Shown here one piece after another: positions 1-64,000 of a stretch of DNA of 64,000 nucleotides. The notes below the pieces were generated by a model. The model was not told the origin of the DNA. It searched no databases and saw only the letters and a program-made list of their open reading frames with translations. Source of the DNA: Vicingaceae bacterium. Its GTDB lineage: Bacteria > Bacteroidota > Bacteroidia > Flavobacteriales_E > Vicingaceae. The DNA is taken from the NCBI GenBank assembly GCA_018402765.1, contig JAGYIE010000001.1, positions 620,001 to 684,000 of the forward strand. Reading direction: 5' to 3'. The position numbers and the translations under genes are program-made. Within the stretch, counting starts at the first letter, position 1; every line of letters begins with the position of its first letter.

Positions 1-1300
1 CTCGGCCTGTCATATCTGCTGCTGAAGTTATGTTTGGGTAGTTAAGTAAAAACTGAAGCAACTCTTCCTTTACATCTTTGGTGGTTAGTTGCTGACTATT
101 AATCGTATCATAATTCAAATAAACCTGACTGTTGGTAACTTCTTCTACTAAATTTAGTCCGTACTTTTGATTAGACCATTTTAGCAAAGCATCTTTAAAC
201 CCTCTATAATCATAATAATCAACGCTACCTTTTACATGAGCAGGAATATCAGCAACACCGTGATCTGCTGTAAGCACAATGGTATATTGCCCCTCTCCTA
301 TTTGTTGATCTAAAAATTCGAGAAAACTGCCCAGATCTAAATCTAGTCGCAAATAAGTGTCTTCTATTTCAATAGATTGCGGGCCATACATATGCCCAAT
401 ATAGTCGGTAGATGAAAAGCTAATACTAATTACATCTGTTATTTCATCAGCTCCTAAATCCTCATTTACAATTAATTCTTTAGCAAAATTAGCAAGCAAT
501 GAATTACCGAAAGGTGTTCCTTTTATAAGCCCAAGTCCATTCTCTTTGATTAGATTGGGCAGCATGTGTGGGAAAGTAGGTGTCGTTTCTCCCTTAAATA
601 CACCTTCAAAATCTGCCTGATCTTGACTGGATGCAGTATACGTTTCTATCGGGTACAGCGTGCTCCATGGCGTTTGCAAAAAAGCTTCTACACGTTTTTT
701 AGCATTCGTTGAATTAACCCAACTTGGTAGTTCCTCCATGTAATAAGAACTTGAAATAAAGTGGCCTTTTTTACTGCTAAACCAATAAGCTGCATCTGCA
801 GCGAACCCTACAGGTAAAATAGCTCCACGATCTTTTAAAGAAATACCATACACTTTACTCTTCGGAGAATTCAATTTTAGTTGATCAGAAAATGTATTCG
901 ATTTCAAATTCCGTGGAGAATGCATTCCGTCTGCCCCTTCCACGCCAACTGAAACAACTGAAGAATCTTCAACGCAATAAACAGTCGTCTTTGTCGCTCG
1001 ATTATACCAGTCATTAGCAGCAATTCCATGATGCACAGGTGTAGTTCCAGTTCCTATGGTCGCATGCCCTACTGCTGTCATAGTTGGAACATAACTGAAG
1101 TTTGCATTCTTAAAATTATACCCTTTTTTGACAAGGCGTTTAAAACCTCCTTCCGAAAATCGCTCCCAATACTTTCCGATGTAATCGTAGCGCATTTGGT
1201 CAACTGTGACCATAACAACAAGTTTCGGTTTTTCATTATTTGCAAAAATTGAAAAACTAAAAAGAAAGAAAACCGGAATCAGTAGATTTTTAAATTTCAT
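1..1300 (-). CDS. PafA-like alkaline phosphatase family protein (partial, C-terminus beyond left edge)
   Basis: Periplasmic phosphomonoesterase of the PafA branch of the alkaline phosphatase superfamily, expected to release phosphate from organic phosphates. The start is the ATG at 1298-1300, followed by a signal peptide (about residues 1-20, ending SIFA). Metal site residues appear in VTVDQMRYDY. The Thr nucleophile sits in PTMTAVGH (Thr75), Asn96 in ANDWY, and the substrate-binding pair in a KDR motif. A later ADHGVADIP carries Asp-His metal ligands. Thr instead of Ser and the KDR motif are typical of PafA. The gene runs off the window, so the last His ligand is not visible. It lies 6 bases upstream, in transcription order, of nothing on its own strand; the permease gene at 1307 ends just before it, so the two probably share a transcript for phosphate salvage. 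Confidence 0.9.
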   Translation of the reverse strand, partial: MKFKNLLIPVFFLFSFSIFANNEKPKLVVMVTVDQMRYDYIGKYWERFSEGGFKRLVKKGYNFKNANFSYVPTMTAVGHATIGTGTTPVHHGIAANDWYNRATKTTVYCVEDSSVVSVGVEGADGMHSPRNLKSNTFSDQLKLNSPKSKVYGISLKDRGAILPVGFAADAAYWFSSKKGHFISSSYYMEELPSWVNSTNAKKRVEAFLQTPWSTLYPIETYTASSQDQADFEGVFKGETTPTFPHMLPNLIKENGLGLIKGTPFGNSLLANFAKELIVNEDLGADEITDVISISFSSTDYIGHMYGPQSIEIEDTYLRLDLDLGSFLEFLDQQIGEGQYTIVLTADHGVADIPAHVKGSVDYYDYRGFKDALLKWSNQKYGLNLVEEVTNSQVYLNYDTINSQQLTTKDVKEELLQFLLNYPNITSAADMTGR

Positions 1301-1306
1301 TCACCA

Positions 1307-2434
1307 TTATTTTAAAGGAACAAAATAACTAATAATTTCATCTCTTATGGCTGTATTTGCTCCTGACGCTAATGCTAAAGAAACAAATAGGCCTATTGCA
1401 GCATAGCTAACGTCTTTTCCGATCATTTTTAAGGATTTAATCTTGTGATTCATTCCTGCTTTATTTCTCGAAAGATTAACAGCGATTTCTCTTCCACCAA
1501 TTACACCTAAAAAGACCCAAGTAGTGCTCATCGGAACTGTACTTATAAATAATTTATAAATCAATAAAATGACATACGTAAAATCGATAAGAGTCGCTGC
1601 TCTCACATCAGATATCCTTGCCTTTTCACTGACCACTTTTTGAATCTTGTCGCCTTTTAAAAAGAATAGCAATCCCAAACCAAAGAAAATCGTTAACGCA
1701 AAAATTAAAAACTGCCACCACGATTGTTGTCTTGGCAAAAATACTGCTACATTAGCTCCGTCTTGCATTACCCATACAGCCCATAATGAGCCACTGACCA
1801 ACCATTGAATAACATTCCAATACCCATTCATTTTACGTTGACTAAAATGCTTTCGAATAGCATTATATGAAAAATACCAAACTAAAAAAGAAAGAATAAA
1901 TGCCATCCCATAACCTGAAAGACTTTTAGAGACAACAGATGTAATCCCACTAGAACTAGCACTAAACACACTAAGCATTAAAAAAGTGGTAGAGACAGGC
2001 ATCCGAAGCCGTGTCAAAATCAACAAAATAAGTGGTGCTATAATTTGGAAATAATTGAATGTATCGGGATGAGGGTAGTCCGAAACCCCATCGGCACTTA
2101 AGAGCCTTTGATAGGTTACATCACCATTGTAATAGAAAAAACTAAAAGAAACTGTTGCTAGAAATATCCCGCCTATATACAACCATAGCAACCACCATTT
2201 TTTATCTTGATTACTTTCTATAAATGTTCCTAATGATTGAATACTGTCATTTGCCACCGTCGCATAGGCTGCAAAAAAGAAGCCTAACCACATCGCTGCC
2301 TGCCCATAGCCTACTAAAATTGCAGCTAACACAAAACCCAATAAAATTATCGATAAAAATCCTCTCTCTTTTACCAATACCGCTACAATATCTAAGGTAT
2401 TGTGCCTCCGTTTTACTTGTTTCTTTTTACCCAC
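1307..2434 (-). CDS. PiT-family inorganic phosphate transporter
   Basis: Inner-membrane permease of 375 residues with about nine or ten hydrophobic segments. Features of the PiT family are the duplicated signature, seen as ANDSIQSLGT at 61-70 and QDGANVAVFLPR at 224-235, and MPVSTT at 145-150, the counterpart of the conserved P-V-S-T-T loop. The N-terminus is short and basic (KKKQVKRR). The gene ends 6 bases before the start of the PafA-like phosphatase on the same strand, so uptake and release of phosphate are probably co-expressed. Substrate is inferred from the family; sodium or proton coupling cannot be told from sequence. It is shorter than E. coli PitA (about 500 residues), as is common for Bacteroidota members. 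Confidence 0.8.
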   Translation of the reverse strand: MGKKKQVKRRHNTLDIVAVLVKERGFLSIILLGFVLAAILVGYGQAAMWLGFFFAAYATVANDSIQSLGTFIESNQDKKWWLLWLYIGGIFLATVSFSFFYYNGDVTYQRLLSADGVSDYPHPDTFNYFQIIAPLILLILTRLRMPVSTTFLMLSVFSASSSGITSVVSKSLSGYGMAFILSFLVWYFSYNAIRKHFSQRKMNGYWNVIQWLVSGSLWAVWVMQDGANVAVFLPRQQSWWQFLIFALTIFFGLGLLFFLKGDKIQKVVSEKARISDVRAATLIDFTYVILLIYKLFISTVPMSTTWVFLGVIGGREIAVNLSRNKAGMNHKIKSLKMIGKDVSYAAIGLFVSLALASGANTAIRDEIISYFVPLK

Positions 2435-2549
2435 TATTGACGTGCTAAATTTACTTGTACGAAATTGGAAAATTTGAGAACATAAAATGTTACATAGACA
2501 TTAACCTTATGTTAACCTCCGACGTTTTATTTCCATTAATGTCAATATA

Positions 2550-2573
2550 TTTTTTAATCTGTAGATTAAAAAA
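2550..2573. promoter_or_regulatory. Inverted repeat overlapping the start of the 2573 gene (possible TetR operator)
   Basis: Ten-base arms TTTTTTAATC and GATTAAAAAA separated by TGTA. The right arm runs into the first base of the ATG at 2573, so a bound protein would block transcription or translation start. The GATT/AATC half sites recall those flanking the nearby tetR gene, but the centre differs (TGTA here against AA, TT or A there). Confidence 0.45.
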
Positions 2574-3499
2574 TGGGCGTAATTTTGAAACTTAAAAATA
2601 CCTGGAAAACATTGAAAAAGACTATAAACAAAATTACAATCTTCTTTTTTTTAGCACTATTAAGCTTAAATTCATCCGCTCAGGAGGAAACCATAAAAAA
2701 CAAACTTAACTTGCGTAAAAGTGAGTTAGATATTAGAAAACAAAAAGGAAATTTTTACTTCTACTGGGGCTACAATCGGGCTTCATACGCAGAAAGTAAT
2801 ATCCATTTAAAAGGCCCTGATTACGATTTTATATTGTCAGACGTAAAGGCGCGAGATATGCCTGAGGAATTCTCTTCTGTATATTTTGACATTAATCGAC
2901 TAACCATTCCTCAGTTTAATTTTAGAGTTGGCTATCACCTATCCGATAAGTATGCCCTTGCTGTAGGCTGGGATCATATGAAATACCAAACTAGGAATGG
3001 ACATTCTGCAATTATTACAGGTAGAATAGACCCATCAGCTTCAGCCCTATATGCCGGATATTACAACCACGATAAAATTATCATGGAGGAAAATAATTTA
3101 GTAAAGATGGAGCATTCTGACGGCTTTAATGTGATTAACATAAATCTAGAACGGACTGACTATCTATTCACTACAAAAAACCAAAATATAGGACTAAGTG
3201 TTATCTCAGGTGCAGGCTTAGGTTTGGCATTGCCGTGGACCAATTCTACAATCTTTGGAAAAAGAAACGATGACCGTCCGCATTTATCAGGAATGGGTGC
3301 GCATATTTATGGTGCAGCACAAGCGACTTTATACAAACGATTCTTCCTGAGATTGACCTTGCAAGGAGGATTTGAAAATATGTGGGATATTTCCACTGTT
3401 CCTAAAGGAGACCATTCTGCACATGCAGAACAAACCATCTTTTACTACCAGCGTTCACTTGTTGTAGGATACAATTTTAGATTATTTGACAAATTTTAA
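2573..3499 (+). CDS. Predicted outer-membrane beta-barrel protein, unknown function
   Basis: 308 residues with a long basic n-region and a hydrophobic stretch (about 22-35) ending in SSAQ, a normal Bacteroidota signal peptide. The mature part alternates short aromatic-rich strands (for example FNFRVGYHL and YALAVGWDHM) and ends in YNFRLFDKF, with a terminal Phe as in many outer-membrane barrels. No enzymatic motif is seen. It lies upstream of a TetR gene with only 46 bases between, and an inverted repeat overlaps its start codon. Joint control by that regulator is inferred. Confidence 0.7.
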   Translation: MGVILKLKNTWKTLKKTINKITIFFFLALLSLNSSAQEETIKNKLNLRKSELDIRKQKGNFYFYWGYNRASYAESNIHLKGPDYDFILSDVKARDMPEEFSSVYFDINRLTIPQFNFRVGYHLSDKYALAVGWDHMKYQTRNGHSAIITGRIDPSASALYAGYYNHDKIIMEENNLVKMEHSDGFNVININLERTDYLFTTKNQNIGLSVISGAGLGLALPWTNSTIFGKRNDDRPHLSGMGAHIYGAAQATLYKRFFLRLTLQGGFENMWDISTVPKGDHSAHAEQTIFYYQRSLVVGYNFRLFDKF

Positions 3500-3530
3500 T
3501 GATTAAATCATTTGATTAAACAATTTGATT
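3500..3530. promoter_or_regulatory. TetR operator candidate upstream of tetR
   Basis: Overlapping palindromes: TGATTAAATCA at 3500-3510 and AATCA-TT-TGATT ending at 3517, followed by a further TGATT half site. Nearly the same composite site, read on the other strand, recurs at 4159-4176 before the next gene. The site overlaps the predicted tetR promoter, which fits autorepression. Confidence 0.55.
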
Positions 3531-3541
3531 AACTAAATTTG
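3511..3541 (+). promoter_or_regulatory. Bacteroidota-type promoter for tetR
   Basis: TTTG at 3511-3514, a 19-base spacer and TAAATTTG at 3534-3541 match the known Bacteroidota -33/-7 consensus (TTTG and TAnnTTTG). The ATG of tetR follows only four bases after the -7 box, so the transcript would be leaderless or nearly so. Confidence 0.5.
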
Positions 3542-3545
3542 TTGC

Positions 3546-4139
3546 ATGATTTCTGATACAGAGCAAAAAATTTTAGAGGCCGCAAAAAAAGTATTCATTA
3601 CTAAAGGGTATGCTGCATCTAAAACTCGAGATATAGCTGAAGAGGCAGATATCAACATTGCATCATTACACTATTATTACAGAAGTAAGGACAAGTTATT
3701 TAGAATCATAGCCGAAGATGCTGTAAAAAGTTTTAATGAAAAAATAGATTGTATTTTTTGCAAAAATTTAAGTCTAGAAGAGAAAATTAATTTCTTTGTT
3801 TCCGAAAGCATTGATTTTTTTAGACGCAATCCTTTTATACCTCTTTTCATTATGAATGAGGTCAACCAGCACCTTGAAAATATTGACGGACTTTTGAGTT
3901 GCCGCGATAACATGAAGGAATTGAGCAGTCAACTAGAACAACTTGCTGCTGAAGGGAAAATACGCTCAATAGATTCAAAGCAATTTATGATTAACCTCTT
4001 AGGGATGACTATATTTCCTTTCGTTGGCCGACCAATGATTTGCAAACAATTTGATATTTCTGATGCTGAATTTGACCAATTGCTGATTCAAAGAAAAAAA
4101 CTTATCCCACAACTGATTATTAATGATTTAAAAATATAA
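3546..4139 (+). CDS. TetR/AcrR family transcriptional regulator
   Basis: 197 residues. Residues 5-55 are a classic TetR DNA-binding head: EAAKKVFITKGY, then TRDIAEEADINIASLHYYY and the closing SKDKLF. The rest is a helical ligand-binding domain without clear identity. It sits between a barrel-protein gene (2573) and a small secreted-protein gene (4202). Related AATCA/TGATT palindromes stand before tetR and before 4202, and a looser inverted repeat before 2573. The simplest reading is a local repressor of its own gene and both neighbours. The inducer cannot be guessed. Confidence 0.9.
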   Translation: MISDTEQKILEAAKKVFITKGYAASKTRDIAEEADINIASLHYYYRSKDKLFRIIAEDAVKSFNEKIDCIFCKNLSLEEKINFFVSESIDFFRRNPFIPLFIMNEVNQHLENIDGLLSCRDNMKELSSQLEQLAAEGKIRSIDSKQFMINLLGMTIFPFVGRPMICKQFDISDAEFDQLLIQRKKLIPQLIINDLKI

Positions 4140-4158
4140 TTTTTTTATATAAAAATTT

Positions 4159-4176
4159 AATCAAATGATTAAATCA
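4159..4176. promoter_or_regulatory. TetR operator candidate upstream of the 4202 gene
   Basis: AATCA-AA-TGATT followed by an overlapping TGATTAAATCA. The reverse complement differs at one central base from the site at 3500-3517. It ends 25 bases before the start codon at 4202. Confidence 0.55.
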
Positions 4177-4201
4177 TAACAATAGATTATTTACAAAACA
4201 A

Positions 4202-4741
4202 ATGAAAAACCGAATAAATAAGGGAATTATACTTCTACTATTCCTTATAAGTAGTGCAGATACAAAAGCTCAAGAATCGACCAATGTATTTAGTGCCAGT
4301 GCAGAGCACAATACTTTTCTTAGTTTTACAGGACTAAACCTTAGTATGATGTTGGTGGGAAACTACAAAAACCACAGCTTAGGTGTCGGAATAAACTCTT
4401 CATTACAAAATAGTTACTTCCCATACCAACGAACAAATGGAATTATTGCTGATTATAAATATTACTTTTTGACAGCTAAAAACATAAAAGGATTTGTTTC
4501 AATCAATTACAACAACAAGAATTACAGCCCACTTGGAAGGAATGTAACTAAAGAGAATAAGATTCATGAGTACGTATATAACAATGGATTTATCACCAGA
4601 CTTTACAAATCACTTTGGATTGGCAATTCCATTGGTTTTGGCGGATATACCGAACGATACTATGATGTTTCAGAACAAACGTATAACATAAAGTCAGGCT
4701 TTAATTATCGACTAAATGCAATCCTTAAATATGACTTCTAA
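4202..4741 (+). CDS. Small predicted outer-membrane protein, unknown
   Basis: 179 residues with a signal peptide (KGIILLLFLISSADTKAQ). The mature part of about 155 residues has alternating aromatic strands and ends in YRLNAILKYDF, with a terminal Phe typical of a small beta-barrel. No family is recognised. A TetR-type operator candidate lies just upstream. The downstream GDPD gene starts inside the last codons of this one (ATG at 4731), so the two are translationally coupled. Confidence 0.65.
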   Translation: MKNRINKGIILLLFLISSADTKAQESTNVFSASAEHNTFLSFTGLNLSMMLVGNYKNHSLGVGINSSLQNSYFPYQRTNGIIADYKYYFLTAKNIKGFVSINYNNKNYSPLGRNVTKENKIHEYVYNNGFITRLYKSLWIGNSIGFGGYTERYYDVSEQTYNIKSGFNYRLNAILKYDF

Positions 4742-5597
4742 ACTTTTAACCTTTCTATTGTTAGCAATAGGACTTAGTTCATGTGAAAAAATAGATGTTG
4801 GCAGAATTGAAAACCTTAACGGTGGAATTATTCATGTGATTGGTCATGGAGGTGCAGGATTTCAATCGGCATTTAATGAACTTCCTGAAAATTCGATGTC
4901 AAGTATTGAAAGAGCTATAGAAGTATATAATGCAGAAGGAGTTGAAATTGATATCCAATTAACAAAGGATGAGCAACTAGTAGCTTATCATGATAACAAA
5001 CTCGAAACATCAACAGATGGCTTCGGTTATATATACCAAAATACATTAGCCGAACTAAAAAATGTGCACTACAATAATGAATTTTACGCTACGCTCTTTC
5101 TTAAAGAGTCCATTATTTCTTTGGAAGAGGTTCTTTTATACTTCTCATCAAGGAGAATTAAGCCTCAGTTACACCTAGATCTTAGAACTTGGCTTTTTGA
5201 TAGCGAGAAATACACAGAAGATGAGTTTTTAAAAGTATATGTTGAGAAAATAATAGACGTTGTTACGAAATACAATTACCAATCGAATACTTACATTGGG
5301 TCATCATCTAAAAAAGCACTAAAATATAGTTTTGAAATTGATTCTAGCATACGATTAATGTATGAAACAGAAAATATTAGCGAGGAACTTAACTATCTTA
5401 CTGCTAACAATATTCATGGTATAATTGCATACAACGACCGGATTAGTATAGGTGCAATACAATTAGCACAACATAACAATATACGTGTACTACTTTTTAA
5501 TGTAAAAAGTCAGAACAGTATCGTTGAAGCAGTTAACAAGCACCCAGAATATATAATCACCGACAATATTCCTAAACTTCAACAAGTACTGTATTAA
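4731..5597 (+). CDS. Glycerophosphodiester phosphodiesterase family lipoprotein
   Basis: Hydrolyses glycerophosphodiesters to glycerol-3-phosphate and an alcohol, by family. I prefer the ATG at 4731 (MTSKLL) over the one 15 bases upstream because it leaves a compact lipoprotein signal with lipobox GLSSC (Cys18). The catalytic GDPD pattern follows: VIGHGGAG, PENS, VEIDIQLTKDEQ with the Glu-x-Asp metal pair, and the general base His in LVAYHD. The barrel is completed by QLHLDL and later strands. The first His motif is HGG instead of the usual HRG, and the Arg is missing. Cell location is the periplasm or outer-membrane face. It overlaps the 4202 gene and converges on the 5594 gene, with the two stop regions overlapping by four bases. 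Confidence 0.88.
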   Translation: MTSKLLTFLLLAIGLSSCEKIDVGRIENLNGGIIHVIGHGGAGFQSAFNELPENSMSSIERAIEVYNAEGVEIDIQLTKDEQLVAYHDNKLETSTDGFGYIYQNTLAELKNVHYNNEFYATLFLKESIISLEEVLLYFSSRRIKPQLHLDLRTWLFDSEKYTEDEFLKVYVEKIIDVVTKYNYQSNTYIGSSSKKALKYSFEIDSSIRLMYETENISEELNYLTANNIHGIIAYNDRISIGAIQLAQHNNIRVLLFNVKSQNSIVEAVNKHPEYIITDNIPKLQQVLY

Positions 5598-6745
5598 GCT
5601 TCAAATGCCTGTTTTAAGTCATTCTTTAAATCTTCAACAGCCTCAATACCTACTGAGAACCTTACATCCTGATTACTAATTCCCATACCATCACGTTCAG
5701 CTTGGCTGATACTTTTGTGGGAAGTCAAATAGGGTGATCCAATCAACGATTCTACTCCTCCTAGACTTACTGCAGGACAAATAATTTGCAATGCTTTTTG
5801 AAATTTTATTGGATCGATAGCTCCCTTAAGTCTAAAGCTCATCATGGCTCCAAATCCGCCCTGCATTTGTTGTTTTGCCAATTCAAACTGCGGATGACTA
5901 GGAAGTCCTGGATAATACACTTTTTCAACATTATCATTCAATTCTAACCAACTTGCAAGTTTTAATGCATTTTCAGCAGCACGCTCAACCCGCAGATGTA
6001 ACGTTTTCATACTGCGCTCAATTTCATAACATAAACGAGCATCTAATGTAGCTCCAAGATCTACTTGCGCAACTTTAATTAGATCCATTAATCCTGAATT
6101 ACCTCCCAAATAACCAAACATGATATCGCTATGTCCAGAGAAATATTTAGTACCCGAATGCATAACTAAATCGATGCCTAAATTAAGTGGTTGTTGAAAG
6201 ATTGGTGTTGCAAAAGTATTGTCCGTAAAGGAAATAAGCGAGTGCTTTTTTGCAAACGCAGCTACCATAGATAGGTCTGTTAACTTCATCAATGGATTCG
6301 AAGGCGTTTCAACATAAATTAATTTAGTAGACGTTGTAAGCGCTTCTTTCAGATTACGGGCGTTCTGCATATCTACAAACGAAATATCAACTCCAGTCCG
6401 CTCTAACCGATGGTGCATAAAGTGAGCTGTTCCTCCATAAATATCGGATTGAACAATCAGATGATCACCCGGTTTTAGAAGACCTAATAGCGCAGCGGCA
6501 ATTGCGCCTAATCCAGAACTAAAAACCAACCCTTTCTCTGCATTTTCAAGCGCATTTATTTTATCTACTACAGCAATTTGATTTGAAGTATTGGCCATTC
6601 TCGGGTACTTCATTTCATAATCCTCTAGGTATTTAAATGCAGTTGAAGTATGAATTGGGGTATTCACTCCTCCTTGATTTTCATCAATTTGAGTTCCTGA
6701 GTGAACACATTTGGTTGATGTAAGAATTGTCTTTGGAAGCTTCAT
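5594..6745 (-). CDS. Cys/Met metabolism PLP-dependent enzyme (cystathionine gamma-synthase/beta-lyase type)
   Basis: 383 residues, normal length for the family. PLP-binding landmarks: SSG at 77-79, aspartate 175 in FTDNTFATP, and the Schiff-base lysine 200 in HSGTKYFSGHSD. The Tyr-Arg of the neighbouring subunit is in KYPRMANTS. Near the C-terminus GGVESLIGSP matches the SLGG-E-SL-x-P pattern. The family includes cystathionine gamma-synthase, cystathionine beta- and gamma-lyase and methionine gamma-lyase. Sequence reading alone does not separate them. No sulfur genes adjoin it. Upstream, the divergent LOG gene begins 120 bases away. Confidence 0.88.
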   Translation of the reverse strand: MKLPKTILTSTKCVHSGTQIDENQGGVNTPIHTSTAFKYLEDYEMKYPRMANTSNQIAVVDKINALENAEKGLVFSSGLGAIAAALLGLLKPGDHLIVQSDIYGGTAHFMHHRLERTGVDISFVDMQNARNLKEALTTSTKLIYVETPSNPLMKLTDLSMVAAFAKKHSLISFTDNTFATPIFQQPLNLGIDLVMHSGTKYFSGHSDIMFGYLGGNSGLMDLIKVAQVDLGATLDARLCYEIERSMKTLHLRVERAAENALKLASWLELNDNVEKVYYPGLPSHPQFELAKQQMQGGFGAMMSFRLKGAIDPIKFQKALQIICPAVSLGGVESLIGSPYLTSHKSISQAERDGMGISNQDVRFSVGIEAVEDLKNDLKQAFEA

Positions 6746-6865
6746 AGGTCGTATTTTATTAATTATAAGTTACGCTGGTACAAATTAACCGTGTACTTTT
6801 ATACCAAATGTAAGTTTATATCAAATAAAGGAAACCTCATCTGACAAAAAAATCAAAAAGAAAAA

Positions 6866-7447
6866 ATGAAAAGTATTGCCGTATTCTGTGCTTCATCAAA
6901 TGGAGCAAATCCAATATACTTAAAAACAGCTTTTGAATTAGGTAAATACTTTGCTAAAAAAGGCTATCAGCTCGTATATGGTGGAGCAAGTGTTGGCTGC
7001 ATGGGCGAATTAGCGAAAGGTTGTATGGAAAATGGTGGATCTGTTGTTGGTGTTTTACCTCACTTTTTAAATAAAAGAGAAGTTGCTGCAACCCACGTTA
7101 CGCAGCTAATTATGGTGGAGAGCATGCACGAAAGAAAATTAAAAATGCATGAATTAAGCGACGGTATTATTACCTTACCCGGTGGCTATGGAACTATGGA
7201 AGAGCTGTTTGAGATGATGACATGGGGTCAGTTAGGTTTGCACCAAAAACCAATGGCAATTTTGAACACCAATAAATTCTACACTCCTCTATTACAGCAA
7301 TTTGAAATAATGGAGCGGGAAAAAATGGTACAGAGCCGTTTTGTTGAAATGATGATTGTTGATGATTTAATACCTGAATTAATTGAAAAGATGGAGAACT
7401 ATGTAGCTCCAAAAGCGATTGAGCTTTTACAAAGGAAAACAACTTAA
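6866..7447 (+). CDS. LOG-family protein (TIGR00730 type; cytokinin riboside 5'-monophosphate phosphoribohydrolase-like)
   Basis: 193 residues with the Rossmann-like start SIAVFCASSNGANP. The two family motifs are MHERK at 87-91 and PGGYGTMEE at 105-113, which form the nucleotide monophosphate site. Characterised relatives split N6-modified AMP or plain nucleotide monophosphates into base and ribose-5-phosphate; the older label lysine decarboxylase is wrong. Soluble and cytoplasmic. A DinB-like gene follows directly (its ATG is at 7449), so they are co-transcribed. Confidence 0.88.
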   Translation: MKSIAVFCASSNGANPIYLKTAFELGKYFAKKGYQLVYGGASVGCMGELAKGCMENGGSVVGVLPHFLNKREVAATHVTQLIMVESMHERKLKMHELSDGIITLPGGYGTMEELFEMMTWGQLGLHQKPMAILNTNKFYTPLLQQFEIMEREKMVQSRFVEMMIVDDLIPELIEKMENYVAPKAIELLQRKTT

Positions 7448-7448
7448 T

Positions 7449-7967
7449 ATGAGCAATCAAATCGTAGAAGCATATCAGCAAGTGAGAGAACAAAAAAATT
7501 GGATGCTCACCCAAGTAGCTAAAAGTACTATTGAAAAAAATAGGTACAAACCCAATGAAAATTGGTCAATAAATCAGCTAATTTTTCATTTGTACAATGT
7601 AGAATCTTCTATTTTAGAATACATTAATTACAAGCACCATAAAGGCGAATTAACGCAACCTATTGGAATGAAAGCCCTATTAAAATTTCAATTTTTAAAG
7701 GCGCTTCTTAAAACAAAACTAAAGTTCAAAACTCCTAAAAGAGTAAGTGAAATACCTGAAGAATTAGACTTTAACCAGCTTATTACCGATTGGGAAAATA
7801 CCCAGAATGACTTTGAGTTATTGCTTTCTAACTTTCCTGAGGAACTTCATAACAAGGGAGTATTTAGACATCCGTATGCAGGATTTTTATCGATAAAACA
7901 AACGATTGCATTTATGGTAGATCATTCCAACCACCACAAAACTCAAATGAATCGATTAAGTAGATAA
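7449..7967 (+). CDS. DinB/YfiT-like putative metal-dependent protein
   Basis: About 172 residues from the ATG at 7449, which is one base after the stop of the LOG gene. An ATG at 7419 lies inside that gene and is unlikely. Helical fold of the DinB/YfiT type: the first His is in WSINQLIFHL and the last two are in MVDHSNHHKTQ, giving the usual three-His metal site. Members include thiol transferases and many proteins of unknown role. Substrate unknown. Confidence 0.75.
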   Translation: MSNQIVEAYQQVREQKNWMLTQVAKSTIEKNRYKPNENWSINQLIFHLYNVESSILEYINYKHHKGELTQPIGMKALLKFQFLKALLKTKLKFKTPKRVSEIPEELDFNQLITDWENTQNDFELLLSNFPEELHNKGVFRHPYAGFLSIKQTIAFMVDHSNHHKTQMNRLSR

Positions 7968-7972
7968 AACAG

Positions 7973-8449
7973 CTAGCCTACTTTAACTATCGGATTGATT
8001 TGAATAGGAAAATTTAATGAATTTGCGATAAAACACATTTTATGTGCTTTGGCATGCAGTTCCATTGCCTTATCTATCATTTCTTTGTTAGCTACTTTAA
8101 TTGTCGGATTAAGGGTAATGTTTGTAAATTGTCCTACTCTACTTGTCTCATCATCAGTCATCACTCCTGTAGGATTATCTGAATAAGAACTTACAATAAC
8201 TCCATTATCAGCACATACATGTAAATACCATAGCATATGACAAGAAGAAACAGCGTGCAAAAGCATTTCTTCGGGGTTATACCGTTTAGCATCTCCTTGG
8301 AAAGTAGGGTCGGATGAACCCAAAATCGGTTGCACTTTTATACCTCCAGTTTCTATCACAAAAGTACGATCATACGCTGTATAAGATGAAGTACCAGTCC
8401 CTGTATTGCCAGTCCACTTTAACTCAGCAGAGTAATTATGTTTCCTCAT
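7973..8449 (-). CDS. OsmC family protein
   Basis: 158 residues, the usual OsmC size. The redox cysteines are Cys70 in AVSSCHMLWYLHVC and Cys139 in HKMCFIANS; Cys79 is an extra one. RYNPEEMLL precedes the first. Relatives reduce organic hydroperoxides (Ohr/OsmC) or have unknown thiol chemistry. The sequence around Cys139 (MCFIANS) departs from the Ohr CPVS pattern, so the subgroup is the less characterised OsmC branch. It converges on the DinB-like gene with five bases between. Confidence 0.85.
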   Translation of the reverse strand: MRKHNYSAELKWTGNTGTGTSSYTAYDRTFVIETGGIKVQPILGSSDPTFQGDAKRYNPEEMLLHAVSSCHMLWYLHVCADNGVIVSSYSDNPTGVMTDDETSRVGQFTNITLNPTIKVANKEMIDKAMELHAKAHKMCFIANSLNFPIQINPIVKVG

Positions 8450-8561
8450 ATCCGATAATATTTAAATTGATTTTTTTACTAGTTAATTATCAACTACATT
8501 TTAGGTTCTTAAGGTAATTAAAAAACAATTACAGGCAAATTCTTCAGCCAATATTCTGAGA

Positions 8562-9845
8562 TTAGTATCCATACTTTTCTTGCCAAAATCGTTTCATACG
8601 TTCTCGTAACTCTCTCTCCCTCGTGTTTTCACCCATGTCATAATATTTTGTATTACTCAACTCATCAGGCATAAATTCTTGAGCAATAAAATTTCCTGTT
8701 CCATTATGACTGTATTGATATTTTTCGCCATATCCTATCTCTTTCATTAGTTTGGTTGGAGCATTTCTTAGTGCTAAGGGCACACTTAAATTCCCAGATT
8801 GTTTCACTTCCGCTTGTGCTAAATTAATTGCCATATAAGCGGCATTACTTTTTGCTGAGCATGCCAAATACGTGACTGCTTGAGACAAAATAATTCTACT
8901 TTCCGGCCAACCAATTACGTTTACTGCCTGAAAGCAGTTATTAGCGATTACTATTGCCGTAGGATTCGCATTTCCGATGTCTTCACTCGCTAAGATTAAT
9001 AATCGACGAGCAATAAACTTCGCATCCTCTCCCCCTTCAATCATTCTTGCCAACCAATACACAGCTGCATTAGGATCGCTACCTCGAATGGATTTAATGA
9101 AAGCTGAAATGATATCGTAATGCTGTTCCCCATCTTTATCATATCGTGCTATAGATTGCTGTGCAACAGCAATTACTTTATCGTTCGTAATCACTACCTT
9201 CTCCCCTTCACTGTTATTTACTGTCAGTTCCAATAGATTCAACAATTTTCGAGCATCACCGCCTGATAACTGCATAAGGGTTTGATATTCTTTTAGTTCT
9301 ATATCCTTCTTAGCTAATTCTTTATCGTTTTTGATTGCCAGATGAATCAAGCTAAGCAGCTCATCTTTGGTCAAGGGCTCTAAAATATAAACCTGACAGC
9401 GAGACAATAATGCAGATATTACTTCGAAAGATGGATTTTCGGTGGTTGCTCCAATTAGTGTAACCACCCCTTGTTCTACAGCACCTAATAAGGAGTCTTG
9501 CTGTGATTTACTAAACCGGTGTATTTCATCGATAAATAAAATGGGATTTCTATCTGCATTAAAGAACTGTTGTTTCTTTGCCTTATCGATAACATCTCGA
9601 ATATCTTTAACTCCTGAATTGATAGCGCTCAAAGTAAAGAATGGACGGTCGGTGGCGTGTGCAATAATATTGGCCAAAGTTGTTTTACCAATTCCTGGAG
9701 TACCCCATAGAATCATAGAAGGAACCATTCCTTTTTCAATCAGTTTGCGCAATACCGCACCTTCGCCAATCAAGTGTTTTTGACCGATATAGTTGTCGAA
9801 ATTAGTAGGACGTAGTCGTTCTGCTAAGGGGATTAAAGAGGCCAT
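8562..9845 (-). CDS. rarA: Replication-associated recombination protein A (RarA/MgsA), AAA+ ATPase
   Basis: Clamp-loader-like AAA+ protein that acts at stalled replication forks. Start chosen at the ATG 9843-9845 (MASLIPLAERLRP), matching the conserved family start; a GTG seven codons upstream is also open. Residues counted from that GTG: Walker A GTPGIGKT at 55-62, Walker B FIDEIHRF at 111-118, then GATTENPSFEV (sensor 1). The C-terminal tetramerisation part is intact (AMIEGGEDAKFIARR, SEDIGNANP). Normal length. No gene partner is obvious; the AcpH gene lies 121 bases upstream on the same strand. Confidence 0.95.
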   Translation of the reverse strand: MASLIPLAERLRPTNFDNYIGQKHLIGEGAVLRKLIEKGMVPSMILWGTPGIGKTTLANIIAHATDRPFFTLSAINSGVKDIRDVIDKAKKQQFFNADRNPILFIDEIHRFSKSQQDSLLGAVEQGVVTLIGATTENPSFEVISALLSRCQVYILEPLTKDELLSLIHLAIKNDKELAKKDIELKEYQTLMQLSGGDARKLLNLLELTVNNSEGEKVVITNDKVIAVAQQSIARYDKDGEQHYDIISAFIKSIRGSDPNAAVYWLARMIEGGEDAKFIARRLLILASEDIGNANPTAIVIANNCFQAVNVIGWPESRIILSQAVTYLACSAKSNAAYMAINLAQAEVKQSGNLSVPLALRNAPTKLMKEIGYGEKYQYSHNGTGNFIAQEFMPDELSNTKYYDMGENTRERELRERMKRFWQEKYGY

Positions 9846-9966
9846 TTTTAAACTTTCTTTTGTCACAAAATTAAGTTTAAAAAGAGAGACTATACATTTT
9901 ATTCGATTTGAACCCGAACTAATATTTAGGTTATTGATTTCATATTTTTTAGCTTAAAAAAGCCGA

Positions 9967-10542
9967 TTACTCAAACAATCTCGCATGTGCGATTAATTCT
10001 GGAAAAAAAGCATCAAAATCTGCTAAATAAAGCGCCTCATCTTTTCGAAGGTATTCGGCAGCTAATTCCATTTTTGAGCCTTTAATAGTTCTTCGGGACA
10101 TTCCACTTAGCGCTTGATTAATTCCTTCAATTTTTCTGTAGTTGTACAACCAATTGTCTCGCTCCATATAGCCAAACATATAAGCTGCTTTTTCTGGAAT
10201 TAGGTGATGAAATTCATTGATGACGTTGTAAGCACCTAGTGTAAAATCTTCCAAATCTTGATTAGAATACTCCTTCCATCGTTTAGCTAATAAGTAATCA
10301 TAAAAAACATCCGCAATAACCGGCGAAAACTTATGAAAAATAGGCCGTAACCTTTTTTTACTTTCTAAAACTAACGGGTGCTCGTCTGTAAATGTATCAA
10401 TAGCTCGGTGTTGCAAAACCCCTTTTTGAATGGGTTCAGGAAAATCTAAATATTGATTGCCAACAATATGGTCGGCTATAAAATTACCAACCATTAATCC
10501 TTTATCGCCTTGAGCGAGATAAAAATGAGCTAAATAATTCAC
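9967..10542 (-). CDS. Acyl carrier protein phosphodiesterase (AcpH family)
   Basis: 191 residues. The start MNYLAHFYLA and the GNFIADHI motif (19-26) with the following LQHRAIDTFTDEHP give the His/Asp metal site of the DUF479/AcpH family, which removes the phosphopantetheine arm from holo-ACP. Many relatives are annotated only as DUF479, so the reaction is by family. Cytoplasmic. The upstream region holds a tandem repeat array shared with the divergent mnmE. Confidence 0.82.
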   Translation of the reverse strand: MNYLAHFYLAQGDKGLMVGNFIADHIVGNQYLDFPEPIQKGVLQHRAIDTFTDEHPLVLESKKRLRPIFHKFSPVIADVFYDYLLAKRWKEYSNQDLEDFTLGAYNVINEFHHLIPEKAAYMFGYMERDNWLYNYRKIEGINQALSGMSRRTIKGSKMELAAEYLRKDEALYLADFDAFFPELIAHARLFE

Positions 10543-10598
10543 GGTTTAAAGATAGTTTTTAAATAATAATGAACAACAGTGATTAGATTATTCCTAAC

Positions 10599-10650
10599 CA
10601 CAAAGAACATTAAGGAAATCGCTAAGAAAACGAAGAATAATTAAATTTTG
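10599..10650. repeat. Decayed CACAAAG-type dispersed element
   Basis: AACCACAAAGAACATTAAGG and a following AAAACGAAG resemble the ACCACAAAG/CACAAAG strings at 25609-25690 and 57518-57735. Non-coding on both strands. Confidence 0.4.
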
Positions 10651-10670
10651 AATACATTGTCATTTTAATC

Positions 10671-10800
10671 CATTGTTATATCGATTCATTGTTTAATTGT
10701 TAAATTAATTCATTGCTATATTGATTCATTGCTATATTGATCCATTGCTATATTGATCCATTGACAAATTGTTACATTGTAATATTGATTCATTAATTTC
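10671..10800 (+). repeat. 16-bp tandem repeat array upstream of mnmE
   Basis: Consecutive 16-base units start at 10711, 10727, 10743, 10759 and 10775, with consensus CATTGCTATATTGATY. The second and third differ from the first only in the last base. Further degenerate units precede them from 10671. The array ends about six bases before the GTG start of mnmE, so it spans the promoter region. A more diverged array with the same period and the same CATTG/ATTGAT words lies at 57751-57829. Confidence 0.75.
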
Positions 10801-10806
10801 GCAGCC

Positions 10807-12207
10807 GTGTATACGACTCAAGAAACCATTTGTGCATTAGCCACTCCTTCCGGCTCAGGAGCTATCGGAATTATCCGACTTTCAGGCCCAAAAGCTTATG
10901 AAATAGCGAACATTATTTTTTATGGAAAAGACCTGACGAAACAAGCGTCTCATACCATCCATTTCGGAACAATCCGAGATAATGATAAAATAATAGATGA
11001 AGTGTTGGTGAGTTTATTTAAAGGCCCTAACTCCTACACTGGAGAAGACAGTGTTGAAATTTCTTGTCATGGGTCTTCCTTTATTTTAGGAAAAGTAATT
11101 GCACTTTGTTTAAAAAATGGAGCTCGATTTGCCAAAGCTGGAGAGTTTACACAACGAGCCTTTGTCAACGGCAAATTAGACCTAGCCCAAGCAGAAGCAG
11201 TAGCTGATTTGATTGCTTCCGAATCTGAAAGCGCGCATGAATTAGCCATGAATCAAATGCGTGGAGGATTCTCTGATAAGATTAAAACTTTACGTGATGA
11301 ATTAATCCATTTTGCTTCTTTAATTGAGTTAGAACTCGATTTTAGTGAAGAAGATGTAGAATTCGCTGATCGGGACGATTTAAAAGATTTAGTAAGCCGA
11401 CTAACCGTTGTACTTTATAATTTGGTGCAATCTTTCTCTGCAGGAAATGTTTTGAAAAACGGTGTACCTATTGCTATAGTTGGTGAACCCAATGTAGGGA
11501 AGTCTACTTTATTGAATGCTATCCTAAATGAAGAGCGAGCGATCGTTTCCGACATTGCAGGCACTACCAGAGATGCCATAGAAGATGAAGTGAATCTAGG
11601 CGGAATCATTTTCCGATTTATTGATACAGCAGGCCTTCGTGAAACCACCGATGTGGTCGAAAACATTGGAATCACTAAAACCTACCAAAAAGTAGATCAA
11701 GCAACTGTGATTCTATATTTAGTCGATGCCAAAAAAAGTACTAAAGCTGAAATTCAGAAAACAGTAGCGACCATACAAGAGCGAATAGCCAATGCCAACA
11801 AACGACTGATTGTAGTAGCCAACAAACTGGAAGATGAACTGAATGACAAAAAGGAAGTTCCGGCAACAATTCTAGACAAGTTTGAAGGACTAGAAGACGT
11901 GCATTATTTATCTGCTTTACAGAAAACCAACGTGGAAGAATTATGCAACCACTTAGTAGAATTGGTTAAAAGTAATATCGTCACCAACAGCGATGTAACG
12001 GTGAGCAACTACCGCCACTATGAGGCGCTATCAAAAGCGTATGAAGCCTTAATGAAAGTAACTGAAGGATTAGAAGTAAATATTACAGGTGACTTTTTGG
12101 CCATGGACATTCGTCAGGCATTGCATTACTTAGGTGAGATTACAGGAGAGATTACAACAGACGACCTGTTGGGAAATATCTTTAGTAAATTTTGTATTGG
12201 GAAGTAA
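10807..12207 (+). CDS. mnmE: tRNA uridine-5-carboxymethylaminomethyl(34) synthesis GTPase MnmE
   Basis: Works with MnmG to modify the wobble uridine of several tRNAs; cytoplasmic. 466 residues. The N-terminal formyl-THF domain opens with TICALATPSGSGAIGIIRLSG. The inserted GTPase domain has G1 GEPNVGKS at 226-233, G2 GTTRD, and G3 DTAGLRE from 273. The essential C-terminal CIGK ends the protein (Cys463). The start is GTG at 10807; no ATG gives a full N-terminus. The promoter region is filled by a 16-bp tandem array. A hairpin terminator lies about 210 bases downstream. Confidence 0.97.
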   Translation: MYTTQETICALATPSGSGAIGIIRLSGPKAYEIANIIFYGKDLTKQASHTIHFGTIRDNDKIIDEVLVSLFKGPNSYTGEDSVEISCHGSSFILGKVIALCLKNGARFAKAGEFTQRAFVNGKLDLAQAEAVADLIASESESAHELAMNQMRGGFSDKIKTLRDELIHFASLIELELDFSEEDVEFADRDDLKDLVSRLTVVLYNLVQSFSAGNVLKNGVPIAIVGEPNVGKSTLLNAILNEERAIVSDIAGTTRDAIEDEVNLGGIIFRFIDTAGLRETTDVVENIGITKTYQKVDQATVILYLVDAKKSTKAEIQKTVATIQERIANANKRLIVVANKLEDELNDKKEVPATILDKFEGLEDVHYLSALQKTNVEELCNHLVELVKSNIVTNSDVTVSNYRHYEALSKAYEALMKVTEGLEVNITGDFLAMDIRQALHYLGEITGEITTDDLLGNIFSKFCIGK

Positions 12208-12488
12208 ATATTCTTCTATTACCAGTTCGCGCGGACGTCTTCGTCAGTGTGTATTTTTCGTGAGGACTTACAGTCCATTGAACTGTTTTTTCCACTCAAA
12301 AACTTGGAGAGGATTCAAAAGAAAGTATTTTTTGTTATTGTTTATTTTTTTAGATCTAAACCGACTACAAGTCCTCTCCATTCTCCTGCTTATTTCCACG
12401 AAAACTAATCCCATAAAAAAACCAACCCTAAAGTTGGTTTTCTCTCTTCTTTAAAACGCTTCAAGCCCTGCGAAATTATAAACTTGGA
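12208..12488. other. Non-coding interval after mnmE with decayed palindromic elements
   Basis: No credible gene. It contains GGACT-TAC-AGTCC at 12264-12276, a pair of nine-base inverted arms TGGAGAGGA (12305-12313) and TCCTCTCCA (12372-12380), and the terminator at 12419-12446. This is the border between the core block and the defence island. Confidence 0.5.
12419..12446 (+). terminator. Rho-independent terminator, probably for mnmE
   Basis: Eight-base stem AAACCAAC / GTTGGTTT with loop CCTAAA, followed by a T/C-rich tail. Confidence 0.6.
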
Positions 12489-12644
12489 GTGTGCCCCGCT
12501 CGAACGCGTTGCGAGCAGCTAAACACTAGCAACAAAAACCTCAAAATTGCATTATCTGTTTTAGTATTAGGCATAGGAGCCAATTTTGTTTACCAAACTT
12601 GGTTTAAAAAAGAAGAGGAAAACAAGTTTAAAAGTGCAACATAA
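12489..12644 (+). pseudogene. Possible fragment of a small membrane protein
   Basis: Open frame from a GTG at 12489 to TAA at 12642-12644. The first 14 or so codons look like chance, but the rest reads as a clean membrane segment (NLKIALSVLVLGIGANFVYQ) followed by a charged tail (FKKEEENKF). No good start codon precedes the plausible part, so it is probably the 3' remnant of a gene cut when the defence island was installed. Its last codons overlap an AGTGC-N8-GCACT site. It could also be a very small real gene with an unusual start. Confidence 0.3.
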
Positions 12645-12650
12645 AGCACT
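12633..12650. promoter_or_regulatory. AGTGC-N8-GCACT inverted repeat, site 1
   Basis: Perfect five-base arms with an eight-base spacer. The same pattern occurs at 12694-12711 and 14374-14391. HipB of E. coli binds TATCC-N8-GGATA, so arm length and spacing match that operator class. Confidence 0.55.
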
Positions 12651-12693
12651 TTTAGTGTTTTATACAATCAAAAGACTTGTAAAACAGAGTGTA

Positions 12694-12711
12694 AGTGCAA
12701 TACATGGCACT
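12694..12711. promoter_or_regulatory. AGTGC-N8-GCACT inverted repeat, site 2
   Basis: Perfect arms with spacer AATACATG. It lies 61 bases from site 1 and just beyond the terminator of the hipBST-like operon. Confidence 0.55.
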
Positions 12712-12727
12712 ATTTATTGTGTTACTC

Positions 12728-12757
12728 AAAAATGCCAGTAAAGTGAGTTTACTGGCA
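12728..12757 (-). terminator. Terminator of the hipBST-like operon
   Basis: Ten-base perfect stem TGCCAGTAAA / TTTACTGGCA with loop GTGAG. Read on the minus strand it is followed by TTTTT. It lies 19 bases beyond the stop codon of the 12776 gene. Confidence 0.75.
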
Positions 12758-12775
12758 AAAATGAGTGTTTTAAAC

Positions 12776-13777
12776 TCATCGCATAAGTTTTTTTAACCGT
12801 GTTTGATATGCTTGTAAATAATTCCTTTTTAATTTATCCGATAAAAAGGAGGCTTCAATTAATATTACAACTTTATACTCTTTAGATAGTAAGCTGTTAA
12901 AAACCTTATTTACTTGTTTTTCCGAAATGGTTACCATTTCTGCTAACTTATAAAATTGTTGAAGCACTTTTCTCTGAGCATTATCCTTTGGCAACAACCC
13001 ATCTTCTAGGGTAAAATCCCTATCATTAATATGAATTCTACTATTCAGTAAGTCATATGCTGGGCTGAGTTTAAAATCTCCTTGAGGGGTTTCAATCACT
13101 GAAAAATTTTTGAAATGAGCATCCCCATTTGAAAACAAGTAATTAAAAGCTATTAATTTAAATAGTTTTACCGATTCAATAGGGTATGCAGGTACAAATC
13201 GTTTTAGTAATTCAAAAAGCTGAAAGTAATTCCCTTCGTATTTATAATGTTCTCCATGTGTTTGTGGAGTTCTTTGCGCTAAAGATGCAAAATCTTCTTG
13301 AGCTAATTTTGAACCGTCCGGTAATACATCAAAACGCTTAGTAATATATGCCGGTGCACCATCTTTAAAAAAGATGAGGGCATTATTAGCTGTTTCAATT
13401 CCAAAAATTTGAGAAGCTATTTGCATTGTTAAATGCTCATTAGCAGGCATCTGATCTGTATTTTTTCCTGCATTTGGAATTGGTTTTAGTATGTGCGTGC
13501 CTTGTTCTCCTTCATTTATCAATCTTAACTGATTTTTCTCTTGAATTACGGAGAATTTTTCTTGAACTCCAGAAATAGATATACGTCTTCTGTTATCATC
13601 AAACAATTCATCAGAAACTTCATTGGATGAGGGAGATTGATAGTTAAGGAAGGGACTAACTTTTTTGTTGCCAAACACTTTTTTTAAGCATGTACTTGAA
13701 TAGCTAGTGAAGCCCTTGCTTAATGTTCCTGGACAACGGTATAATTCTATAATATTATTTAAAGGAACCTTATTCAT
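12776..13777 (-). CDS. HipT-like serine/threonine kinase toxin (HipA without N-subdomain 1)
   Basis: 333 residues, the kinase part of a split HipA. Known HipT phosphorylates tryptophanyl-tRNA synthetase and HipA phosphorylates GltX; the target here is unknown. Motifs: Ser-Ile-Ser at 67-69 directly before GVQEKFSV, the Gly-rich loop region where HipT is autophosphorylated; ATP lysine 98 in HILKP; catalytic NGDAHFKN at 217-224; and metal-binding SPAYDLLN at 238-245. All catalytic residues are present, so it should be active. Its start overlaps the end of the 13770 gene by eight bases. Order on the minus strand is HTH, N-subdomain, kinase, as in HipBST. Confidence 0.88.
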   Translation of the reverse strand: MNKVPLNNIIELYRCPGTLSKGFTSYSSTCLKKVFGNKKVSPFLNYQSPSSNEVSDELFDDNRRRISISGVQEKFSVIQEKNQLRLINEGEQGTHILKPIPNAGKNTDQMPANEHLTMQIASQIFGIETANNALIFFKDGAPAYITKRFDVLPDGSKLAQEDFASLAQRTPQTHGEHYKYEGNYFQLFELLKRFVPAYPIESVKLFKLIAFNYLFSNGDAHFKNFSVIETPQGDFKLSPAYDLLNSRIHINDRDFTLEDGLLPKDNAQRKVLQQFYKLAEMVTISEKQVNKVFNSLLSKEYKVVILIEASFLSDKLKRNYLQAYQTRLKKLMR

Positions 13778-14105
13778 TAGAGTTTACATTTTTCACGATT
13801 GTTACTGCTCCAATGGTATCACTCGTTGCTGTAACCAATAACAAACCAAAGGCATCGTTTTCATCTATTCTGTTTTGAAAGCAGACGGATTGTTTATTTG
13901 ATCCTTCCGGAAGCATATTGAAAAAAAATGAAAATAAAGATGCTGATTTATATTCTTGCTGCTTTTTTGGTAAGGTTAAACTAATTGCAGGTTTTCGCTC
14001 ATCATTAAACCAAGTATCTAAATATCGGAAAACAAACGTCCCATCATCCTGCTGGTATAATTCTGCTGAAGGTTCCTTTTTATAGAAAACAATCGCTTTT
14101 CTCAT
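13770..14105 (-). CDS. HipS-like protein (stand-alone HipA N-subdomain 1)
   Basis: 111 residues. Residues 1-60 fit the first subdomain of HipA (an AIVFYKKEPSAELYQ strand pair and FRYLDTWF), and FSFFFNMLPEGSNKQ is the conserved loop that reads LLPEG in HipA. In E. coli HipBST the equivalent small protein is the antitoxin that binds the kinase. Antitoxin role here is inferred from that precedent. It overlaps the kinase gene by eight bases and starts seven bases after the HTH gene ends. Confidence 0.8.
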   Translation of the reverse strand: MRKAIVFYKKEPSAELYQQDDGTFVFRYLDTWFNDERKPAISLTLPKKQQEYKSASLFSFFFNMLPEGSNKQSVCFQNRIDENDAFGLLLVTATSDTIGAVTIVKNVNSNE

Positions 14106-14112
14106 TTAATAA

Positions 14113-14340
14113 TTAGATTTCTTTTACTTCCAATTTTAGCTTTAATCCAAGTGCATCCGCTAACTTATTTAAGGTTTGAAGGGTAGGGTTGCCCTTGCCA
14201 CTTTCAAATTGTTTGAGCGTTCTTAAACCAACACCAGAAATTTCAGCTAACTGTTCCTGTGTAACATTTAAGGTTTCTCTCCTCTTTTTTAATTCTAATA
14301 TTAATTCCGACAAGTGCATTATATTGCTCTTTTTAAACAA
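14113..14340 (-). CDS. HipB-like helix-turn-helix (XRE) regulator
   Basis: 75 residues, almost all one XRE-type HTH: TLNVTQEQLAEISGVGLRTL then FESGKGNPTLQTLNKLADAL. This size and content match HipB antitoxin/repressor proteins. It is the first gene of the split hip operon. An AGTGC-N8-GCACT palindrome sits 34 bases before its start codon, with two more copies beyond the operon, which suggests autorepression and perhaps DNA looping. Confidence 0.88.
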   Translation of the reverse strand: MFKKSNIMHLSELILELKKRRETLNVTQEQLAEISGVGLRTLKQFESGKGNPTLQTLNKLADALGLKLKLEVKEI

Positions 14341-14373
14341 AAGTAACAGTAATTAATTTAAAAAATAACAATT

Positions 14374-14391
14374 AGTGCTTTTAAATGCACT
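14374..14391. promoter_or_regulatory. AGTGC-N8-GCACT inverted repeat, site 3 (hipB promoter region)
   Basis: Perfect arms with spacer TTTTAAAT, in the 67-base gap between the WYL gene and the hipB-like gene. Confidence 0.6.
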
Positions 14392-14407
14392 TTTTAGAAG
14401 TGTTTAG

Positions 14408-15301
14408 CTAAAAACGATTCGTTTTCTCACTCAAATATTCCCTAAAAGCTTGCGGATAGACTACTTCAATCTCACCCGGTAAGCCTAATACAAAGCGACC
14501 AACTCCTAAGAAATTACCAACCTCTGTGGTAAGCAAGTAGTTGTTATCATCTACTTTTTTGAGGTACTTCTCACTCAAAGGGAATTCTTCTAAAATCAAA
14601 TTGTAAGCGACTAAGGATAATTGAAGCTGAATGGCAATAGGCTCGAAGCTTTGCATTCTAAAAATATCCGTTATTCCTACTCGATGTTTGAGTTTGTATT
14701 GCCAATCATTATCCAGTATTTCAACTTCCTGTATTCTCGAAGCTTTAAATATCTTATTGGTTTGGTCTTCGGTATCGTAGCACCAAACTCCGGTATAATT
14801 GATGGTAAAATCAATTGGCTCTACAATTCTATCTCGAATGTTCTTGCTGTTACCTGATTTGTATTCCTTTAAAACAACTTGTTTTTGCTGCTTAATGGCT
14901 TGAATCAGGTTGTATATATTCTCGGTTTCTTCTTTTTTGGTAATGGCATGGATCACCCTGTCAAAATCATATAGGCTGTAAAGCTTTTTAACGAGCTTCT
15001 CTTTCAATTCTGAATCTTCATCAATGGCATGAATGGTTCTACTTAGAATAAAAGCCTCTTCTTCGGTAAAGTGTAGCAATTGACTAATGTCCTGTGCCGT
15101 AGCATTTTCTTTATCTATCCTGAAATAGCCGTTGTTATTTTCAATGACAAAGCCCACCTGTTTGAAAGTATCAAAATAGCGGTACACCGTCCTTTGAGAA
15201 ATATCAAAGCGATCCGAAAGTTCCTGAATGGTTCTTCCATACTTGCAATCAAGCATGAGAAGCACCTCCAACATTTTCTGAAATTTCGCCTGGTCTGCCA
15301 T
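14408..15301 (-). CDS. WYL-domain transcriptional regulator
   Basis: 297 residues. The N-terminal DeoR-type winged helix is GRTIQELSDRFDISQRTVYR; the central and C-terminal parts form a WYL domain (IDFTINYTGVWCYDTEDQ corresponds to the W-Y core, then a C-terminal extension ending in FREYLSEKTNRF). WYL regulators bind nucleic-acid ligands and often control defence operons. Its start codon overlaps the mcrC stop by one base, so it is co-translated as the last gene of the restriction operon. Autogenous control is inferred. Confidence 0.88.
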   Translation of the reverse strand: MADQAKFQKMLEVLLMLDCKYGRTIQELSDRFDISQRTVYRYFDTFKQVGFVIENNNGYFRIDKENATAQDISQLLHFTEEEAFILSRTIHAIDEDSELKEKLVKKLYSLYDFDRVIHAITKKEETENIYNLIQAIKQQKQVVLKEYKSGNSKNIRDRIVEPIDFTINYTGVWCYDTEDQTNKIFKASRIQEVEILDNDWQYKLKHRVGITDIFRMQSFEPIAIQLQLSLVAYNLILEEFPLSEKYLKKVDDNNYLLTTEVGNFLGVGRFVLGLPGEIEVVYPQAFREYLSEKTNRF

Positions 15302-16566
15302 TAATTAATGATTTTAAACAATATCCTTTCACCTATCGCAAAATCCAATTGATTCCTTTCATTCAGGACGTTGATAAAACCAACTTTGCATTGATTGTCT
15401 TGTGGATTCTCTCGACCTTTCCAAAACGTTCCAAATTTTTCAGATGATGTGTTCGAATGAGGGTATAAAAGCATACTTCGTTTTGCTTCCCAATAAAGAT
15501 TATATGAATACATCTGTTTCAAGTCATCATCACTCGGTTTTGGATTGTTGGTATCGAGCATTTTCCATTTCGTATCAATTACAAAAGTTTCTTTTTGATC
15601 TCCTATTTTATGTGTGACAACAAGATCAGGACGAATGGTTCTTGTTTCCCAAAATTTCTGTTTGTTCTGAAAACTAATATGTGTATCGGAATCAGCAGAT
15701 CGAACTAGCATACGGTAAATATATTCTTCCCACAACTTGTTCATATCGAATAATAAAGTCAACATATTTTCTTGTCCCTGCCGTATATCTGGAGAGTAGT
15801 TCAAAAGGATCATCCGTGCGATCTGAATAGCTTTTGTATAGGATGCTGTTTTTCTAGTTTCTTTTATTCTCTCGAAATGTGTATTATCAACCTTTAACGT
15901 ATTCACTTCTGGAAAAGCAGAAGTAATCCTAGATACACGATCTACAATTGTTGGATTAGAAGACAATAATCGAAGTACTTTCAATCCCTCAAAAAGAATC
16001 TGATTAATCATGTGGTCATAATCATAGACTTGATGATTTGTGTAAAAGAGTTCTTGGTGTATGAGGTTCTTTTGAATGTTTTTAGCGAACTCAATACGTC
16101 CCTTCAGGGCTGTTACGTTTCCTGATTGTTTTCGGTAGCTCTTTATGAGACCTTGACGCAAAAGTTTCTCAATCTCATCCAAATACATCTCAAAGTAAAG
16201 ATCAAGAATAGAGTTGTATTTCCTTTTTAGACTAGCTTCTGACACAGTAGAAACGCTAATAAATTTGCAAACTTTAAGCATATTAAGCAATGCTCCATGC
16301 CAGTCAGAATAATCCTGATCGGAAGCCCTATTTCTATCTGTTTTTGGCAGAATCTCAATTGTTAGACCACCAATTTGAATAACCCCTACATAGCTTTTGA
16401 ATTTTATACCATCACGTATTCCTGTAAAAAATTCGTTTCCATTCCGATCGTTGAAGTCATACAATCTTTTCAGTTCATGTGGCAATAAGAACCTTCCCCT
16501 GTCATCTTTATGAAGGGTAAGTTTTTCGTATTCAAAAACTCGTATAGGCTCTCTTCTTATTTCCAT
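15301..16566 (-). CDS. mcrC: McrC-family nuclease subunit
   Basis: 421 residues. The N-terminal half starts with an IRREPIRVFEYEKL strand and has FKSYVGVIQIGGLTIEILPK, the typical McrC opening that contacts McrB. The C-terminal PD-(D/E)xK nuclease has Asp314 in TIRPDLVV and Asp331-Thr-Lys333 in FVIDTKWKM. It is the cleavage subunit of a GTP-dependent restriction complex aimed at modified DNA in the classical system. The start overlaps the mcrB stop by one base (TAATG). Confidence 0.92.
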   Translation of the reverse strand: MEIRREPIRVFEYEKLTLHKDDRGRFLLPHELKRLYDFNDRNGNEFFTGIRDGIKFKSYVGVIQIGGLTIEILPKTDRNRASDQDYSDWHGALLNMLKVCKFISVSTVSEASLKRKYNSILDLYFEMYLDEIEKLLRQGLIKSYRKQSGNVTALKGRIEFAKNIQKNLIHQELFYTNHQVYDYDHMINQILFEGLKVLRLLSSNPTIVDRVSRITSAFPEVNTLKVDNTHFERIKETRKTASYTKAIQIARMILLNYSPDIRQGQENMLTLLFDMNKLWEEYIYRMLVRSADSDTHISFQNKQKFWETRTIRPDLVVTHKIGDQKETFVIDTKWKMLDTNNPKPSDDDLKQMYSYNLYWEAKRSMLLYPHSNTSSEKFGTFWKGRENPQDNQCKVGFINVLNERNQLDFAIGERILFKIIN

Positions 16567-18752
16567 TATGAATAAATACTGCTAAAATTCCATTCACTAG
16601 GTTGCTTCATTTCGTAAACTGCTCTTTCTTTCAAATCAGACACAATCGAATCATCATAGTTTTCGAATGAGGCAAAATCAATTTCTTCATTGTTAGTTTT
16701 ACGAATGAAACTGTTTCCTAAAACCAATCCAATTTTGCCATAATCACCAAAGAAATATTCCTCCAATAACGGAATCACTTTATCTCTGAATGCCACTCGA
16801 AGGTCATTTAAATTTTTTACGTTTAAGAAGTACGAATGCCCGATTTTGTGATCTTTATCAATCAGTTTTTCGATTCGCTTATTGATTGTTTCCAATACAC
16901 GAACAACGTCCACATCTCCAATAATTCCGTCAAAATCCTTTAACTCACCAACAGCACTAATTAGCTCAGGTTTAGGTGGCATTTCTTTGAAGGAAAACCT
17001 TCTTCGTAGCGCAGTATCCAAAGCTTCAATACTTCTATCTGCTGTATTCATTGTTCCAATGATGAAAACGTTGTGTGGAACTTTGAATTCTTCTTTCGAA
17101 TAAGGGAGTATAACGCTCAATTCCTCATCCTTTCCTGCTCTTTTATCCTTTTCAATCAATGTAATTAACTCACCAAAAATGGAAGAAACATTACCTCTGT
17201 TTATCTCATCTGCAATTAGAACAAAATTCTTAGGGTTTTTAGGCAGTTTTAAATCATCACTTACTGTTCCTTCTTTCACAAAGAATTCTGGTTTGATCTG
17301 CTCTCTTTTTAACTTGTAAATTGTCTTTTGAGTAAGCAAACTGTAATACAAATCTTTGATTGGAATTTCTTGATTCACCATTAACCATTCAACAGATCTG
17401 AAATGATTGTAGGTAGGATTTATCTCAAAAGGTGATTCCTTGTATTCATAATCCCCAGTAACCTTACCTATGGCTCTTACATAGTAATTGCCATTCGAAA
17501 TCAAGACGTAGTTCCCAACTTTTAGGTAATTTTTGAAATAATTCAACGAACGAATGGCATCATCAGAAAGTTTTTCCTCCCGACCTAATTCATTAATTTG
17601 TCTTTCGTCTTTACCTGTAAAATCAATCTGATCTCCGAATCCAATGGTAATACAATTGTTCTTAATACAAAATTCATAGATCTCAATATCTTCTTCCAGT
17701 TGAGTGTTTCCAAGAGACATTTTATAGAATTGCGCCTTGGTAAACTCGTCCATGGACATAGAAATCGGATTTTGTGATTGAATTTCTTTGGAATTCAAAC
17801 TATCCTTAGCTAATCGGCACACTTTTTTGAAGATTCCCTCCTGAACTTCGTATTTCAAGTACTTATCATCTTCTTCTGGTTTCACGGGTTTTATTCCCTC
17901 AACAAAATCTTCGTAACTAAATGATTGGTGAAACGTGGTAAAAGCAATTTGACCATTGTTTTCTTCCTTTGGATTTATCAATAATAACTTAAATCGTTCC
18001 TTTAATTTGTCACGATCATTTGCGTATAATTTATAAAACTCTGGGTCAGCAATTTTAATTGCCTCGTTTATCGTGTGAAAAGTTTTACCTGTACCCGGAG
18101 GACCAAAAAGAATTTGATTCAATTCTTCGTCATCATTGTCCTCAGTTTGTAAAACTTCAACTGCATCATCTGGATTGCTGTAAGCATTCCACAATTCTCT
18201 ATAAAACTCAAAGAATTCTTTATCTTCTTTTTGAGAGATGATAAAATCATTTAAAGCGGAATAGCTTTTATCTTTTCCTGAGTATCCTAAATAAACAGCA
18301 CTATTAACTAAAGCTTCATATTTGTAGATTGGTATGATATTGAAATCACCATAAAGAAAGGCTATTTTCCACTTGTACGCATCGCCAAGATCAATGTCAT
18401 CAATTGCTTTCAAATTATTGTCGATTGCATTTTGAGCAACAGAGATAATTAACGAACGTACATTTTCAAATGCTAAAATTCTTGATTCCCCATATTTTTT
18501 AACCCATGAATATTCATTGTCCGTTAAATAAGCAGTTCTATTGTCTGGTTTTGTACCCTGCCGTTTGTAAATTCCAAATTTATAAGCTGAGCCACCCCAA
18601 ATGCTTCCTAAGTCAGTAGTGATTGCTTCTACCCAATAACAAAAAGATGTTTTGTTCAAATTGGTATATTCCTCAATAGTCATTGTCTTTAATTTTTCGA
18701 CTGACCATTTTTGAAGAAATTCAGTTTTTGTGTCGTAAAGTTTTGTATTCAT
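16566..18752 (-). CDS. mcrB: McrB-family AAA+ GTPase with a domain inserted inside the AAA+ core
   Basis: 728 residues. Residues 1-200 form an N-terminal domain (FCYWVEAITTDLGSIWGG) of the kind seen in other McrB-like ATPases. Walker A is GPPGTGKT at 217-224, Walker B is VLIADEINRGN at 511-521, and the McrB signature MNTADRS is at 568-574. Walker A and B are about 290 residues apart. The extra segment, about 330-490, has a beta pattern with FYKMSLGNT, CITIGFGD, VGNYVLISNGNYYVRAIGKV and NHFRSVEWL. This resembles PUA/EVE-like modules that read modified bases. Such a module is usually N-terminal in McrB. Domain identity is inferred from the pattern only. It lies 24 bases after the methylase gene and is coupled to mcrC. 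Confidence 0.9.
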   Translation of the reverse strand: MNTKLYDTKTEFLQKWSVEKLKTMTIEEYTNLNKTSFCYWVEAITTDLGSIWGGSAYKFGIYKRQGTKPDNRTAYLTDNEYSWVKKYGESRILAFENVRSLIISVAQNAIDNNLKAIDDIDLGDAYKWKIAFLYGDFNIIPIYKYEALVNSAVYLGYSGKDKSYSALNDFIISQKEDKEFFEFYRELWNAYSNPDDAVEVLQTEDNDDEELNQILFGPPGTGKTFHTINEAIKIADPEFYKLYANDRDKLKERFKLLLINPKEENNGQIAFTTFHQSFSYEDFVEGIKPVKPEEDDKYLKYEVQEGIFKKVCRLAKDSLNSKEIQSQNPISMSMDEFTKAQFYKMSLGNTQLEEDIEIYEFCIKNNCITIGFGDQIDFTGKDERQINELGREEKLSDDAIRSLNYFKNYLKVGNYVLISNGNYYVRAIGKVTGDYEYKESPFEINPTYNHFRSVEWLMVNQEIPIKDLYYSLLTQKTIYKLKREQIKPEFFVKEGTVSDDLKLPKNPKNFVLIADEINRGNVSSIFGELITLIEKDKRAGKDEELSVILPYSKEEFKVPHNVFIIGTMNTADRSIEALDTALRRRFSFKEMPPKPELISAVGELKDFDGIIGDVDVVRVLETINKRIEKLIDKDHKIGHSYFLNVKNLNDLRVAFRDKVIPLLEEYFFGDYGKIGLVLGNSFIRKTNNEEIDFASFENYDDSIVSDLKERAVYEMKQPSEWNFSSIYS

Positions 18753-18776
18753 TTAGTCTATAAAATTTTTGATTGA

Positions 18777-21700
18777 TTAGCTTTTTAACTGAGTGCGAAT
18801 AAACTTTATTTGTTCATCATTTATTCCGTACAATTGATATACAGCTTGATTATATTTGAAACTAAACTCTTCTGATGGAATTGAATAGTTGCTATCGATA
18901 AACTCTCTAACAATTTCTTTTGGCAAACCCAATTTGATAGGTAAATCTTTGATGAAAATTGCTTGGTATCTTAAATAGCCACCCGCTTGAGGTATGGTGT
19001 TCTTTGAGTGATAGTAAGTCAAGAGTTCTGAATTAAGAATCAATAACAATTCTGAGTAAAATATATCATCCCCCCCAACTTTGATTAGATTATATACAGT
19101 TGTTGATCCAAAGTAATTCTTGTCATCAAATGCGAAACTGTTTCTTTTGGCATTATCCAATGTGACAATTTTCATCTGCTCAAAACGATCTGGATTTCTT
19201 TGATTCCATAATTCAAACCATAACTTATTTGATTTGTCGAAATAACCTCGACCTGACAATTCCTTTCTTTTATTCTCAAGATAGTTGTATAAATTGGGAA
19301 AGTTTTGTTTCAGATTATCCTCTGGAATCACCTTGCCACTATTGTCATAGGGGTAAATTAAATACTTGTTCTTATAGCTTATTTTGAATGGCGCAATATC
19401 CTTTCCTTTTAAAAACGGCTTAAGAAGATCTCGTTCAATATCAAATTGAATAATATCCTTATCTGACAGAACAAAAACTAGATCTTTACCAGTAGCAATA
19501 CCTTGGTAAATTCCATCAAGTAACGATTCTAAAGAACTAGAGCCTTCCCGAACGATATTAAAGATGATGTCGATCTCATCATTTTGAAATATCCATAAAT
19601 CTGTACCAAGCTTTTCTGTCTCTACATTAGTAAATTCAAAAATTTTTGAATTTAAATCATAACGTAACTCTTCTATATTTCTAATTATTTTGTCGGATAG
19701 CGCTCTGGCGTAAAGAAATTTTTGCTTGGGTGTTACAGTTTTTTTAATAATGAAAACTCCTGTATATGCTAAGGCATTTTCAAAGACCTTTTTATCAACA
19801 AAATCTACGATTGATTTAATTGAAACTTGATCATTCAATAATTTTCGAACCGCTGTACCATAATCCCTTTGCATAAATCTTGTTGGATGTATAGAAACCG
19901 CTACACCATCAGTTTTTAAGAGCTGATTATACAATTCAATAAATGCTATGTATAGGTCATACTTACCTTTTAGGGATTGATATTTCGGCTCAATGAGATT
20001 TTTAATTTCCTTTTTCAAATTTTTAAATTCAACATAAGGAGGGTTAGCAATTACAATATCAAAACCTCCATCATCGAAAACATCCTTAAAAAATAAATGC
20101 CAAAGGAAAAACGGTTTTTGATTAGAATTAATTAGTTGATTAATTTTTATTTCTCTGTTAATTATCTCATTTAGTTGTTTCTCAAGCTGTTTTGAATTTT
20201 TGAATTCCTTCGATTGTTCAAGCTTTATTATTTCCTCAGGAGTTTTAAGGTGTTTACGTTTTTTAGAAAGATTACTGTTTAAATTTTTCAGACTATCTTC
20301 CATGTCCATTTTTTCGGCTTCAATAGCCTCATGTATGTAATCAATGACAAATTGATCAATATCTGAATTCAACTTATTTTTAGATTCTGGAGAAGAAGCA
20401 GTAAAATAATCATTTAGAATGTTTTGAATATTTACATCACTTTTTCTATTGAAATTTCCAGAAAAAAATGGACTTGAAAAATCAATTTTTTGTGTATTTG
20501 AAGCTTGACTAACATTACTTAAATCTATTCCCTCAAAGCTTTCTAATAAACTATTGCCCTGCATTATTTTATAATCCAAGTTTGGCAAAGGCATAGGTTC
20601 TTCTTCATCTACAACGAGAGCCAACCAAAACCTTAATCTTGCAATATCAACGGCTCCATTTTCAATATCAACGCCATAAATGCTGTGTTGAATAATGTTC
20701 TTTTTTACTATATGAGGTTGCCAGTTACTGTTGCTTATTTTCCAAATTTCTGAAACAGAATCCCTTTCAAAATCCCATAACTGAAAAATAATTTGATAAA
20801 TCTCATTTAGAATCCCCATAGGAAACGCACCAGAACCAATTGCTGGATCACAAATTTTAACTTCGTATAATGCTTGCGCAATATCTTCAAGAATATCCAA
20901 GTCATTAACACCTTGAGCTAACTGTTTACGAATCAATTCCTCAATTGCTATATACTTTTTTGATTCAGGTGAAGCTCTAAGTTTTGTTGCTAAGTATTCA
21001 ATCAAGCTTTCTTGACACATGAATTGAACAATAACTTTTGGTGTGTAAAATGCGCCCTTATCTTTGTTGTCCTCTAGAAGATTCTCGAAAATATGACCTA
21101 ACATTTCAGGGTCAATTCCCACCTCATGATCATTCGAATCATTCTCATCAATTGTAAAATTATATTGACTGAAAAAGTCAAATAAATTTTCAAAGTACTT
21201 ACTCGGAAAATCAATCAATTTTGAAATCTCTGCATCGGTATCAAATAGACCACCATTCAAATAGGGAATCTTTGATCCGTTCAACTCTCCATTTAAGCCA
21301 TCACAAGTAAATATTGAATTTTCACGCTTACCATTATTTAGGGTGTCAAAAAATAATTGTGACAGACATTTAGAGTGAAAATGATCTTTGTCCTCAAAGT
21401 TCAAAAACAAATCTTGCATAAACTGTTTGTTACCTTCTTTCCAGCCTTCTTTTGAGCTGTCACAGCCCATCCATCCTTTTTTTTGTAAAAAATGTAAAAA
21501 AACTATTCTTCCTAAAAGTTTTTTGGAAAAATCACGGATTTGTTTATCCCGATCTTTTTCCAAAAAAAGTTTATTATATGAAGGATTTTTCGCGATATAA
21601 GTCCAGAATTTTTCAAATTCCTTTTTATACTTATCAAAGAACTCCTTTGATAATTTTTCCACGTTGAAAATATCAATGATATCCTTGATTGTAATTTTTG

Positions 21701-22190
21701 ATTCACTTTTAAGTATTATAAATCGTTCTGCAAGAGTTCTGTTTGTTTCACCTTTTCCTCCATAATAGGTAAATCTTTTGGTGTCAGTTTGATTTTCTTT
21801 AAAATCCCAAATTTCCTGATCGAAAATTGTATTTTTCCCGCAGAATGTAAGCCTGTAGTTTTCTGAATTTTCTTGGTATATTAATGCAATTGCAGCTGTA
21901 TAATTACCATCCCCAATTTTATTAGAAATAATGGTGTTAAGCTTGACCCTGTTTCTTTTAAGTTTAACATTAACATTCGCTTTTAATTCAAAAAGGGCTA
22001 CTTGTTTTTCGTCATCAAGTTTAATATATCCCAGTTGAACGAAATGCTCAACTTCTTGATTATTGTCAGTGATTTTTTGCGGTGATTCAAAAAATTTCAC
22101 TCCCGAAAAAGTTTCTGGATAAATTGAATTTATCCAAAGCTCTCTTGAATATTCTTTTCCTAATAACTGTTGTAAATCTCTTTTATCCAT
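18777..22190 (-). CDS. Eco57I-type restriction-modification methylase, possible type IIG enzyme
   Basis: 1137 residues. Adenine-N6 methyltransferase core: GAFYTP at 379-384 (motif X region), CDPAIGSGAF at 447-456 (SAM motif I) and NPPY at 716-719 (motif IV). A long helical spacer (about 600-690) and a C-terminal recognition part (about 850-1130) follow. The N-terminus has an aspartate near 59-60 and FELKANVNVK with Glu68-x-Lys70, a possible PD-(D/E)xK nuclease site, which would make one protein carry cutting, methylation and recognition. BREX PglX is similar in size, but no pglZ or brxC is present. It starts one base after the end of the PLD-helicase gene. Confidence 0.88.
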   Translation of the reverse strand: MDKRDLQQLLGKEYSRELWINSIYPETFSGVKFFESPQKITDNNQEVEHFVQLGYIKLDDEKQVALFELKANVNVKLKRNRVKLNTIISNKIGDGNYTAAIALIYQENSENYRLTFCGKNTIFDQEIWDFKENQTDTKRFTYYGGKGETNRTLAERFIILKSESKITIKDIIDIFNVEKLSKEFFDKYKKEFEKFWTYIAKNPSYNKLFLEKDRDKQIRDFSKKLLGRIVFLHFLQKKGWMGCDSSKEGWKEGNKQFMQDLFLNFEDKDHFHSKCLSQLFFDTLNNGKRENSIFTCDGLNGELNGSKIPYLNGGLFDTDAEISKLIDFPSKYFENLFDFFSQYNFTIDENDSNDHEVGIDPEMLGHIFENLLEDNKDKGAFYTPKVIVQFMCQESLIEYLATKLRASPESKKYIAIEELIRKQLAQGVNDLDILEDIAQALYEVKICDPAIGSGAFPMGILNEIYQIIFQLWDFERDSVSEIWKISNSNWQPHIVKKNIIQHSIYGVDIENGAVDIARLRFWLALVVDEEEPMPLPNLDYKIMQGNSLLESFEGIDLSNVSQASNTQKIDFSSPFFSGNFNRKSDVNIQNILNDYFTASSPESKNKLNSDIDQFVIDYIHEAIEAEKMDMEDSLKNLNSNLSKKRKHLKTPEEIIKLEQSKEFKNSKQLEKQLNEIINREIKINQLINSNQKPFFLWHLFFKDVFDDGGFDIVIANPPYVEFKNLKKEIKNLIEPKYQSLKGKYDLYIAFIELYNQLLKTDGVAVSIHPTRFMQRDYGTAVRKLLNDQVSIKSIVDFVDKKVFENALAYTGVFIIKKTVTPKQKFLYARALSDKIIRNIEELRYDLNSKIFEFTNVETEKLGTDLWIFQNDEIDIIFNIVREGSSSLESLLDGIYQGIATGKDLVFVLSDKDIIQFDIERDLLKPFLKGKDIAPFKISYKNKYLIYPYDNSGKVIPEDNLKQNFPNLYNYLENKRKELSGRGYFDKSNKLWFELWNQRNPDRFEQMKIVTLDNAKRNSFAFDDKNYFGSTTVYNLIKVGGDDIFYSELLLILNSELLTYYHSKNTIPQAGGYLRYQAIFIKDLPIKLGLPKEIVREFIDSNYSIPSEEFSFKYNQAVYQLYGINDEQIKFIRTQLKS

Positions 22191-22191
22191 T

Positions 22192-25100
22192 TTATTGATG
22201 TGAATATGATTGGGAAATTATGATCTCTGGTTTGAATTTTTTGAATGATTTTACCGTTACAACAGGGTTAGAAATCTGTTCTTCTTTATCATTCAAAGGA
22301 TACTTCTCAATTATGCGCATTACTGCATCCAAAAGGTCAACGGGTTTTATCTTTTGCTTTTTTGCATTTCTTTTTAAAGCATTTATTTCTCTCTGAAGTT
22401 TTTGGAATTTAGCTTGTTTAATGGCTTGTTTGGCAGCCTGAATTTTCTGCTTTTCAGCCTCATTAACGAATGGAAATGTCAAAAAGCCATCAAGGTATGC
22501 TAATGCACGTTTTTCATTTGGTCCTTGTGTGGTGTCAATTACTTGACCACTTGCCATTTCTTCTTTTAACTTATCGTCAAAATCTTGGACAGCCAATGAT
22601 ACTTGCTCATGATGTTTCTCATGTAAGCTCACGCCTTGTTCTGGTGGGTCGGCTCTAAATTCCTTTGCAACCTCCACGAAGCCCATTTCTTCGATTTCGT
22701 TATCATCTTTAACCCAGTAAAAAGCATCTCTACGACTATTTCTTACAAAACATATAGTTGAGTTTTTCTTCGTGCGATCCTTTCTTCCAACACGTGCTTT
22801 CATGGGCAAGTTTCGTATTCTTCGGAACTCTTGTGGGTTTTCCTCCTTGAATTTTCTTAATTCCATGAGGTACGCCAAACGTTCATCTTTCTCTTCATCC
22901 ACATCTTTTTCGAACAAACCAAAAGACTGGATTTCTTCATCTGGGGAATAAATTTCGCTATCCTCACCGAGTGCAGAGTGGAACGCTTGGAGCTTCATTA
23001 TCGCTTTCTTTTCAAGCTCAATGTCATTATTCACTTTGGCAGTAGGATAGAAATTATAGATGTGTATGTATGGAGCAACAGAACCGATACGATTCACCCT
23101 TCCAATACGCTGCATTAGTCGAGTTGAGTTCCATGGGGTATCGTAGTTTACTATTACATTTGACCTATGTAGGTTCACACCTTCTGCTAAAACCTCTGTA
23201 CAGATCACAATATTGAAATCCGATTTGTACTGTTCTCTTGGAATATTGGCATCAAAGTTTTCACGGATCACTTCTTTTAACTTGTCACGATTACTAGCAT
23301 TTACTTCTAGTATATCATCTCTTCCTGATTCCTTTAGCTTTGATGTAATATATCCAGTTGTTTCTTTAGATTCGGAGAACACCACTAATTTTTGCTGAGG
23401 ATTAATTTCTTTACTTAAAAGTTCTTCTTCCAATATCCTTTTGAATTCCTCTATTTTAGGATCTTCAATCACTTTACTCCATCTCTCATTCAAGTCTTTG
23501 ACTATTTCATAATCTCTTTGCAGTTCAGGCAGGAAATGTTCTTGAAAATCTTCTGGGGTGCAAATTGTGATAGTTGGGTCAGTCTCTCTCAGATCGGCTA
23601 ACCGTTCTGCAAGTTCATCTTCCTTTCCATCCAAGATGTATTCTGAAACATTTAAATTTGGTGCAATATAAATTCGACCATTTTCAAACATTTCAATCAT
23701 TGCTCTTGTAGCCTCAGCAAATCTATTCAGAGAGGATTTAAACGCATGGAAGCTACTATCTATTCGCTTAACCAATAGAATCTTCATCATATTTGCTAAT
23801 GCGCCAGATGCCACATCAGCATTCTTGTATTTTGCCTTCTTCTCAGGCACTAAGAATTTGATTGCTTGATAACGATAATATTTAATACCGTCAATGTCAT
23901 GCGAAAGCAAAAACATTGTTTCGTCATAAAGTTGATCAACTTCTTCAGATAGTTGATAGAAGACCTTTGTAGGCTTTTTTATATCTGGAAAAACAATGCC
24001 TTGATCCTCAATGTCAGTTTTATATTGATCGTGTATCTTTAAATCGGTACGAGTTCTTCGAATAGTTAATGGAGCAATTACTTTGTCTCGAATTTCCTGA
24101 TAAATAACTTTAACACCTTGCTGAACAGCAGCTATATCTGGGTTGTCTTTTAATTTGTTGTAATCGTCAATTTTTTGTCTGAAAAAATGCTGCAAATTGG
24201 ATACTTCTAATGTCGAATCTTTTGCATCTTGGAATAGATAAACTTGGTTAGCTATATCAGAAGGTCTATTATTCAAAGGGGTTGCAGTAATAAGCATTAC
24301 CTTTTTCTCTGCCTTTGAACCATCCTTTAGTTTTTGCTTCGTTTTTGTTTTACATAGTTTTTGAAGCGTATTATACGCTTCCGCTGAATCATTTCTAAAT
24401 TTGTGCGCTTCATCTACAATTACCAAATCGTACTTCTCAGGATCGGCTATTTTATGCAAACTACCATTGGTTACAATTTCATAATTCTTCAATTCGAATT
24501 TATCTAGCGTTTCGACCCAATTAGTTTTAAGTGCAGGAGGAACAACAATTAATATTGTTGAGATGTGAGAAGGGAATCCATTTGAGTAAAAGAACTTTTT
24601 AGCGATCAAAGTACCTACAACTGTTTTACCAAGCCCAACAACATCAGACAAAAAGAACCCGTTGTGTTTTTTGAGTAATTCATACCCTTGATTTACCGCA
24701 TCTACCTGATAAGATAACCTTTTAAAACCAGTTGGTAAATCGGTAACAGAGTTTGGATCAAATTCAACACTTTTTCCGAAATACTCAATTAGGAATTTCA
24801 TGTAAACCTCGAAAGGAGTGAAAGAATCGCTGAGATACGTTTCCTTCTTAATTTTTTCGATTTCAATCGGCAATATTGGTATTCCCTCTAACCAAAGCTT
24901 TTCAAATTCTTGTGTTGCGAATTGAACGTCATCAAAAGATTGAAGAATTACATTGAATTCATAATTACTTTGATCACTTCCCCCTAAACCAGCATCGGTC
25001 AAATTTGATGAGCCAGTTATTACTTTGCCTTGATTGTGTTCATTCCAATTTTCAGGTCGAAAAATGTAAATTTTAGCGTGCAGATTTCGGTGAGGATGTG

Positions 25101-25476
25101 CCTTTATCTCAATCTTTTTTGAGGCAACATCTTCGATAAATTGTAGAATTCCTTTCTCAACTTCTTGGTCATACTGAGAAGCTTGAATATCATCCTTCAT
25201 ATCTTTAATGAATTCAACCAACGTTTGATTTGCATCACCTTGAAACAACAATCCTTTAGAACTATATTTTGCAATTATTTCATCAACGTTGATCCCAACA
25301 AGTATTCTAATTACAGGCACATCCTCTAGGAATGGACGAATTTTAAAATATCCAGAAGCTCGAAAATAACCTACGAGCGCATCAAAAAACTCAATGTTTT
25401 TATTGTTTTCAAATACACCTTGAAATTTCTTCAAGAGTGTATTTGAACCCTCATTTGTAAAAAAACGTGTACTCAT
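22192..25476 (-). CDS. PLD-nuclease/SNF2-type helicase fusion
   Basis: 1094 residues. Residues 1-180 are a phospholipase D-like nuclease half-site: HAKIYIF at 133-139 and GSSNLTDAGL at 155-164. The superfamily 2 ATPase follows: GLGKT at 281-285, DEAH at 355-358, then ITATPLNN, and motifs V-VI in TEVLAEGVNLHRSNVIV and QRIGRVNRIG. A basic helical tail rich in Lys and Gln (about 980-1060) could bind nucleic acid. Single PLD motifs normally need dimers. The gene start directly abuts the stop of a small remnant reading frame. In context it should translocate on or cut DNA for the methylase/McrBC cluster; this is inference. Confidence 0.88.
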   Translation of the reverse strand: MSTRFFTNEGSNTLLKKFQGVFENNKNIEFFDALVGYFRASGYFKIRPFLEDVPVIRILVGINVDEIIAKYSSKGLLFQGDANQTLVEFIKDMKDDIQASQYDQEVEKGILQFIEDVASKKIEIKAHPHRNLHAKIYIFRPENWNEHNQGKVITGSSNLTDAGLGGSDQSNYEFNVILQSFDDVQFATQEFEKLWLEGIPILPIEIEKIKKETYLSDSFTPFEVYMKFLIEYFGKSVEFDPNSVTDLPTGFKRLSYQVDAVNQGYELLKKHNGFFLSDVVGLGKTVVGTLIAKKFFYSNGFPSHISTILIVVPPALKTNWVETLDKFELKNYEIVTNGSLHKIADPEKYDLVIVDEAHKFRNDSAEAYNTLQKLCKTKTKQKLKDGSKAEKKVMLITATPLNNRPSDIANQVYLFQDAKDSTLEVSNLQHFFRQKIDDYNKLKDNPDIAAVQQGVKVIYQEIRDKVIAPLTIRRTRTDLKIHDQYKTDIEDQGIVFPDIKKPTKVFYQLSEEVDQLYDETMFLLSHDIDGIKYYRYQAIKFLVPEKKAKYKNADVASGALANMMKILLVKRIDSSFHAFKSSLNRFAEATRAMIEMFENGRIYIAPNLNVSEYILDGKEDELAERLADLRETDPTITICTPEDFQEHFLPELQRDYEIVKDLNERWSKVIEDPKIEEFKRILEEELLSKEINPQQKLVVFSESKETTGYITSKLKESGRDDILEVNASNRDKLKEVIRENFDANIPREQYKSDFNIVICTEVLAEGVNLHRSNVIVNYDTPWNSTRLMQRIGRVNRIGSVAPYIHIYNFYPTAKVNNDIELEKKAIMKLQAFHSALGEDSEIYSPDEEIQSFGLFEKDVDEEKDERLAYLMELRKFKEENPQEFRRIRNLPMKARVGRKDRTKKNSTICFVRNSRRDAFYWVKDDNEIEEMGFVEVAKEFRADPPEQGVSLHEKHHEQVSLAVQDFDDKLKEEMASGQVIDTTQGPNEKRALAYLDGFLTFPFVNEAEKQKIQAAKQAIKQAKFQKLQREINALKRNAKKQKIKPVDLLDAVMRIIEKYPLNDKEEQISNPVVTVKSFKKFKPEIIISQSYSHQ

Positions 25477-25602
25477 TTATACTTCTTTGAGTTTTGAATT
25501 AGACGAATAAGGTACCTTGTTAATCCTTAAATCCTGTGTATCTTTTTTCAGACAGTTGCCTATCCAAGTGAGTTCGAGTTTTTGTAAGTTATTTTTTGCC
25601 AT
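25477..25602 (-). pseudogene. Remnant of a DNA methyltransferase 5' end
   Basis: A 41-codon frame starting MAKNNLQKLELTWIG. That opening matches my memory of many Mod-like site-specific DNA methyltransferases, where a GKENRP stretch follows. Here the reading instead runs into unrelated sequence after WIG and stops immediately before the helicase start codon. Most of the coding part is inside the first of two 75-bp direct repeats. I read it as the surviving end of a deleted methyltransferase gene that once followed doc. The family call rests on about ten residues. Confidence 0.4.
25516..25590 (-). repeat. 75-bp direct repeat, copy 1
   Basis: Identical base for base, as read, to 25711-25785. 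On the minus strand both copies encode NLQKLELTWIG in frame. Confidence 0.85.
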
Positions 25603-25608
25603 ACTATT

Positions 25609-25690
25609 TATTTCTTTGTGCTCTTCGTGTCTTCTTTGTGTACTTCGTGGTAAAAAAAACTTAACCACAAAGGTCACAAAGGGTTTCACA
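25609..25690. repeat. CACAAAG-type inverted element between the 75-bp repeats
   Basis: Left part reads CTTTGTG, CTTCGTG, CTTTGTG, CTTCGTGGT. Right part reads ACCACAAAGGTCACAAAGGG, so the two halves can pair around AAAAAAAACTTA. It is the same element family as at 57518-57735. Confidence 0.6.
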
Positions 25691-25710
25691 AGGTTCACTA
25701 TGTTTTAAAT

Positions 25711-25785
25711 CTTGTTAATCCTTAAATCCTGTGTATCTTTTTTCAGACAGTTGCCTATCCAAGTGAGTTCGAGTTTTTGTAAGTT
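25711..25785 (-). repeat. 75-bp direct repeat, copy 2
   Basis: Second identical copy, immediately before the stop codon of the doc-like gene at 25791. It is separated from copy 1 by 120 bases. Confidence 0.85.
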
Positions 25786-25790
25786 GTTTT

Positions 25791-26258
25791 TTATTGCTCA
25801 TTGTCGTTTATATTTTGATTAGCTAAATGATTCATTTTAGCCTGAATTATCTTCATTTTTAATTCTTCTGAATAGTCATACTCATATAAAATAGAAGTAA
25901 CTATCTCCTTTAATAAATCTCGGTCTATAATATTATCTGCAACATCTACCACAATATTTTCCATTTCTAAAATGAATTTAGATACTAAACCTTGAAGGTT
26001 GTTTATGGTAAGAAAATAAGCTGCCACAGCAATTGATGACCTTTTATTGCCATCATTGAAACAATGATTTTTGTTAAATGAAAAAATGAGATGCGTTACT
26101 TTATCTTCCAGTTCTGGGTAATAAAAGTCGTTTTGAACGTGGTCAAGCGTGCTGTCAATTAACCCATTATCTCTAATACCCATAAAACCACCTGATTCAC
26201 GAATAATATTATCGTGTACCTCAATTGTAAATTCAACTGTAAAGTATTGAAACGCCAT
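25791..26258 (-). CDS. doc: Doc-family toxin (Fic fold, death-on-curing type)
   Basis: 155 residues. The active-site motif HCFNDGNKR at 65-73 fits Doc (H-x-F-x-[ND]-[AG]-N-K-R), and the N-terminus has GGFMGIRDNGLIDS as in Doc proteins. Doc phosphorylates EF-Tu and stops translation. The usual small Phd antitoxin is absent; the gene just upstream encodes a 359-residue DNA-binding protein with a two-base gap. Fic/Doc genes are also common passengers of restriction operons, which is the setting here. The extra C-terminal tail (about 25 residues, Asn/Gln-rich) is unusual. Confidence 0.88.
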   Translation of the reverse strand: MAFQYFTVEFTIEVHDNIIRESGGFMGIRDNGLIDSTLDHVQNDFYYPELEDKVTHLIFSFNKNHCFNDGNKRSSIAVAAYFLTINNLQGLVSKFILEMENIVVDVADNIIDRDLLKEIVTSILYEYDYSEELKMKIIQAKMNHLANQNINDNEQ

Positions 26259-26260
26259 CT

Positions 26261-27340
26261 TTATCTATCTTTTAAGCGTTTAAAAACTTCTAACAATTCA
26301 GGATTTTCAATTACCCTATCAATTAAAGACTTGCTCTTATCTCCAAGAAAACGGCTGTAATCTTCTTTGCTTAATGCTCCAATGTAGTTTTCAAGGCGTT
26401 TATGAATAACGTTACGCAAACCATAGTCACGAGAAGCCATTTTGGTACAGGCATCTTCTATTTGTGGTATCCAATGCCTTTTCTTTGAAAATCGCATTAT
26501 TAAGACATTCAATTCAGAGGGTGTAAGTTTTCTGCCTAAAGATTCTGCTTTTTCCTTCATTTCATCAGCAATACCAACCTCAAAAGAGGCAATTAGCTTT
26601 AATACTTCGGCATACATTGTATCTCTTGGATTGTCTTTTTCCTCAAGATTTAATATTGCCTTGTATTCTTTAGCATTTTCTTTAAAAATGGCTTGGTAGA
26701 TGGCATCTGTGTAAACCGCATATTTGTAATTGCCCATTTCTAAATACAGGTTAAGAGCATTGGTAAACTCTTTTCTGTATATAGGTTCTCGGGTAATGGC
26801 TACTAAAAACTCCTCATCCCGTTGATTTATGAATTTAGTTGACCCTCCAATTTTTTGGTTAAGTGTATCAATTACAATATCTAAAATCTTACTTCTTAAC
26901 CTTTTGGCATTTTCACTCTCGGAGAGAAGCATTGCAATATTTAAAAAAGCCCTAAAATTGAATACCGCCAAACTTTTAAGTCGCTTAAATGATTGATTAT
27001 CAAATTCTTGTTTTGACAGAGGGTCATTAATGCCCCTCTGTGAAAAATCGTCATCATCCTCAGTAAGTAAAGGACCAAACAATGCTTTAAACTCTTTTAA
27101 TTTTTGCCCTTTTACAACTTGATAACCGTTATGCTTAATTTCATCTTCAAATTTATCTAGCGTTCGTTTGATAGTACTTAAATCTACTTGAAAAAAATTG
27201 GCTACCATTTTGGAAGTAAATAGATACTCACCTTCATATAATAGTCCAACTAAACCAATATGAGTTTGTATCTTCTCAATTGCCTCTGTGTTGTTGAGTA
27301 TATTTTGTCTGTCTATCGCAGATTGTGTTAAGTCTTTCAT
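26261..27340 (-). CDS. Putative DNA-binding protein paired with Doc
   Basis: 359 residues, helical, soluble. About 40-80 reads as a winged-helix segment (GEYLFTSKMVANFFQVDLST then IKRTLDKFEDEI). The middle (FRAFLNIAMLLSESENAKRL) and the C-terminal half are helical with no catalytic motif that I recognise. It sits one base after the SNF2 gene and two bases before doc, so the three are translated together. A role as antitoxin and/or repressor for Doc is inferred from position. It could instead be a specificity or regulatory subunit of the SNF2 module. Confidence 0.6.
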   Translation of the reverse strand: MKDLTQSAIDRQNILNNTEAIEKIQTHIGLVGLLYEGEYLFTSKMVANFFQVDLSTIKRTLDKFEDEIKHNGYQVVKGQKLKEFKALFGPLLTEDDDDFSQRGINDPLSKQEFDNQSFKRLKSLAVFNFRAFLNIAMLLSESENAKRLRSKILDIVIDTLNQKIGGSTKFINQRDEEFLVAITREPIYRKEFTNALNLYLEMGNYKYAVYTDAIYQAIFKENAKEYKAILNLEEKDNPRDTMYAEVLKLIASFEVGIADEMKEKAESLGRKLTPSELNVLIMRFSKKRHWIPQIEDACTKMASRDYGLRNVIHKRLENYIGALSKEDYSRFLGDKSKSLIDRVIENPELLEVFKRLKDR

Positions 27341-27341
27341 A

Positions 27342-30263
27342 TTATATAATTGACCATTTTATGGTGAATAATTCTGTGGTATTTACTTCTTGCTTTAAGC
27401 GTCTTTCAATCTCGTCTAATAGGTTTTCCTTGCGGTCGTCTATAGTGTCTTGAGCTTCAAAAAGGTGTTGGCGTTTTTCGCTTCGTTTCTTTTCTAAATC
27501 CTTAATGGCTCTTTGGGCTTTTACTTTGGATTCCAGATTGAGCATTTTTTTAGCTTCGGATTTACGAAGTTTGATTTCTGCATCTAAGTCTTTTATTTCC
27601 TTATCCAAACTCAATTTCATATCGTCTGCCCATTGGTCGAGCTTATCCATTTCGGTATCAAAAAAGTCTTTGTTACGGTTGGCATTATCTGAAATAACAC
27701 TTTGCGTTTCGCTATACAATACTTCTTCTAAGGTCTTTTTAATATTCTCTGGAGCATAAAGCGATTGCCCTTCAGTAGCTTGAATAGAAAAGAAGCGTTG
27801 GGCTATTTCGTTATTAATGGTTTCGCCATCATCCGTAATGCAAGCCGTGATTAAAAAATCTTCAAACTCAAAAGAATTGATTTCTAAATGGCTTACCTGC
27901 AACCAACCCGATTGCCCTATGTAGTTTTCCAATGCGGTTACTTTGGTAGGGGTGTTGGAATAATCAAAGGTCAATTCCTTTGATGCTGTATTGAGTTGCT
28001 TACAAGCTCCTAAAATTTCTTTGGCTAACTTATGCCCTACACGATAAATATTAGTGTCATCAGGCACATCAATATCCGATTTTCGTTGCCCTTGTTTGGG
28101 CTTCAAAATCATATATGGCCCTTGATGAATAGATACATTAGGGAATGGATTTTTCTTTAAGGTAAACGTGTAGTTGTCATCATCAAACTGGGCTGAGCTG
28201 TTTAGATAGAATTTTGTGGTATCCCATAATCGTTCTTCAAAGCGGTTCAGGTTTTCGGTACTTTCAAAAAGATTGGTTTTGAGTTTTTCTCTTACTTCTT
28301 CATCAAAATTTTCAATCAATACTTTTCTTGTTTCCTGTACTTTTTCGGAAATGTCAGGTTTCAATTCTTGTTGTAAATCATCAAAAGCCGTTTGTATTTC
28401 TTCTGTGGTTCGGCATTGTTGGTATATTGTAGCGATTCTTTTTTCAAAATCAACACCATTGCCAATGCTTCCTAAAACTTCATCAGAAGCTCCAAAAACA
28501 CCATCAAATAAGCGGAATTTTTGGTCTAAGAGTTCATAAACACGTTGGTCAGCCGCATTGGCTTTGTTGAGGAAATTGATAACTACAACATCATATTTTT
28601 GACCGTAACGGTGGCATCTACCAATACGTTGCTCAATACGTTGAGGATTCCAAGGCAGGTCGAAATTGATAACCAAAGAGCAAAACTGTAAGTTGATACC
28701 TTCGGCAGCTGCTTCGGTTGCCACCATTATAGTTGCTTCATCTTTGAAATAGTCAACAATGGCAGCTCTTTTATCGGCAGTTAATGATCCTGTTAAAATA
28801 TCAGTACCCTTATGCTTTTTTAGGTAAGCTGCATAAATCTCTTTTGATTTTGCATCTGCATTGCTTCCGTTGAATTTAACCACCTTATCGGCATATCCTC
28901 TTGCTTCTAAAAGATTACAAATAAAATCTTGTGTTCTTCTGGACTCAGTAAAGATTAGAGCTTTTTGATTAGCACCTAATGATTCTAAGGCTGTAAACCC
29001 TCTTTCTAAGGCGGTGAATAATTGTTCTGCTTTTGAGTTTTTTCTAATGCGTTGAGCCAAGGCTCTAAACTTTTCTAAGTCGGCTAATTCACTTTTAACT
29101 TCTTCAATTTCCTCCTCTGTATAAACAACTTCCTCAAAATTATCTTCGGCTTCACTTTCATCTTCTTCTTCACTTTCCCATTCGTCTTGAATTTCATCAT
29201 AGGTTTCAACATCAATGGTCATTTCATCTTCTTTCTCAATAGCATTGTGGTTGGTAATGATGTTTTCCAAACGCTTTACTAAAGCATCTAAAGTGCCGTA
29301 GATGGCATAAGTAGATGATGCTAAAAGTTTACGAAGTATTAAGGTCATTAATTGCCTTTGACTGAAAGGCAATGCATACAGTTTTTGTCGTTGTAAATAG
29401 TCCGTTACCCAATTGTAAAGCGTTGTTTCATCTTCATTGGGGAAATACTCCTGAACTAAAGGCTTACGCTCGGTATATTTGATGTACTCCAAAACTTGTC
29501 TTCTTAAAGTACGCTTACAAATGGGCTGTAAACGGTTTCTTAAATCTGTATAGTTTTCTTCATCAATATTTCTGCTAAACTGACTTTTGAAACTTTTTAA
29601 ATCGCCAAAAATGTAGGGGTCAATTAGGCTGACTAAGCCGTATAACTCTAAAATAGAATTTTGCAAAGGTGTTGCAGTAAGCAACACTTTTTTGCAATGG
29701 TCTAAGGCATCTTTGATGCCGTTGCCTATTCTATTTGAGGGTTTATAAACATTGCGTAAGCGATGTGCTTCGTCAATAATTACTAAATCCCAATTGATGT
29801 GTTTTAGATAAGGTGCTTTGTTTTTAGCAAAATGATACGAACAAATGATAATCGTATCATCCTGATTAAAAGGATTTAGATTGCCCTCTTTAATAGAGTT
29901 GTTAAATGATTTTGCTTCCAAAATAACGGAAGGCAAATAGAATTTATCTGCTAACTCTCTGTTCCATTGCTTACGCAAGTTGGAAGGACCAATAATTAAC
30001 AATTTCCTTTTTCTTTCTGCCCATTGTTGTGATAGTATGATACCGGCTTCAATGGTTTTTCCTAAACCTACTTCATCAGCCAGAACAGCACCTTTAGATA
30101 AAGGAGATTTAAAAGCAAAAAGTGCCGCTTCTACTTGATGAGGGTTTAAGTCCACTTGAGCATCCTGTAAGGATGCGGTAAGTTTGCCAATATCATTGGC
30201 AGGTAACTGCCTTGTTAAATCATAGGCAAAATATTTAGCGTGGTATGGGGTAGGGCTATTCAT
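27342..30263 (-). CDS. SNF2/RapA-like superfamily 2 ATPase
   Basis: 973 residues. DEVGLGKT at 63-70 (motif I), DEAH at 164-167 (motif II), LLTATPLQN (III), and C-terminal motifs TEAAAEGINLQFCSLVINF and QRIGRCHRYGQ. A strongly acidic insert rich in Glu and Asp lies between the two RecA lobes (about 345-390), and a long charged coiled coil (about 850-950) precedes the C-terminus. Likely a dsDNA translocase. It overlaps the 5'-nucleotidase gene by eight bases. DISARM DrmD is also an SNF2 protein, but the DUF1998 partner (drmB) is not here. Confidence 0.88.
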   Translation of the reverse strand: MNSPTPYHAKYFAYDLTRQLPANDIGKLTASLQDAQVDLNPHQVEAALFAFKSPLSKGAVLADEVGLGKTIEAGIILSQQWAERKRKLLIIGPSNLRKQWNRELADKFYLPSVILEAKSFNNSIKEGNLNPFNQDDTIIICSYHFAKNKAPYLKHINWDLVIIDEAHRLRNVYKPSNRIGNGIKDALDHCKKVLLTATPLQNSILELYGLVSLIDPYIFGDLKSFKSQFSRNIDEENYTDLRNRLQPICKRTLRRQVLEYIKYTERKPLVQEYFPNEDETTLYNWVTDYLQRQKLYALPFSQRQLMTLILRKLLASSTYAIYGTLDALVKRLENIITNHNAIEKEDEMTIDVETYDEIQDEWESEEEDESEAEDNFEEVVYTEEEIEEVKSELADLEKFRALAQRIRKNSKAEQLFTALERGFTALESLGANQKALIFTESRRTQDFICNLLEARGYADKVVKFNGSNADAKSKEIYAAYLKKHKGTDILTGSLTADKRAAIVDYFKDEATIMVATEAAAEGINLQFCSLVINFDLPWNPQRIEQRIGRCHRYGQKYDVVVINFLNKANAADQRVYELLDQKFRLFDGVFGASDEVLGSIGNGVDFEKRIATIYQQCRTTEEIQTAFDDLQQELKPDISEKVQETRKVLIENFDEEVREKLKTNLFESTENLNRFEERLWDTTKFYLNSSAQFDDDNYTFTLKKNPFPNVSIHQGPYMILKPKQGQRKSDIDVPDDTNIYRVGHKLAKEILGACKQLNTASKELTFDYSNTPTKVTALENYIGQSGWLQVSHLEINSFEFEDFLITACITDDGETINNEIAQRFFSIQATEGQSLYAPENIKKTLEEVLYSETQSVISDNANRNKDFFDTEMDKLDQWADDMKLSLDKEIKDLDAEIKLRKSEAKKMLNLESKVKAQRAIKDLEKKRSEKRQHLFEAQDTIDDRKENLLDEIERRLKQEVNTTELFTIKWSII

Positions 30264-31200
30264 TTATTTTATCATCTTCGTTCAATTTCTTTAATGGTGA
30301 TTTACTTGTATAAGGTACCTTACCCGCCGGTACTAATTTTGAAGCAGGTGCAAGGTGCGTATCTTGGTCGTCAAAAAATATGTGTGCACCAAAAGCTTTA
30401 AGCACTTTATCTTTGGAAACGCCACCCATAAAATAAGCTTCATCTACATATACCCCCCATTTTCGTAGTGTTTTTATAACTCGCATGTGGCTAGGAGCAT
30501 TACGTGCTGTTACAATAGCAATGCGTAAAGGCGTTAATTCTATACTTGTAGGCAAATGTTCTTGTATGGAAGAAAGCTTCCTTAATAGGTTCGCGAAAGG
30601 TCCTTCTTTTAAAGGATTGTCTTCATTTTCGGCTTCGTGCTTATGAAACGCTTCCATCCCCTCCGTTTTGTATCGCAATTCAGATTCTTCATCAAATAAA
30701 ACAGCATCTGCATCAAAAGCTATTTTTACTCTGTTATCTGTGGAATCAAATGAAGTAGGAGGATCGTAAATTGTGGCAGAAGCAGAGATACCCGAATCTA
30801 TAACTACCTGTACATCCTTTTCGTCTTTGGATAAAAACAAGTCAATATCAAAAGCATCAATATATGGAGCCAAGGGTTCGCCTCCTGAAAAAGCGAGTCT
30901 TGTAATATCAAGCTCCAAATATTTTATTGAGTTTAATACTCTAACACCTGTTTCAGGGCTATTTTTAGACATAACAACTACTTCAACAATTTTCTTATTG
31001 GCTTGGTTGTTAAGTTCTAATAGGCTCTTCACTAAATAAAAGGCTGTTCCGGGTTCTAATATTTCATTTTCTTTTTCAGCCTGAAACTTTCTAAAGCCCT
31101 CAATCCCTTGTTCTTCAAAGACTATATTTTCCTCTTCAAGATTAAAAAGTGACCTTGAAGACACTCCAATTACTAATATTTGTGATAGATCTAGTGGCAT
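30256..31200 (-). CDS. HAD-type cytosolic 5'-nucleotidase family protein (PF06189 type)
   Basis: 314 residues. HAD signatures: AFDADAVLFD at 161-170 (Asp nucleophile pair), Thr231 in TARNAP, lysine in FMGGVSKDK (257-265) and FFDDQ at 275-279. The N-terminal IGVSSRSLFNLEEENIVFEE is the family opening. Characterised relatives dephosphorylate nucleoside monophosphates. Its start directly abuts the rmuC stop and its end overlaps the SNF2 gene by eight bases, so it belongs to the operon by design, not by chance. A nucleotide-depletion role in defence is conceivable but is inference. Confidence 0.85.
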   Translation of the reverse strand: MPLDLSQILVIGVSSRSLFNLEEENIVFEEQGIEGFRKFQAEKENEILEPGTAFYLVKSLLELNNQANKKIVEVVVMSKNSPETGVRVLNSIKYLELDITRLAFSGGEPLAPYIDAFDIDLFLSKDEKDVQVVIDSGISASATIYDPPTSFDSTDNRVKIAFDADAVLFDEESELRYKTEGMEAFHKHEAENEDNPLKEGPFANLLRKLSSIQEHLPTSIELTPLRIAIVTARNAPSHMRVIKTLRKWGVYVDEAYFMGGVSKDKVLKAFGAHIFFDDQDTHLAPASKLVPAGKVPYTSKSPLKKLNEDDKINE

Positions 31201-32568
31201 TTAGTTAATTTCTTCATTTTCGTCTTCTTCAACTTCTATTGCTTCTCCCAACAAATCTGCACTTTCAGCGGTTGGCAGTTCTTCTACTTTTTTCAATTTA
31301 GAGAGCATCATTTTGGTACGAGTACCTACCAATGCGTCTAACTCCTTATTGGCTTCGTTTAGTTTCTTTTGGGCTTTCTCCAATACGCCACCAAACTTGC
31401 CAAATTCTGTTTTAACAGCACCTAATATTTGCCAAACTTCACTGCTTCGTTTTTGAATAGCCAAGGTTTTAAAGCCCATTTGTAAACTATTCAACATAGC
31501 AGCCAAAGTAGTTGGTCCGGTAACTATGATTTTATATTCACGCTGTAACAATGCCACAACTTCCGGTTGGCGAACCACCTCGGCAAACAACCCCTCAATT
31601 GGCAAAAACATGATACCAAAATCAGTAGTATTTGGCGGGTCAATGTATTTGTCTCGTATATCTTTTGCAAACTTTTTAATGCTTTGTACTAAGGCTCGGT
31701 TGGCAGCATCTACACCTGCAACATCTCCTTCATCATAAGCAGTTTGTAGTCTTACATAATCTTCTTGAGGGAACTTGGCATCAATAGGTAGGTACACCTC
31801 TTTACCATGGTCGTCTTTACCGGGAAGTTTAATTGCAAATTCCACATGATCGTTAGAACCTTGTTTGGTTTTTACGTTGGCTTCGTATTGTTCGGGAGCC
31901 ATGATTTGCTCCAAGATATTACCCAATTGGATTTCACCCAATACACCACGGGTTTTTACATTGCTCAATACCTTCTTTAGGTCGCCTACACCATTGGCTA
32001 GGTTTTGCATTTCACCCAGTCCTTTTTGCACAGCTTCTAATCGTTCACTTACAATTTTAAAGGATTGTCCTAAGCGTTCCTCCAGTGTTTTATGTAGCTT
32101 TTCATCTACCGTTTCTCGCATTTTCTCCAACTTCAATTCGGTAGATTTCACCAACTCATCTTGTTTGGTCGCCATGGCATCAAACTTCTGCTTTTGCAGG
32201 TCGTTGAAATCCTTTACGTTTTTACTAAACACATCACTAAAGCTTTTTAACGATTGGGTAAGCTCTTCACGATTATCCTTGGCGTTTTTATTAAGCCCTT
32301 CGCTAATTTGGGTGAGCTTTTCTTCTAGTTTCTGTGTAAGTTTATCTAAGCCACCTGAAAGCTCTTCACGATTTTCTTTTAAGGCAGCAGAAAGCTCGGT
32401 TCTGTTTTCTTTTAACTCGTTTTGTAACAGACCACGCATTGCTTCAATGATAGGTGTAGTAGCATCTGTTTTACCGCTTTTGAGCAGTAAAACAACTAAA
32501 AGTACGAGGCATAAAGCCGATAAAATGATTGCAATAATCTCCATATTTCCTGACATTTTTTTAAACAA
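31201..32568 (-). CDS. rmuC: RmuC-family protein
   Basis: 455 residues. One N-terminal membrane anchor (IIAIILSALCLVLLVVLLLK), a coiled coil (about 45-200, repeated KENREEL/TQ phrases), then the RmuC core with GVLGEIQLGNILEQI, LPIDAKFPQEDY (the DAK of a PD-(D/E)xK-like fold) and GIMFLPIEGLFAEV. E. coli RmuC limits inversion of short repeats. Here it is the promoter-proximal gene of the defence operon. A second ATG five codons in (MSGNMEII) is possible. RmuC is normally a stand-alone core gene, so this may be a dedicated paralogue. Confidence 0.92.
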   Translation of the reverse strand: MFKKMSGNMEIIAIILSALCLVLLVVLLLKSGKTDATTPIIEAMRGLLQNELKENRTELSAALKENREELSGGLDKLTQKLEEKLTQISEGLNKNAKDNREELTQSLKSFSDVFSKNVKDFNDLQKQKFDAMATKQDELVKSTELKLEKMRETVDEKLHKTLEERLGQSFKIVSERLEAVQKGLGEMQNLANGVGDLKKVLSNVKTRGVLGEIQLGNILEQIMAPEQYEANVKTKQGSNDHVEFAIKLPGKDDHGKEVYLPIDAKFPQEDYVRLQTAYDEGDVAGVDAANRALVQSIKKFAKDIRDKYIDPPNTTDFGIMFLPIEGLFAEVVRQPEVVALLQREYKIIVTGPTTLAAMLNSLQMGFKTLAIQKRSSEVWQILGAVKTEFGKFGGVLEKAQKKLNEANKELDALVGTRTKMMLSKLKKVEELPTAESADLLGEAIEVEEDENEEIN

Positions 32569-32612
32569 ACATCTGAAAGCGCATTGTCAAATAACGTCAA
32601 AAATAAAGAAAT

Positions 32613-32771
32613 TTATGGGAATTCCTTGTAACATCCTGAAAATGTTTGCATTTTTAAGATCAATTTTGTGGAAACTTTTTCAATATTCCCGAAATCATTC
32701 AGAATTCGCTTCGCAATGAATCCGAAAAATGGATCATTATGCTGGGAACTTGCTGGGTATATCTCCATCAT
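32613..32771 (-). other. Short open frame across direct repeat copy 1, doubtful
   Basis: 52 codons upstream of rmuC. The repeat portion reads QHNDPFFGFIAKRILN. The same phrase is open in repeat copy 2 but in another context, so it is more likely a repeat-borne fragment than a gene. No family recognised. Confidence 0.2.
32686..32746. repeat. 61-bp direct repeat flanking hipBA, copy 1
   Basis: Differs from 34622-34682 at one base (C or T after CCCGAAAT). It begins TTCCCGAAAT and ends TTATGCTGGG. Confidence 0.85.
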
Positions 32772-32923
32772 TATTTCTGTAAACTCTTAAAATTTCCATT
32801 GTAATTGCTTGTTTATTTTAATATAAAAATCAATTGAATACTAGGTTATTCGAAATTATCGAATAACTGAATTTACAACCCTTTATACCTCTATTAAAAG
32901 GCATGAAAGTAAATACCTTTCTA

Positions 32924-34204
32924 TTAGATTTCTGCTAGTCTAAAAGCTCGTGCTTTTAATTCTTGTTGGGCTTTGGAAATTCCGTATTTGCTAGCGATTT
33001 TTCGCCAATTTTGAGCACTGTTTTTTACCTGTTCTATAATTTGTTTGGCTTGGCTTTCACTTAATCGGAAATAGGGGATTACTTCTAATGCTAAATCAAT
33101 CGCTAAAGCATTGTCGTTTTCTGAAATATTCAGTTTTAAACCAGTAGCTGTTTCAACAGGGTTTATATCGTAGGCAGGTGAGAGTTTCCAGCCCATGTTG
33201 GTTAATATAAAGCCATGGTTGCGCAAATGATCATCTGTATTAGAAACGCAAATACTAAAAACAATTCTTCTCCAAAGTTCTTCTAGATCGATTTGCACAT
33301 TTGCACCATTGCGCATAATGAATTCTGCTAACTCTAAATAACTGGCTCCATCTGCAAAATCTTGTCCATCGGTATATCCCAATAAGGTCATTGCAGAAGC
33401 AAAGTGTATTCTTTCTCCAGAATCGGTTCTATCAAAACGTTTCGTTAAAAAGGTGTGATGTTGATTGGTGAATTTTCGAGCTTTAGAATCAGCCATTTGA
33501 ATACCTGCATGGATTGCCATTTCATAGGTTACAGCCTCCCAAGCACCAATGTCTGAATCATCGTTTTTACTAGGAAATTTAGCAATCCACAACTGATTTT
33601 TTGCATCCAAAACACTGGCTTTTGGTCGTGCACCACCTAAAGAAGAACCCGGAGCAATAAGTATACTCAACCATTTTAAATATTTGGGATCATCAATAAC
33701 TTCATCTTGCTCTAGCCTTAAGCTTATTTCTTCTAAATCACGAATAGAAGACCATGGGGGCGTTGCCAATTCCTTGTTATCATCAAGGAATGGACCTTCG
33801 ATTTGCTCCTTGAAGCGTAAGGCACCCATGCGGTGCTCGTCAAAAACACCTAAGAGGTAATCTGTTTCAAAAAGGTTGTTTTCACTCCTTTTTTCTAACC
33901 TTGCCAATGCAGCTTCTCTTCTTCGCATTAAAACACGTCCCCATCTATCAGGTGAAGAATCTAAAAACACACCAAAATTGACTTTTTCGTTATCATTCAA
34001 ATACTGAATACCCGGGTACAATTGGAGTTGCGGATCTAATAATTGTGCATGTTGAGATTTTAACCACTCAGCAGCATATTCAAAAGAAAAAATTTCCTTT
34101 CCTCTAAGCAATTCTGAATGTAAAACCCCCATTAGTTTAGGACTACTCATTTCTTGCCACTGGGCATACACATAGATATTTCTTTTGGTTTGCTTTTTAT
34201 TCAT
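32924..34204 (-). CDS. hipA: HipA-family serine/threonine kinase toxin (full length)
   Basis: About 426 residues from the ATG at 34202-34204 (MNKKQTKRNIYVYAQW). An ATG 16 codons upstream lies inside hipB and is less likely. N-subdomain is present (GVLHSELLRGKEIFSFEY, VFLDSSPDRWGR). Counted from the preferred start: Gly-rich loop GSSLGGARPK at 186-195, catalytic NTDDHLRNH at 322-330, SPAYDINP at 342-349. It is the single-chain HipA layout, unlike the split module at 12776. All key residues are present. It overlaps hipB by eight bases, and the pair is enclosed by 61-bp direct repeats. Confidence 0.92.
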   Translation of the reverse strand: MNKKQTKRNIYVYAQWQEMSSPKLMGVLHSELLRGKEIFSFEYAAEWLKSQHAQLLDPQLQLYPGIQYLNDNEKVNFGVFLDSSPDRWGRVLMRRREAALARLEKRSENNLFETDYLLGVFDEHRMGALRFKEQIEGPFLDDNKELATPPWSSIRDLEEISLRLEQDEVIDDPKYLKWLSILIAPGSSLGGARPKASVLDAKNQLWIAKFPSKNDDSDIGAWEAVTYEMAIHAGIQMADSKARKFTNQHHTFLTKRFDRTDSGERIHFASAMTLLGYTDGQDFADGASYLELAEFIMRNGANVQIDLEELWRRIVFSICVSNTDDHLRNHGFILTNMGWKLSPAYDINPVETATGLKLNISENDNALAIDLALEVIPYFRLSESQAKQIIEQVKNSAQNWRKIASKYGISKAQQELKARAFRLAEI

Positions 34205-34523
34205 TCTTCTTAGGTTTTTTAGGGGCTCTTTCTTTTGGTAATAATTTTGCATCTTGGAGCTTTCTGCCTAACTCATCGTCCTTAGCAAGTTTTAGGAAAT
34301 CCTTCTCTAAACCTAAAACAAACATCACCTGAAGATAGGAGCTAATACCAACCGATGCAGCACCCTTCTCAATAGAAGATAGTGTTGGTCGACTAATGTT
34401 AGCGCGTTCTGCAACTTGCTCAGAACTTAGCTTACGCCTTAATCGAGCAAGTTTTATGTTTTCGCCTACTTCAACAAGAATTCTATTCAGATTGGGCAAT
34501 AATGTTGTTTTTGGCTTACTCAT
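34197..34523 (-). CDS. hipB: HipB-like XRE-family antitoxin/repressor
   Basis: 108 residues with an XRE HTH at about 20-75: LARLRRKLSSEQVAERANIS then RPTLSSIEKGAASVG. The basic, Pro/Lys-rich C-terminus (PKERAPKKPKKN) could be the tail that contacts HipA or DNA. First gene of the pair. A loose inverted repeat TTTAC-N16-GTAAA lies at 34538-34563, 15 bases before the start. Confidence 0.88.
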   Translation of the reverse strand: MSKPKTTLLPNLNRILVEVGENIKLARLRRKLSSEQVAERANISRPTLSSIEKGAASVGISSYLQVMFVLGLEKDFLKLAKDDELGRKLQDAKLLPKERAPKKPKKNE

Positions 34524-34537
34524 AATGTTAAATATAT

Positions 34538-34563
34538 TTTACAAAAATAGCAATTTATGTAAA
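34538..34563. promoter_or_regulatory. Weak operator candidate before hipB
   Basis: Arms TTTAC and GTAAA, 16 bases apart, just upstream of the start codon. It is unrelated to the AGTGC sites of the other hip module. In AT-rich DNA this may be chance. Confidence 0.25.
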
Positions 34564-34621
34564 CAAATGTTTTTCTTATCAAGAATATTAATGCTTATTT
34601 CCCGAAGCTAATAGGAAGCCT

Positions 34622-34682
34622 TTCCCGAAATTATTCAGAATTCGCTTCGCAATGAATCCGAAAAATGGATCATTATGCTGGG
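34622..34682. repeat. 61-bp direct repeat flanking hipBA, copy 2
   Basis: Matches 32686-32746 at 60 of 61 positions as read. Outside the repeat the flanks diverge apart from a nearby second GCTGGG. Confidence 0.85.
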
Positions 34683-34783
34683 TAACATGCTGGGAGTTGC
34701 TCGGTGACTTGTTCGGTTAGATGCACCGTCATGTTCGTTACTAAAATGTTAACTTCCGAGGCAACTTCCATACTGACTTCCAT
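34673..34783 (-). pseudogene. Remnant of a gene with VTEQ-type repeats
   Basis: 36 codons from ATG at 34783, containing TVHLTEQVTEQLPA, then two stops inside repeat copy 2. Short VTEQ/VTVH repeats are typical of the linker in AlbA-type ATP-binding/HTH regulators of Bacteroidota. Probably debris from an earlier gene at this insertion point. Confidence 0.3.
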
Positions 34784-35138
34784 GGTAGCTCAAAATAAAA
34801 ACAACAAAACTACAAAACCATACAACTAAATATGGATTATTTAAATCGCAAATACCAGATTGTTATGAGGGGTTTTGATTTATTTGTAAGCTTAGAAACC
34901 TGGTCAAGCATCCACAAAAGACTATCTTTCTTTTGTTTTGAAACAGAGGCAGGTTGACATTTTGGACAGCAAATTTTAGGGAGTTTGCACCCCAAATATC
35001 TTAAGTCATTGTATAGCAAAGGAATTTAGGTTTTGTATGGGGAAGTATGACCCCCTGAACAGAGTCGTTTTTAATAGTTGTCACCATTTATTAAGATATT
35101 TAGTAATTTGGAACCGAAATTTATATAACCAATTAATT
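34784..35138. other. Interval without a convincing gene
   Basis: It holds a 60-codon minus-strand frame (34837-35019) with several Cys and Lys but no family resemblance, and the upstream region of the 35139 gene. Nothing else is clear. Confidence 0.4.
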
Positions 35139-35480
35139 ATGAAAAAAATATTTTTGTTGTTCGGATTAGTTACCTTGATTGGAACAACTAACCTAAGCTC
35201 TGCTTCAACTTCGTTGGAGGAGATATCTGTAACTGTTGATTGTGATAAATGTAAAGATCACAAATGTGACAAATCGTGCGAAAAAGATGGCTGCACAGCA
35301 GAAAAATGCAAAAAAGCCTCTAAAGAAGGTACTTCTTCTGATTCAAAAAAAGCCTGTTCAAAATCTTGTTCGCATAAAGAAGCTGATGCCAATGCAAACG
35401 CCAAAAAGAAATCTTGTTGTAAGAAAGGGGCTGATTCATCTTGTTCCAAGAAAAAAGATACAACTTCTAGTGAAAAATAA
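35139..35480 (+). CDS. Small secreted Cys/Lys-rich protein, possibly metal binding
   Basis: 113 residues from the ATG at 35139; an upstream in-frame ATG at 35037 would put the signal peptide internally and is rejected. Signal peptide: KKIFLLFGLVTLIGTTNLSSA. The mature part is low-complexity, with Cys in CDKCKDHKCDKSC, DGCTAEKC, SKSC and KKSCCKK spaced by Lys, Ser and Asp. The pattern suggests metal binding, but it is not a known metallothionein. It is monocistronic, with its own terminator just after. Confidence 0.65.
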   Translation: MKKIFLLFGLVTLIGTTNLSSASTSLEEISVTVDCDKCKDHKCDKSCEKDGCTAEKCKKASKEGTSSDSKKACSKSCSHKEADANANAKKKSCCKKGADSSCSKKKDTTSSEK

Positions 35481-35498
35481 GAACTTATTTTCTAAATG

Positions 35499-35527
35499 AA
35501 ACGCTCTGTATTTACAGGGCGTTTTTA
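35499..35527 (+). terminator. Terminator after the Cys-rich gene
   Basis: Stem ACGCTCTGTA / TACAGGGCGT with one G-T wobble, followed by TTTTTATTT. Confidence 0.75.
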
Positions 35528-35858
35528 TTTAGATCAATTCCGCTCCCACAAACTTGCAATCCGTAGGTATATTTTTTGAGGACTTGAATCTTTTACTTAA
35601 TCAAGATTTAAAAACTTGATAAGTAAACAACCAAAAAAAGACTAGTATCTTAACGGAATAAAAGCTCTTTTCTCATACACTTATTTTTACGGAAAGTGAG
35701 TTCACGCTAACAAAAATCAATATACAGCCATGTCTTTTTAGTGTATAAAAGCCATCTTATATCATAACACTTGTTAAGTCTGCTATGTAATCTGATAGAT
35801 AATAGGAATAATTCGATAGAAATAACCTTACCTTCACCAAATAAAAAATATTTAACAT
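35528..35858. other. Non-coding interval before the prohibitin-like gene
   Basis: Contains a hairpin with arms TTTACTTAATCAAG (35592-35605) and CTTGATAAGTAAA (35614-35626), one bulged base, no T tail. No gene seen on either strand. The last part should hold the promoter of the 35859 gene, but no clear -7 box was found. Confidence 0.45.
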
Positions 35859-36695
35859 ATGGACACAAACGACATTAACAAGATTTTCTCAAAAGGACAA
35901 CTTAGAAACTTAATCATAATAGTTGCTGTATTATTCCTATTTTTTGTATTAAAACCTTGGGCTCAAGTAGATGCCGGACAGCGAGGTGTAGTACTTAATT
36001 TTGGTGCTGTTCAAGACATTGTATTGCAAGAGGGAATTCATTTTAGAATTCCAATTATGCAAGAAGTAAAAACAGTAGATGTCAGAATTCAAAAAGTAGT
36101 TACCGATGCGGCCTCCTCTTCGTCAGATCTTCAAGATGTAGACATGTCGGTTGCATTGAATTACAACATTATCCCTGATAAAGCTAACGTAGTTGTGCAA
36201 ACGATTAACTCTGATTATAAATCAACTATAATTGATCCGGCGGTACAAGAGGTGATGAAAGCAGTTTCTGCAAGATATACTGCTGAAGAACTAATTACAA
36301 AACGACCTGCTGTAAGCAGTGAGATGAAAGAAGCCCTCAGACTTCGGTTACTTGAATCAAATATCACAGTAACTGGTTTTTCAATTATCAACTTTAGTTT
36401 CTCTCAAACCTTTACTGATGCTATTGAAGCCAAGCAAACTGCAGAGCAAAATGCCTTAAAAGCCAAAAGAGATTTGGACAGAATAAAAGTAGAAGCAGAA
36501 CAAACCATAGCCGCAGCAACTGCAGAAGCTGAAGCGCTTAGGCTTCAAAAAATGAATATTTCTCCTGACTTAATTGAATTAAGAAAAATTGAAGCTGAAC
36601 TAAAAGCAATAGAAAAGTGGAACGGAGTTTTACCAGGTGTAACAGGTAGTGGAGCAATTCCATTTATTGGAGTTGGTGAACGTCTATCGAAATAA
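35859..36695 (+). CDS. SPFH/prohibitin-family membrane protein
   Basis: 278 residues. One membrane anchor (about 18-33), then an SPFH domain starting at VDAGQRGVVLNFGAVQD and running to about 190 (VSARYTAEELITKRPAVS). A coiled coil rich in Ala, Glu and Lys (about 195-250) follows, ending in the conserved GVLPGVTGSGAIPFIGVG type tail. By family it forms large ring assemblies in the membrane that organise lipids or restrain proteases. Monocistronic, with a strong terminator that lies inside the convergent DUF4442 gene. Confidence 0.88.
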   Translation: MDTNDINKIFSKGQLRNLIIIVAVLFLFFVLKPWAQVDAGQRGVVLNFGAVQDIVLQEGIHFRIPIMQEVKTVDVRIQKVVTDAASSSSDLQDVDMSVALNYNIIPDKANVVVQTINSDYKSTIIDPAVQEVMKAVSARYTAEELITKRPAVSSEMKEALRLRLLESNITVTGFSIINFSFSQTFTDAIEAKQTAEQNALKAKRDLDRIKVEAEQTIAAATAEAEALRLQKMNISPDLIELRKIEAELKAIEKWNGVLPGVTGSGAIPFIGVGERLSK

Positions 36696-36709
36696 GCTAT
36701 CAAAAATTA

Positions 36710-37270
36710 TTAATGTGAACGCTCTACCTTATTTGTAGAGCGTTTTTTTTGTTTTCTCCTTGCCAATTTCTCTTTATGGTATTCCTTCTCTGCCACATAA
36801 ATGGTCTTCTTAACATCACAATAAACGATCGTTTTATCCTTATTCGTTAATTGAGTCACTTTCATAAAATCGATTTCATTTGATTGGGCCACTTGCGCTT
36901 TAATCTGCGCTAGCTCATCCTGTGAAAATGTAAACGTTGCAAACAAGTCTTCCCGAGCAGGTCGCTTAAAATAAATTTCTGCCGACTTATCCCAAACTAC
37001 GTAATCGCCACCTATTAAGTTCATTAATTGAACCATTGGAATGGGATCTACAGCAGCAAACATACTTCCTCCAAAAATAGAACTCATGTAATTTCTATTC
37101 TTATAACTTATGGGCAACTTGATCGATATAGTAAATAAATCGTCAGAAACTGCTGTAATTCTAGCTGTACTTCTGCGGTACATGGGAGACCAATTATAGC
37201 CGTATTTAAAAAGTATGGGCAAGCCTAGGAATCGCTGTCCGATTTTCATTAGTTGTTTGTAGCTCAACAT
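36710..37270 (-). CDS. DUF4442 hot-dog-fold protein (thioesterase-like)
   Basis: 186 residues. Hot-dog pattern with SSIFGGSMFAAVDPIPMV on the central helix, followed by YVVWDKSAEIYFKRPARE. This fits DUF4442, whose relatives are acyl-CoA thioesterases; no activity is proven for this branch. The C-terminus is basic (ARRKQKKRSTNK) and encoded by the terminator hairpin of the neighbour. The N-terminal 84 codons and upstream DNA are repeated at 49598-49933, so this is the intact copy of a gene that was partly duplicated when the 12-kb island entered. Confidence 0.82.
   Translation of the reverse strand: MLSYKQLMKIGQRFLGLPILFKYGYNWSPMYRRSTARITAVSDDLFTISIKLPISYKNRNYMSSIFGGSMFAAVDPIPMVQLMNLIGGDYVVWDKSAEIYFKRPAREDLFATFTFSQDELAQIKAQVAQSNEIDFMKVTQLTNKDKTIVYCDVKKTIYVAEKEYHKEKLARRKQKKRSTNKVERSH
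36718..36750 (+). terminator. Terminator of the prohibitin-like gene, inside the DUF4442 coding end
   Basis: Ten-base perfect stem AACGCTCTAC / GTAGAGCGTT, loop CTTATTT, then a T run. It occupies about the last dozen codons of the convergent 36710 gene. Confidence 0.8.
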
Positions 37271-37353
37271 GAATTATTTTTTAGTTTAAATAATGACAAC
37301 TTATGACAATAACTGTTCAAAAAAGCCGCCAATCATAGCTTCATGATCAATAA
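37018..37353. repeat. 336-bp direct repeat bounding the 12-kb island, left copy
   Basis: Identical, as read, to 49598-49933. It contains the first 84 codons of the DUF4442 gene, the 30-base gap, and about the last 17-18 codons (with stop) of the M24 peptidase gene, both on the minus strand. Confidence 0.93.
37301..37353 (-). pseudogene. 3' fragment of the M24 peptidase gene
   Basis: Encodes only the C-terminus (IDHEAMIGGFFEQLLS) found complete at 49881-50561. It is the severed end at the left island border. Confidence 0.88.
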
Positions 37354-37505
37354 TTAGCTGAATGTTTTCTGTGAGGAATAAACGTATTACCTCATCTTCT
37401 TACAATACGTTTGTGATAGTATTGCTCAATTCCAAAAAGTTCAGATGTAAAACTACATTATAATTGGCAGTATGTTAGATATCTGCTTAATCTATGATCT
37501 TCATA

Positions 37506-37523
37506 AAGTTCAATTTTGAACTT
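37506..37523. promoter_or_regulatory. GTTCAA-N2-TTGAAC palindrome, copy a
   Basis: AAGTTCAA-TT-TTGAACTT, perfect eight-base arms, 89 bases before the 37613 gene. Related sites lie at 44797, 46879 and 46981, all inside the island. Confidence 0.45.
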
Positions 37524-37612
37524 ATCACCATCGTTTATTAACACCCAAATTAAATATTTTTACGAAGAAGATTATAAAAGCTAACCCATCCAACATAATA
37601 AACAATTTATAA

Positions 37613-38833
37613 ATGATAATATGTAATGAAGTTGTTTTTTGCCCCCCCCATATGTTTGGCACGAATCCGGGTTGGTGTCATGTAACTGTAGAGCAATATA
37701 AAAATGGCATTTGGGTAGACAAGTACACAGAAACACTTGATTATGATTCTACTGTTACCCTCGAAGAGATAAAAGATAAGGTTTACTACAAATATAAAGG
37801 TGATCATAATTACCGTCTTACAATAGCATCAGGAATATTAGAACGCACTGAAGACAATAAGGACCATATAGAATTTGTAAAGGATAGCATAGCAGAACTA
37901 AATCTACTAAAGGAAAAAATAGCGAAAATAAAAATTAACTTTCAAAAGGACCCTAATGAACCTATTTACAAATGCGACAATACTGGTTTAACCTTAGAAC
38001 AATATATCAATGAAGATGATGGTGAGTATTATTGGTATCTCAGAGGAATATGGTATAATAAAAAGATTCAATTTAATGAATCGAACATTCACTCTAACTC
38101 GGTTGAATTTTATCTGCGAAGTATTATAAACAATAAAATAGCTGAAACTATTTTACTTTGGGAAATGAAACTTTCAAACCCGGAAAATACAAGAATTGGC
38201 ATTTGGGAAAATGGTGCATTAAAAGATGAATTGTACTACTTTTCAATAAGCGGAATAGACTTTTCTTTCAGCAATTGGAAATTAGTTGATTATGATGATA
38301 AATTAAGTCTTGAGCAACAAATTAATGACCAACAATTACATAATGGCTATAATTTCATTACGATGCCTTATGACGAATTTAAAGCGGGGAATTACAATAG
38401 CATAGACCATGATTCAGATATTTTAACCTGTGAACATTTTCTATACATAGAAAACGGCAACTTTAAAAAAATGGGTTTACCTCTTAAGAGATTGAAGGGT
38501 GAATATGGTGAATTTAGTAGAGACGAATTAGATGATTTTCAACACCTAATAACAATTAAAAGTACACCATTCAAGTTTTATTCTTGGGATTCTATGGAAT
38601 GTGATATAGAACTTGAGGATAGAGTTATCATAGCAAAAGAAATAAGGTCAACCATTGAAGCAATAATGAAAGAAGAAGAGGTAACTGACAACGAATATTT
38701 CGATTTATTAAAGGCCATTTGGGGAAGTCGTGCTGCTGTTTTAAACAAACTTAATATGGATAATGAAAGTTTTGACAGTTTAAAGACGAAGTATATTACA
38801 CTAACTAATAATCTGTGGGATATTATAGAATAA
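37613..38833 (+). CDS. Hypothetical protein, island gene with a C8 tract near its start
   Basis: 406 residues, soluble, no family recognised. It is rich in Asp, Glu, Tyr and Asn; the C-terminal third is helical (IIAKEIRSTIEAIMKEEE). The first 13 codons include eight consecutive C at 37642-37649, just before an in-frame ATG at 37652, which is the other possible start (MFGTNPGW). A one-base slip in the tract would break or restore the upper reading frame. First of a run of three closely spaced genes (gaps of 8 and 1 bases). Confidence 0.6.
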   Translation: MIICNEVVFCPPHMFGTNPGWCHVTVEQYKNGIWVDKYTETLDYDSTVTLEEIKDKVYYKYKGDHNYRLTIASGILERTEDNKDHIEFVKDSIAELNLLKEKIAKIKINFQKDPNEPIYKCDNTGLTLEQYINEDDGEYYWYLRGIWYNKKIQFNESNIHSNSVEFYLRSIINNKIAETILLWEMKLSNPENTRIGIWENGALKDELYYFSISGIDFSFSNWKLVDYDDKLSLEQQINDQQLHNGYNFITMPYDEFKAGNYNSIDHDSDILTCEHFLYIENGNFKKMGLPLKRLKGEYGEFSRDELDDFQHLITIKSTPFKFYSWDSMECDIELEDRVIIAKEIRSTIEAIMKEEEVTDNEYFDLLKAIWGSRAAVLNKLNMDNESFDSLKTKYITLTNNLWDIIE

Positions 38834-38841
38834 TACAAACT

Positions 38842-39249
38842 ATGGGGAAAAAGAACGCAATTTTTCATTGCTTTTTATTGATGTTACTCGTATTTGCAAG
38901 TTGTAATTCTAACGAAGAGTTTAAAAGTATTTCAGCAAATGAGTGGAATGCAAACAGTCGTGATTTGAAAAATTTGAAAGCTAAACTTTTAAATAACTAT
39001 GAATTGGTAAAACAAGACTCAAATGCTGTCATTAATATATGTTACAACGAATACTTGATATACCACACTGAAAAGGCAAAGAAAATTATTGGGATGCGGC
39101 CCGGAAGCATAAAATCCTATTTAAAAAATGACTCAGATTTTATAAAAATAGCAGAAAAGCATAAGCTAAATTGGGATATGGTCAACCAATACATCTGCGT
39201 TAAAGATTCTACCAATAAGCAATTTATTATTAATTATAAAAAAAAGTAA
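38842..39249 (+). CDS. Predicted lipoprotein, unknown
   Basis: About 135 residues from the ATG at 38842 (an ATG at 38815 lies inside the previous gene). Lipobox LVFASC after a hydrophobic stretch. The mature part is hydrophilic, Asn/Lys-rich, with YHTEKAKKIIGMRPG. Next start codon is one base after its stop, so it is co-translated with the 39251 gene. Confidence 0.65.
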   Translation: MGKKNAIFHCFLLMLLVFASCNSNEEFKSISANEWNANSRDLKNLKAKLLNNYELVKQDSNAVINICYNEYLIYHTEKAKKIIGMRPGSIKSYLKNDSDFIKIAEKHKLNWDMVNQYICVKDSTNKQFIINYKKK

Positions 39250-39250
39250 G

Positions 39251-40069
39251 ATGAAAAAAACTGAATTTGAAAACATTTGGGATAAACATTTTAATGGAAT
39301 AGTTAATTCTACACCACCTAGTTATGGTGAATATTTGATTCACGAAAGAATGGTAGAAGATTATTTAGACATTTTTAGAGGTAAAAACACTAGATCTCAA
39401 GACTCGAGTATGCCCTACGTACACCCATTTTTTAATTCTGATGGAACATGTAAATTAGCTGAAATACCACTTATAAAATACGTTTTGGTAGGAGAAGCCA
39501 GGCCATTAGCTAAAGAAGTAAGATTACATTCATGTAATCCAATAGACGCCGACCTTAACAATACCTATGTGTATGACATACGACACTTAAAGTCAACTCC
39601 TTGGTTAAGTGCATTAGTTAAAGCATGGAAATGTAATGCATACAAGCCATGTACTGAAAATAAAATTGATGCATTGCTATGCTTAGCAAGTAAAGGAGTA
39701 TTGCTGCTTGATTTGTTCCCCTATGCTATAAAGTATAGCTCACCTATTAGGGAAAAACTCAATAAAAGTGGAACAACTAAATTTTTCTGGTTAGCACTTG
39801 AAAATAAAATTAATAGTTTAAGAAATCAACTAAGTGAGGGTTGGGACCTTAGCTTTGTAACTCCGTTTAAAGTTTCAGATTTTATACTCACAAATGCAGC
39901 CGATTTTAAGCCCTTAAAGATTATAGTGCCAGGAGCTCATTCGTTTAGAATGCGGGAAATCTGCACTAAATATGCAAGTAAAAGAGCCGGTAAAAGCACC
40001 TTCAAAAAACAAACTATTAATAGGTCCTACCTTTCTCCAAGTGCCGAAATAATTGCGAGTTCATTTTAA
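39251..40069 (+). CDS. Hypothetical protein, faint resemblance to uracil-DNA glycosylase fold
   Basis: 272 residues, no signal peptide. Strand-like IKYVLVGEARPLAKEV, then GVLLLDLFPYAI, and later KIIVPGAHSF recall the order of UDG-superfamily motifs (GExPG-like loop, a hydrophobic strand with LxLFP, a late H-S loop). The key residues do not match well, so this is only a lead. It follows a lipoprotein gene by one base and is followed by two small genes. Confidence 0.5.
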   Translation: MKKTEFENIWDKHFNGIVNSTPPSYGEYLIHERMVEDYLDIFRGKNTRSQDSSMPYVHPFFNSDGTCKLAEIPLIKYVLVGEARPLAKEVRLHSCNPIDADLNNTYVYDIRHLKSTPWLSALVKAWKCNAYKPCTENKIDALLCLASKGVLLLDLFPYAIKYSSPIREKLNKSGTTKFFWLALENKINSLRNQLSEGWDLSFVTPFKVSDFILTNAADFKPLKIIVPGAHSFRMREICTKYASKRAGKSTFKKQTINRSYLSPSAEIIASSF

Positions 40070-40117
40070 ATTATAACATTATTTTCAAACATTACAGAAT
40101 AAATTAGTTTTTGATCT

Positions 40118-40345
40118 ATGTTTACCACAAATGATTGTATTGATTACATGGTTAATAAATTACCCCAATTTAAAGAAGTAATAAAACCAATGTTAGACGC
40201 GTTAGAAGCTAATTTTGAATCGATTCATGAGCTTGAATTAGTAAATGAAGAAATGTTTATTAGAAATTACCTAGAAAAGCATTTTAATATTTATGAAATT
40301 GAAATTCAACAAACTATTATCGATACCTATTACAACTATTTTTAA
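40118..40345 (+). CDS. Small acidic hypothetical protein
   Basis: 75 residues, strongly acidic, helical (FKEVIKPMLDALEANFESIH, LELVNEEMFIRNYL). 48 bases after the previous gene on the same strand. No family recognised. Size and charge would fit an antitoxin or inhibitor, but nothing proves it. Confidence 0.45.
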   Translation: MFTTNDCIDYMVNKLPQFKEVIKPMLDALEANFESIHELELVNEEMFIRNYLEKHFNIYEIEIQQTIIDTYYNYF

Positions 40346-40367
40346 TATAATTTTTTAAAACCGCAAC

Positions 40368-40652
40368 ATGAAAAAAATGATAGAAGAAGTTAGAAAATGT
40401 TCGTCACCAGGAAGAGATCAATTTGATAGAACATATCCTGTTAAGTTAACCTTGAAAAATGGAAAAGTAGTCTATGGACACTTTAAATCTAGAATAGTAA
40501 ATTCAAATGAGATAACTAATATTCATTTCGTTTTGATAGAAGATATTGAGGCATGGAAAAGAAATGAACCTCTTGAATTGAACGATAGAAGAAATGTATA
40601 TTTCGAAAATCTAGATGAAATAGAAGCCATCACTAATGTCAAAAATTATTAA
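40368..40652 (+). CDS. Small hypothetical protein
   Basis: 94 residues. Its middle (YPVKLTLKNGKVVYGHFKSR) looks like small beta-barrel strands, the kind seen in Sm-like or SH3-like folds. 22 bases after the 40118 gene. No family recognised. Confidence 0.45.
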   Translation: MKKMIEEVRKCSSPGRDQFDRTYPVKLTLKNGKVVYGHFKSRIVNSNEITNIHFVLIEDIEAWKRNEPLELNDRRNVYFENLDEIEAITNVKNY

Positions 40653-40881
40653 ATCTGTTAATAAAGAATTCTTTCGGAGAATAATAAATCTTGGATTAAC
40701 AGTTCATAAATTGCTTTAATTAGCCGTAATCATTTTTTTGATTTCCAAAAAAAGGAATAAACCTTAAAGTGCAATGATTTGTAAATAATATATTAGATAG
40801 CACAAAAAAAGTTTTAATAGGTAAAATACCATCCACTGTGAATTTTTATATTAAAATAAATAATCAATAAATTAGAATTAC

Positions 40882-41373
40882 ATGAACATGACAAAATTTA
40901 AACTTTTGATTTTAGGAATTATTTTTTGTATTAACTCTAATGCTCAAGACACTACTAGAACTCAAGAATTAAATTTAAAGCAAAAAGCAGAATTATTTAT
41001 TTCAAGAGATTTGGCCGATGTAGATTCCTATAATTACGGAATAACTCCGATTCAATTGGATTCAATTTCATTTTATAGTATTTATAATTTATTTCTGAAA
41101 AACACCAATTTAAAGTTTACAGAAGTCACTTGTACCGTTCCGGGAGGAGATTTTACATCTATTACAGAAGAAGTTTATAGGAGCGATGATGAAATAGAAG
41201 AAGAAATTCTAGCGTACAATGATGTAAGCTATGAAAGTGCAACATACAGATGGACTGCTGAATTTATGGACAATTCAAGCATGGCAAAGTTTATTTATTA
41301 CTATCTTGGGGTTTCTTCAGAGAATTACCCTAAAATTCATGTAATTATGGGGAGTGATTTGTCTGAATTTTAG
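40882..41373 (+). CDS. Secreted hypothetical protein
   Basis: 163 residues with signal peptide (FKLLILGIIFCINSNAQ); the second Met (codon 3) is an equal start candidate. Mature part is acidic with YRSDDEIEEEILAYNDVSYE. Possibly periplasmic. No family recognised. It stands alone after a 229-base gap. Confidence 0.55.
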   Translation: MNMTKFKLLILGIIFCINSNAQDTTRTQELNLKQKAELFISRDLADVDSYNYGITPIQLDSISFYSIYNLFLKNTNLKFTEVTCTVPGGDFTSITEEVYRSDDEIEEEILAYNDVSYESATYRWTAEFMDNSSMAKFIYYYLGVSSENYPKIHVIMGSDLSEF

Positions 41374-41408
41374 TGGTGCGATTGAGATCCCATATAATCT
41401 CAGAGAAA

Positions 41409-42041
41409 CTATAAATCTAGGAAATGAATTAATAGTTGATCTAATGCCATAGGGTGTGGTAAAATGAATTCATAGTCCATTAATGAATGCTCTAAATAAT
41501 CGGGAGCTTGATTAACCAATTCTTCTAACTCTTCAAATTCTCTGTGATACGAACTACCTTTTTTTGTTGAAAAAGAGGAAGCTGACAAGCTCATTATCTC
41601 AATAACTATTCCTGAGCTACTCGTATTCATTAAATTTTCTAATTCACGAAATCTACTGTTGATTTGTTGAAATTCATAAGAGTTATTAATTCTTAACTTA
41701 TCATATAGAGATTTTGCCATCGAAATTGTTTCTGACCCTAAACTGTTCTGAAGAGCATATTTTTTAGCTCTTTCAAATGATGGAGTGATAAACACATTTA
41801 CATGCTTATGCGACTCCATTTCTTCACTAAAACCTTGAGCTAATGAAAAAATACTTTGTGCTTTAGTCCAATCTGTGCATTTTTCATTAAGCTCTTTTTT
41901 GCAAAGAGTAGTCAACTCTTTCAAAAAAGGAATTACATTTAATTTGTTGAGCAAATTTACACCTCCCAATCCATGTGATTTAATAGACGGAAGAAATACA
42001 CTAGAAGTGCCGTGATACATTGGAATATTGAACTCTTTCAT
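41409..42041 (-). CDS. ADP-ribosyltransferase-like protein (PARP/H-Y-E type pattern)
   Basis: 210 residues. The start MYHGTSSVFLPSIKSHGLGG is the usual first block of ART-fold enzymes (His10 in YHGT binds NAD). FITPSFERAKKYAL supplies the second block with Tyr95, and Glu191 in MDYEFILPHP stands where the catalytic Glu would be. The triad order H-Y-E fits the PARP-like class. The target could be protein, DNA or RNA. The gene upstream on the same strand (42083) ends 41 bases before this start and is the natural candidate for an immunity or antitoxin partner. Activity is inferred only. Confidence 0.55.
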   Translation of the reverse strand: MKEFNIPMYHGTSSVFLPSIKSHGLGGVNLLNKLNVIPFLKELTTLCKKELNEKCTDWTKAQSIFSLAQGFSEEMESHKHVNVFITPSFERAKKYALQNSLGSETISMAKSLYDKLRINNSYEFQQINSRFRELENLMNTSSSGIVIEIMSLSASSFSTKKGSSYHREFEELEELVNQAPDYLEHSLMDYEFILPHPMALDQLLIHFLDL

Positions 42042-42082
42042 GATTTTTTGTTGAGAAAAATATAGATCTACTTATGACATTA

Positions 42083-42556
42083 TCAGTACGTAATAATTTC
42101 ATTGTATAACCCACTTAAAAATCGCTTTTCCTCATTTTTATGAGTCCAGCTAATTCTGGTGCTTTTAAATAAGTCTGGTCTATTTATTGGAATATATTTT
42201 ATCCGTGAAATGTTTTTATTTTCTGAAGATAAGGCTAGCACTGTTTTGTCATTTTTAGTGATAAAATCATACCAATCCTCTTCATTTGTAAAATTCGTTT
42301 TAAATAAATCCTCATACCACTCGTCACGGTTGTTTAAATGTGCGCGTTGTATTGGTAAACCCTTTTTAGTAACCTTACTTTTTTTATCAAATCCATTATC
42401 TTTAAAGAGTTGCAAAGCTTTTGGCGTAATACCGATAACATTCCACGGGTTTGGCGTTGCTTCAAGTAATTCTTTTAGAATTTTCTTCTTTATTTTTAAA
42501 GGGGAGTTAAAGTTTTTAAGGAGTTTAAAATCCTCATATATTTTTTCAATATTCAT
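42083..42556 (-). CDS. Hypothetical protein, putative partner of the ART-like protein
   Basis: 157 residues, basic, soluble. Contains WNVIGITPKALQLFKDNGF and KGLPIQRAHLNNRDEWYEDL, the latter with a His-x-Asn-x-x-Asp-x-Trp cluster. I do not recognise the family. It is first in the two-gene minus-strand unit with 41409. It could equally be the toxin, a DNA-binding repressor, or a nuclease-like protein. Confidence 0.5.
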   Translation of the reverse strand: MNIEKIYEDFKLLKNFNSPLKIKKKILKELLEATPNPWNVIGITPKALQLFKDNGFDKKSKVTKKGLPIQRAHLNNRDEWYEDLFKTNFTNEEDWYDFITKNDKTVLALSSENKNISRIKYIPINRPDLFKSTRISWTHKNEEKRFLSGLYNEIITY

Positions 42557-42796
42557 TTTGTTGTAATATTTGCTCGATATTAATTAAAGTTACACTATTA
42601 GATTACAATTTTAAGGTAAAGCATTTATATATATACACCATCTTTGAGAGAACTTAGGTGCTGCTTTTTGTATCTTACTAACTACTATGACTTTGTCTAT
42701 TTCTATACACACAGAGTTTTATTAAGGTGGGTTCTAAAAATAAGGTTTATCAATTTTATTAAAAAAATACTTACATACTTACAGCAACTTTTTGAA

Positions 42797-43459
42797 TTAT
42801 TTAAGTTGAGTTGGTCTAAATAGTAAGTCCAACAATTTAGGACCCGAAAATACTTGAACTTGATTACTTTCGTATGTTGAAAAATGAATAAAGCTTCCCA
42901 TTCCTATTCTCTTAAACTTAGCGTTTAGAATGTTTCTTCTGTGTCCTGAACTATTCATCCATCCATTAAATGTCTCTAATGCATTTGATTTTCCATAATA
43001 ACAATTCTCTCCACTATAGAGCCCGGGAATAAGCGTGTTAAAATTTCCAAACAAGAGTAATCGTTCATTAAAAAAATGATGACCTTCAGTAGCTTTGATT
43101 CCTGAAACAAGCGCATGACTTGCAGCAGAAAGAGTCAATAGAAATGATGGTCTAAGCAGTGATGGCTCATTTTTATAATTAACTTTAAATTGACGGTAGT
43201 TTACTCCATATCTAATTGATATATATTTTTTAAGTAACTGTTGGTTCCTTCTGCTCAAGTTACAAAGTCGTATTATTTCCTTTTGCTTTGGCGTTAAATA
43301 GGGTGCAATAATTGCCGTATTGCTTTTAAATAATTCTTTTTTTTCATCTTTTGTAAATTGACTATTGGGAAGGTAAATTGAACAAGAAAAATGAAATAGA
43401 GCTATTAACATACAACTTAATACAAGCTTTTTATTGCCATTTTTTCGAATAGTTTGCAT
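42797..43459 (-). CDS. CAP-domain (SCP/PR1-like) lipoprotein
   Basis: 220 residues. Lipobox-like HFSC (Cys26) after a hydrophobic run. The CAP domain occupies about 80-210: LLTLSAASHALV, then GENCYYGKSNALETFNGWMN and SGHRRNILNAKFKRIGMG, the standard CAP block. CAP proteins are extracellular, and some bind lipids or cell-wall material; function here is unknown. It is a single minus-strand gene. Confidence 0.8.
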   Translation of the reverse strand: MQTIRKNGNKKLVLSCMLIALFHFSCSIYLPNSQFTKDEKKELFKSNTAIIAPYLTPKQKEIIRLCNLSRRNQQLLKKYISIRYGVNYRQFKVNYKNEPSLLRPSFLLTLSAASHALVSGIKATEGHHFFNERLLLFGNFNTLIPGLYSGENCYYGKSNALETFNGWMNSSGHRRNILNAKFKRIGMGSFIHFSTYESNQVQVFSGPKLLDLLFRPTQLK

Positions 43460-43641
43460 GCTTTTTTTCTAAATCTAATTTTTGTGAAATTATAATCGGT
43501 TTACGGCTAAGAATTTTTGGCTTATAAAGGTTCTTACTTGTCCACTAGTGACCAATTTAGCCAAGAAGAACGAAACTTGCATAAACTACTTACAGCCCTA
43601 TGTTTTTTTAGGTGTTGTTATGGGCCGGTTTTCTCTCCTAG

Positions 43642-43839
43642 TCAAAACATCATTCCGGGATTCTTATCCCAAGCGTCTAAAAGTTTTCCGCCACATTCAC
43701 AACCTTTTTCCTTACAAGTACGACATAAAGTTATTTGTTTTTTACATTTAGAGCATTCAACATTTGTAGATTGAACAGTGTCCAAAGGTCCAAATTCAGA
43801 TCTGCATTTTTTACATTTTCCTGATTGTACTGTAAGCAT
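43642..43839 (-). CDS. Small zinc-ribbon-like protein
   Basis: 65 residues from the second Met (position 43839); the upstream Met at 43875 lies in a decayed region. Eight Cys in CKKC, CSKC, CRTC and CEC (9, 12, 29, 32, 39, 42, 47, 49), enough for two zinc sites. Could be a DNA, RNA or protein-binding knuckle. Neighbouring upstream DNA looks like a broken gene. Confidence 0.5.
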   Translation of the reverse strand: MLTVQSGKCKKCRSEFGPLDTVQSTNVECSKCKKQITLCRTCKEKGCECGGKLLDAWDKNPGMMF

Positions 43840-43874
43840 AATATTTTGAGATTTAATTTTTAGTCTAACCGCCA

Positions 43875-44120
43875 CCCATCATTTACAAAGCCTTCCAAAC
43901 TATTGTGTTCTTTAATGATTTCTCTCTTCTGAATCGAACAAATTACGATCACGAAGTGGTTTTGCTCTTAAATTGACTTGTAACTCGTAACGTCATCATA
44001 AGAAACGTAAGGTGTTAAATCAGCAAATTTCCAAATACAATATTTAAGATTTTGCTTAAAAACAGGAGCCATAGATGCTGCACGATAAATCGCAAATGCT
44101 AAGTTTATTAGAATACTCAT
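43875..44120 (-). pseudogene. Possible decayed gene
   Basis: An ATG at 44120 opens a 50-codon frame (AIYRAASMAPVFKQNLKYCI) that stops at 43968. Joining to a second frame gives YELQVNLRAKPLRDRNLFDS, then further short shifts reach the 43875 region. The run of protein-like phrases in successive frames suggests one frameshifted gene. No family recognised. Confidence 0.3.
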
Positions 44121-44266
44121 ATATTTTATGCAAGTAGCTGTTTTATCAGCTTCCCATTTTTTGTGATGCGCAATGATGCTTTTTCACTTTGTTATCATAA
44201 AAAGAGTGGAATCCTAAGATTTATCATCAATAGTGCAGGCTTTCTACACCATTGATGATAGTTAAT

Positions 44267-44668
44267 TCAGATTGTTTTGCAGCTTTCTTTATAATTATTA
44301 CTTGATATGCTACAAGCTTTTTTCTTGCCATCGTCATAAGTGATGATTATTCTGCTGTCCCCTGACATTTGCACATTAGAAACACCAGAACTTTCAGCTG
44401 TTGTGCATTTTTCCGTGTAATTACTATTGCTTACACTACACACTTTTAATTTACCTGTCTTGTATAGTATCGCAACTTTGGTAGTACCAATGCTTGCTAA
44501 TGCAACACCTGAACTTTCAACTGTTTTACAGTTTTCAGAATAATTGCTCCCGCTTAGAGTACAAATCTTCAAGCGACCGCCACTTTCTACATTTGTCACT
44601 TTCTGAGCATTTGCCATTCCAAATGACAGCAACATTGTTGCTATTACCATTAATTTAATTGTTTTCAT
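44267..44668 (-). CDS. Secreted protein with three Cys-pair repeats
   Basis: 133 residues from the ATG at 44668; an upstream Met at 44758 would put the signal peptide internally. Signal: LMVIATMLLSFGMANAQ. The mature protein has three copies of a roughly 36-residue unit, each ending Cys-x-[LVI]-S-x-[SN]-N-Y-x-E-x-Cys (CTLSGSNYSENC, CSVSNSNYTEKC, CSISSNNYKESC), so each repeat probably has its own disulfide. Unknown role, periplasmic or extracellular. Confidence 0.65.
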   Translation of the reverse strand: MKTIKLMVIATMLLSFGMANAQKVTNVESGGRLKICTLSGSNYSENCKTVESSGVALASIGTTKVAILYKTGKLKVCSVSNSNYTEKCTTAESSGVSNVQMSGDSRIIITYDDGKKKACSISSNNYKESCKTI

Positions 44669-45425
44669 TTTATTACGATTTAATTTTGTTCCTACACGTA
44701 AGGCTTTTCGGGTTAATCCCTGTTTTTTTAAGTAGAAAATAGTTAATATATTATTCAAAAATATGGAACTCCAGACGCATTAAGATTGAGTAATTGGTTC
44801 AAGTTTGAACTTTCTACCAACTTCTATGATAGTAAATCACTTAAATAAAAAGGATTCTAAAAAAACGTACGCTTGTAAGTTGAAAATAAAATTCATAACC
44901 CCATAAATTGTTTGATAGCGTAATAATTGCTCATTAATTATTTTACTTGGATTATTGATTAGGTTTTTCGCTGCTAAATTCTTTTAAAGAATCTACATAA
45001 CTGCTTTAAACACATTTTCATTAGAAATTATCCAACATTTTCAATTGGTAAAGTATGTATCATAAAGTGATTGCACTCTGTTAATCATGACAAGTTCTTT
45101 TTCTGAAATGATTTGATAATTCTTGTATTTCAACTATCCTTATAAATCTATCTTAATAAAACGACTAATACGTATTGCTAATATAAACTTATTAACAGAA
45201 TGTTACATTATATACCAAATGTTTAAAATAGAAAAAGCTGGGCTAGCCCCAATTTTTAATTTGTCTTTTTAAACCTATATATGCAATAGATCTATTTTTA
45301 AATCCTTTAATAGGCTTAAGAAAAACTAAGGAATGAGCTTGTAATCAAGCTAAACCTATTTGCATCATAATTAGAATTTTACTCAACAGTATTGTTTGGA
45401 GTAAGCTAATATCTGCCAATACGAG
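44669..45425. other. 757-base interval without a gene
   Basis: AT-rich. It holds GTTCAA-GT-TTGAAC at 44797-44810 and a perfect ten-base palindrome GGGCTAGCCC at 45240-45249 flanked by A and T runs, which could end transcription in either direction. No credible frame on either strand. Confidence 0.45.
44797..44810. promoter_or_regulatory. GTTCAA-N2-TTGAAC palindrome, copy b
   Basis: Perfect six-base arms with spacer GT, 128 bases before the 44668 start codon. Confidence 0.4.
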
Positions 45426-46100
45426 TTACTCCATAGAAAACCGAAATTTGTATTTCTCCGAATCAAAGAAGACAGAATGACGATATGCTGTATTAGTCGA
45501 TTCAACAATAGTCAAAATTACTTCTCCTTCTTTAAGTTCTTGAGGAAAACTCTGATATAAATTGTGTTCTCCATAATATTCCCATCGATATGGAATAATA
45601 ATGGTATCATACCTGTTCTCAAAAAGAGCTAATTCCGAAAAACCCGTATAACACATTTGATCCAATTTCCTTGACCCTATACCTATAACGAATATAGGAA
45701 CTCTCATTGCTAAAGCTAATTGTTTTAATCGTCGTATCTTTTTTTCCAAATACCTCGACTTAGGTGTTAATAATCGAATATTTTTATTTGCTATTGAGTT
45801 AATATTATCAATTACTATAATGTCAAAATGCTCATGTTCAGATCTGTTTAGAATAAACTCGATAATGTTATCAATACATCTTTCTTTTAAAAAATGTGTG
45901 TTGGCTTGCTTTTGATGTTGCTCCCTTCCTGAGGAATCATCGATCAAATCGATAGTGTTGAGATTAAGAAAGAGAGGTTTTTTATTATTAATCTCTAATA
46001 AACTTAATACCAAACACGTAGATCCCATCTTTGGTCTTCCTGTAATTAATGTTAAATGACCTGGTGAAAAGATTGTATCAAAATAATTCATTTTAATCAT
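45426..46100 (-). CDS. DnaB-like RecA-fold protein with a degenerate Walker A
   Basis: 224 residues. The layout copies the DnaB helicase C-terminal domain: GHLTLITGRPKMGSTCLVLS stands where DnaB has GRPSMGKT, FDIIVIDNINSI where it has the Walker B, and EKKIRRLKQLALAMRVPIFV where it has the SLK-LAKEL helix. The invariant Walker A lysine is replaced (MGST at 25-28), so ATP hydrolysis is doubtful. The N-terminal DnaB domain is absent. It could be a decoy, inhibitor or structural relative of the replicative helicase. A second Met (codon 4) is an equal start. Confidence 0.55.
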   Translation of the reverse strand: MIKMNYFDTIFSPGHLTLITGRPKMGSTCLVLSLLEINNKKPLFLNLNTIDLIDDSSGREQHQKQANTHFLKERCIDNIIEFILNRSEHEHFDIIVIDNINSIANKNIRLLTPKSRYLEKKIRRLKQLALAMRVPIFVIGIGSRKLDQMCYTGFSELALFENRYDTIIIPYRWEYYGEHNLYQSFPQELKEGEVILTIVESTNTAYRHSVFFDSEKYKFRFSME

Positions 46101-46250
46101 GTTTTATAAATAGTGATAAACTTTAAATACAAAGTAGTTAGGTACAATAAGCATCTATATAACTTAAAAGTAATTAGAGCGTATTAACAAATCATTGCAG
46201 CGGCCTAATAGTATTTGTTCATTATGTAAGGATTTTGATAAACTTTCATT

Positions 46251-46679
46251 TTAAATAGAAAAAAAATATCCACTATTCTTTATAACTTCTAAAATGACCC
46301 TTATATAATTTTTGAAACTTTCATTCATATATTCAATTATAAATCCATTTACCTTAAATGCATCTAGCGAAAATTCATGATTATTTTGGAAGGAACTATC
46401 TAATTCTTCAAATACAGAAGAACTCTTTATTGCAGCGAATAGTACTTCACGGTCATTCTTCAAAGATTCATGAATAACATCAGATACGAGGTAAAATTCA
46501 TCTCTTTTTAAAGTATCATTACCAAACGTAAAAGCTGAACCATTAGTGGCTATAGCCTTTAACATACTTTCTTTATTGTGCTTGAAATTAGGAAACTGAA
46601 TTGTCAGATCGCTTTCTAATGTTTGAGCATACGCAGAATCTAAAATAATAAAAAATAAGAGGAATAAACTACGCTTCAT
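46251..46679 (-). CDS. Secreted DUF4116-like protein
   Basis: 142 residues from the ATG at 46679 (MKRSLFLLFFIILDSAYAQ signal); an upstream Met at 46712 is less likely. Repeats of the DUF4116 type: FKHNKESMLKAIATNGSAF, LKNDREVLFAAIKSSSVFEE, FKNYIRVILEVIKNSG, each a helix pair. DUF4116 function is unknown; export of such a protein is notable. Confidence 0.6.
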   Translation of the reverse strand: MKRSLFLLFFIILDSAYAQTLESDLTIQFPNFKHNKESMLKAIATNGSAFTFGNDTLKRDEFYLVSDVIHESLKNDREVLFAAIKSSSVFEELDSSFQNNHEFSLDAFKVNGFIIEYMNESFKNYIRVILEVIKNSGYFFSI

Positions 46680-46878
46680 ATAGAATGTATTTGGAAGTAT
46701 AACTAAGAACACCTGTTTATAATGCTTAAGAATTTTAGCTTTTGCGACTTGTAATTCAACTCAACCAAAACCGCAGACCTTAACATGTCCACTATTACTT
46801 CTGGAATTGAACTATTGTAGCACAAACATTTGTTGCACAACATTACTTATCTTGTAATATGTTATTTCAAAATAATGA

Positions 46879-46892
46879 GTTCGATTTTGAAC
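46879..46892. promoter_or_regulatory. GTTCGA-N2-TTGAAC palindrome, copy c
   Basis: One mismatch (G for A) from the perfect arms; spacer TT. Confidence 0.35.
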
Positions 46893-46980
46893 TTCTAATT
46901 TTTAAGATTTAAAACACCCTTTTTTTGGTTGCTTCATTGTTTAAAATTTGAACAGTTTAATTATAGATAAATTTTATACT

Positions 46981-46994
46981 GTTCAATTTTGAAC
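46981..46994. promoter_or_regulatory. GTTCAA-N2-TTGAAC palindrome, copy d
   Basis: Perfect six-base arms with spacer TT, 35 bases before the 47030 start. Confidence 0.45.
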
Positions 46995-47029
46995 CCGAAA
47001 TAAAACTTCCTTATCAGTACATTTATTTC

Positions 47030-47758
47030 ATGAGATATTCTATGATATTATTTATATTAACCTGCTTTCAAGCCATTGGTCAAGAGCAAATTCAAGTAGG
47101 AGATTCGGTTAGAATTAATAAAAAAGGAAATGAAATTACCCTTTGCCCGAATACGGAATACGCATTTAATGAAGACACGGCCGTTTTTAATGAAATCATT
47201 AATAACATACCTGAGATTTTGAGTGAATATCCTATTCATCCTTCTACATTAAATTACTGCTCTGTGGCTTACGATACCTTACGGAATGAAAGTTTACATA
47301 TCGATTTTACAACAGTCGGCATCAACACCTATTTTAGTTACTACGCGCACAACCTTTCATTAAGAAACAAATCAAAACCTAGTTACAAAATAGATCGAGC
47401 TACATTATATGAATCTTTTCAATTACTTATTGACCTTTATAATTATTGTAGGATGACGAATGGCTTTGCAGCCATCAGTCAGAGAGCACCTGCTATAATA
47501 GAGTATTATATATTTTATAAAAGTGACGATAGTGACGTGTCTGCCTACAAAATTGACAAACAACGCGAATATTTTCTCCAATATTTACAACAGTTCATCT
47601 ATGATGAAACTACTAACAATTATTCATTTAGCGATACGAAAAGAAAGAATGCAGGGGTATATATTAAAGAAAAAATAGAAAAGCTGGACCATTTACTCAC
47701 CAATAAGTTTTACCTTTCAAGTGTTCAAAAATTTGAAGTCGAAATGCTTAAACAATAA
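47030..47758 (+). CDS. Secreted hypothetical protein
   Basis: 242 residues, signal peptide SMILFILTCFQAIGQ. No family recognised. The mature part has a helical middle (ATLYESFQLLIDLYNYCRMT) and a Lys-rich C-terminus. Followed after 10 bases by the 47769 gene on the same strand, so they form a unit. Confidence 0.55.
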   Translation: MRYSMILFILTCFQAIGQEQIQVGDSVRINKKGNEITLCPNTEYAFNEDTAVFNEIINNIPEILSEYPIHPSTLNYCSVAYDTLRNESLHIDFTTVGINTYFSYYAHNLSLRNKSKPSYKIDRATLYESFQLLIDLYNYCRMTNGFAAISQRAPAIIEYYIFYKSDDSDVSAYKIDKQREYFLQYLQQFIYDETTNNYSFSDTKRKNAGVYIKEKIEKLDHLLTNKFYLSSVQKFEVEMLKQ

Positions 47759-47768
47759 CCAAAACTAA

Positions 47769-48809
47769 ATGGACTACCTTATACATGATTTAATCTCTAA
47801 ATCGAGATTAAGTCTTAAAACTAAGCCTGATTGTGATAAACTATCCCACTATATTTTTGAAGAAATAAATGAAAATATAAGCCCACAAACCTTAAGAAGA
47901 ATTCTAGGACTAGTAAAAACAACAACTAAACCTACATTGAATACCCTAGATATACTCTCAAGATATATTGGTTTCGATAGCTATAACAGTTATATACTCG
48001 AAAAGGGGAATCAACATATTTATCCTGTAAATATCCAACTTATTACCATGTTGTTCAGAACACCTTTACAGGAAGTGAATCAAAATGGCATTAGCCAGTT
48101 ATTTAGGACAATCTCTAAATATATCTACGACTGCCCTGAAATTATAGCGCAACTGGACGATGAGACCATCAGTCAAGAAACCTTTAGGTATTATTTTATA
48201 GAGCGTTACCCTGCATATGATTTATATAATCATGGACTTGACGCAGTATTAAATAAAATGAAAGCAACTTACAAGGAGGATCATTGGTTCCAATTATTCA
48301 TTGATAGCACACTCCTATTATGTAAATCTTCATCCATAACAAAAAAAGGTTTCATTAACCAATACAGTAGTTTCTCTGAAAAGCCAACCAAAGATGTACA
48401 TCCATTTCTTATAGGGCGCTACTTCGGTATGAATTACATAATTGATGAAAGAAAAAAGGAGAGAAAAAAAATTCAGGAAGAGGTAATTAATATATTTTCT
48501 GGCAATGAGACTTCTCCTTTGAACAAATTTTGTATTCTACTAACTTATGTTGAATTTTTGATTTACACCAAATCATATCGTCATGGCTTTGAGCTTATTG
48601 AAAAGTACTGGAATCATAAAATTGTACTAGCTGATTGGATGGATTATGGGTATAAAGAAGTAATCAAAGTATTTCATTTTATTTGCCTATTTAATATCGG
48701 CAATCCAATTGATGCGAAAGGTGTTGAAAGAACAATTAACCTAGATGCCATTCCCTTTTATTTTAAGCAGCACTATTCGAATATACTTAAAAAAGAAAAA
48801 CACAATTGA
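47769..48809 (+). CDS. Bacteroidota protein with N-terminal HTH-like segment
   Basis: 346 residues, soluble. Residues 1-75 (NISPQTLRRILGLVKTTTKP, TLDILSRYIGFDSYNSYI) match a helical N-terminal block that recurs in Bacteroidota proteins and looks like a DNA-binding or domain-initiating helix set. The remainder is all-helical, possibly repeat-like. It is a candidate to read the GTTCAA palindromes of the island, but there is no direct evidence. Confidence 0.5.
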   Translation: MDYLIHDLISKSRLSLKTKPDCDKLSHYIFEEINENISPQTLRRILGLVKTTTKPTLNTLDILSRYIGFDSYNSYILEKGNQHIYPVNIQLITMLFRTPLQEVNQNGISQLFRTISKYIYDCPEIIAQLDDETISQETFRYYFIERYPAYDLYNHGLDAVLNKMKATYKEDHWFQLFIDSTLLLCKSSSITKKGFINQYSSFSEKPTKDVHPFLIGRYFGMNYIIDERKKERKKIQEEVINIFSGNETSPLNKFCILLTYVEFLIYTKSYRHGFELIEKYWNHKIVLADWMDYGYKEVIKVFHFICLFNIGNPIDAKGVERTINLDAIPFYFKQHYSNILKKEKHN

Positions 48810-48831
48810 ACAATAAAATTTACCACCCAAA

Positions 48832-49554
48832 CTAATCCTCTAAAATGATAATAAGATCAGTTCTGTCGATTTCATTAGTAATGCTATTAGTGATTTTAGC
48901 ATCGACAACCATATCCCCAAATTCGTCAAAATAAAAATCGCCCTCAATTGAAACATAACCTTCTTCTTTAGGAAATTTTATAAGTATGCTCCCTGTATAA
49001 TCCTTAAAGTTAGGATGTAGTATAGCGTTAAACTGGTCGATAGTAAAATCAGCTATTTCATAGGAATCTATGCAATCCTCGCACTTAATAGCTGTTATAT
49101 TATATTCTCCTTCGTATAACCTTCCCTTTTTATAATAGATCAATTCTTCATTTTCATTGAAGTCAAATCGAATCTTATTATTATTCCCGGGATCTAAAAA
49201 GTAAGCAGATTTAAAAGTAAACCAATCAATTAACAATTTGCCTCTTATCGAATCTGTTTCTTCGATTATACTGTAGACAGTACCATCTAAAAAGTTCACT
49301 TTAGTCGCAATAAGACGCATAGCATATGACTCATTATCTATAAAATGTACTAATCCTTCAGCACTACAGCTAAAAATTCCAATATCAACTGTAGCAGGGT
49401 TATATTCAAACTTAATCTCACTACTCTTGCTATCATTAAAAAAATAAGACTTAGACAAATCGTCAGCAAAATATTGCTTTAGATAAGGCCTAATAGCATA
49501 ATCGGCAACACATAATGCGATAATAACAGCAAGCCCTAGTATCATTTTTCTCAT
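48832..49554 (-). CDS. Hypothetical exported or membrane-anchored protein
   Basis: 240 residues, hydrophobic start (MILGLAVIIALCVADYAI) that may be an anchor. The mature part is acidic with beta-rich phrases (IRFDFNENEELIYYKKGRLY) and a single Cys pair (IKCEDC). Unknown family. It is the last island gene, ending 44 bases before the right repeat. Confidence 0.5.
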   Translation of the reverse strand: MRKMILGLAVIIALCVADYAIRPYLKQYFADDLSKSYFFNDSKSSEIKFEYNPATVDIGIFSCSAEGLVHFIDNESYAMRLIATKVNFLDGTVYSIIEETDSIRGKLLIDWFTFKSAYFLDPGNNNKIRFDFNENEELIYYKKGRLYEGEYNITAIKCEDCIDSYEIADFTIDQFNAILHPNFKDYTGSILIKFPKEEGYVSIEGDFYFDEFGDMVVDAKITNSITNEIDRTDLIIILED

Positions 49555-49597
49555 ATAGCAATATTACCATATGGAAAAGTTAAAAGCAGCTTTAATT

Positions 49598-49850
49598 AGT
49601 TCATTAATTGAACCATTGGAATGGGATCTACAGCAGCAAACATACTTCCTCCAAAAATAGAACTCATGTAATTTCTATTCTTATAACTTATGGGCAACTT
49701 GATCGATATAGTAAATAAATCGTCAGAAACTGCTGTAATTCTAGCTGTACTTCTGCGGTACATGGGAGACCAATTATAGCCGTATTTAAAAAGTATGGGC
49801 AAGCCTAGGAATCGCTGTCCGATTTTCATTAGTTGTTTGTAGCTCAACAT
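49598..49850 (-). pseudogene. Truncated DUF4442 gene (5' fragment)
   Basis: First 84 codons identical to the intact gene at 36710-37270. The reading then runs out of homology at 49598 and hits a stop at once. Missing about 100 C-terminal residues. It is the severed part at the right island border. Confidence 0.9.
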
Positions 49851-49933
49851 GAATTATTTTTTAGTTTAAATAATGACAACTTATGACAATAACTGTTCAA
49901 AAAAGCCGCCAATCATAGCTTCATGATCAATAA
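49598..49933. repeat. 336-bp direct repeat bounding the 12-kb island, right copy
   Basis: Same as 37018-37353. In this copy the peptidase C-terminus is part of the complete gene. Confidence 0.93.
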
Positions 49934-50561
49934 AATGAATTTCATAAATCCAAAAACGAGTATTCCCATTTTTATCTTTATCATTCATTAATTGATGATT
50001 ATTGGGATGAATGTAATTGACTTCCTCTTCACCTTCTATCCGTTCATGAGGGAATTTACCAATCAAATGACCACAATGAATGTTTCCAAACTGCCAACCA
50101 TATTTTTGAGCGAGTTCTTGGGTATACCTATAAAAGTCTGCACCGGTTAGGGTTTCCTTGTTTTCATCATAGAATGCTTTCCCCTCCATCCAAGCGGCTT
50201 CAACGTCTTGCTTTAATTTTATTTTTTGGGAATTATTTCCAATCACATACGTCTTTCCCATATCTGCTTCCCACTCTTCAAACACAGGTCCGAAATCAAA
50301 AAATAAAATGTCATCTTCTTGAACAATTAAATTAGGAGGATTCTCTTTGTAGGGATAAAGCGTATTCGATCCTGCTCTCACGATACGTTTATGCCAATAT
50401 TGTTTGATTCCGAAAAGATCAAAAGCCAATTGAAACACATCATTATTTAATTGCTTCTCTGTTTTCCCTGCAATTACTAGTCCCTGATCGAGTATTTGTT
50501 GGAACAGCATTTCAGCTTTTTCCTCTGCTTCTCTTAATGCTTGGAGTGGAGTAATTTTCAT
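49881..50561 (-). CDS. M24-family metallopeptidase (aminopeptidase P/creatinase fold)
   Basis: 226 residues, a short catalytic-domain-only member. Metal ligands: the two Asp in ILFFDFGPVFEEWEADMGKT, His in CGHLIGKFPHE, and Glu in WIYEIHFID. Members are aminopeptidases, creatinases or non-peptidase relatives; substrate unknown. Cytoplasmic. It is complete here, while its last codons are repeated at 37301-37353. Ancestrally it preceded the DUF4442 gene with a 30-base gap. Confidence 0.85.
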   Translation of the reverse strand: MKITPLQALREAEEKAEMLFQQILDQGLVIAGKTEKQLNNDVFQLAFDLFGIKQYWHKRIVRAGSNTLYPYKENPPNLIVQEDDILFFDFGPVFEEWEADMGKTYVIGNNSQKIKLKQDVEAAWMEGKAFYDENKETLTGADFYRYTQELAQKYGWQFGNIHCGHLIGKFPHERIEGEEEVNYIHPNNHQLMNDKDKNGNTRFWIYEIHFIDHEAMIGGFFEQLLS

Positions 50562-50782
50562 ATGAACAAAAATAGTTAAGCAAATTGAGTGACAATGAAA
50601 TCAAATCACAAATTTTGGTAGAATAAAAAAGTATCAAATAACATTCTTTTCTATTCAGCGTGCAATTAAATTAAATATAGTTATCTAAACATGGTTGTAA
50701 CGAATCTGCTTACCACTGAACTTTAGCGGTAAATTACCCCATTTTACGGCAGTTCCAATACTTTTAAATCAAATCGGCTAGT

Positions 50783-51221
50783 ATGAAATTTATGAATACT
50801 TATAAATTTTTATTCTCATACACCTTTTTTTGGTTCCAAAAAAATGGGCAAGATATATATTCGGATCAACTAACTGAACAAGATGGTAACCTACCAGACT
50901 CAGAGTTATCTTTAATGACTGAGGTTTCTAAAAAAATTGAGTTTTATAAAAATACTTACGTTTTAACTTTAGAATCAGTTGAAGCAATAGAAAGGATAGC
51001 AACTCTTCTAGAACAAAATCCAACGAATAACCTAGTGGTTTCAGGTCACTAATTTTGGAAGTTTTAGTAAAAGAAGGAACCTAAAGTTATCGCTTTTGCA
51101 AACAGAAGCCATAAAAACTCATTCTATTTTTATAAAGATTTATGAATCAATAATAAAGACAAACGGATTTGGAGTTTACATTCCCATCTCGTTGGCAAAC
51201 CTTTGTTTAAACGCACAGTAA
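50783..51221 (+). pseudogene. Frameshifted OmpA C-terminal-domain gene
   Basis: The first frame (89 codons) ends in IERIATLLEQNPTNNLVVSG-H then TAA at 51050. In the frame one step over, translation continues TNFGSF, then RNLKLSLLQTEAIKTHSIFI, and finally GFGVYIPISLANLCLNAQ before TAA at 51219. These phrases line up with the OmpA peptidoglycan-binding domain (GHTD, N-x-x-LS-x-x-RA, G-x-G-x-x-P). One lost base right after the His codon would explain the break. No signal peptide of normal type is seen. Confidence 0.65.
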
Positions 51222-51331
51222 GATTTATCGATTAATTATGAAGGTAGCCACTTAGCAAGCCAAAACGAACTTTCGACTGCAAAAAAACCTCTTTTAACGA
51301 AGATTTCAAGTTAATACGCTAAGTACAATTT

Positions 51332-51339
51332 AGCTTTGC
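51332..51339 (+). promoter_or_regulatory. -7 promoter element of the OmpA/TSP3 gene
   Basis: TAGCTTTG fits TAnnTTTG. It leaves a leader of roughly 25 bases. No clear -33 TTG at the standard spacing. Confidence 0.4.
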
Positions 51340-51368
51340 ATCATAAATTATAACCAAAAATTAACCAA

Positions 51369-52829
51369 ATGAAAATAAAACTACTTGTTGCAGTTACAAT
51401 TTGCTTCATTAGTATTGCAGGGTTTGCGCAAAACAAAAAACATCAAAATAGTATTGGTCTTCAGTTCGGAACAAAAGAGTACGCAGGAGACATCGGATAT
51501 CAGTTGTATAAATTTGAAAATTTACATGCAGCATTTGGTGCAACATACAGCCGTTACATTAATCGCTCTTTCGATGCTACCTTCGGATTTTCTTATGGAC
51601 AAATGAGCGAATATAAAGACTATAGAAATTTTAGAACAAATCTGGGAGACTTCAAATTACAAGCAAAGTATAAGTTAAACAATGGATACATCCTAAAAGA
51701 GGATGCATTTTTTGCACCATTTGTATCTTTAGGTATTGGGAACTCATTTTATTCAGGTAATCATGCAGACCGCACCGTATTAAAGTTTGGATTCCCTCTT
51801 AGTTGGGGAGCAAATCTAAACTTCTCAGAACGCTTTTCTGTATCATTGAGCTCTGCATTTACCACCATGATAGATGATAAAATGGATGGCGTTGATAACA
51901 GCAATTTTTCTGATAATTGGGTGGATCGTTTCATGTTTACATCAATTGGTGCACATTACAACTTCAGTACAGGAAAAGATACGGATGGTGACGGAATTAA
52001 AGATAAAGATGATGAGTGTCCAGAAGAAGCAGGAACTATCGAAAATGGTGGATGTCCTGATGCTGATGGTGACGGTGTTGTTGATAAGCTAGATGCTTGT
52101 CCAACTGCCATTGGTACTGCTGCTTTAGGTGGTTGTCCTGATACTGACGGTGACGGTGTGGCTGACAAAGACGATACCTGTCCTGGCGTGAAAGGATTAG
52201 CAAATTTAGGCGGATGTCCTGACTCTGATGGTGATGGTATTGCTGATAAAGATGATGCTTGTCCGAATGTTACAGGTGTACCTGAATTCAATGGATGCAT
52301 AGATACTGACAAAGATGGTATCGCTGATCATGAAGATACGTGTCCAAACATTGCAGGTTCTAAAGAAATGAACGGTTGCCCTGATACAGATAATGATGGA
52401 ATCGCTGACAACTTAGACAAGTGTCCTACAGTTGCGGGTATTGCTGCAAACAAAGGTTGTCCCGAAATTAAGAAAGAAGATGCTAAAGTAATGGAAATGG
52501 CCATGAAAGGATTATTCTTTGAGTCAGGTTCTGCAAAAATTAAAGCTTCTTCACTAAAAGTGTTAGACAATATCGCAAATGTGATGACTGCCAATAAATC
52601 ATACAATTTAATGATCGAAGGTCACACAGATTCTCAAGGGAATGTAGATAAAAACTTAGCGCTTTCAAAAGATAGAGCTAAAGCTGCAAAAGACTATTTA
52701 ATTTCTAAAGGAATAGATGCTAGTAGATTAAATTCAGAAGGTTATGGAATTACTAAGCCAGTGGCTGATAATAAAACAGCTGCAGGAAGAGCACAAAACA
52801 GACGTGTTGAGTTTAATATTAAATTCTAA
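51369..52829 (+). CDS. OmpA-family outer-membrane protein with thrombospondin type 3 repeats
   Basis: 486 residues. Signal peptide (VAVTICFISIAGFAQ), an N-terminal beta-barrel of about 180 residues, a linker of TSP3 calcium-binding repeats (about 203-375; repeated D-x-D-x-D-G-[IV]-x-D-x-x-D-x-C-P units), and a C-terminal OmpA domain with IEGHTDSQGNVDKNLALSKD and YGITKPVADN. It joins the outer membrane to peptidoglycan. Strong hairpin terminator directly after. A frameshifted OmpA-domain gene lies just upstream. Confidence 0.93.
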   Translation: MKIKLLVAVTICFISIAGFAQNKKHQNSIGLQFGTKEYAGDIGYQLYKFENLHAAFGATYSRYINRSFDATFGFSYGQMSEYKDYRNFRTNLGDFKLQAKYKLNNGYILKEDAFFAPFVSLGIGNSFYSGNHADRTVLKFGFPLSWGANLNFSERFSVSLSSAFTTMIDDKMDGVDNSNFSDNWVDRFMFTSIGAHYNFSTGKDTDGDGIKDKDDECPEEAGTIENGGCPDADGDGVVDKLDACPTAIGTAALGGCPDTDGDGVADKDDTCPGVKGLANLGGCPDSDGDGIADKDDACPNVTGVPEFNGCIDTDKDGIADHEDTCPNIAGSKEMNGCPDTDNDGIADNLDKCPTVAGIAANKGCPEIKKEDAKVMEMAMKGLFFESGSAKIKASSLKVLDNIANVMTANKSYNLMIEGHTDSQGNVDKNLALSKDRAKAAKDYLISKGIDASRLNSEGYGITKPVADNKTAAGRAQNRRVEFNIKF

Positions 52830-52854
52830 AACGTAGAGATATCGACCAAAACTC

Positions 52855-52888
52855 TAAAAGAGCGCCCTCAAAAGGGGCGCTTTTTTTT
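52855..52888 (+). terminator. Terminator of the OmpA/TSP3 gene
   Basis: GC-rich stem AGCGCCC / GGGCGCT (52861-52867 and 52875-52881) followed by a T run. Confidence 0.88.
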
Positions 52889-52981
52889 GTTGTATAAACT
52901 TTGGATACAGTTGCACTTTAGGAACTATTGTAAGAATACTGAGGTTATTCCAAAAAATAAAAGAGAAACCAAAAAAAACGT

Positions 52982-52989
52982 TAAATTTG
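52982..52989 (+). promoter_or_regulatory. -7 promoter element of the HYC_CC_PP gene
   Basis: TAAATTTG, with the ATG only seven bases downstream. The mRNA would have almost no leader. Confidence 0.45.
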
Positions 52990-52996
52990 GGAATAA

Positions 52997-53401
52997 ATGA
53001 AAGCGATTTTATCCATATTCTTAATGTTACAAGTAGTGTTCAGTTCAATGAGCATTACCATAAATATGCATTATTGCTTAGGAGAATTATCAGACATCGC
53101 GATTTTCGACGACGCTGAAGTTTGTTCTTTTGAAAAGTATTTTGGAACTATAACTTCTGAAGACGGAGTTGCTATTACGAATAAGTCGTGCTGCGGAAGC
53201 GAACATTACGTGATAAATGGACAAAATCACAACACTACTTTAAAAAGTGAGACTGCACAAAAGCTCTCAATTGGCGAGTATAGGTTTGCTCAAAATAAAA
53301 TCACTCAGAATTACAATGGTCGTTTATCGACTTTTTACCTTTTAAATCCTCCTTTGGTTGAACCTCCCCTTTTTCTTCAGGTTCAATCTTTTCGTTTATA
53401 G
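52997..53401 (+). CDS. HYC_CC_PP family exported protein
   Basis: 134 residues with a signal-like start (ILSIFLMLQVVFSSMS). The three family landmarks are in order: MHYCLGE, KSCCGSE and NPPLVEPPLF. The family is small, exported and Bacteroidota-specific, often near copper or metal uptake genes. The Cys and His residues suggest a metal role. It precedes the MbnP gene by 70 bases on the same strand. Confidence 0.8.
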   Translation: MKAILSIFLMLQVVFSSMSITINMHYCLGELSDIAIFDDAEVCSFEKYFGTITSEDGVAITNKSCCGSEHYVINGQNHNTTLKSETAQKLSIGEYRFAQNKITQNYNGRLSTFYLLNPPLVEPPLFLQVQSFRL

Positions 53402-53471
53402 CCTTATTAATTTTTAACAAGAAATGTTATCAATTAAAAAATTATAAAACACCCCAATAAAAAATCGAATC

Positions 53472-54416
53472 ATGAAAAAGATACAACTACTTTTAGCACT
53501 TGTAATAAGCGTTTTAACACTGCAAGCACAGCAAGACATCTACTTAAAAATTAATCACCAACTAGGATCTTCTAGTTTTTCATATAACCAAACGGCTACC
53601 AACAATATTTCAAATTCTTTCAACCTTCAACGACTAGAATATTATATTTCTCAAATCACCTTAAATTATGATGGTGGTCAAGACACTACTTTAGACACTT
53701 ACATCCTAGTTGATGCAGGAACAACTACTAATCAATTATTGGGAACTTTTAATATAACCACATTAGAGAGTATCACTTTTGGAATTGGTGTTGACCCTGC
53801 TGTAAATAACAATGATCCTGATTTATGGCCTATGACGCATCCTCTGGCTCCCAAATCTCCATCCATGCATTGGGGCTGGGCTGCAGGATATCGTTTTGCA
53901 GCATTTGAAGGAATGACTGGAACTTCTATGAATACAGGTTGGCAAATCCATGCACTAGGGAATAGAAATTTTAATACACAAACAATTCCTACATCAGGCT
54001 ATACAATGGGCAATTCAACAACTATCGAATTAAATGCTGATTACACTCAAGCATTAAATAATATTACCGTTAATGGTAATTTATTTAGTCATGGAGAAAT
54101 TGGAGAAGCTGCTACATTGCTAAACAATTTCAATACAAGTGTATTCACTTCAGGTACAGTAGGAATACAAAAAAATGAATTCACTGCATTTACTATTTCT
54201 CCAAATCCGAGTGAAAAAGATATCGTCCTTACTTTTGAAGATAATCAAAATGGTAATGAACTAATTATAACTTCACTTAATGGTCAAGAGATAAAGAGGG
54301 AACTCATTACTTCGGGCAACAAAGTGAATATCTCAATAAATACCAAAGGAGCTTACATCGTAAATATCTTTAGCAAAGGACAACTTACCGGTTCTGAAAG
54401 AGTAATCATAAAGTAA
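53472..54416 (+). CDS. MbnP-like protein with type IX secretion C-terminal domain
   Basis: 314 residues. Signal peptide (LLLALVISVLTLQAQ). MbnP-like domain about 25-215: FNLQRLEYYISQITLNYDGG, then FGIGVDPAVNNNDPDLWP and SPSMHWGWAAGYRFAAFEG. The last about 80 residues (FTISPNPSEKDIVLTFEDNQ up to GSERVIIK) are a type A T9SS sorting domain, so the protein is moved to the cell surface. MbnP binds copper after a Trp is oxidised to kynurenine by its di-heme partner MbnH; two MauG/MbnH-like genes follow at once. The Trp residues in the HWGWA region are candidates. Confidence 0.85.
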   Translation: MKKIQLLLALVISVLTLQAQQDIYLKINHQLGSSSFSYNQTATNNISNSFNLQRLEYYISQITLNYDGGQDTTLDTYILVDAGTTTNQLLGTFNITTLESITFGIGVDPAVNNNDPDLWPMTHPLAPKSPSMHWGWAAGYRFAAFEGMTGTSMNTGWQIHALGNRNFNTQTIPTSGYTMGNSTTIELNADYTQALNNITVNGNLFSHGEIGEAATLLNNFNTSVFTSGTVGIQKNEFTAFTISPNPSEKDIVLTFEDNQNGNELIITSLNGQEIKRELITSGNKVNISINTKGAYIVNIFSKGQLTGSERVIIK

Positions 54417-54423
54417 AACTACA

Positions 54424-55425
54424 ATGAAAAATCCAAATCTTTTTAAAGGTTTGATCGTCATTGTTACCTGTTGTGTGTTTTTTCAAAGTTGTCAGAAAGA
54501 TGCTGACAGCGTTGAAGGCAATGGCATAGCCTATGATGATAAACCTTATCAACTGGAAATAGGAAATTTTGAACCTCCTGTAATTGCATCCGACAATAAA
54601 TTAACTGTTGAAGGTGTAAAATTGGGTAGAATGCTTTTCTATGAAAGAAAACTATCTGCTAACCAAACACAATCTTGTGCGAGTTGTCATCGCCAAGAAC
54701 ATGCGTTTACAGATACTAATCGATTCTCATTAGGAATTCGAGGCTTAAGAGGTCATCGAAATGCAATGGCAATTTTTAATATGGCTTGGAATACAAATGA
54801 ATTCTTTTGGGATGGAAGAGCTAGTTTATTGCGCCACTTAGCGCTAATTCCGATTCAAGATCCACTTGAAATGGATGAAACATTAGGAAATGTAATCAAT
54901 AAGCTTAAAGGAGAAGAAGCCTATCGTAACCAATTCATCAGGGCTTTTGGAAATGCAGAGATTACAGATGATAAAATAGCTTTGGCACTAGAGCAGTTCA
55001 TGAATTCTATCGTTTCGGTTAACAGTAAGTATGATCGTTTTGAAAACGGTACAGCTCAATTAAACAGTATAGAAGAACGTGGTCGATATTTATTTTTTGC
55101 AGAATTCAATCCAAGTTTCCCTAGTCTTTCAGGAGCTGATTGTGCGCATTGCCACTCCACCAGAAATTTTGAAAACGATCGGTATTTAAACAATGCATTA
55201 GATAATGATGCCGATATGAAAGATAATGGGCGAATGGATGTAACGAACAATCCAAATGATAAAGGAAAATTTAAGGTCACTTCCTTAAGAAATATTGAGT
55301 TAACTGCACCGTATATGCATGATGGCCGTTTTAGAACGTTAGAAGAAGTAGTTGAGCATTATAACTCAGGCATGAAAAACTCTTCTACTATAGATCCTAC
55401 GTTAATCTATCCGTTAAACAGCTGA
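54424..55425 (+). CDS. Di-heme cytochrome-c peroxidase family lipoprotein (MauG/MbnH-like), interrupted by TGA
   Basis: 333 residues up to a TGA at 55423-55425. Lipoprotein (QSC, Cys23). Heme sites CASCH (85-89) and CAHCH (240-244), with FWDGRA at 128-133 and APYMHDGR near the C-terminus. In frame after the TGA come 34 further codons (GLQLSAEDKKALIAFLKTLT) that are the normal family end, stopping at 55528 directly before the next ATG. The stop is either a nonsense mutation, a read error, or a read-through. The heme core is complete without the tail. As partner of the MbnP-like protein it may oxidise it. Confidence 0.88.
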   Translation: MKNPNLFKGLIVIVTCCVFFQSCQKDADSVEGNGIAYDDKPYQLEIGNFEPPVIASDNKLTVEGVKLGRMLFYERKLSANQTQSCASCHRQEHAFTDTNRFSLGIRGLRGHRNAMAIFNMAWNTNEFFWDGRASLLRHLALIPIQDPLEMDETLGNVINKLKGEEAYRNQFIRAFGNAEITDDKIALALEQFMNSIVSVNSKYDRFENGTAQLNSIEERGRYLFFAEFNPSFPSLSGADCAHCHSTRNFENDRYLNNALDNDADMKDNGRMDVTNNPNDKGKFKVTSLRNIELTAPYMHDGRFRTLEEVVEHYNSGMKNSSTIDPTLIYPLNS

Positions 55426-55530
55426 GGTTTACAACTTTCGGCAGAGGATAAAAAAGCATTGATCGCTTTTTTAAAAACATTAACTGATGACGATTTACTA
55501 ACGAATCCGGAATATTCTAACCCATTGTAA
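55426..55530 (+). pseudogene. In-frame C-terminal tail of the di-heme enzyme beyond the TGA
   Basis: 34 codons plus stop, conserved family tail LSAEDKKALIAFLKTLTDDD. Its preservation suggests that the stop is recent or that it is decoded. Confidence 0.7.
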
Positions 55531-56565
55531 ATGCGAAAAAGAAACTATAACATAACCGCAGCACAGCTTCTAACTTTGTTAGGATTTGTGTTTTTTATGT
55601 ATGGTTTTCAGTTTCTTTCGAAAGAAATAAAAGAAGAATCCTTAATCGCTATTCCGGAAGGATTTCCCAACATGGAATTCCCCGAAGGAAATGAGTTCTC
55701 TCCTGAACGCTGGAAATTGGGTAAAAAACTCTTCAACGATCCCATTTTATCAATTGATAGGTCCATTAGCTGCGGCAGCTGTCATCATCCTTATCTAGCC
55801 TTTTCAGATTCTGTTGATCTAAGTCCGGGAGTGTTTAAAAGAGCAGGCGTTCGCAATGCACCATCTTTGGCGAATATTGGATACCATCCTTACTTTTTGA
55901 GAGAAGGAAGTGTGCCAACAATTGAAATGCAGGTATTGGTTCCTATACAGGAGCATAATGAATTCAATAACAACATCGTAAACATTGCTAAAGAATTGGA
56001 TAAAGATACTACTTACGTAGCAATGAGTCTAGCGGCATATAATAGAAGACCTGATCCATATGTTATATCCAGGGCTTTAGCGAATTACGAACGGACGTTT
56101 ATTAGTGGAAATAGTCGGTATGATGAACATAAGTTCCAAGGTAAAAAGAAAGCGTTGACAGAAAGTGAGAAAAATGGAATGAAGCTTTTTTTTAGTGAGC
56201 GTCTGCAATGCGGAACTTGCCACGGCGGATTTAATTTTACCAATTATGCCATTGAAAACAATGGACTGCTAAAAGAATATACGGACCCAGGAAGGTATAG
56301 ACTCACTCTTGACTCAATCGATTACGCGAAATTCAAAGTTCCGTCACTGAGAAATATTTCACTTACTGCTCCTTATATGCATAACGGATCAATTCAAACA
56401 TTGGAGGAAGTTATCGAACTGTATAACAAAGGAGGAATTAATCACACCTATCAAAACAAACTAATAAAACCACTTCAGTTATCTAATATTGAGAAAGATG
56501 AATTAATAAAATTTCTAAATACCTTAACTGATTATACATTTGTAAACAACAAAATTTGGCAGTAA
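55531..56565 (+). CDS. Second di-heme cytochrome-c peroxidase family protein
   Basis: 344 residues, N-terminal membrane anchor or signal (about 11-29). Heme sites CGSCH (81-85) and CGTCH (227-231), with APYMHNG near the end. The FWDGRA segment of the first enzyme is replaced by YFLREGSVPTIE, so the two are not recent duplicates and may act at different steps. Its start follows the read-through stop of the first gene with no gap. Confidence 0.88.
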   Translation: MRKRNYNITAAQLLTLLGFVFFMYGFQFLSKEIKEESLIAIPEGFPNMEFPEGNEFSPERWKLGKKLFNDPILSIDRSISCGSCHHPYLAFSDSVDLSPGVFKRAGVRNAPSLANIGYHPYFLREGSVPTIEMQVLVPIQEHNEFNNNIVNIAKELDKDTTYVAMSLAAYNRRPDPYVISRALANYERTFISGNSRYDEHKFQGKKKALTESEKNGMKLFFSERLQCGTCHGGFNFTNYAIENNGLLKEYTDPGRYRLTLDSIDYAKFKVPSLRNISLTAPYMHNGSIQTLEEVIELYNKGGINHTYQNKLIKPLQLSNIEKDELIKFLNTLTDYTFVNNKIWQ

Positions 56566-56702
56566 ATCGACCTTTTTAATAGCATCCCAACAAGGGCTTT
56601 TTCAAAATATATTTTTCATTACTTTGCAAAAAATTTGATTTTAAGATTCATTAACGTTTCCATCAATCAAATTCTTTCTAATTAAAATCAATTAATTTTC
56701 AC

Positions 56703-57449
56703 ATGCCATTAAAAGAAGAATTTAGAACCCAAGGCGATTTCCTATTTAAACATAGAAGCTATTTGCCGGTATTAATTATCCTAATGGGATTAGCGGTGTA
56801 CATCTTTAACCAATCTAAAAATCCGCAATTAAACCTTGATAATGCCTATGATAAAATCTGTGTATTCGTAGGATTATTAGGTTTGGTTATCCGATCAATT
56901 GCGGTTGGCTATTCTGCAGATCACACTTCAGGAAGAAACACATCAGTAGGACAAGTAGCAGAGCATATTAATACAACAGGTTTTTACTCAATTTGTCGCC
57001 ATCCACTATACTTAGGCAACTACTTTATGTGGTTGGGTGTAGCAATGCTAACCAATGACATTTGGTTTCTTGTAGCATTTACAGGTTTGTATTGGATTTA
57101 TTATGAGCGCATCATGTATGCTGAAGAAGCATTTCTAACAGAAAAATACGGACAACGTTACATCAATTGGGCGAAAGGAGTTCCTGCTTTTGTTCCTGCT
57201 TTTACAAAGTGGAAAAAGCCTGAATTCTCATTCAGTTGGCCCAAAATAATTCGTCAAGAGCGCACGGGTATTTTAAACTTATTTTTATTGATTTTTATCT
57301 TCAAATCGATTGGTGCATACATTGCAAAAGGTCAAACCTTTGATCTTACTTCTTGGTGGTTTATGGGAATTGCAGGAGCTATTGTTTGGTATTTGATTAC
57401 TAAAATAATCCAAAAAACAACGAACTACTTAAACGTAGATCGTCCTTAA
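56703..57449 (+). CDS. Isoprenylcysteine methyltransferase-like membrane methyltransferase
   Basis: 248 residues, about five membrane segments. The C-terminal SAM-binding block of the ICMT/PEMT fold is clear: GFYSICRHPLYLGNYFMWLG, followed by YYERIMYAEEAFLTEKYG and Y-x-x-W near 155. Substrate could be a lipid, lipid A phosphate or another membrane amphiphile. No partner gene nearby; it has its own terminator. Confidence 0.78.
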   Translation: MPLKEEFRTQGDFLFKHRSYLPVLIILMGLAVYIFNQSKNPQLNLDNAYDKICVFVGLLGLVIRSIAVGYSADHTSGRNTSVGQVAEHINTTGFYSICRHPLYLGNYFMWLGVAMLTNDIWFLVAFTGLYWIYYERIMYAEEAFLTEKYGQRYINWAKGVPAFVPAFTKWKKPEFSFSWPKIIRQERTGILNLFLLIFIFKSIGAYIAKGQTFDLTSWWFMGIAGAIVWYLITKIIQKTTNYLNVDRP

Positions 57450-57472
57450 TAAATCATATAAAAATAAATAGA

Positions 57473-57500
57473 AAAGGAAGGCTAATTAGTCTTCTTTTTT
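57473..57500 (+). terminator. Terminator of the 56703 gene
   Basis: Hairpin AAGGAAGGCTAA / TTAGTCTTC around 57480, followed by TTTTTTTTG. Confidence 0.6.
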
Positions 57501-57517
57501 TTGTTTTTATGGGAAGA

Positions 57518-57735
57518 AGTCACAAAGAAATTAATGAATTGACTTAATGATTCATAATTATCTTATCACAACTTTTACCACAAAGATCGTAACGGGTTTC
57601 GCAAAAGTCACAAAGAAATTAGGACGTAATTTTAAAATAACTTATTGATATATAGATTTTTTAACACATTAATATCAAATTTTAACCACAAAGAGCGCAA
57701 CGGTTTCCGCAAAGGTGACAAAGAAATTAAGAAAT
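57518..57735. repeat. CACAAAG dispersed elements, two to three units
   Basis: Two diverged units begin ACCACAAAGATCGTAACGGG and ACCACAAAGAGCGCAACGG, and each continues to GACAAAGAAATTA or GTCACAAAGAAATTA; a partial third precedes. Unit length is about 100 bases. Confidence 0.7.
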
Positions 57736-57750
57736 GATTTTAAACTTACT

Positions 57751-57829
57751 TATTGGTAAATTGACCTATTGGTACATTGATACATTGACCTTTTGTTACA
57801 TTAAAAATTGGTACATCGCTTCATTGATT
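57751..57829 (+). repeat. 16-bp tandem repeat array, diverged
   Basis: Units at 57751, 57767, 57783, 57799 and 57814 (one is 15 bases) share the YATTGNTA and ATTGAT words of the 10671-10800 array. It ends six bases before the stop codon of the ABC transporter gene. Confidence 0.65.
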
Positions 57830-57834
57830 CGCAA

Positions 57835-59646
57835 TTAAATCCTCGCTTGATAGGTGTATAAATCGTAATAACGACCCTCAGACTGAATCAACTCATCATG
57901 ATCTCCACGTTCGGCAATTCTACCTTCTTCAATAACTAGAATTTGGTCTGCTTTTTTTATGGTAGATAATCGGTGAGCAATTACAAATGTGGTTCTACCT
58001 TTCATCAATTCATTCAAGCTTTTCTGAATCAATGCTTCACTTTCATTATCCAAATTAGAAGTCGCTTCGTCCAAAATAATAATCTTAGGATCGGCTAATA
58101 TCGCTCTAGCAATAGCAATTCGTTGACGCTGACCTCCTGAAAGCTTTACTCCCCGTTCACCTATTAAGGTATCTAAGCCTTCATCAAAACGGTCAGTGAA
58201 TTCATTCACATAGGCGGCATTAACAGCCTTTTGTAATTGTTCCTCAGTTGCATTTGGTCGCGGAAACAAAATATTTTCCCTGATCGTTCCTTCGAACAAA
58301 AATTCATCTTGTAAAACCACGCCTAAATTTCTTCGATAATGGTTCAATTTTACTTTTGACAAATCTTTGCCGTCAATGGTGATCATTCCCGATTTAGGAT
58401 TTAAAAAGGTAGCTGATAAACCTGCAATTGTCGATTTTCCTGACCCCGAACTTCCTACCAATGCTGTAACTGTTCCGGAAGCTGCTTCGAAGCTAATGTT
58501 GTGAATTACTTCCTTTCCTTTTTCATAGGCAAAAGAAACGTCTTTGAATTCAATATCTCCAATTATACTAGGCAACTCCTCTGTTCGATTTCCTGCATCC
58601 TCCTCTGCCTCCATATTCATCAACTCCTCAGTTCTATCCAACCCGGCCATGGCTTCTGTAAGTTGACTACCGATATTACTCATTTGCACAATAGGGGCAA
58701 TCATAAATCCTAAAAGCAGGGTAAACGATAAGAAATCTCCAACTGTTAAATCACCCGACATAATTTTATAACCACCAATTCCCATAATTCCTGTAGAGGC
58801 CAATCCCAAAAGAAAAGTCGATGAACTCGTCATTGCAGCTGTAGCAGTTAAACTTCGCTTTACATTATTAAATAACCGCTCCACACCTTCTTCAAAGGTT
58901 TTATTTTCTTGATCTTCGGCATTGAAGGCTTTTATAACTCTTACACCAGCCAATGATTCTGTCAATCTTCCGGTCACCTCAGCATTAATAACTCCACGCT
59001 TTCTAAAAATTGGCCGAATGTATTTGAATGCCTTCAAGGCAACTATACCAAACACTGCCACAGGCACCAATACAAACAAAGTCATAGAAGGGCTAATTTT
59101 CAATAACAGCACCAATGAAATCACCGCAGTAATGGTCCCTCCAACCATTTGAACCAATCCAGTTCCGATTAAATTACGAACCCCTTCTACATCGGTCATT
59201 ATTCGAGATACCAACACGCCAGATTTTGTATTATCAAAAAAACTAATGGGTAAAGAAAGCACCTTCTTTTGGACTTTAGCTCGCAATTCTGAAATTAAAT
59301 ATTGTGCTTGGACACTCAAAATCTTGGTCAATAAAAAGGAAGTGACTGCTTGAACCAAAATTGCAATTCCCACTATCAACAAAAGACTATACAATTGATC
59401 ATAATCCTTATTAGGGATAACGTCATCCAACAGAGCTTTACTTTTCCAAGGCAACACCAAACTCGCCAAACGACTCAATACAATCAGAAACAAACCGATA
59501 AAAACAAGTTTTCTTCTAGGCCAAATAATTGTTTTGAATGCTTGCAACATCGTCACTTTGGTATGCTTTGCAGGCACTCCTTCATCTGCTGCAAAATTGC
59601 GTCGCTTTTTGGGTGTCTTTTCTTGAAATCGTTGTAAATTCTTCAT
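57835..59646 (-). CDS. ABC-type exporter half-transporter (MsbA/MDR type)
   Basis: 603 residues, membrane domain fused to ATPase. Six membrane segments in about 45-330, then the nucleotide-binding domain: Walker A GSSGSGKST, signature LSGGQRQR, Walker B IIILDEATSNLD, and the His switch in FVIAHRLS. Works as a homodimer; lipid A flipping or drug export are possible. A basic 30-residue N-terminal extension (KTPKKRRNFAADEG) precedes the fold. Not linked to the divergent arsenic operon functionally as far as sequence shows. Confidence 0.92.
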   Translation of the reverse strand: MKNLQRFQEKTPKKRRNFAADEGVPAKHTKVTMLQAFKTIIWPRRKLVFIGLFLIVLSRLASLVLPWKSKALLDDVIPNKDYDQLYSLLLIVGIAILVQAVTSFLLTKILSVQAQYLISELRAKVQKKVLSLPISFFDNTKSGVLVSRIMTDVEGVRNLIGTGLVQMVGGTITAVISLVLLLKISPSMTLFVLVPVAVFGIVALKAFKYIRPIFRKRGVINAEVTGRLTESLAGVRVIKAFNAEDQENKTFEEGVERLFNNVKRSLTATAAMTSSSTFLLGLASTGIMGIGGYKIMSGDLTVGDFLSFTLLLGFMIAPIVQMSNIGSQLTEAMAGLDRTEELMNMEAEEDAGNRTEELPSIIGDIEFKDVSFAYEKGKEVIHNISFEAASGTVTALVGSSGSGKSTIAGLSATFLNPKSGMITIDGKDLSKVKLNHYRRNLGVVLQDEFLFEGTIRENILFPRPNATEEQLQKAVNAAYVNEFTDRFDEGLDTLIGERGVKLSGGQRQRIAIARAILADPKIIILDEATSNLDNESEALIQKSLNELMKGRTTFVIAHRLSTIKKADQILVIEEGRIAERGDHDELIQSEGRYYDLYTYQARI

Positions 59647-59748
59647 AGTTCATTTTAGAAAGTTCGAAGTTAAGCAGGTAATTATTTTATTGGGAAATTA
59701 ATTCAAATAAATAAAATTCATCGTAATATTGCAATATAATAATACAAC

Positions 59749-60078
59749 ATGGGACTTACAAAATCAACACTTTTTACAGAAGAACAAAACGAACTAGCAG
59801 TTTTAGCGAAAGCCTTAGGTCATCCTGCTAGAATTGCTATTCTACAACACCTATTATCAACAAATGCATGCATCAATAGTGATTTAGTTCAAGAGCTAGG
59901 ATTAGCGCAGGCTACAATAAGTCAACACTTAAAGGAGCTAAAAGTGATTGGTTTAATACAAGGAACAGTAGAAGGGGTTTCCATGAGTTACTGCATCAAT
60001 CCTGAAAAGTGGAATGAACTTCAAACGTTCTTCAATCATTTATTTAATCAATATCAACCAAAAAATAATTGTTGCTAA
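59749..60078 (+). CDS. arsR: ArsR/SmtB-family metalloregulator
   Basis: 109 residues. Winged HTH from about 20 to 85: LAKALGHPARIAILQHLL, then LVQELGLAQATISQHLKELK. A Cys before the recognition helices (STNACINSDL) stands where ArsR has its ELCVCDL arsenite site, and the protein ends in a Cys pair. First gene of the arsenic operon, so it should repress it until As(III) binds. Confidence 0.9.
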   Translation: MGLTKSTLFTEEQNELAVLAKALGHPARIAILQHLLSTNACINSDLVQELGLAQATISQHLKELKVIGLIQGTVEGVSMSYCINPEKWNELQTFFNHLFNQYQPKNNCC

Positions 60079-60088
60079 ACTAGAAATT

Positions 60089-60562
60089 ATGAAAATATCA
60101 GAAATCAAAAATCATTTATCAAACAGCAATCAAATTGCATTTCAATTACCAAATGGCGAATTAGTTCCTTCACACTTTCATGTAACAGAAGTGGGTGTAG
60201 TTTCTAAACACTTCATCGATTGTGGTGGAACAGTAAGAACAGAAGAAAAAGCAAATTTCCAATTATGGGAAGCTAATGATTATGACCATCGTTTGCATCC
60301 TGAAAAACTGACCAACATCATCGAACTTTCTGAGAGAGTGTTAGAAATAGGTGACTTGGAAATTGAAGTAGAATACCAAGGAGATACCATTGGAAAATAC
60401 GACCTAGACTTTGACGGTAGCAATTTCTTATTACTATCAACAACGACTGATTGCTTAGCAAAAGATAAATGTGGTATTCCTGAGCAGAAACCAAGAATAA
60501 GAATGAGTGCAATTGGTCATTCAAATGAATCTACTTGCACTCCTGGTGGTGGTTGTTGCTAA
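60089..60562 (+). CDS. DUF6428-family protein of the arsenic operon
   Basis: 157 residues from the ATG at 60089 (MKISEIKNHL), which is ten bases after the arsR stop; an ATG at 60014 is inside arsR. Contains SHFHVTEVGVVSKHFIDCGG and LLSTTTDCLAKDKCG. It ends CTPGGGCC. The Cys content suggests arsenic or metal handling, consistent with its fixed place between arsR and arsC in Bacteroidota. Biochemical role not known to me. Confidence 0.78.
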   Translation: MKISEIKNHLSNSNQIAFQLPNGELVPSHFHVTEVGVVSKHFIDCGGTVRTEEKANFQLWEANDYDHRLHPEKLTNIIELSERVLEIGDLEIEVEYQGDTIGKYDLDFDGSNFLLLSTTTDCLAKDKCGIPEQKPRIRMSAIGHSNESTCTPGGGCC

Positions 60563-60575
60563 ATACAAAAACTAA

Positions 60576-61217
60576 ATGACAACAACACAACCTATATTAT
60601 TTTCTGATATAGAAGCTTCTTTTAGTGGATATAATCATCAAGAAATTTCAGAAGATAGAAAAGCAGTTTTACAACCGCTGATTGACTTTATTCAAACGAA
60701 AGTAGAAGATAAGCAGCCAGTTAGAATCAATTTTATTTGTACCCACAACTCTAGAAGAAGTCATCTGACGCAAGTGTGGGCGCAAACGATGGCGAAAAAT
60801 TATAACATCCCGGATGTGACATGCTATTCGAGCGGGACAGAAACCACTGCCCTATTTCCAAAAGTGGCAGAAACGTTAGAAAATACTGGCTTTAAAGTAA
60901 GCAGACTTTCGAACGGTGAAAACCCGATTTACAGTATAAAGTTTGCTGACAATGAATTACCGATTATCGCATTTTCGAAAAAGTTGGATAGCGAGTTTAA
61001 TCCAAAAAATGGTTTCGCGGCTGTTATGACTTGTTCACAAGCTGATGGAGCTTGCCCATTTGTTGTTGGTGCTGAAAAGCGAATTCCAATCACTTTTGAA
61101 GACCCCAAAGCATTTGATAATACACCTCAACAGTCAGAAAAGTATTTAGAACGGAGTATGCAGATTGCCAACGAAATGAACTATGTATTTATGACAGTAA
61201 ACCAAATCATAAAATGA
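60576..61217 (+). CDS. Arsenate reductase, low-molecular-weight protein tyrosine phosphatase type
   Basis: 213 residues. The phosphate loop is C-THNSR-R-S at 55-62 (Cys55, Arg61), then the SSGT segment. The C-terminal [11 protein letters not shown] carries the extra cysteines that pass the disulfide to thioredoxin in this class. Reduces arsenate to arsenite for the pump next door. Overlaps the transporter gene by four bases (ATGA). Confidence 0.85.
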
Positions 61218-62239
61218 AAAAGCTCAACTTTATCGATAAAAACCTCACGTGGTGGATCTTTTTAGCGATGTTAATCGGTGTTGCCATTGGTTATTTTTAT
61301 CCGAAATCGGCTGATTTTATCAACTCATTTAGTTCGGGCTCTACGAATATTCCCATTGCTATTGGATTGATTTTAATGATGTATCCACCGTTGGCAAAAG
61401 TCAACTATGCGCTTTTGCCCAAAGTTTTTCGAAATATAAAGGTCCTTTCTGTTTCCTTGCTGCTTAACTGGGTAATTGGACCCATTTTAATGTTTGCTTT
61501 AGCCATGATTTTCTTACAAGATCACCCTGGCTATATGATTGGTTTGATTCTAATTGGATTAGCTCGTTGTATTGCTATGGTTTTGGTATGGAATGATTTG
61601 GCCGAAGGAAGCCCCGAATATGGAGCAGGATTGGTCGCATTGAACAGTATTTTTCAAGTGTTTGCTTATTCATTTTACGCATGGTTGTTCATCACAGTGC
61701 TTCCTCCTTATTTCGGATTTAAAGGTGCTTTGGTTGATATCTCCATTTCTACTATTGCCGAAAGTGTAGCGATCTATTTAGGTCTGCCATTTCTTATGGG
61801 ACTTTTAAGTCGATTAATATTGGTGAAATTAAAAGGCGAAGAATGGTACACCACTCAATTTATTCCGCGTATTTCTCCGTTGACATTGATTGCCTTATTA
61901 TTTACAATTATTGTGATGTTTTCCTTGAAGGGAGAGTTAATCGTTCAAATTCCTTTTGATGTATTGTTGATCGCCGTGCCACTGATGATTTATTTCATCA
62001 TCATGTTCTTGATTGGCTTCTTTGTGAGTAAAGCAATCGGGGCTACCTATGATAAAAATGCAGCCATTGCATTTACTGCTGCAGGCAATAATTTCGAATT
62101 GGCCATCGCGGTTGCTATCGCTGTTTTCGGACTAAATTCTGATCAAGCTTTTGTTGGTGTAATAGGCCCTTTGGTGGAAGTGCCTGCATTGATTCTGTTA
62201 GTGAGAGTGGCTTTTTGGTTGAGGGGAAAGTATTATTAA
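61214..62239 (+). CDS. ACR3-family arsenite efflux transporter
   Basis: 341 residues, ten membrane segments. Family motif [20 protein letters not shown] contains the essential Cys; [20 protein letters not shown] is the conserved late segment. Extrudes As(III). Coupled to the reductase by an ATGA overlap. Hairpin after the gene is weak. Confidence 0.93.
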
Positions 62240-62331
62240 ATACATAATTCATCCTTAAATAATACCTCCTTATTCTTGGTTCTACTCTATATATAGAAGA
62301 ACTTCTCTGATTCCAATGCTTTTAATTTAAC

Positions 62332-62346
62332 AACCCTCCTAGGGTT
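62332..62346. terminator. Weak hairpin between ACR3 and KdsA genes
   Basis: AACCCT / AGGGTT with a three-base loop. No good T tail, so it may be a small dispersed palindrome instead. Confidence 0.35.
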
Positions 62347-62382
62347 ATTAGCCGCTGAATTGCTAACCCCTGGAAGGTTTTA

Positions 62383-63195
62383 TTAACCAATCGCTTTTCT
62401 AATTCTGATCAGCTTTTCCAACATTGTTTCTAAATTGTCCAAATGCAACATATTGGCTCCATCAGATTTTGCTTCGGCTGGGTTATGGTGCGTTTCTAAA
62501 AATAATCCATCGGCACCAACTGCTATACCCGCTTTGGCAATGGTCGTAATCAATTCAGGCTTTCCTCCTGTTACTCCGCTTGTTTGGTTGGGCTGCTGCA
62601 AACTGTGCGTAATGTCTAAAATCACAGGCACATCGAATGCTTGCATAGTAGGAATTCCTCTAAAATCTACAATCATATCTTGGTAACCAAACATCGTACC
62701 TCGGTCAGTGATCCAAACCTTATCATTCCCTGACTCTTTTACCTTATTTATCGCAAAAATCATTGATTCAGGCGCTAAGAACTGTCCTTTTTTGATGTTA
62801 ATCACTTTGCCCGTTTTTGCAGCTGCTACCAACAAATCAGTTTGACGGCATAAAAACGCAGGAATCTGCAGCACATCCACATACTGAGCAGCGATTGCCG
62901 CCTCTTCAGCAGAATGAATATCTGTTACCACGGGAACATCAAACTTCTTCCCAACTTTGTGTAGAATTTTTAATGCTTTATCATCACCAATACCTGTAAA
63001 ACTATCCAAACGTGAACGGTTCGCTTTTCGGTAAGAACCTTTAAAAATGAAAGGAATTTCTAAGCGATTCGTAATTTCAAAAATCCGCTCAGCTATATTC
63101 ATGGCCATCTCTTCGCCTTCTATTGCACACGGTCCTGCCATTAAGAAGAAATTTCCGCTATTGGTATGTTTTATATTCTTTAAATAATTGATCAT
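62383..63195 (-). CDS. kdsA: 3-deoxy-8-phosphooctulonate synthase
   Basis: 270 residues. Joins phosphoenolpyruvate and arabinose-5-phosphate to KDO-8-phosphate for lipopolysaccharide. Diagnostic blocks: GPCAIE at 20-25, FKGSYRKANRSR, IPAFLCRQTDLL, DRGTMFGYQDMIVDFR and THSLQQPNQ. The C-terminal GADGLFLETHHNP is complete. Cytoplasmic. Single gene here, divergent from the alpha/beta hydrolase. Confidence 0.96.
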   Translation of the reverse strand: MINYLKNIKHTNSGNFFLMAGPCAIEGEEMAMNIAERIFEITNRLEIPFIFKGSYRKANRSRLDSFTGIGDDKALKILHKVGKKFDVPVVTDIHSAEEAAIAAQYVDVLQIPAFLCRQTDLLVAAAKTGKVINIKKGQFLAPESMIFAINKVKESGNDKVWITDRGTMFGYQDMIVDFRGIPTMQAFDVPVILDITHSLQQPNQTSGVTGGKPELITTIAKAGIAVGADGLFLETHHNPAEAKSDGANMLHLDNLETMLEKLIRIRKAIG

Positions 63196-63282
63196 TCTCT
63201 ACAATTTTGAAGTACAAAAGTACACCTTTCGATTAACAAATTTTTAATCAGTCTTTCATTGCCTAAAGCCTAAAAAATAGGG

Positions 63283-63290
63283 TAAATTTG
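63283..63290 (+). promoter_or_regulatory. -7 promoter element of the alpha/beta hydrolase gene
   Basis: TAAATTTG, four bases before the ATG at 63295. A TTG at 63259-63261 is 21 bases upstream, close to the usual spacing. Predicted leaderless mRNA. Confidence 0.45.
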
Positions 63291-63294
63291 CAGT

Positions 63295-64000
63295 ATGGCA
63301 CCAAAAACTGAACTCCCTTTTATTATCAAAGTCCTGCGTTTATATTTTAGTACGTTAGGAAAGCTAACGCCTAACCTTACATCCAAATTACTCATTAACC
63401 TTTTTTCTACTCCACAAACAAAAAAAGTTAGGCAGCGTGAGCTCGTTGTGCTAAAAGGTGCTTTACAAAAGCGAATAGAAATTGAGGGTTATGACATTCA
63501 AGTTTATGAGTGGGGACAAAGTGATAAAATTGCCTATCTACTGCATGGATGGGAAGGAAATGGCGGCAGTATGGGGGCTTTCGTTAGTTCGCTCTCGCAA
63601 ATGGGCTACAAAGTTATTACCTTCGATGGTCCTGCACACGGAAAAAGTAGCGGTAAAACAGCAAATTTATTGTTGTTTTCAAAAATATTTAAAGGAATTG
63701 TAAATGCATATGGTCATGCTGATATTCTTGTAGCTCACTCATTTGGAACAAGTGTAGCCTTGTACAGTGCTGTTGAGTTTAATATTACCCCTAAAGCAGC
63801 TGTTTTATTAAGTGGCACTAACAAGATTGAAGACATTTTTTATGAATTTGCAAACTTAATGAAGCTAGATAAAGCACAAGAAGAACGCCTATTTAAAACG
63901 ATTAAAACTAAATTTCAGCTTGATGCGCGTCATTTGGTTATGAATGAATATGCAAAAAAATCGCGGATAAAAGACGCTTTGTTAATTCATGACAAAAACG
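63295..64000 (+). CDS. Alpha/beta hydrolase (partial, runs off right edge)
   Basis: 235 codons visible. No signal peptide. Oxyanion region LLHGWEGNGGSM, nucleophile elbow VAHSFGTSVAL (the usual first Gly is Ala), and FDGPAHGKSSG. The acid and His are beyond the window or not clear. Substrate unknown, probably an esterase-type enzyme. Confidence 0.82.
   Translation, partial: MAPKTELPFIIKVLRLYFSTLGKLTPNLTSKLLINLFSTPQTKKVRQRELVVLKGALQKRIEIEGYDIQVYEWGQSDKIAYLLHGWEGNGGSMGAFVSSLSQMGYKVITFDGPAHGKSSGKTANLLLFSKIFKGIVNAYGHADILVAHSFGTSVALYSAVEFNITPKAAVLLSGTNKIEDIFYEFANLMKLDKAQEERLFKTIKTKFQLDARHLVMNEYAKKSRIKDALLIHDKN

Follow-up and report, generated by a model that had tools for sequence, protein, structure and literature searches.

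Does a nearly gapless run of ten genes in the genome of a Vicingaceae bacterium encode one composite defence system, or two systems fused at the scar in its middle? The first-pass annotation of this DNA had proposed both. The stretch analysed here (referred to as the window) comprises 64,000 nucleotides (positions 620,001 to 684,000 of contig JAGYIE010000001.1, GenBank assembly GCA_018402765.1), and the run (14408-32568) consists of ten intact open reading frames (ORFs), all on the minus strand, as are the features located within it below. The intergenic gaps were, in order, 0, -8, 1, 2, 314 (the scar), 1, 24, -1, and -1 bases; the earlier list agreed with these values except for a "0" after the scar, which is obtained only when a 41-codon ORF within the scar is counted. 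The earlier domain calls (RmuC, 5'-nucleotidase, SNF2, Doc, PLD-helicase, Eco57I methylase, McrBC, and WYL) were reproduced with Pfam, PADLOC, and NCBIfam, and the one gene omitted from them (26261-27340) encoded a protein of 359 amino acids matching PADLOC PDC-M59A. The catalytic motifs tested in the ten proteins were all present. As had been suspected, neither DISARM nor BREX was found: among the ten proteins there was no match to DUF1998/DrmB, PglZ, or BrxC, and the DrmD-type helicase scored 691 bits against a cut-off of 950. The PADLOC check proposed with the annotation returned, instead of the defining genes of these systems, the candidate pair PDC-M59A/PDC-M59B and PDC-S08 (5'-nucleotidase). 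The analysis described below suggests that the run is very probably a mosaic of separately inherited defence modules, not one conserved ten-gene system; this degree of confidence applies to the explanation as a whole (a mosaic operon at a hotspot, the loss of mod and res, a restriction unit with McrBC, Doc/RhuM, and passengers).

The upstream half and the type III restriction operon

The DrmD-like SNF2 helicase (973 amino acids; 27342-30263; NCBIfam NF038318, 2.1e-207) corresponds to the first gene of a type III operon with the order SNF2-[cargo]-Mod-Res. It is followed by the protein of 359 amino acids, which appears from its sequence to be RhuM-like (PDC-M59A, 1.9e-101; no Pfam match), and by a Doc/Fic toxin (25791-26258; PDC-M59B, 3.8e-36) with an intact HCFNDGNKR motif. 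The adjacency of M59A and M59B is that of the PADLOC candidate PDC-M59, and the RhuM-like protein is the probable partner or antitoxin of Doc.

When the whole collection was scanned with the RhuM-like protein, a locus with the same gene order was found in Flavobacterium aurantiibacter (L091), in which DrmD, RhuM, and Doc were 95, 92, and 99% identical to those of the window, respectively. There, the gene directly after Doc encodes a type III Mod (551 amino acids; confirmed by PADLOC) and the next one a Res-like helicase (890 amino acids), both intact. The two DNAs matched by blastn at 91% over 4.5 kb, from the start of DrmD to 50 bases inside mod, and within the window only ~50 bases of mod and no Res were found. 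Among 21 clustered DrmD loci (20 from the phylum sample and L091), a Mod-like gene followed the SNF2 gene in 20, and the one locus without it (L142) stops close to the end of its contig. What lies between DrmD and Mod differed from locus to locus. Annotated proteobacterial plasmids, from Cupriavidus and Salmonella (L237/L238), also showed the order SNF2-Mod-Res, and the Cupriavidus Mod and Res scored 625 and 954 bits against type III models. Because of the intact order in L091, the Mod-like gene at 20 of the 21 loci, and the plasmid order, the window appears to have lost mod and res, and its upstream half (SNF2 helicase, RhuM, and Doc) to be the kept front of such an operon. As regards the known relatives, the plasmid operons are headed by the same SNF2 helicase family but keep mod and res, both of which the window lost. 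DISARM class 1 (DrmD, DrmMI) likewise shares a DrmD-type SNF2 helicase and an adenine methylase of a broadly related class, whereas its DrmA and DrmB (DUF1998) were not found in the ten proteins and the DrmD of the window falls below the curated cut-off. DrmD as a common gene of the host family was rejected (1 of 46 genomes).

Since the window keeps only ~50 bases of mod and lacks both the nuclease and the methylase of a type III system, the upstream half might be decaying debris, with only PLD-helicase, methylase, and McrBC still at work. We regard this as possible but doubtful, since DrmD, RhuM, and Doc keep their full length and have no disabling change, and since their dN/dS values against L091 were well below 1 (0.05, 0.19, and 0.01, respectively; the span includes time before the loss of mod and res), as under purifying selection. 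RhuM-Doc, moreover, occurs elsewhere without mod-res. Doc lay directly after RhuM in 38 of 44 loci, with a type I restriction gene near the pair in 10 of those loci, and in one genome (G348) an operon of this SNF2-Mod-Res type carried the pair behind Mod. RhuM-Doc therefore behaves as a mobile pair, to judge from these neighbourhoods. Doc and RhuM were noted as passengers of restriction loci in 2013 (PMC3710099); those loci resemble the window in carrying Doc and RhuM-like genes within restriction-modification neighbourhoods, and differ in their PrrC/RloC-type HEPN genes, none of which was found in the operon of the window.

The scar between the two halves

The scar consists of 314 bases between the Doc and PLD-helicase genes. 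At its upstream edge, the first ~50 bases of mod, start codon included, are retained in frameshifted form (25751-25801; blastn to L091, ending 50 bases into the intact mod, and tblastn). Since the match to L091 ends at this point, the scar is probably the site at which mod and res were lost. The mod start occurs a second time in the scar, as part of an 82-nt direct repeat, of which copy 1 (mod-start remnant and tail) lies at 25711-25792 and copy 2, 99% identical, at 25516-25597. The scar also contains a REP-like imperfect palindrome (25590-25700; about -28 kcal/mol), a possible partial terminator that might stop read-through between the halves. No promoter of the tested types, Bacteroidota or sigma-70, was seen in the scar. 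The 41-codon ORF (25477-25602), the first 15 residues of which are Mod-like, has a stop codon that abuts the ATG of PLD-helicase.

This coupling of the scar to the PLD-helicase gene, together with the near-gapless spacing and with ORFs that are all intact and show low dN/dS, would be expected if DrmD, RhuM, and Doc had been re-wired to PLD-helicase, methylase, and McrBC as one integrated ten-gene system acting in one complex or pathway. Such integration is nevertheless very unlikely: none of the locus sets compiled for PLD, DrmD, or RhuM-Doc contained a second genome with both halves, and each part recurs without the others. In the neighbourhood check, the recurring units were SNF2-[cargo]-mod-res, PLD-helicase/methylase, McrBC joining that pair, and the mobile RhuM-Doc, with RmuC, 5'-nucleotidase, and WYL sporadic. 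Of the two earlier proposals, the single composite system is thus not supported, with both halves together in no other sampled locus, and the comparison of sequences supports a fusion of two systems at the scar, which is what remains of the type III mod.

The PLD-helicase and methylase pair

Downstream of the scar are a PLD (HKD) nuclease-SNF2 helicase (1094 amino acids; 22192-25476), the proposed restriction motor and nuclease, and an Eco57I/TaqI_C-type N6-adenine DNA methylase with a target-recognition domain (18777-22190), both identified by domain and PADLOC matches. HKD, Walker A, and DEAH of the former, and DPAIGSG and NPPY of the latter, were intact and conserved in relatives, and all 16 homologues kept HKD. 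The possibility that the N-terminus of the methylase is a catalytic nuclease was considered and rejected (its ExK motif is not conserved). Because HKD is conserved throughout and the methylase has no conserved ExK, the roles of cutter and motor probably fall to PLD-helicase, and those of protector and target-site reader to the methylase.

In all 26 other loci sampled from the phylum, the two genes were either adjacent or separated by one or two small genes. In the stretches compared around the pair, the other operon genes of the window were not found, save for 5'-nucleotidase (G240) and downstream McrBC (G145 and G307). PLD-helicase as a common gene of the host family was rejected (2 of 46 genomes). 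In about eight cases, SMC/RecF-like ATPases resembling MADS mad3 occurred near the pair, as an alternative third partner; 8 genes next to other PLD-helicase loci gave a mad3 match and, MADS being judged by mad3 only, PADLOC gave no mad3 match among the ten proteins of the window.

The HKD-SNF2 helicase and N6-methylase of the window are also those of type-2 BREX-related (BR) systems, which, in the available text of PMC12839542, have a Swi2/Snf2 helicase with an HKD nuclease fused to its N-terminus, an N6-methylase, and a proposed restriction-modification-like action common to both. On the other hand, type-2 BR as described there has a DUF499 ATPase and DUF3780, and the ten proteins of the window contain neither; at other loci, 93 genes neighbouring the pair were compared, and neither family was among those common to at least two of them.

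McrBC and its exchangeable cargo

An NxxD McrB-like GTPase (16566-18752; MNTADRS) next to the McrC nuclease subunit (15301-16566; PF10117, 3.2e-65, and tree) gives the gene arrangement of a type IV McrBC; the motif is not the NxD of CoCoNuT. In the window, McrB follows the methylase directly, without cargo. McrBC also stood at the 3' end of the pair's same-strand operon in five genomes of one other family: G145 and G307 from the unbiased sample, and G450, G451, and G445 from a targeted search of that family (in G445, McrB only, at the contig end). The interval between methylase and McrB differed in each: a KAP NTPase and AbiEi/AbiEii in G145; KAP, DarT/macro (DarTG), and a DEAD helicase in G307; ZorA2-ZorB2-ZorE2 (complete Zorya II) and a Schlafen-type gene in G450; and CD-NTase, Cap15 (CBASS), and others in G451. 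Nested complete Zorya II, CBASS, AbiE, and DarTG genes were thus observed within PLD-helicase/methylase/McrBC operons (L239, L240, L199/L036, and L200/L037).

Defence genes cluster in islands anyway, and McrC was present in 18 of 178 genomes of the phylum; the run could accordingly be an ordinary island of unrelated neighbours, in which the tight spacing is accidental and the link to McrBC is due to chance. We consider this unlikely because random placement predicts about 0.008 cases against the five other examples in the same order and strand, and because McrC was found in none of 75 other defence loci used as controls.

In the McrC tree, the McrCs of pair-associated operons fell in three places, and that of G451 is clearly a separate recruitment. 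The McrB of the window is a mosaic in its own right, closest to G145/G307 in its front and insert and, like McrC, to G400 in its rear. In G400, the genes upstream of McrBC are presumably type I hsdM/hsdS. An independent recruitment of McrBC in the window is weakened as a candidate by the position of the McrB front and insert with the G145/G307 lineage. No McrB relative was found in viral contigs.

YTH domains read N6-methyladenine in RNA. Residues ~331-493 of McrB form a YTH-like insert: in a predicted model, residues 331-493 matched the YTHDF2 fold (Z 10.5, rmsd 2.8, 125 residues), and the model (mean pLDDT 69.6) is good only in the GTPase and the insert, the latter being mostly above 80. We infer that this insert may be suited to reading base modifications on DNA.

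According to the available text of PMC11090510, methylase-associated NxxD McrBCs likewise occur in an operon with a DNA methylase and an SNF2 gene and carry an insert in the GTPase domain, the details being left there to a later publication. The coarse association of methylase with McrBC is therefore already published; unlike the present operons, it comes, in that text, without a described PLD-SNF2 pair and swappable cargo. HKD-SNF2 and N6-methylase systems with DUF499 are likewise published (PMC12839542). For a pair that lacks DUF499 and is joined by McrBC and nested cargo, we found no description in the available text of these two papers or in the other literature found. We tentatively put forward a distinct unnamed composite, in which a PLD-SNF2 helicase and an N6-methylase, swappable nested defence cargo, and McrBC follow one another, a modification-reading McrBC works with its own methylase, and the operon middle serves as a cargo bay; the window would then be a cargo-free version with the captured helicase-toxin front of a type III operon. 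We consider this possible, at less than even weight.

Sporadic members of the run

The remaining genes encode an RmuC-family protein (455 amino acids; 31201-32568; PF02646, 4.7e-79), a 5'-nucleotidase (30256-31200; PF06189, 2.9e-121; PDC-S08), and an HTH-WYL regulator (14408-15301; domain and PADLOC matches), the first two being classed as passengers. A congener (G002) has an intact, 73% identical RmuC, beside genes that we take to be katG and oxyR. A decayed RmuC fragment with two stops was observed in the host genome (G000:C1:152049-152351; L165), also beside presumed katG and oxyR, and the intact RmuC of that genome is the one in the defence operon. Elsewhere, the 5'-nucleotidase belonged to a PLD-helicase locus (L052/L227) or had as its neighbours a large methylase-like gene (L213), presumed type III mod-res genes (L204), or presumed BREX brxL/pglZ (L201 and L214). 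The WYL gene had no tblastn match in the comparison loci. Their distribution is that of sporadic members.

The genomic setting

A HipB-HipS-HipT-like set (12776-14340) borders the run on one side, and a HipBA pair (32924-34523) on the other. The former is a split HipBST-like toxin set just downstream, on the minus strand: a HipB-like HTH (14113-14340), a HipA N-terminal piece (13770-14105), and a HipA kinase piece (12776-13777). Upstream of the operon, the HipBA pair lies between the copies of a 61-nt direct repeat (98%; 32686-32746 and 34622-34682), a pattern that resembles an insertion or duplication of HipBA. Gene order common with two congeners ends at mnmE. The interval from mnmE to Band_7 is occupied in a congener (G001) by a different island, and an integrase-like gene lies beside mnmE both there and in L091; the window is therefore placed in what appears to be a variable defence-island hotspot after mnmE. 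At the far end of the island, the search for an mnmE-type attachment repeat gave only six-mismatch matches.

A proposed mode of action and its meaning

The preferred reading is a mosaic defence operon that would have been assembled at the hotspot behind mnmE, in which the broken mod start joins the upstream front to an apparently complete downstream restriction unit. The N6-adenine methylase would mark self DNA, and the PLD-nuclease/SNF2 motor would cut unmethylated invaders. McrBC may act as a backup that cuts base-modified DNA, read via the predicted YTH-like insert, and Doc with its RhuM partner may provide a last-resort growth-arrest module; WYL is probably a regulator, and RmuC and 5'-nucleotidase passengers. 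From domain content, the most likely function is thus a methylation-protected restriction unit and a modification-dependent nuclease with a YTH-like reader, which, if co-transcribed, would stand behind a kept helicase-toxin module.

The window appears to hold a base-level record of the rebuilding of a defence operon, with the breakpoint of type III methylase-nuclease loss and the joining of another restriction unit. The related operons indicate a recurrent frame that keeps its ends and exchanges its defence cargo. Finally, an m6A-reader-like fold beside an adenine methylase raises the question of self-recognition: a methyl-adenine reader in this position would have to leave self DNA untouched by some means.
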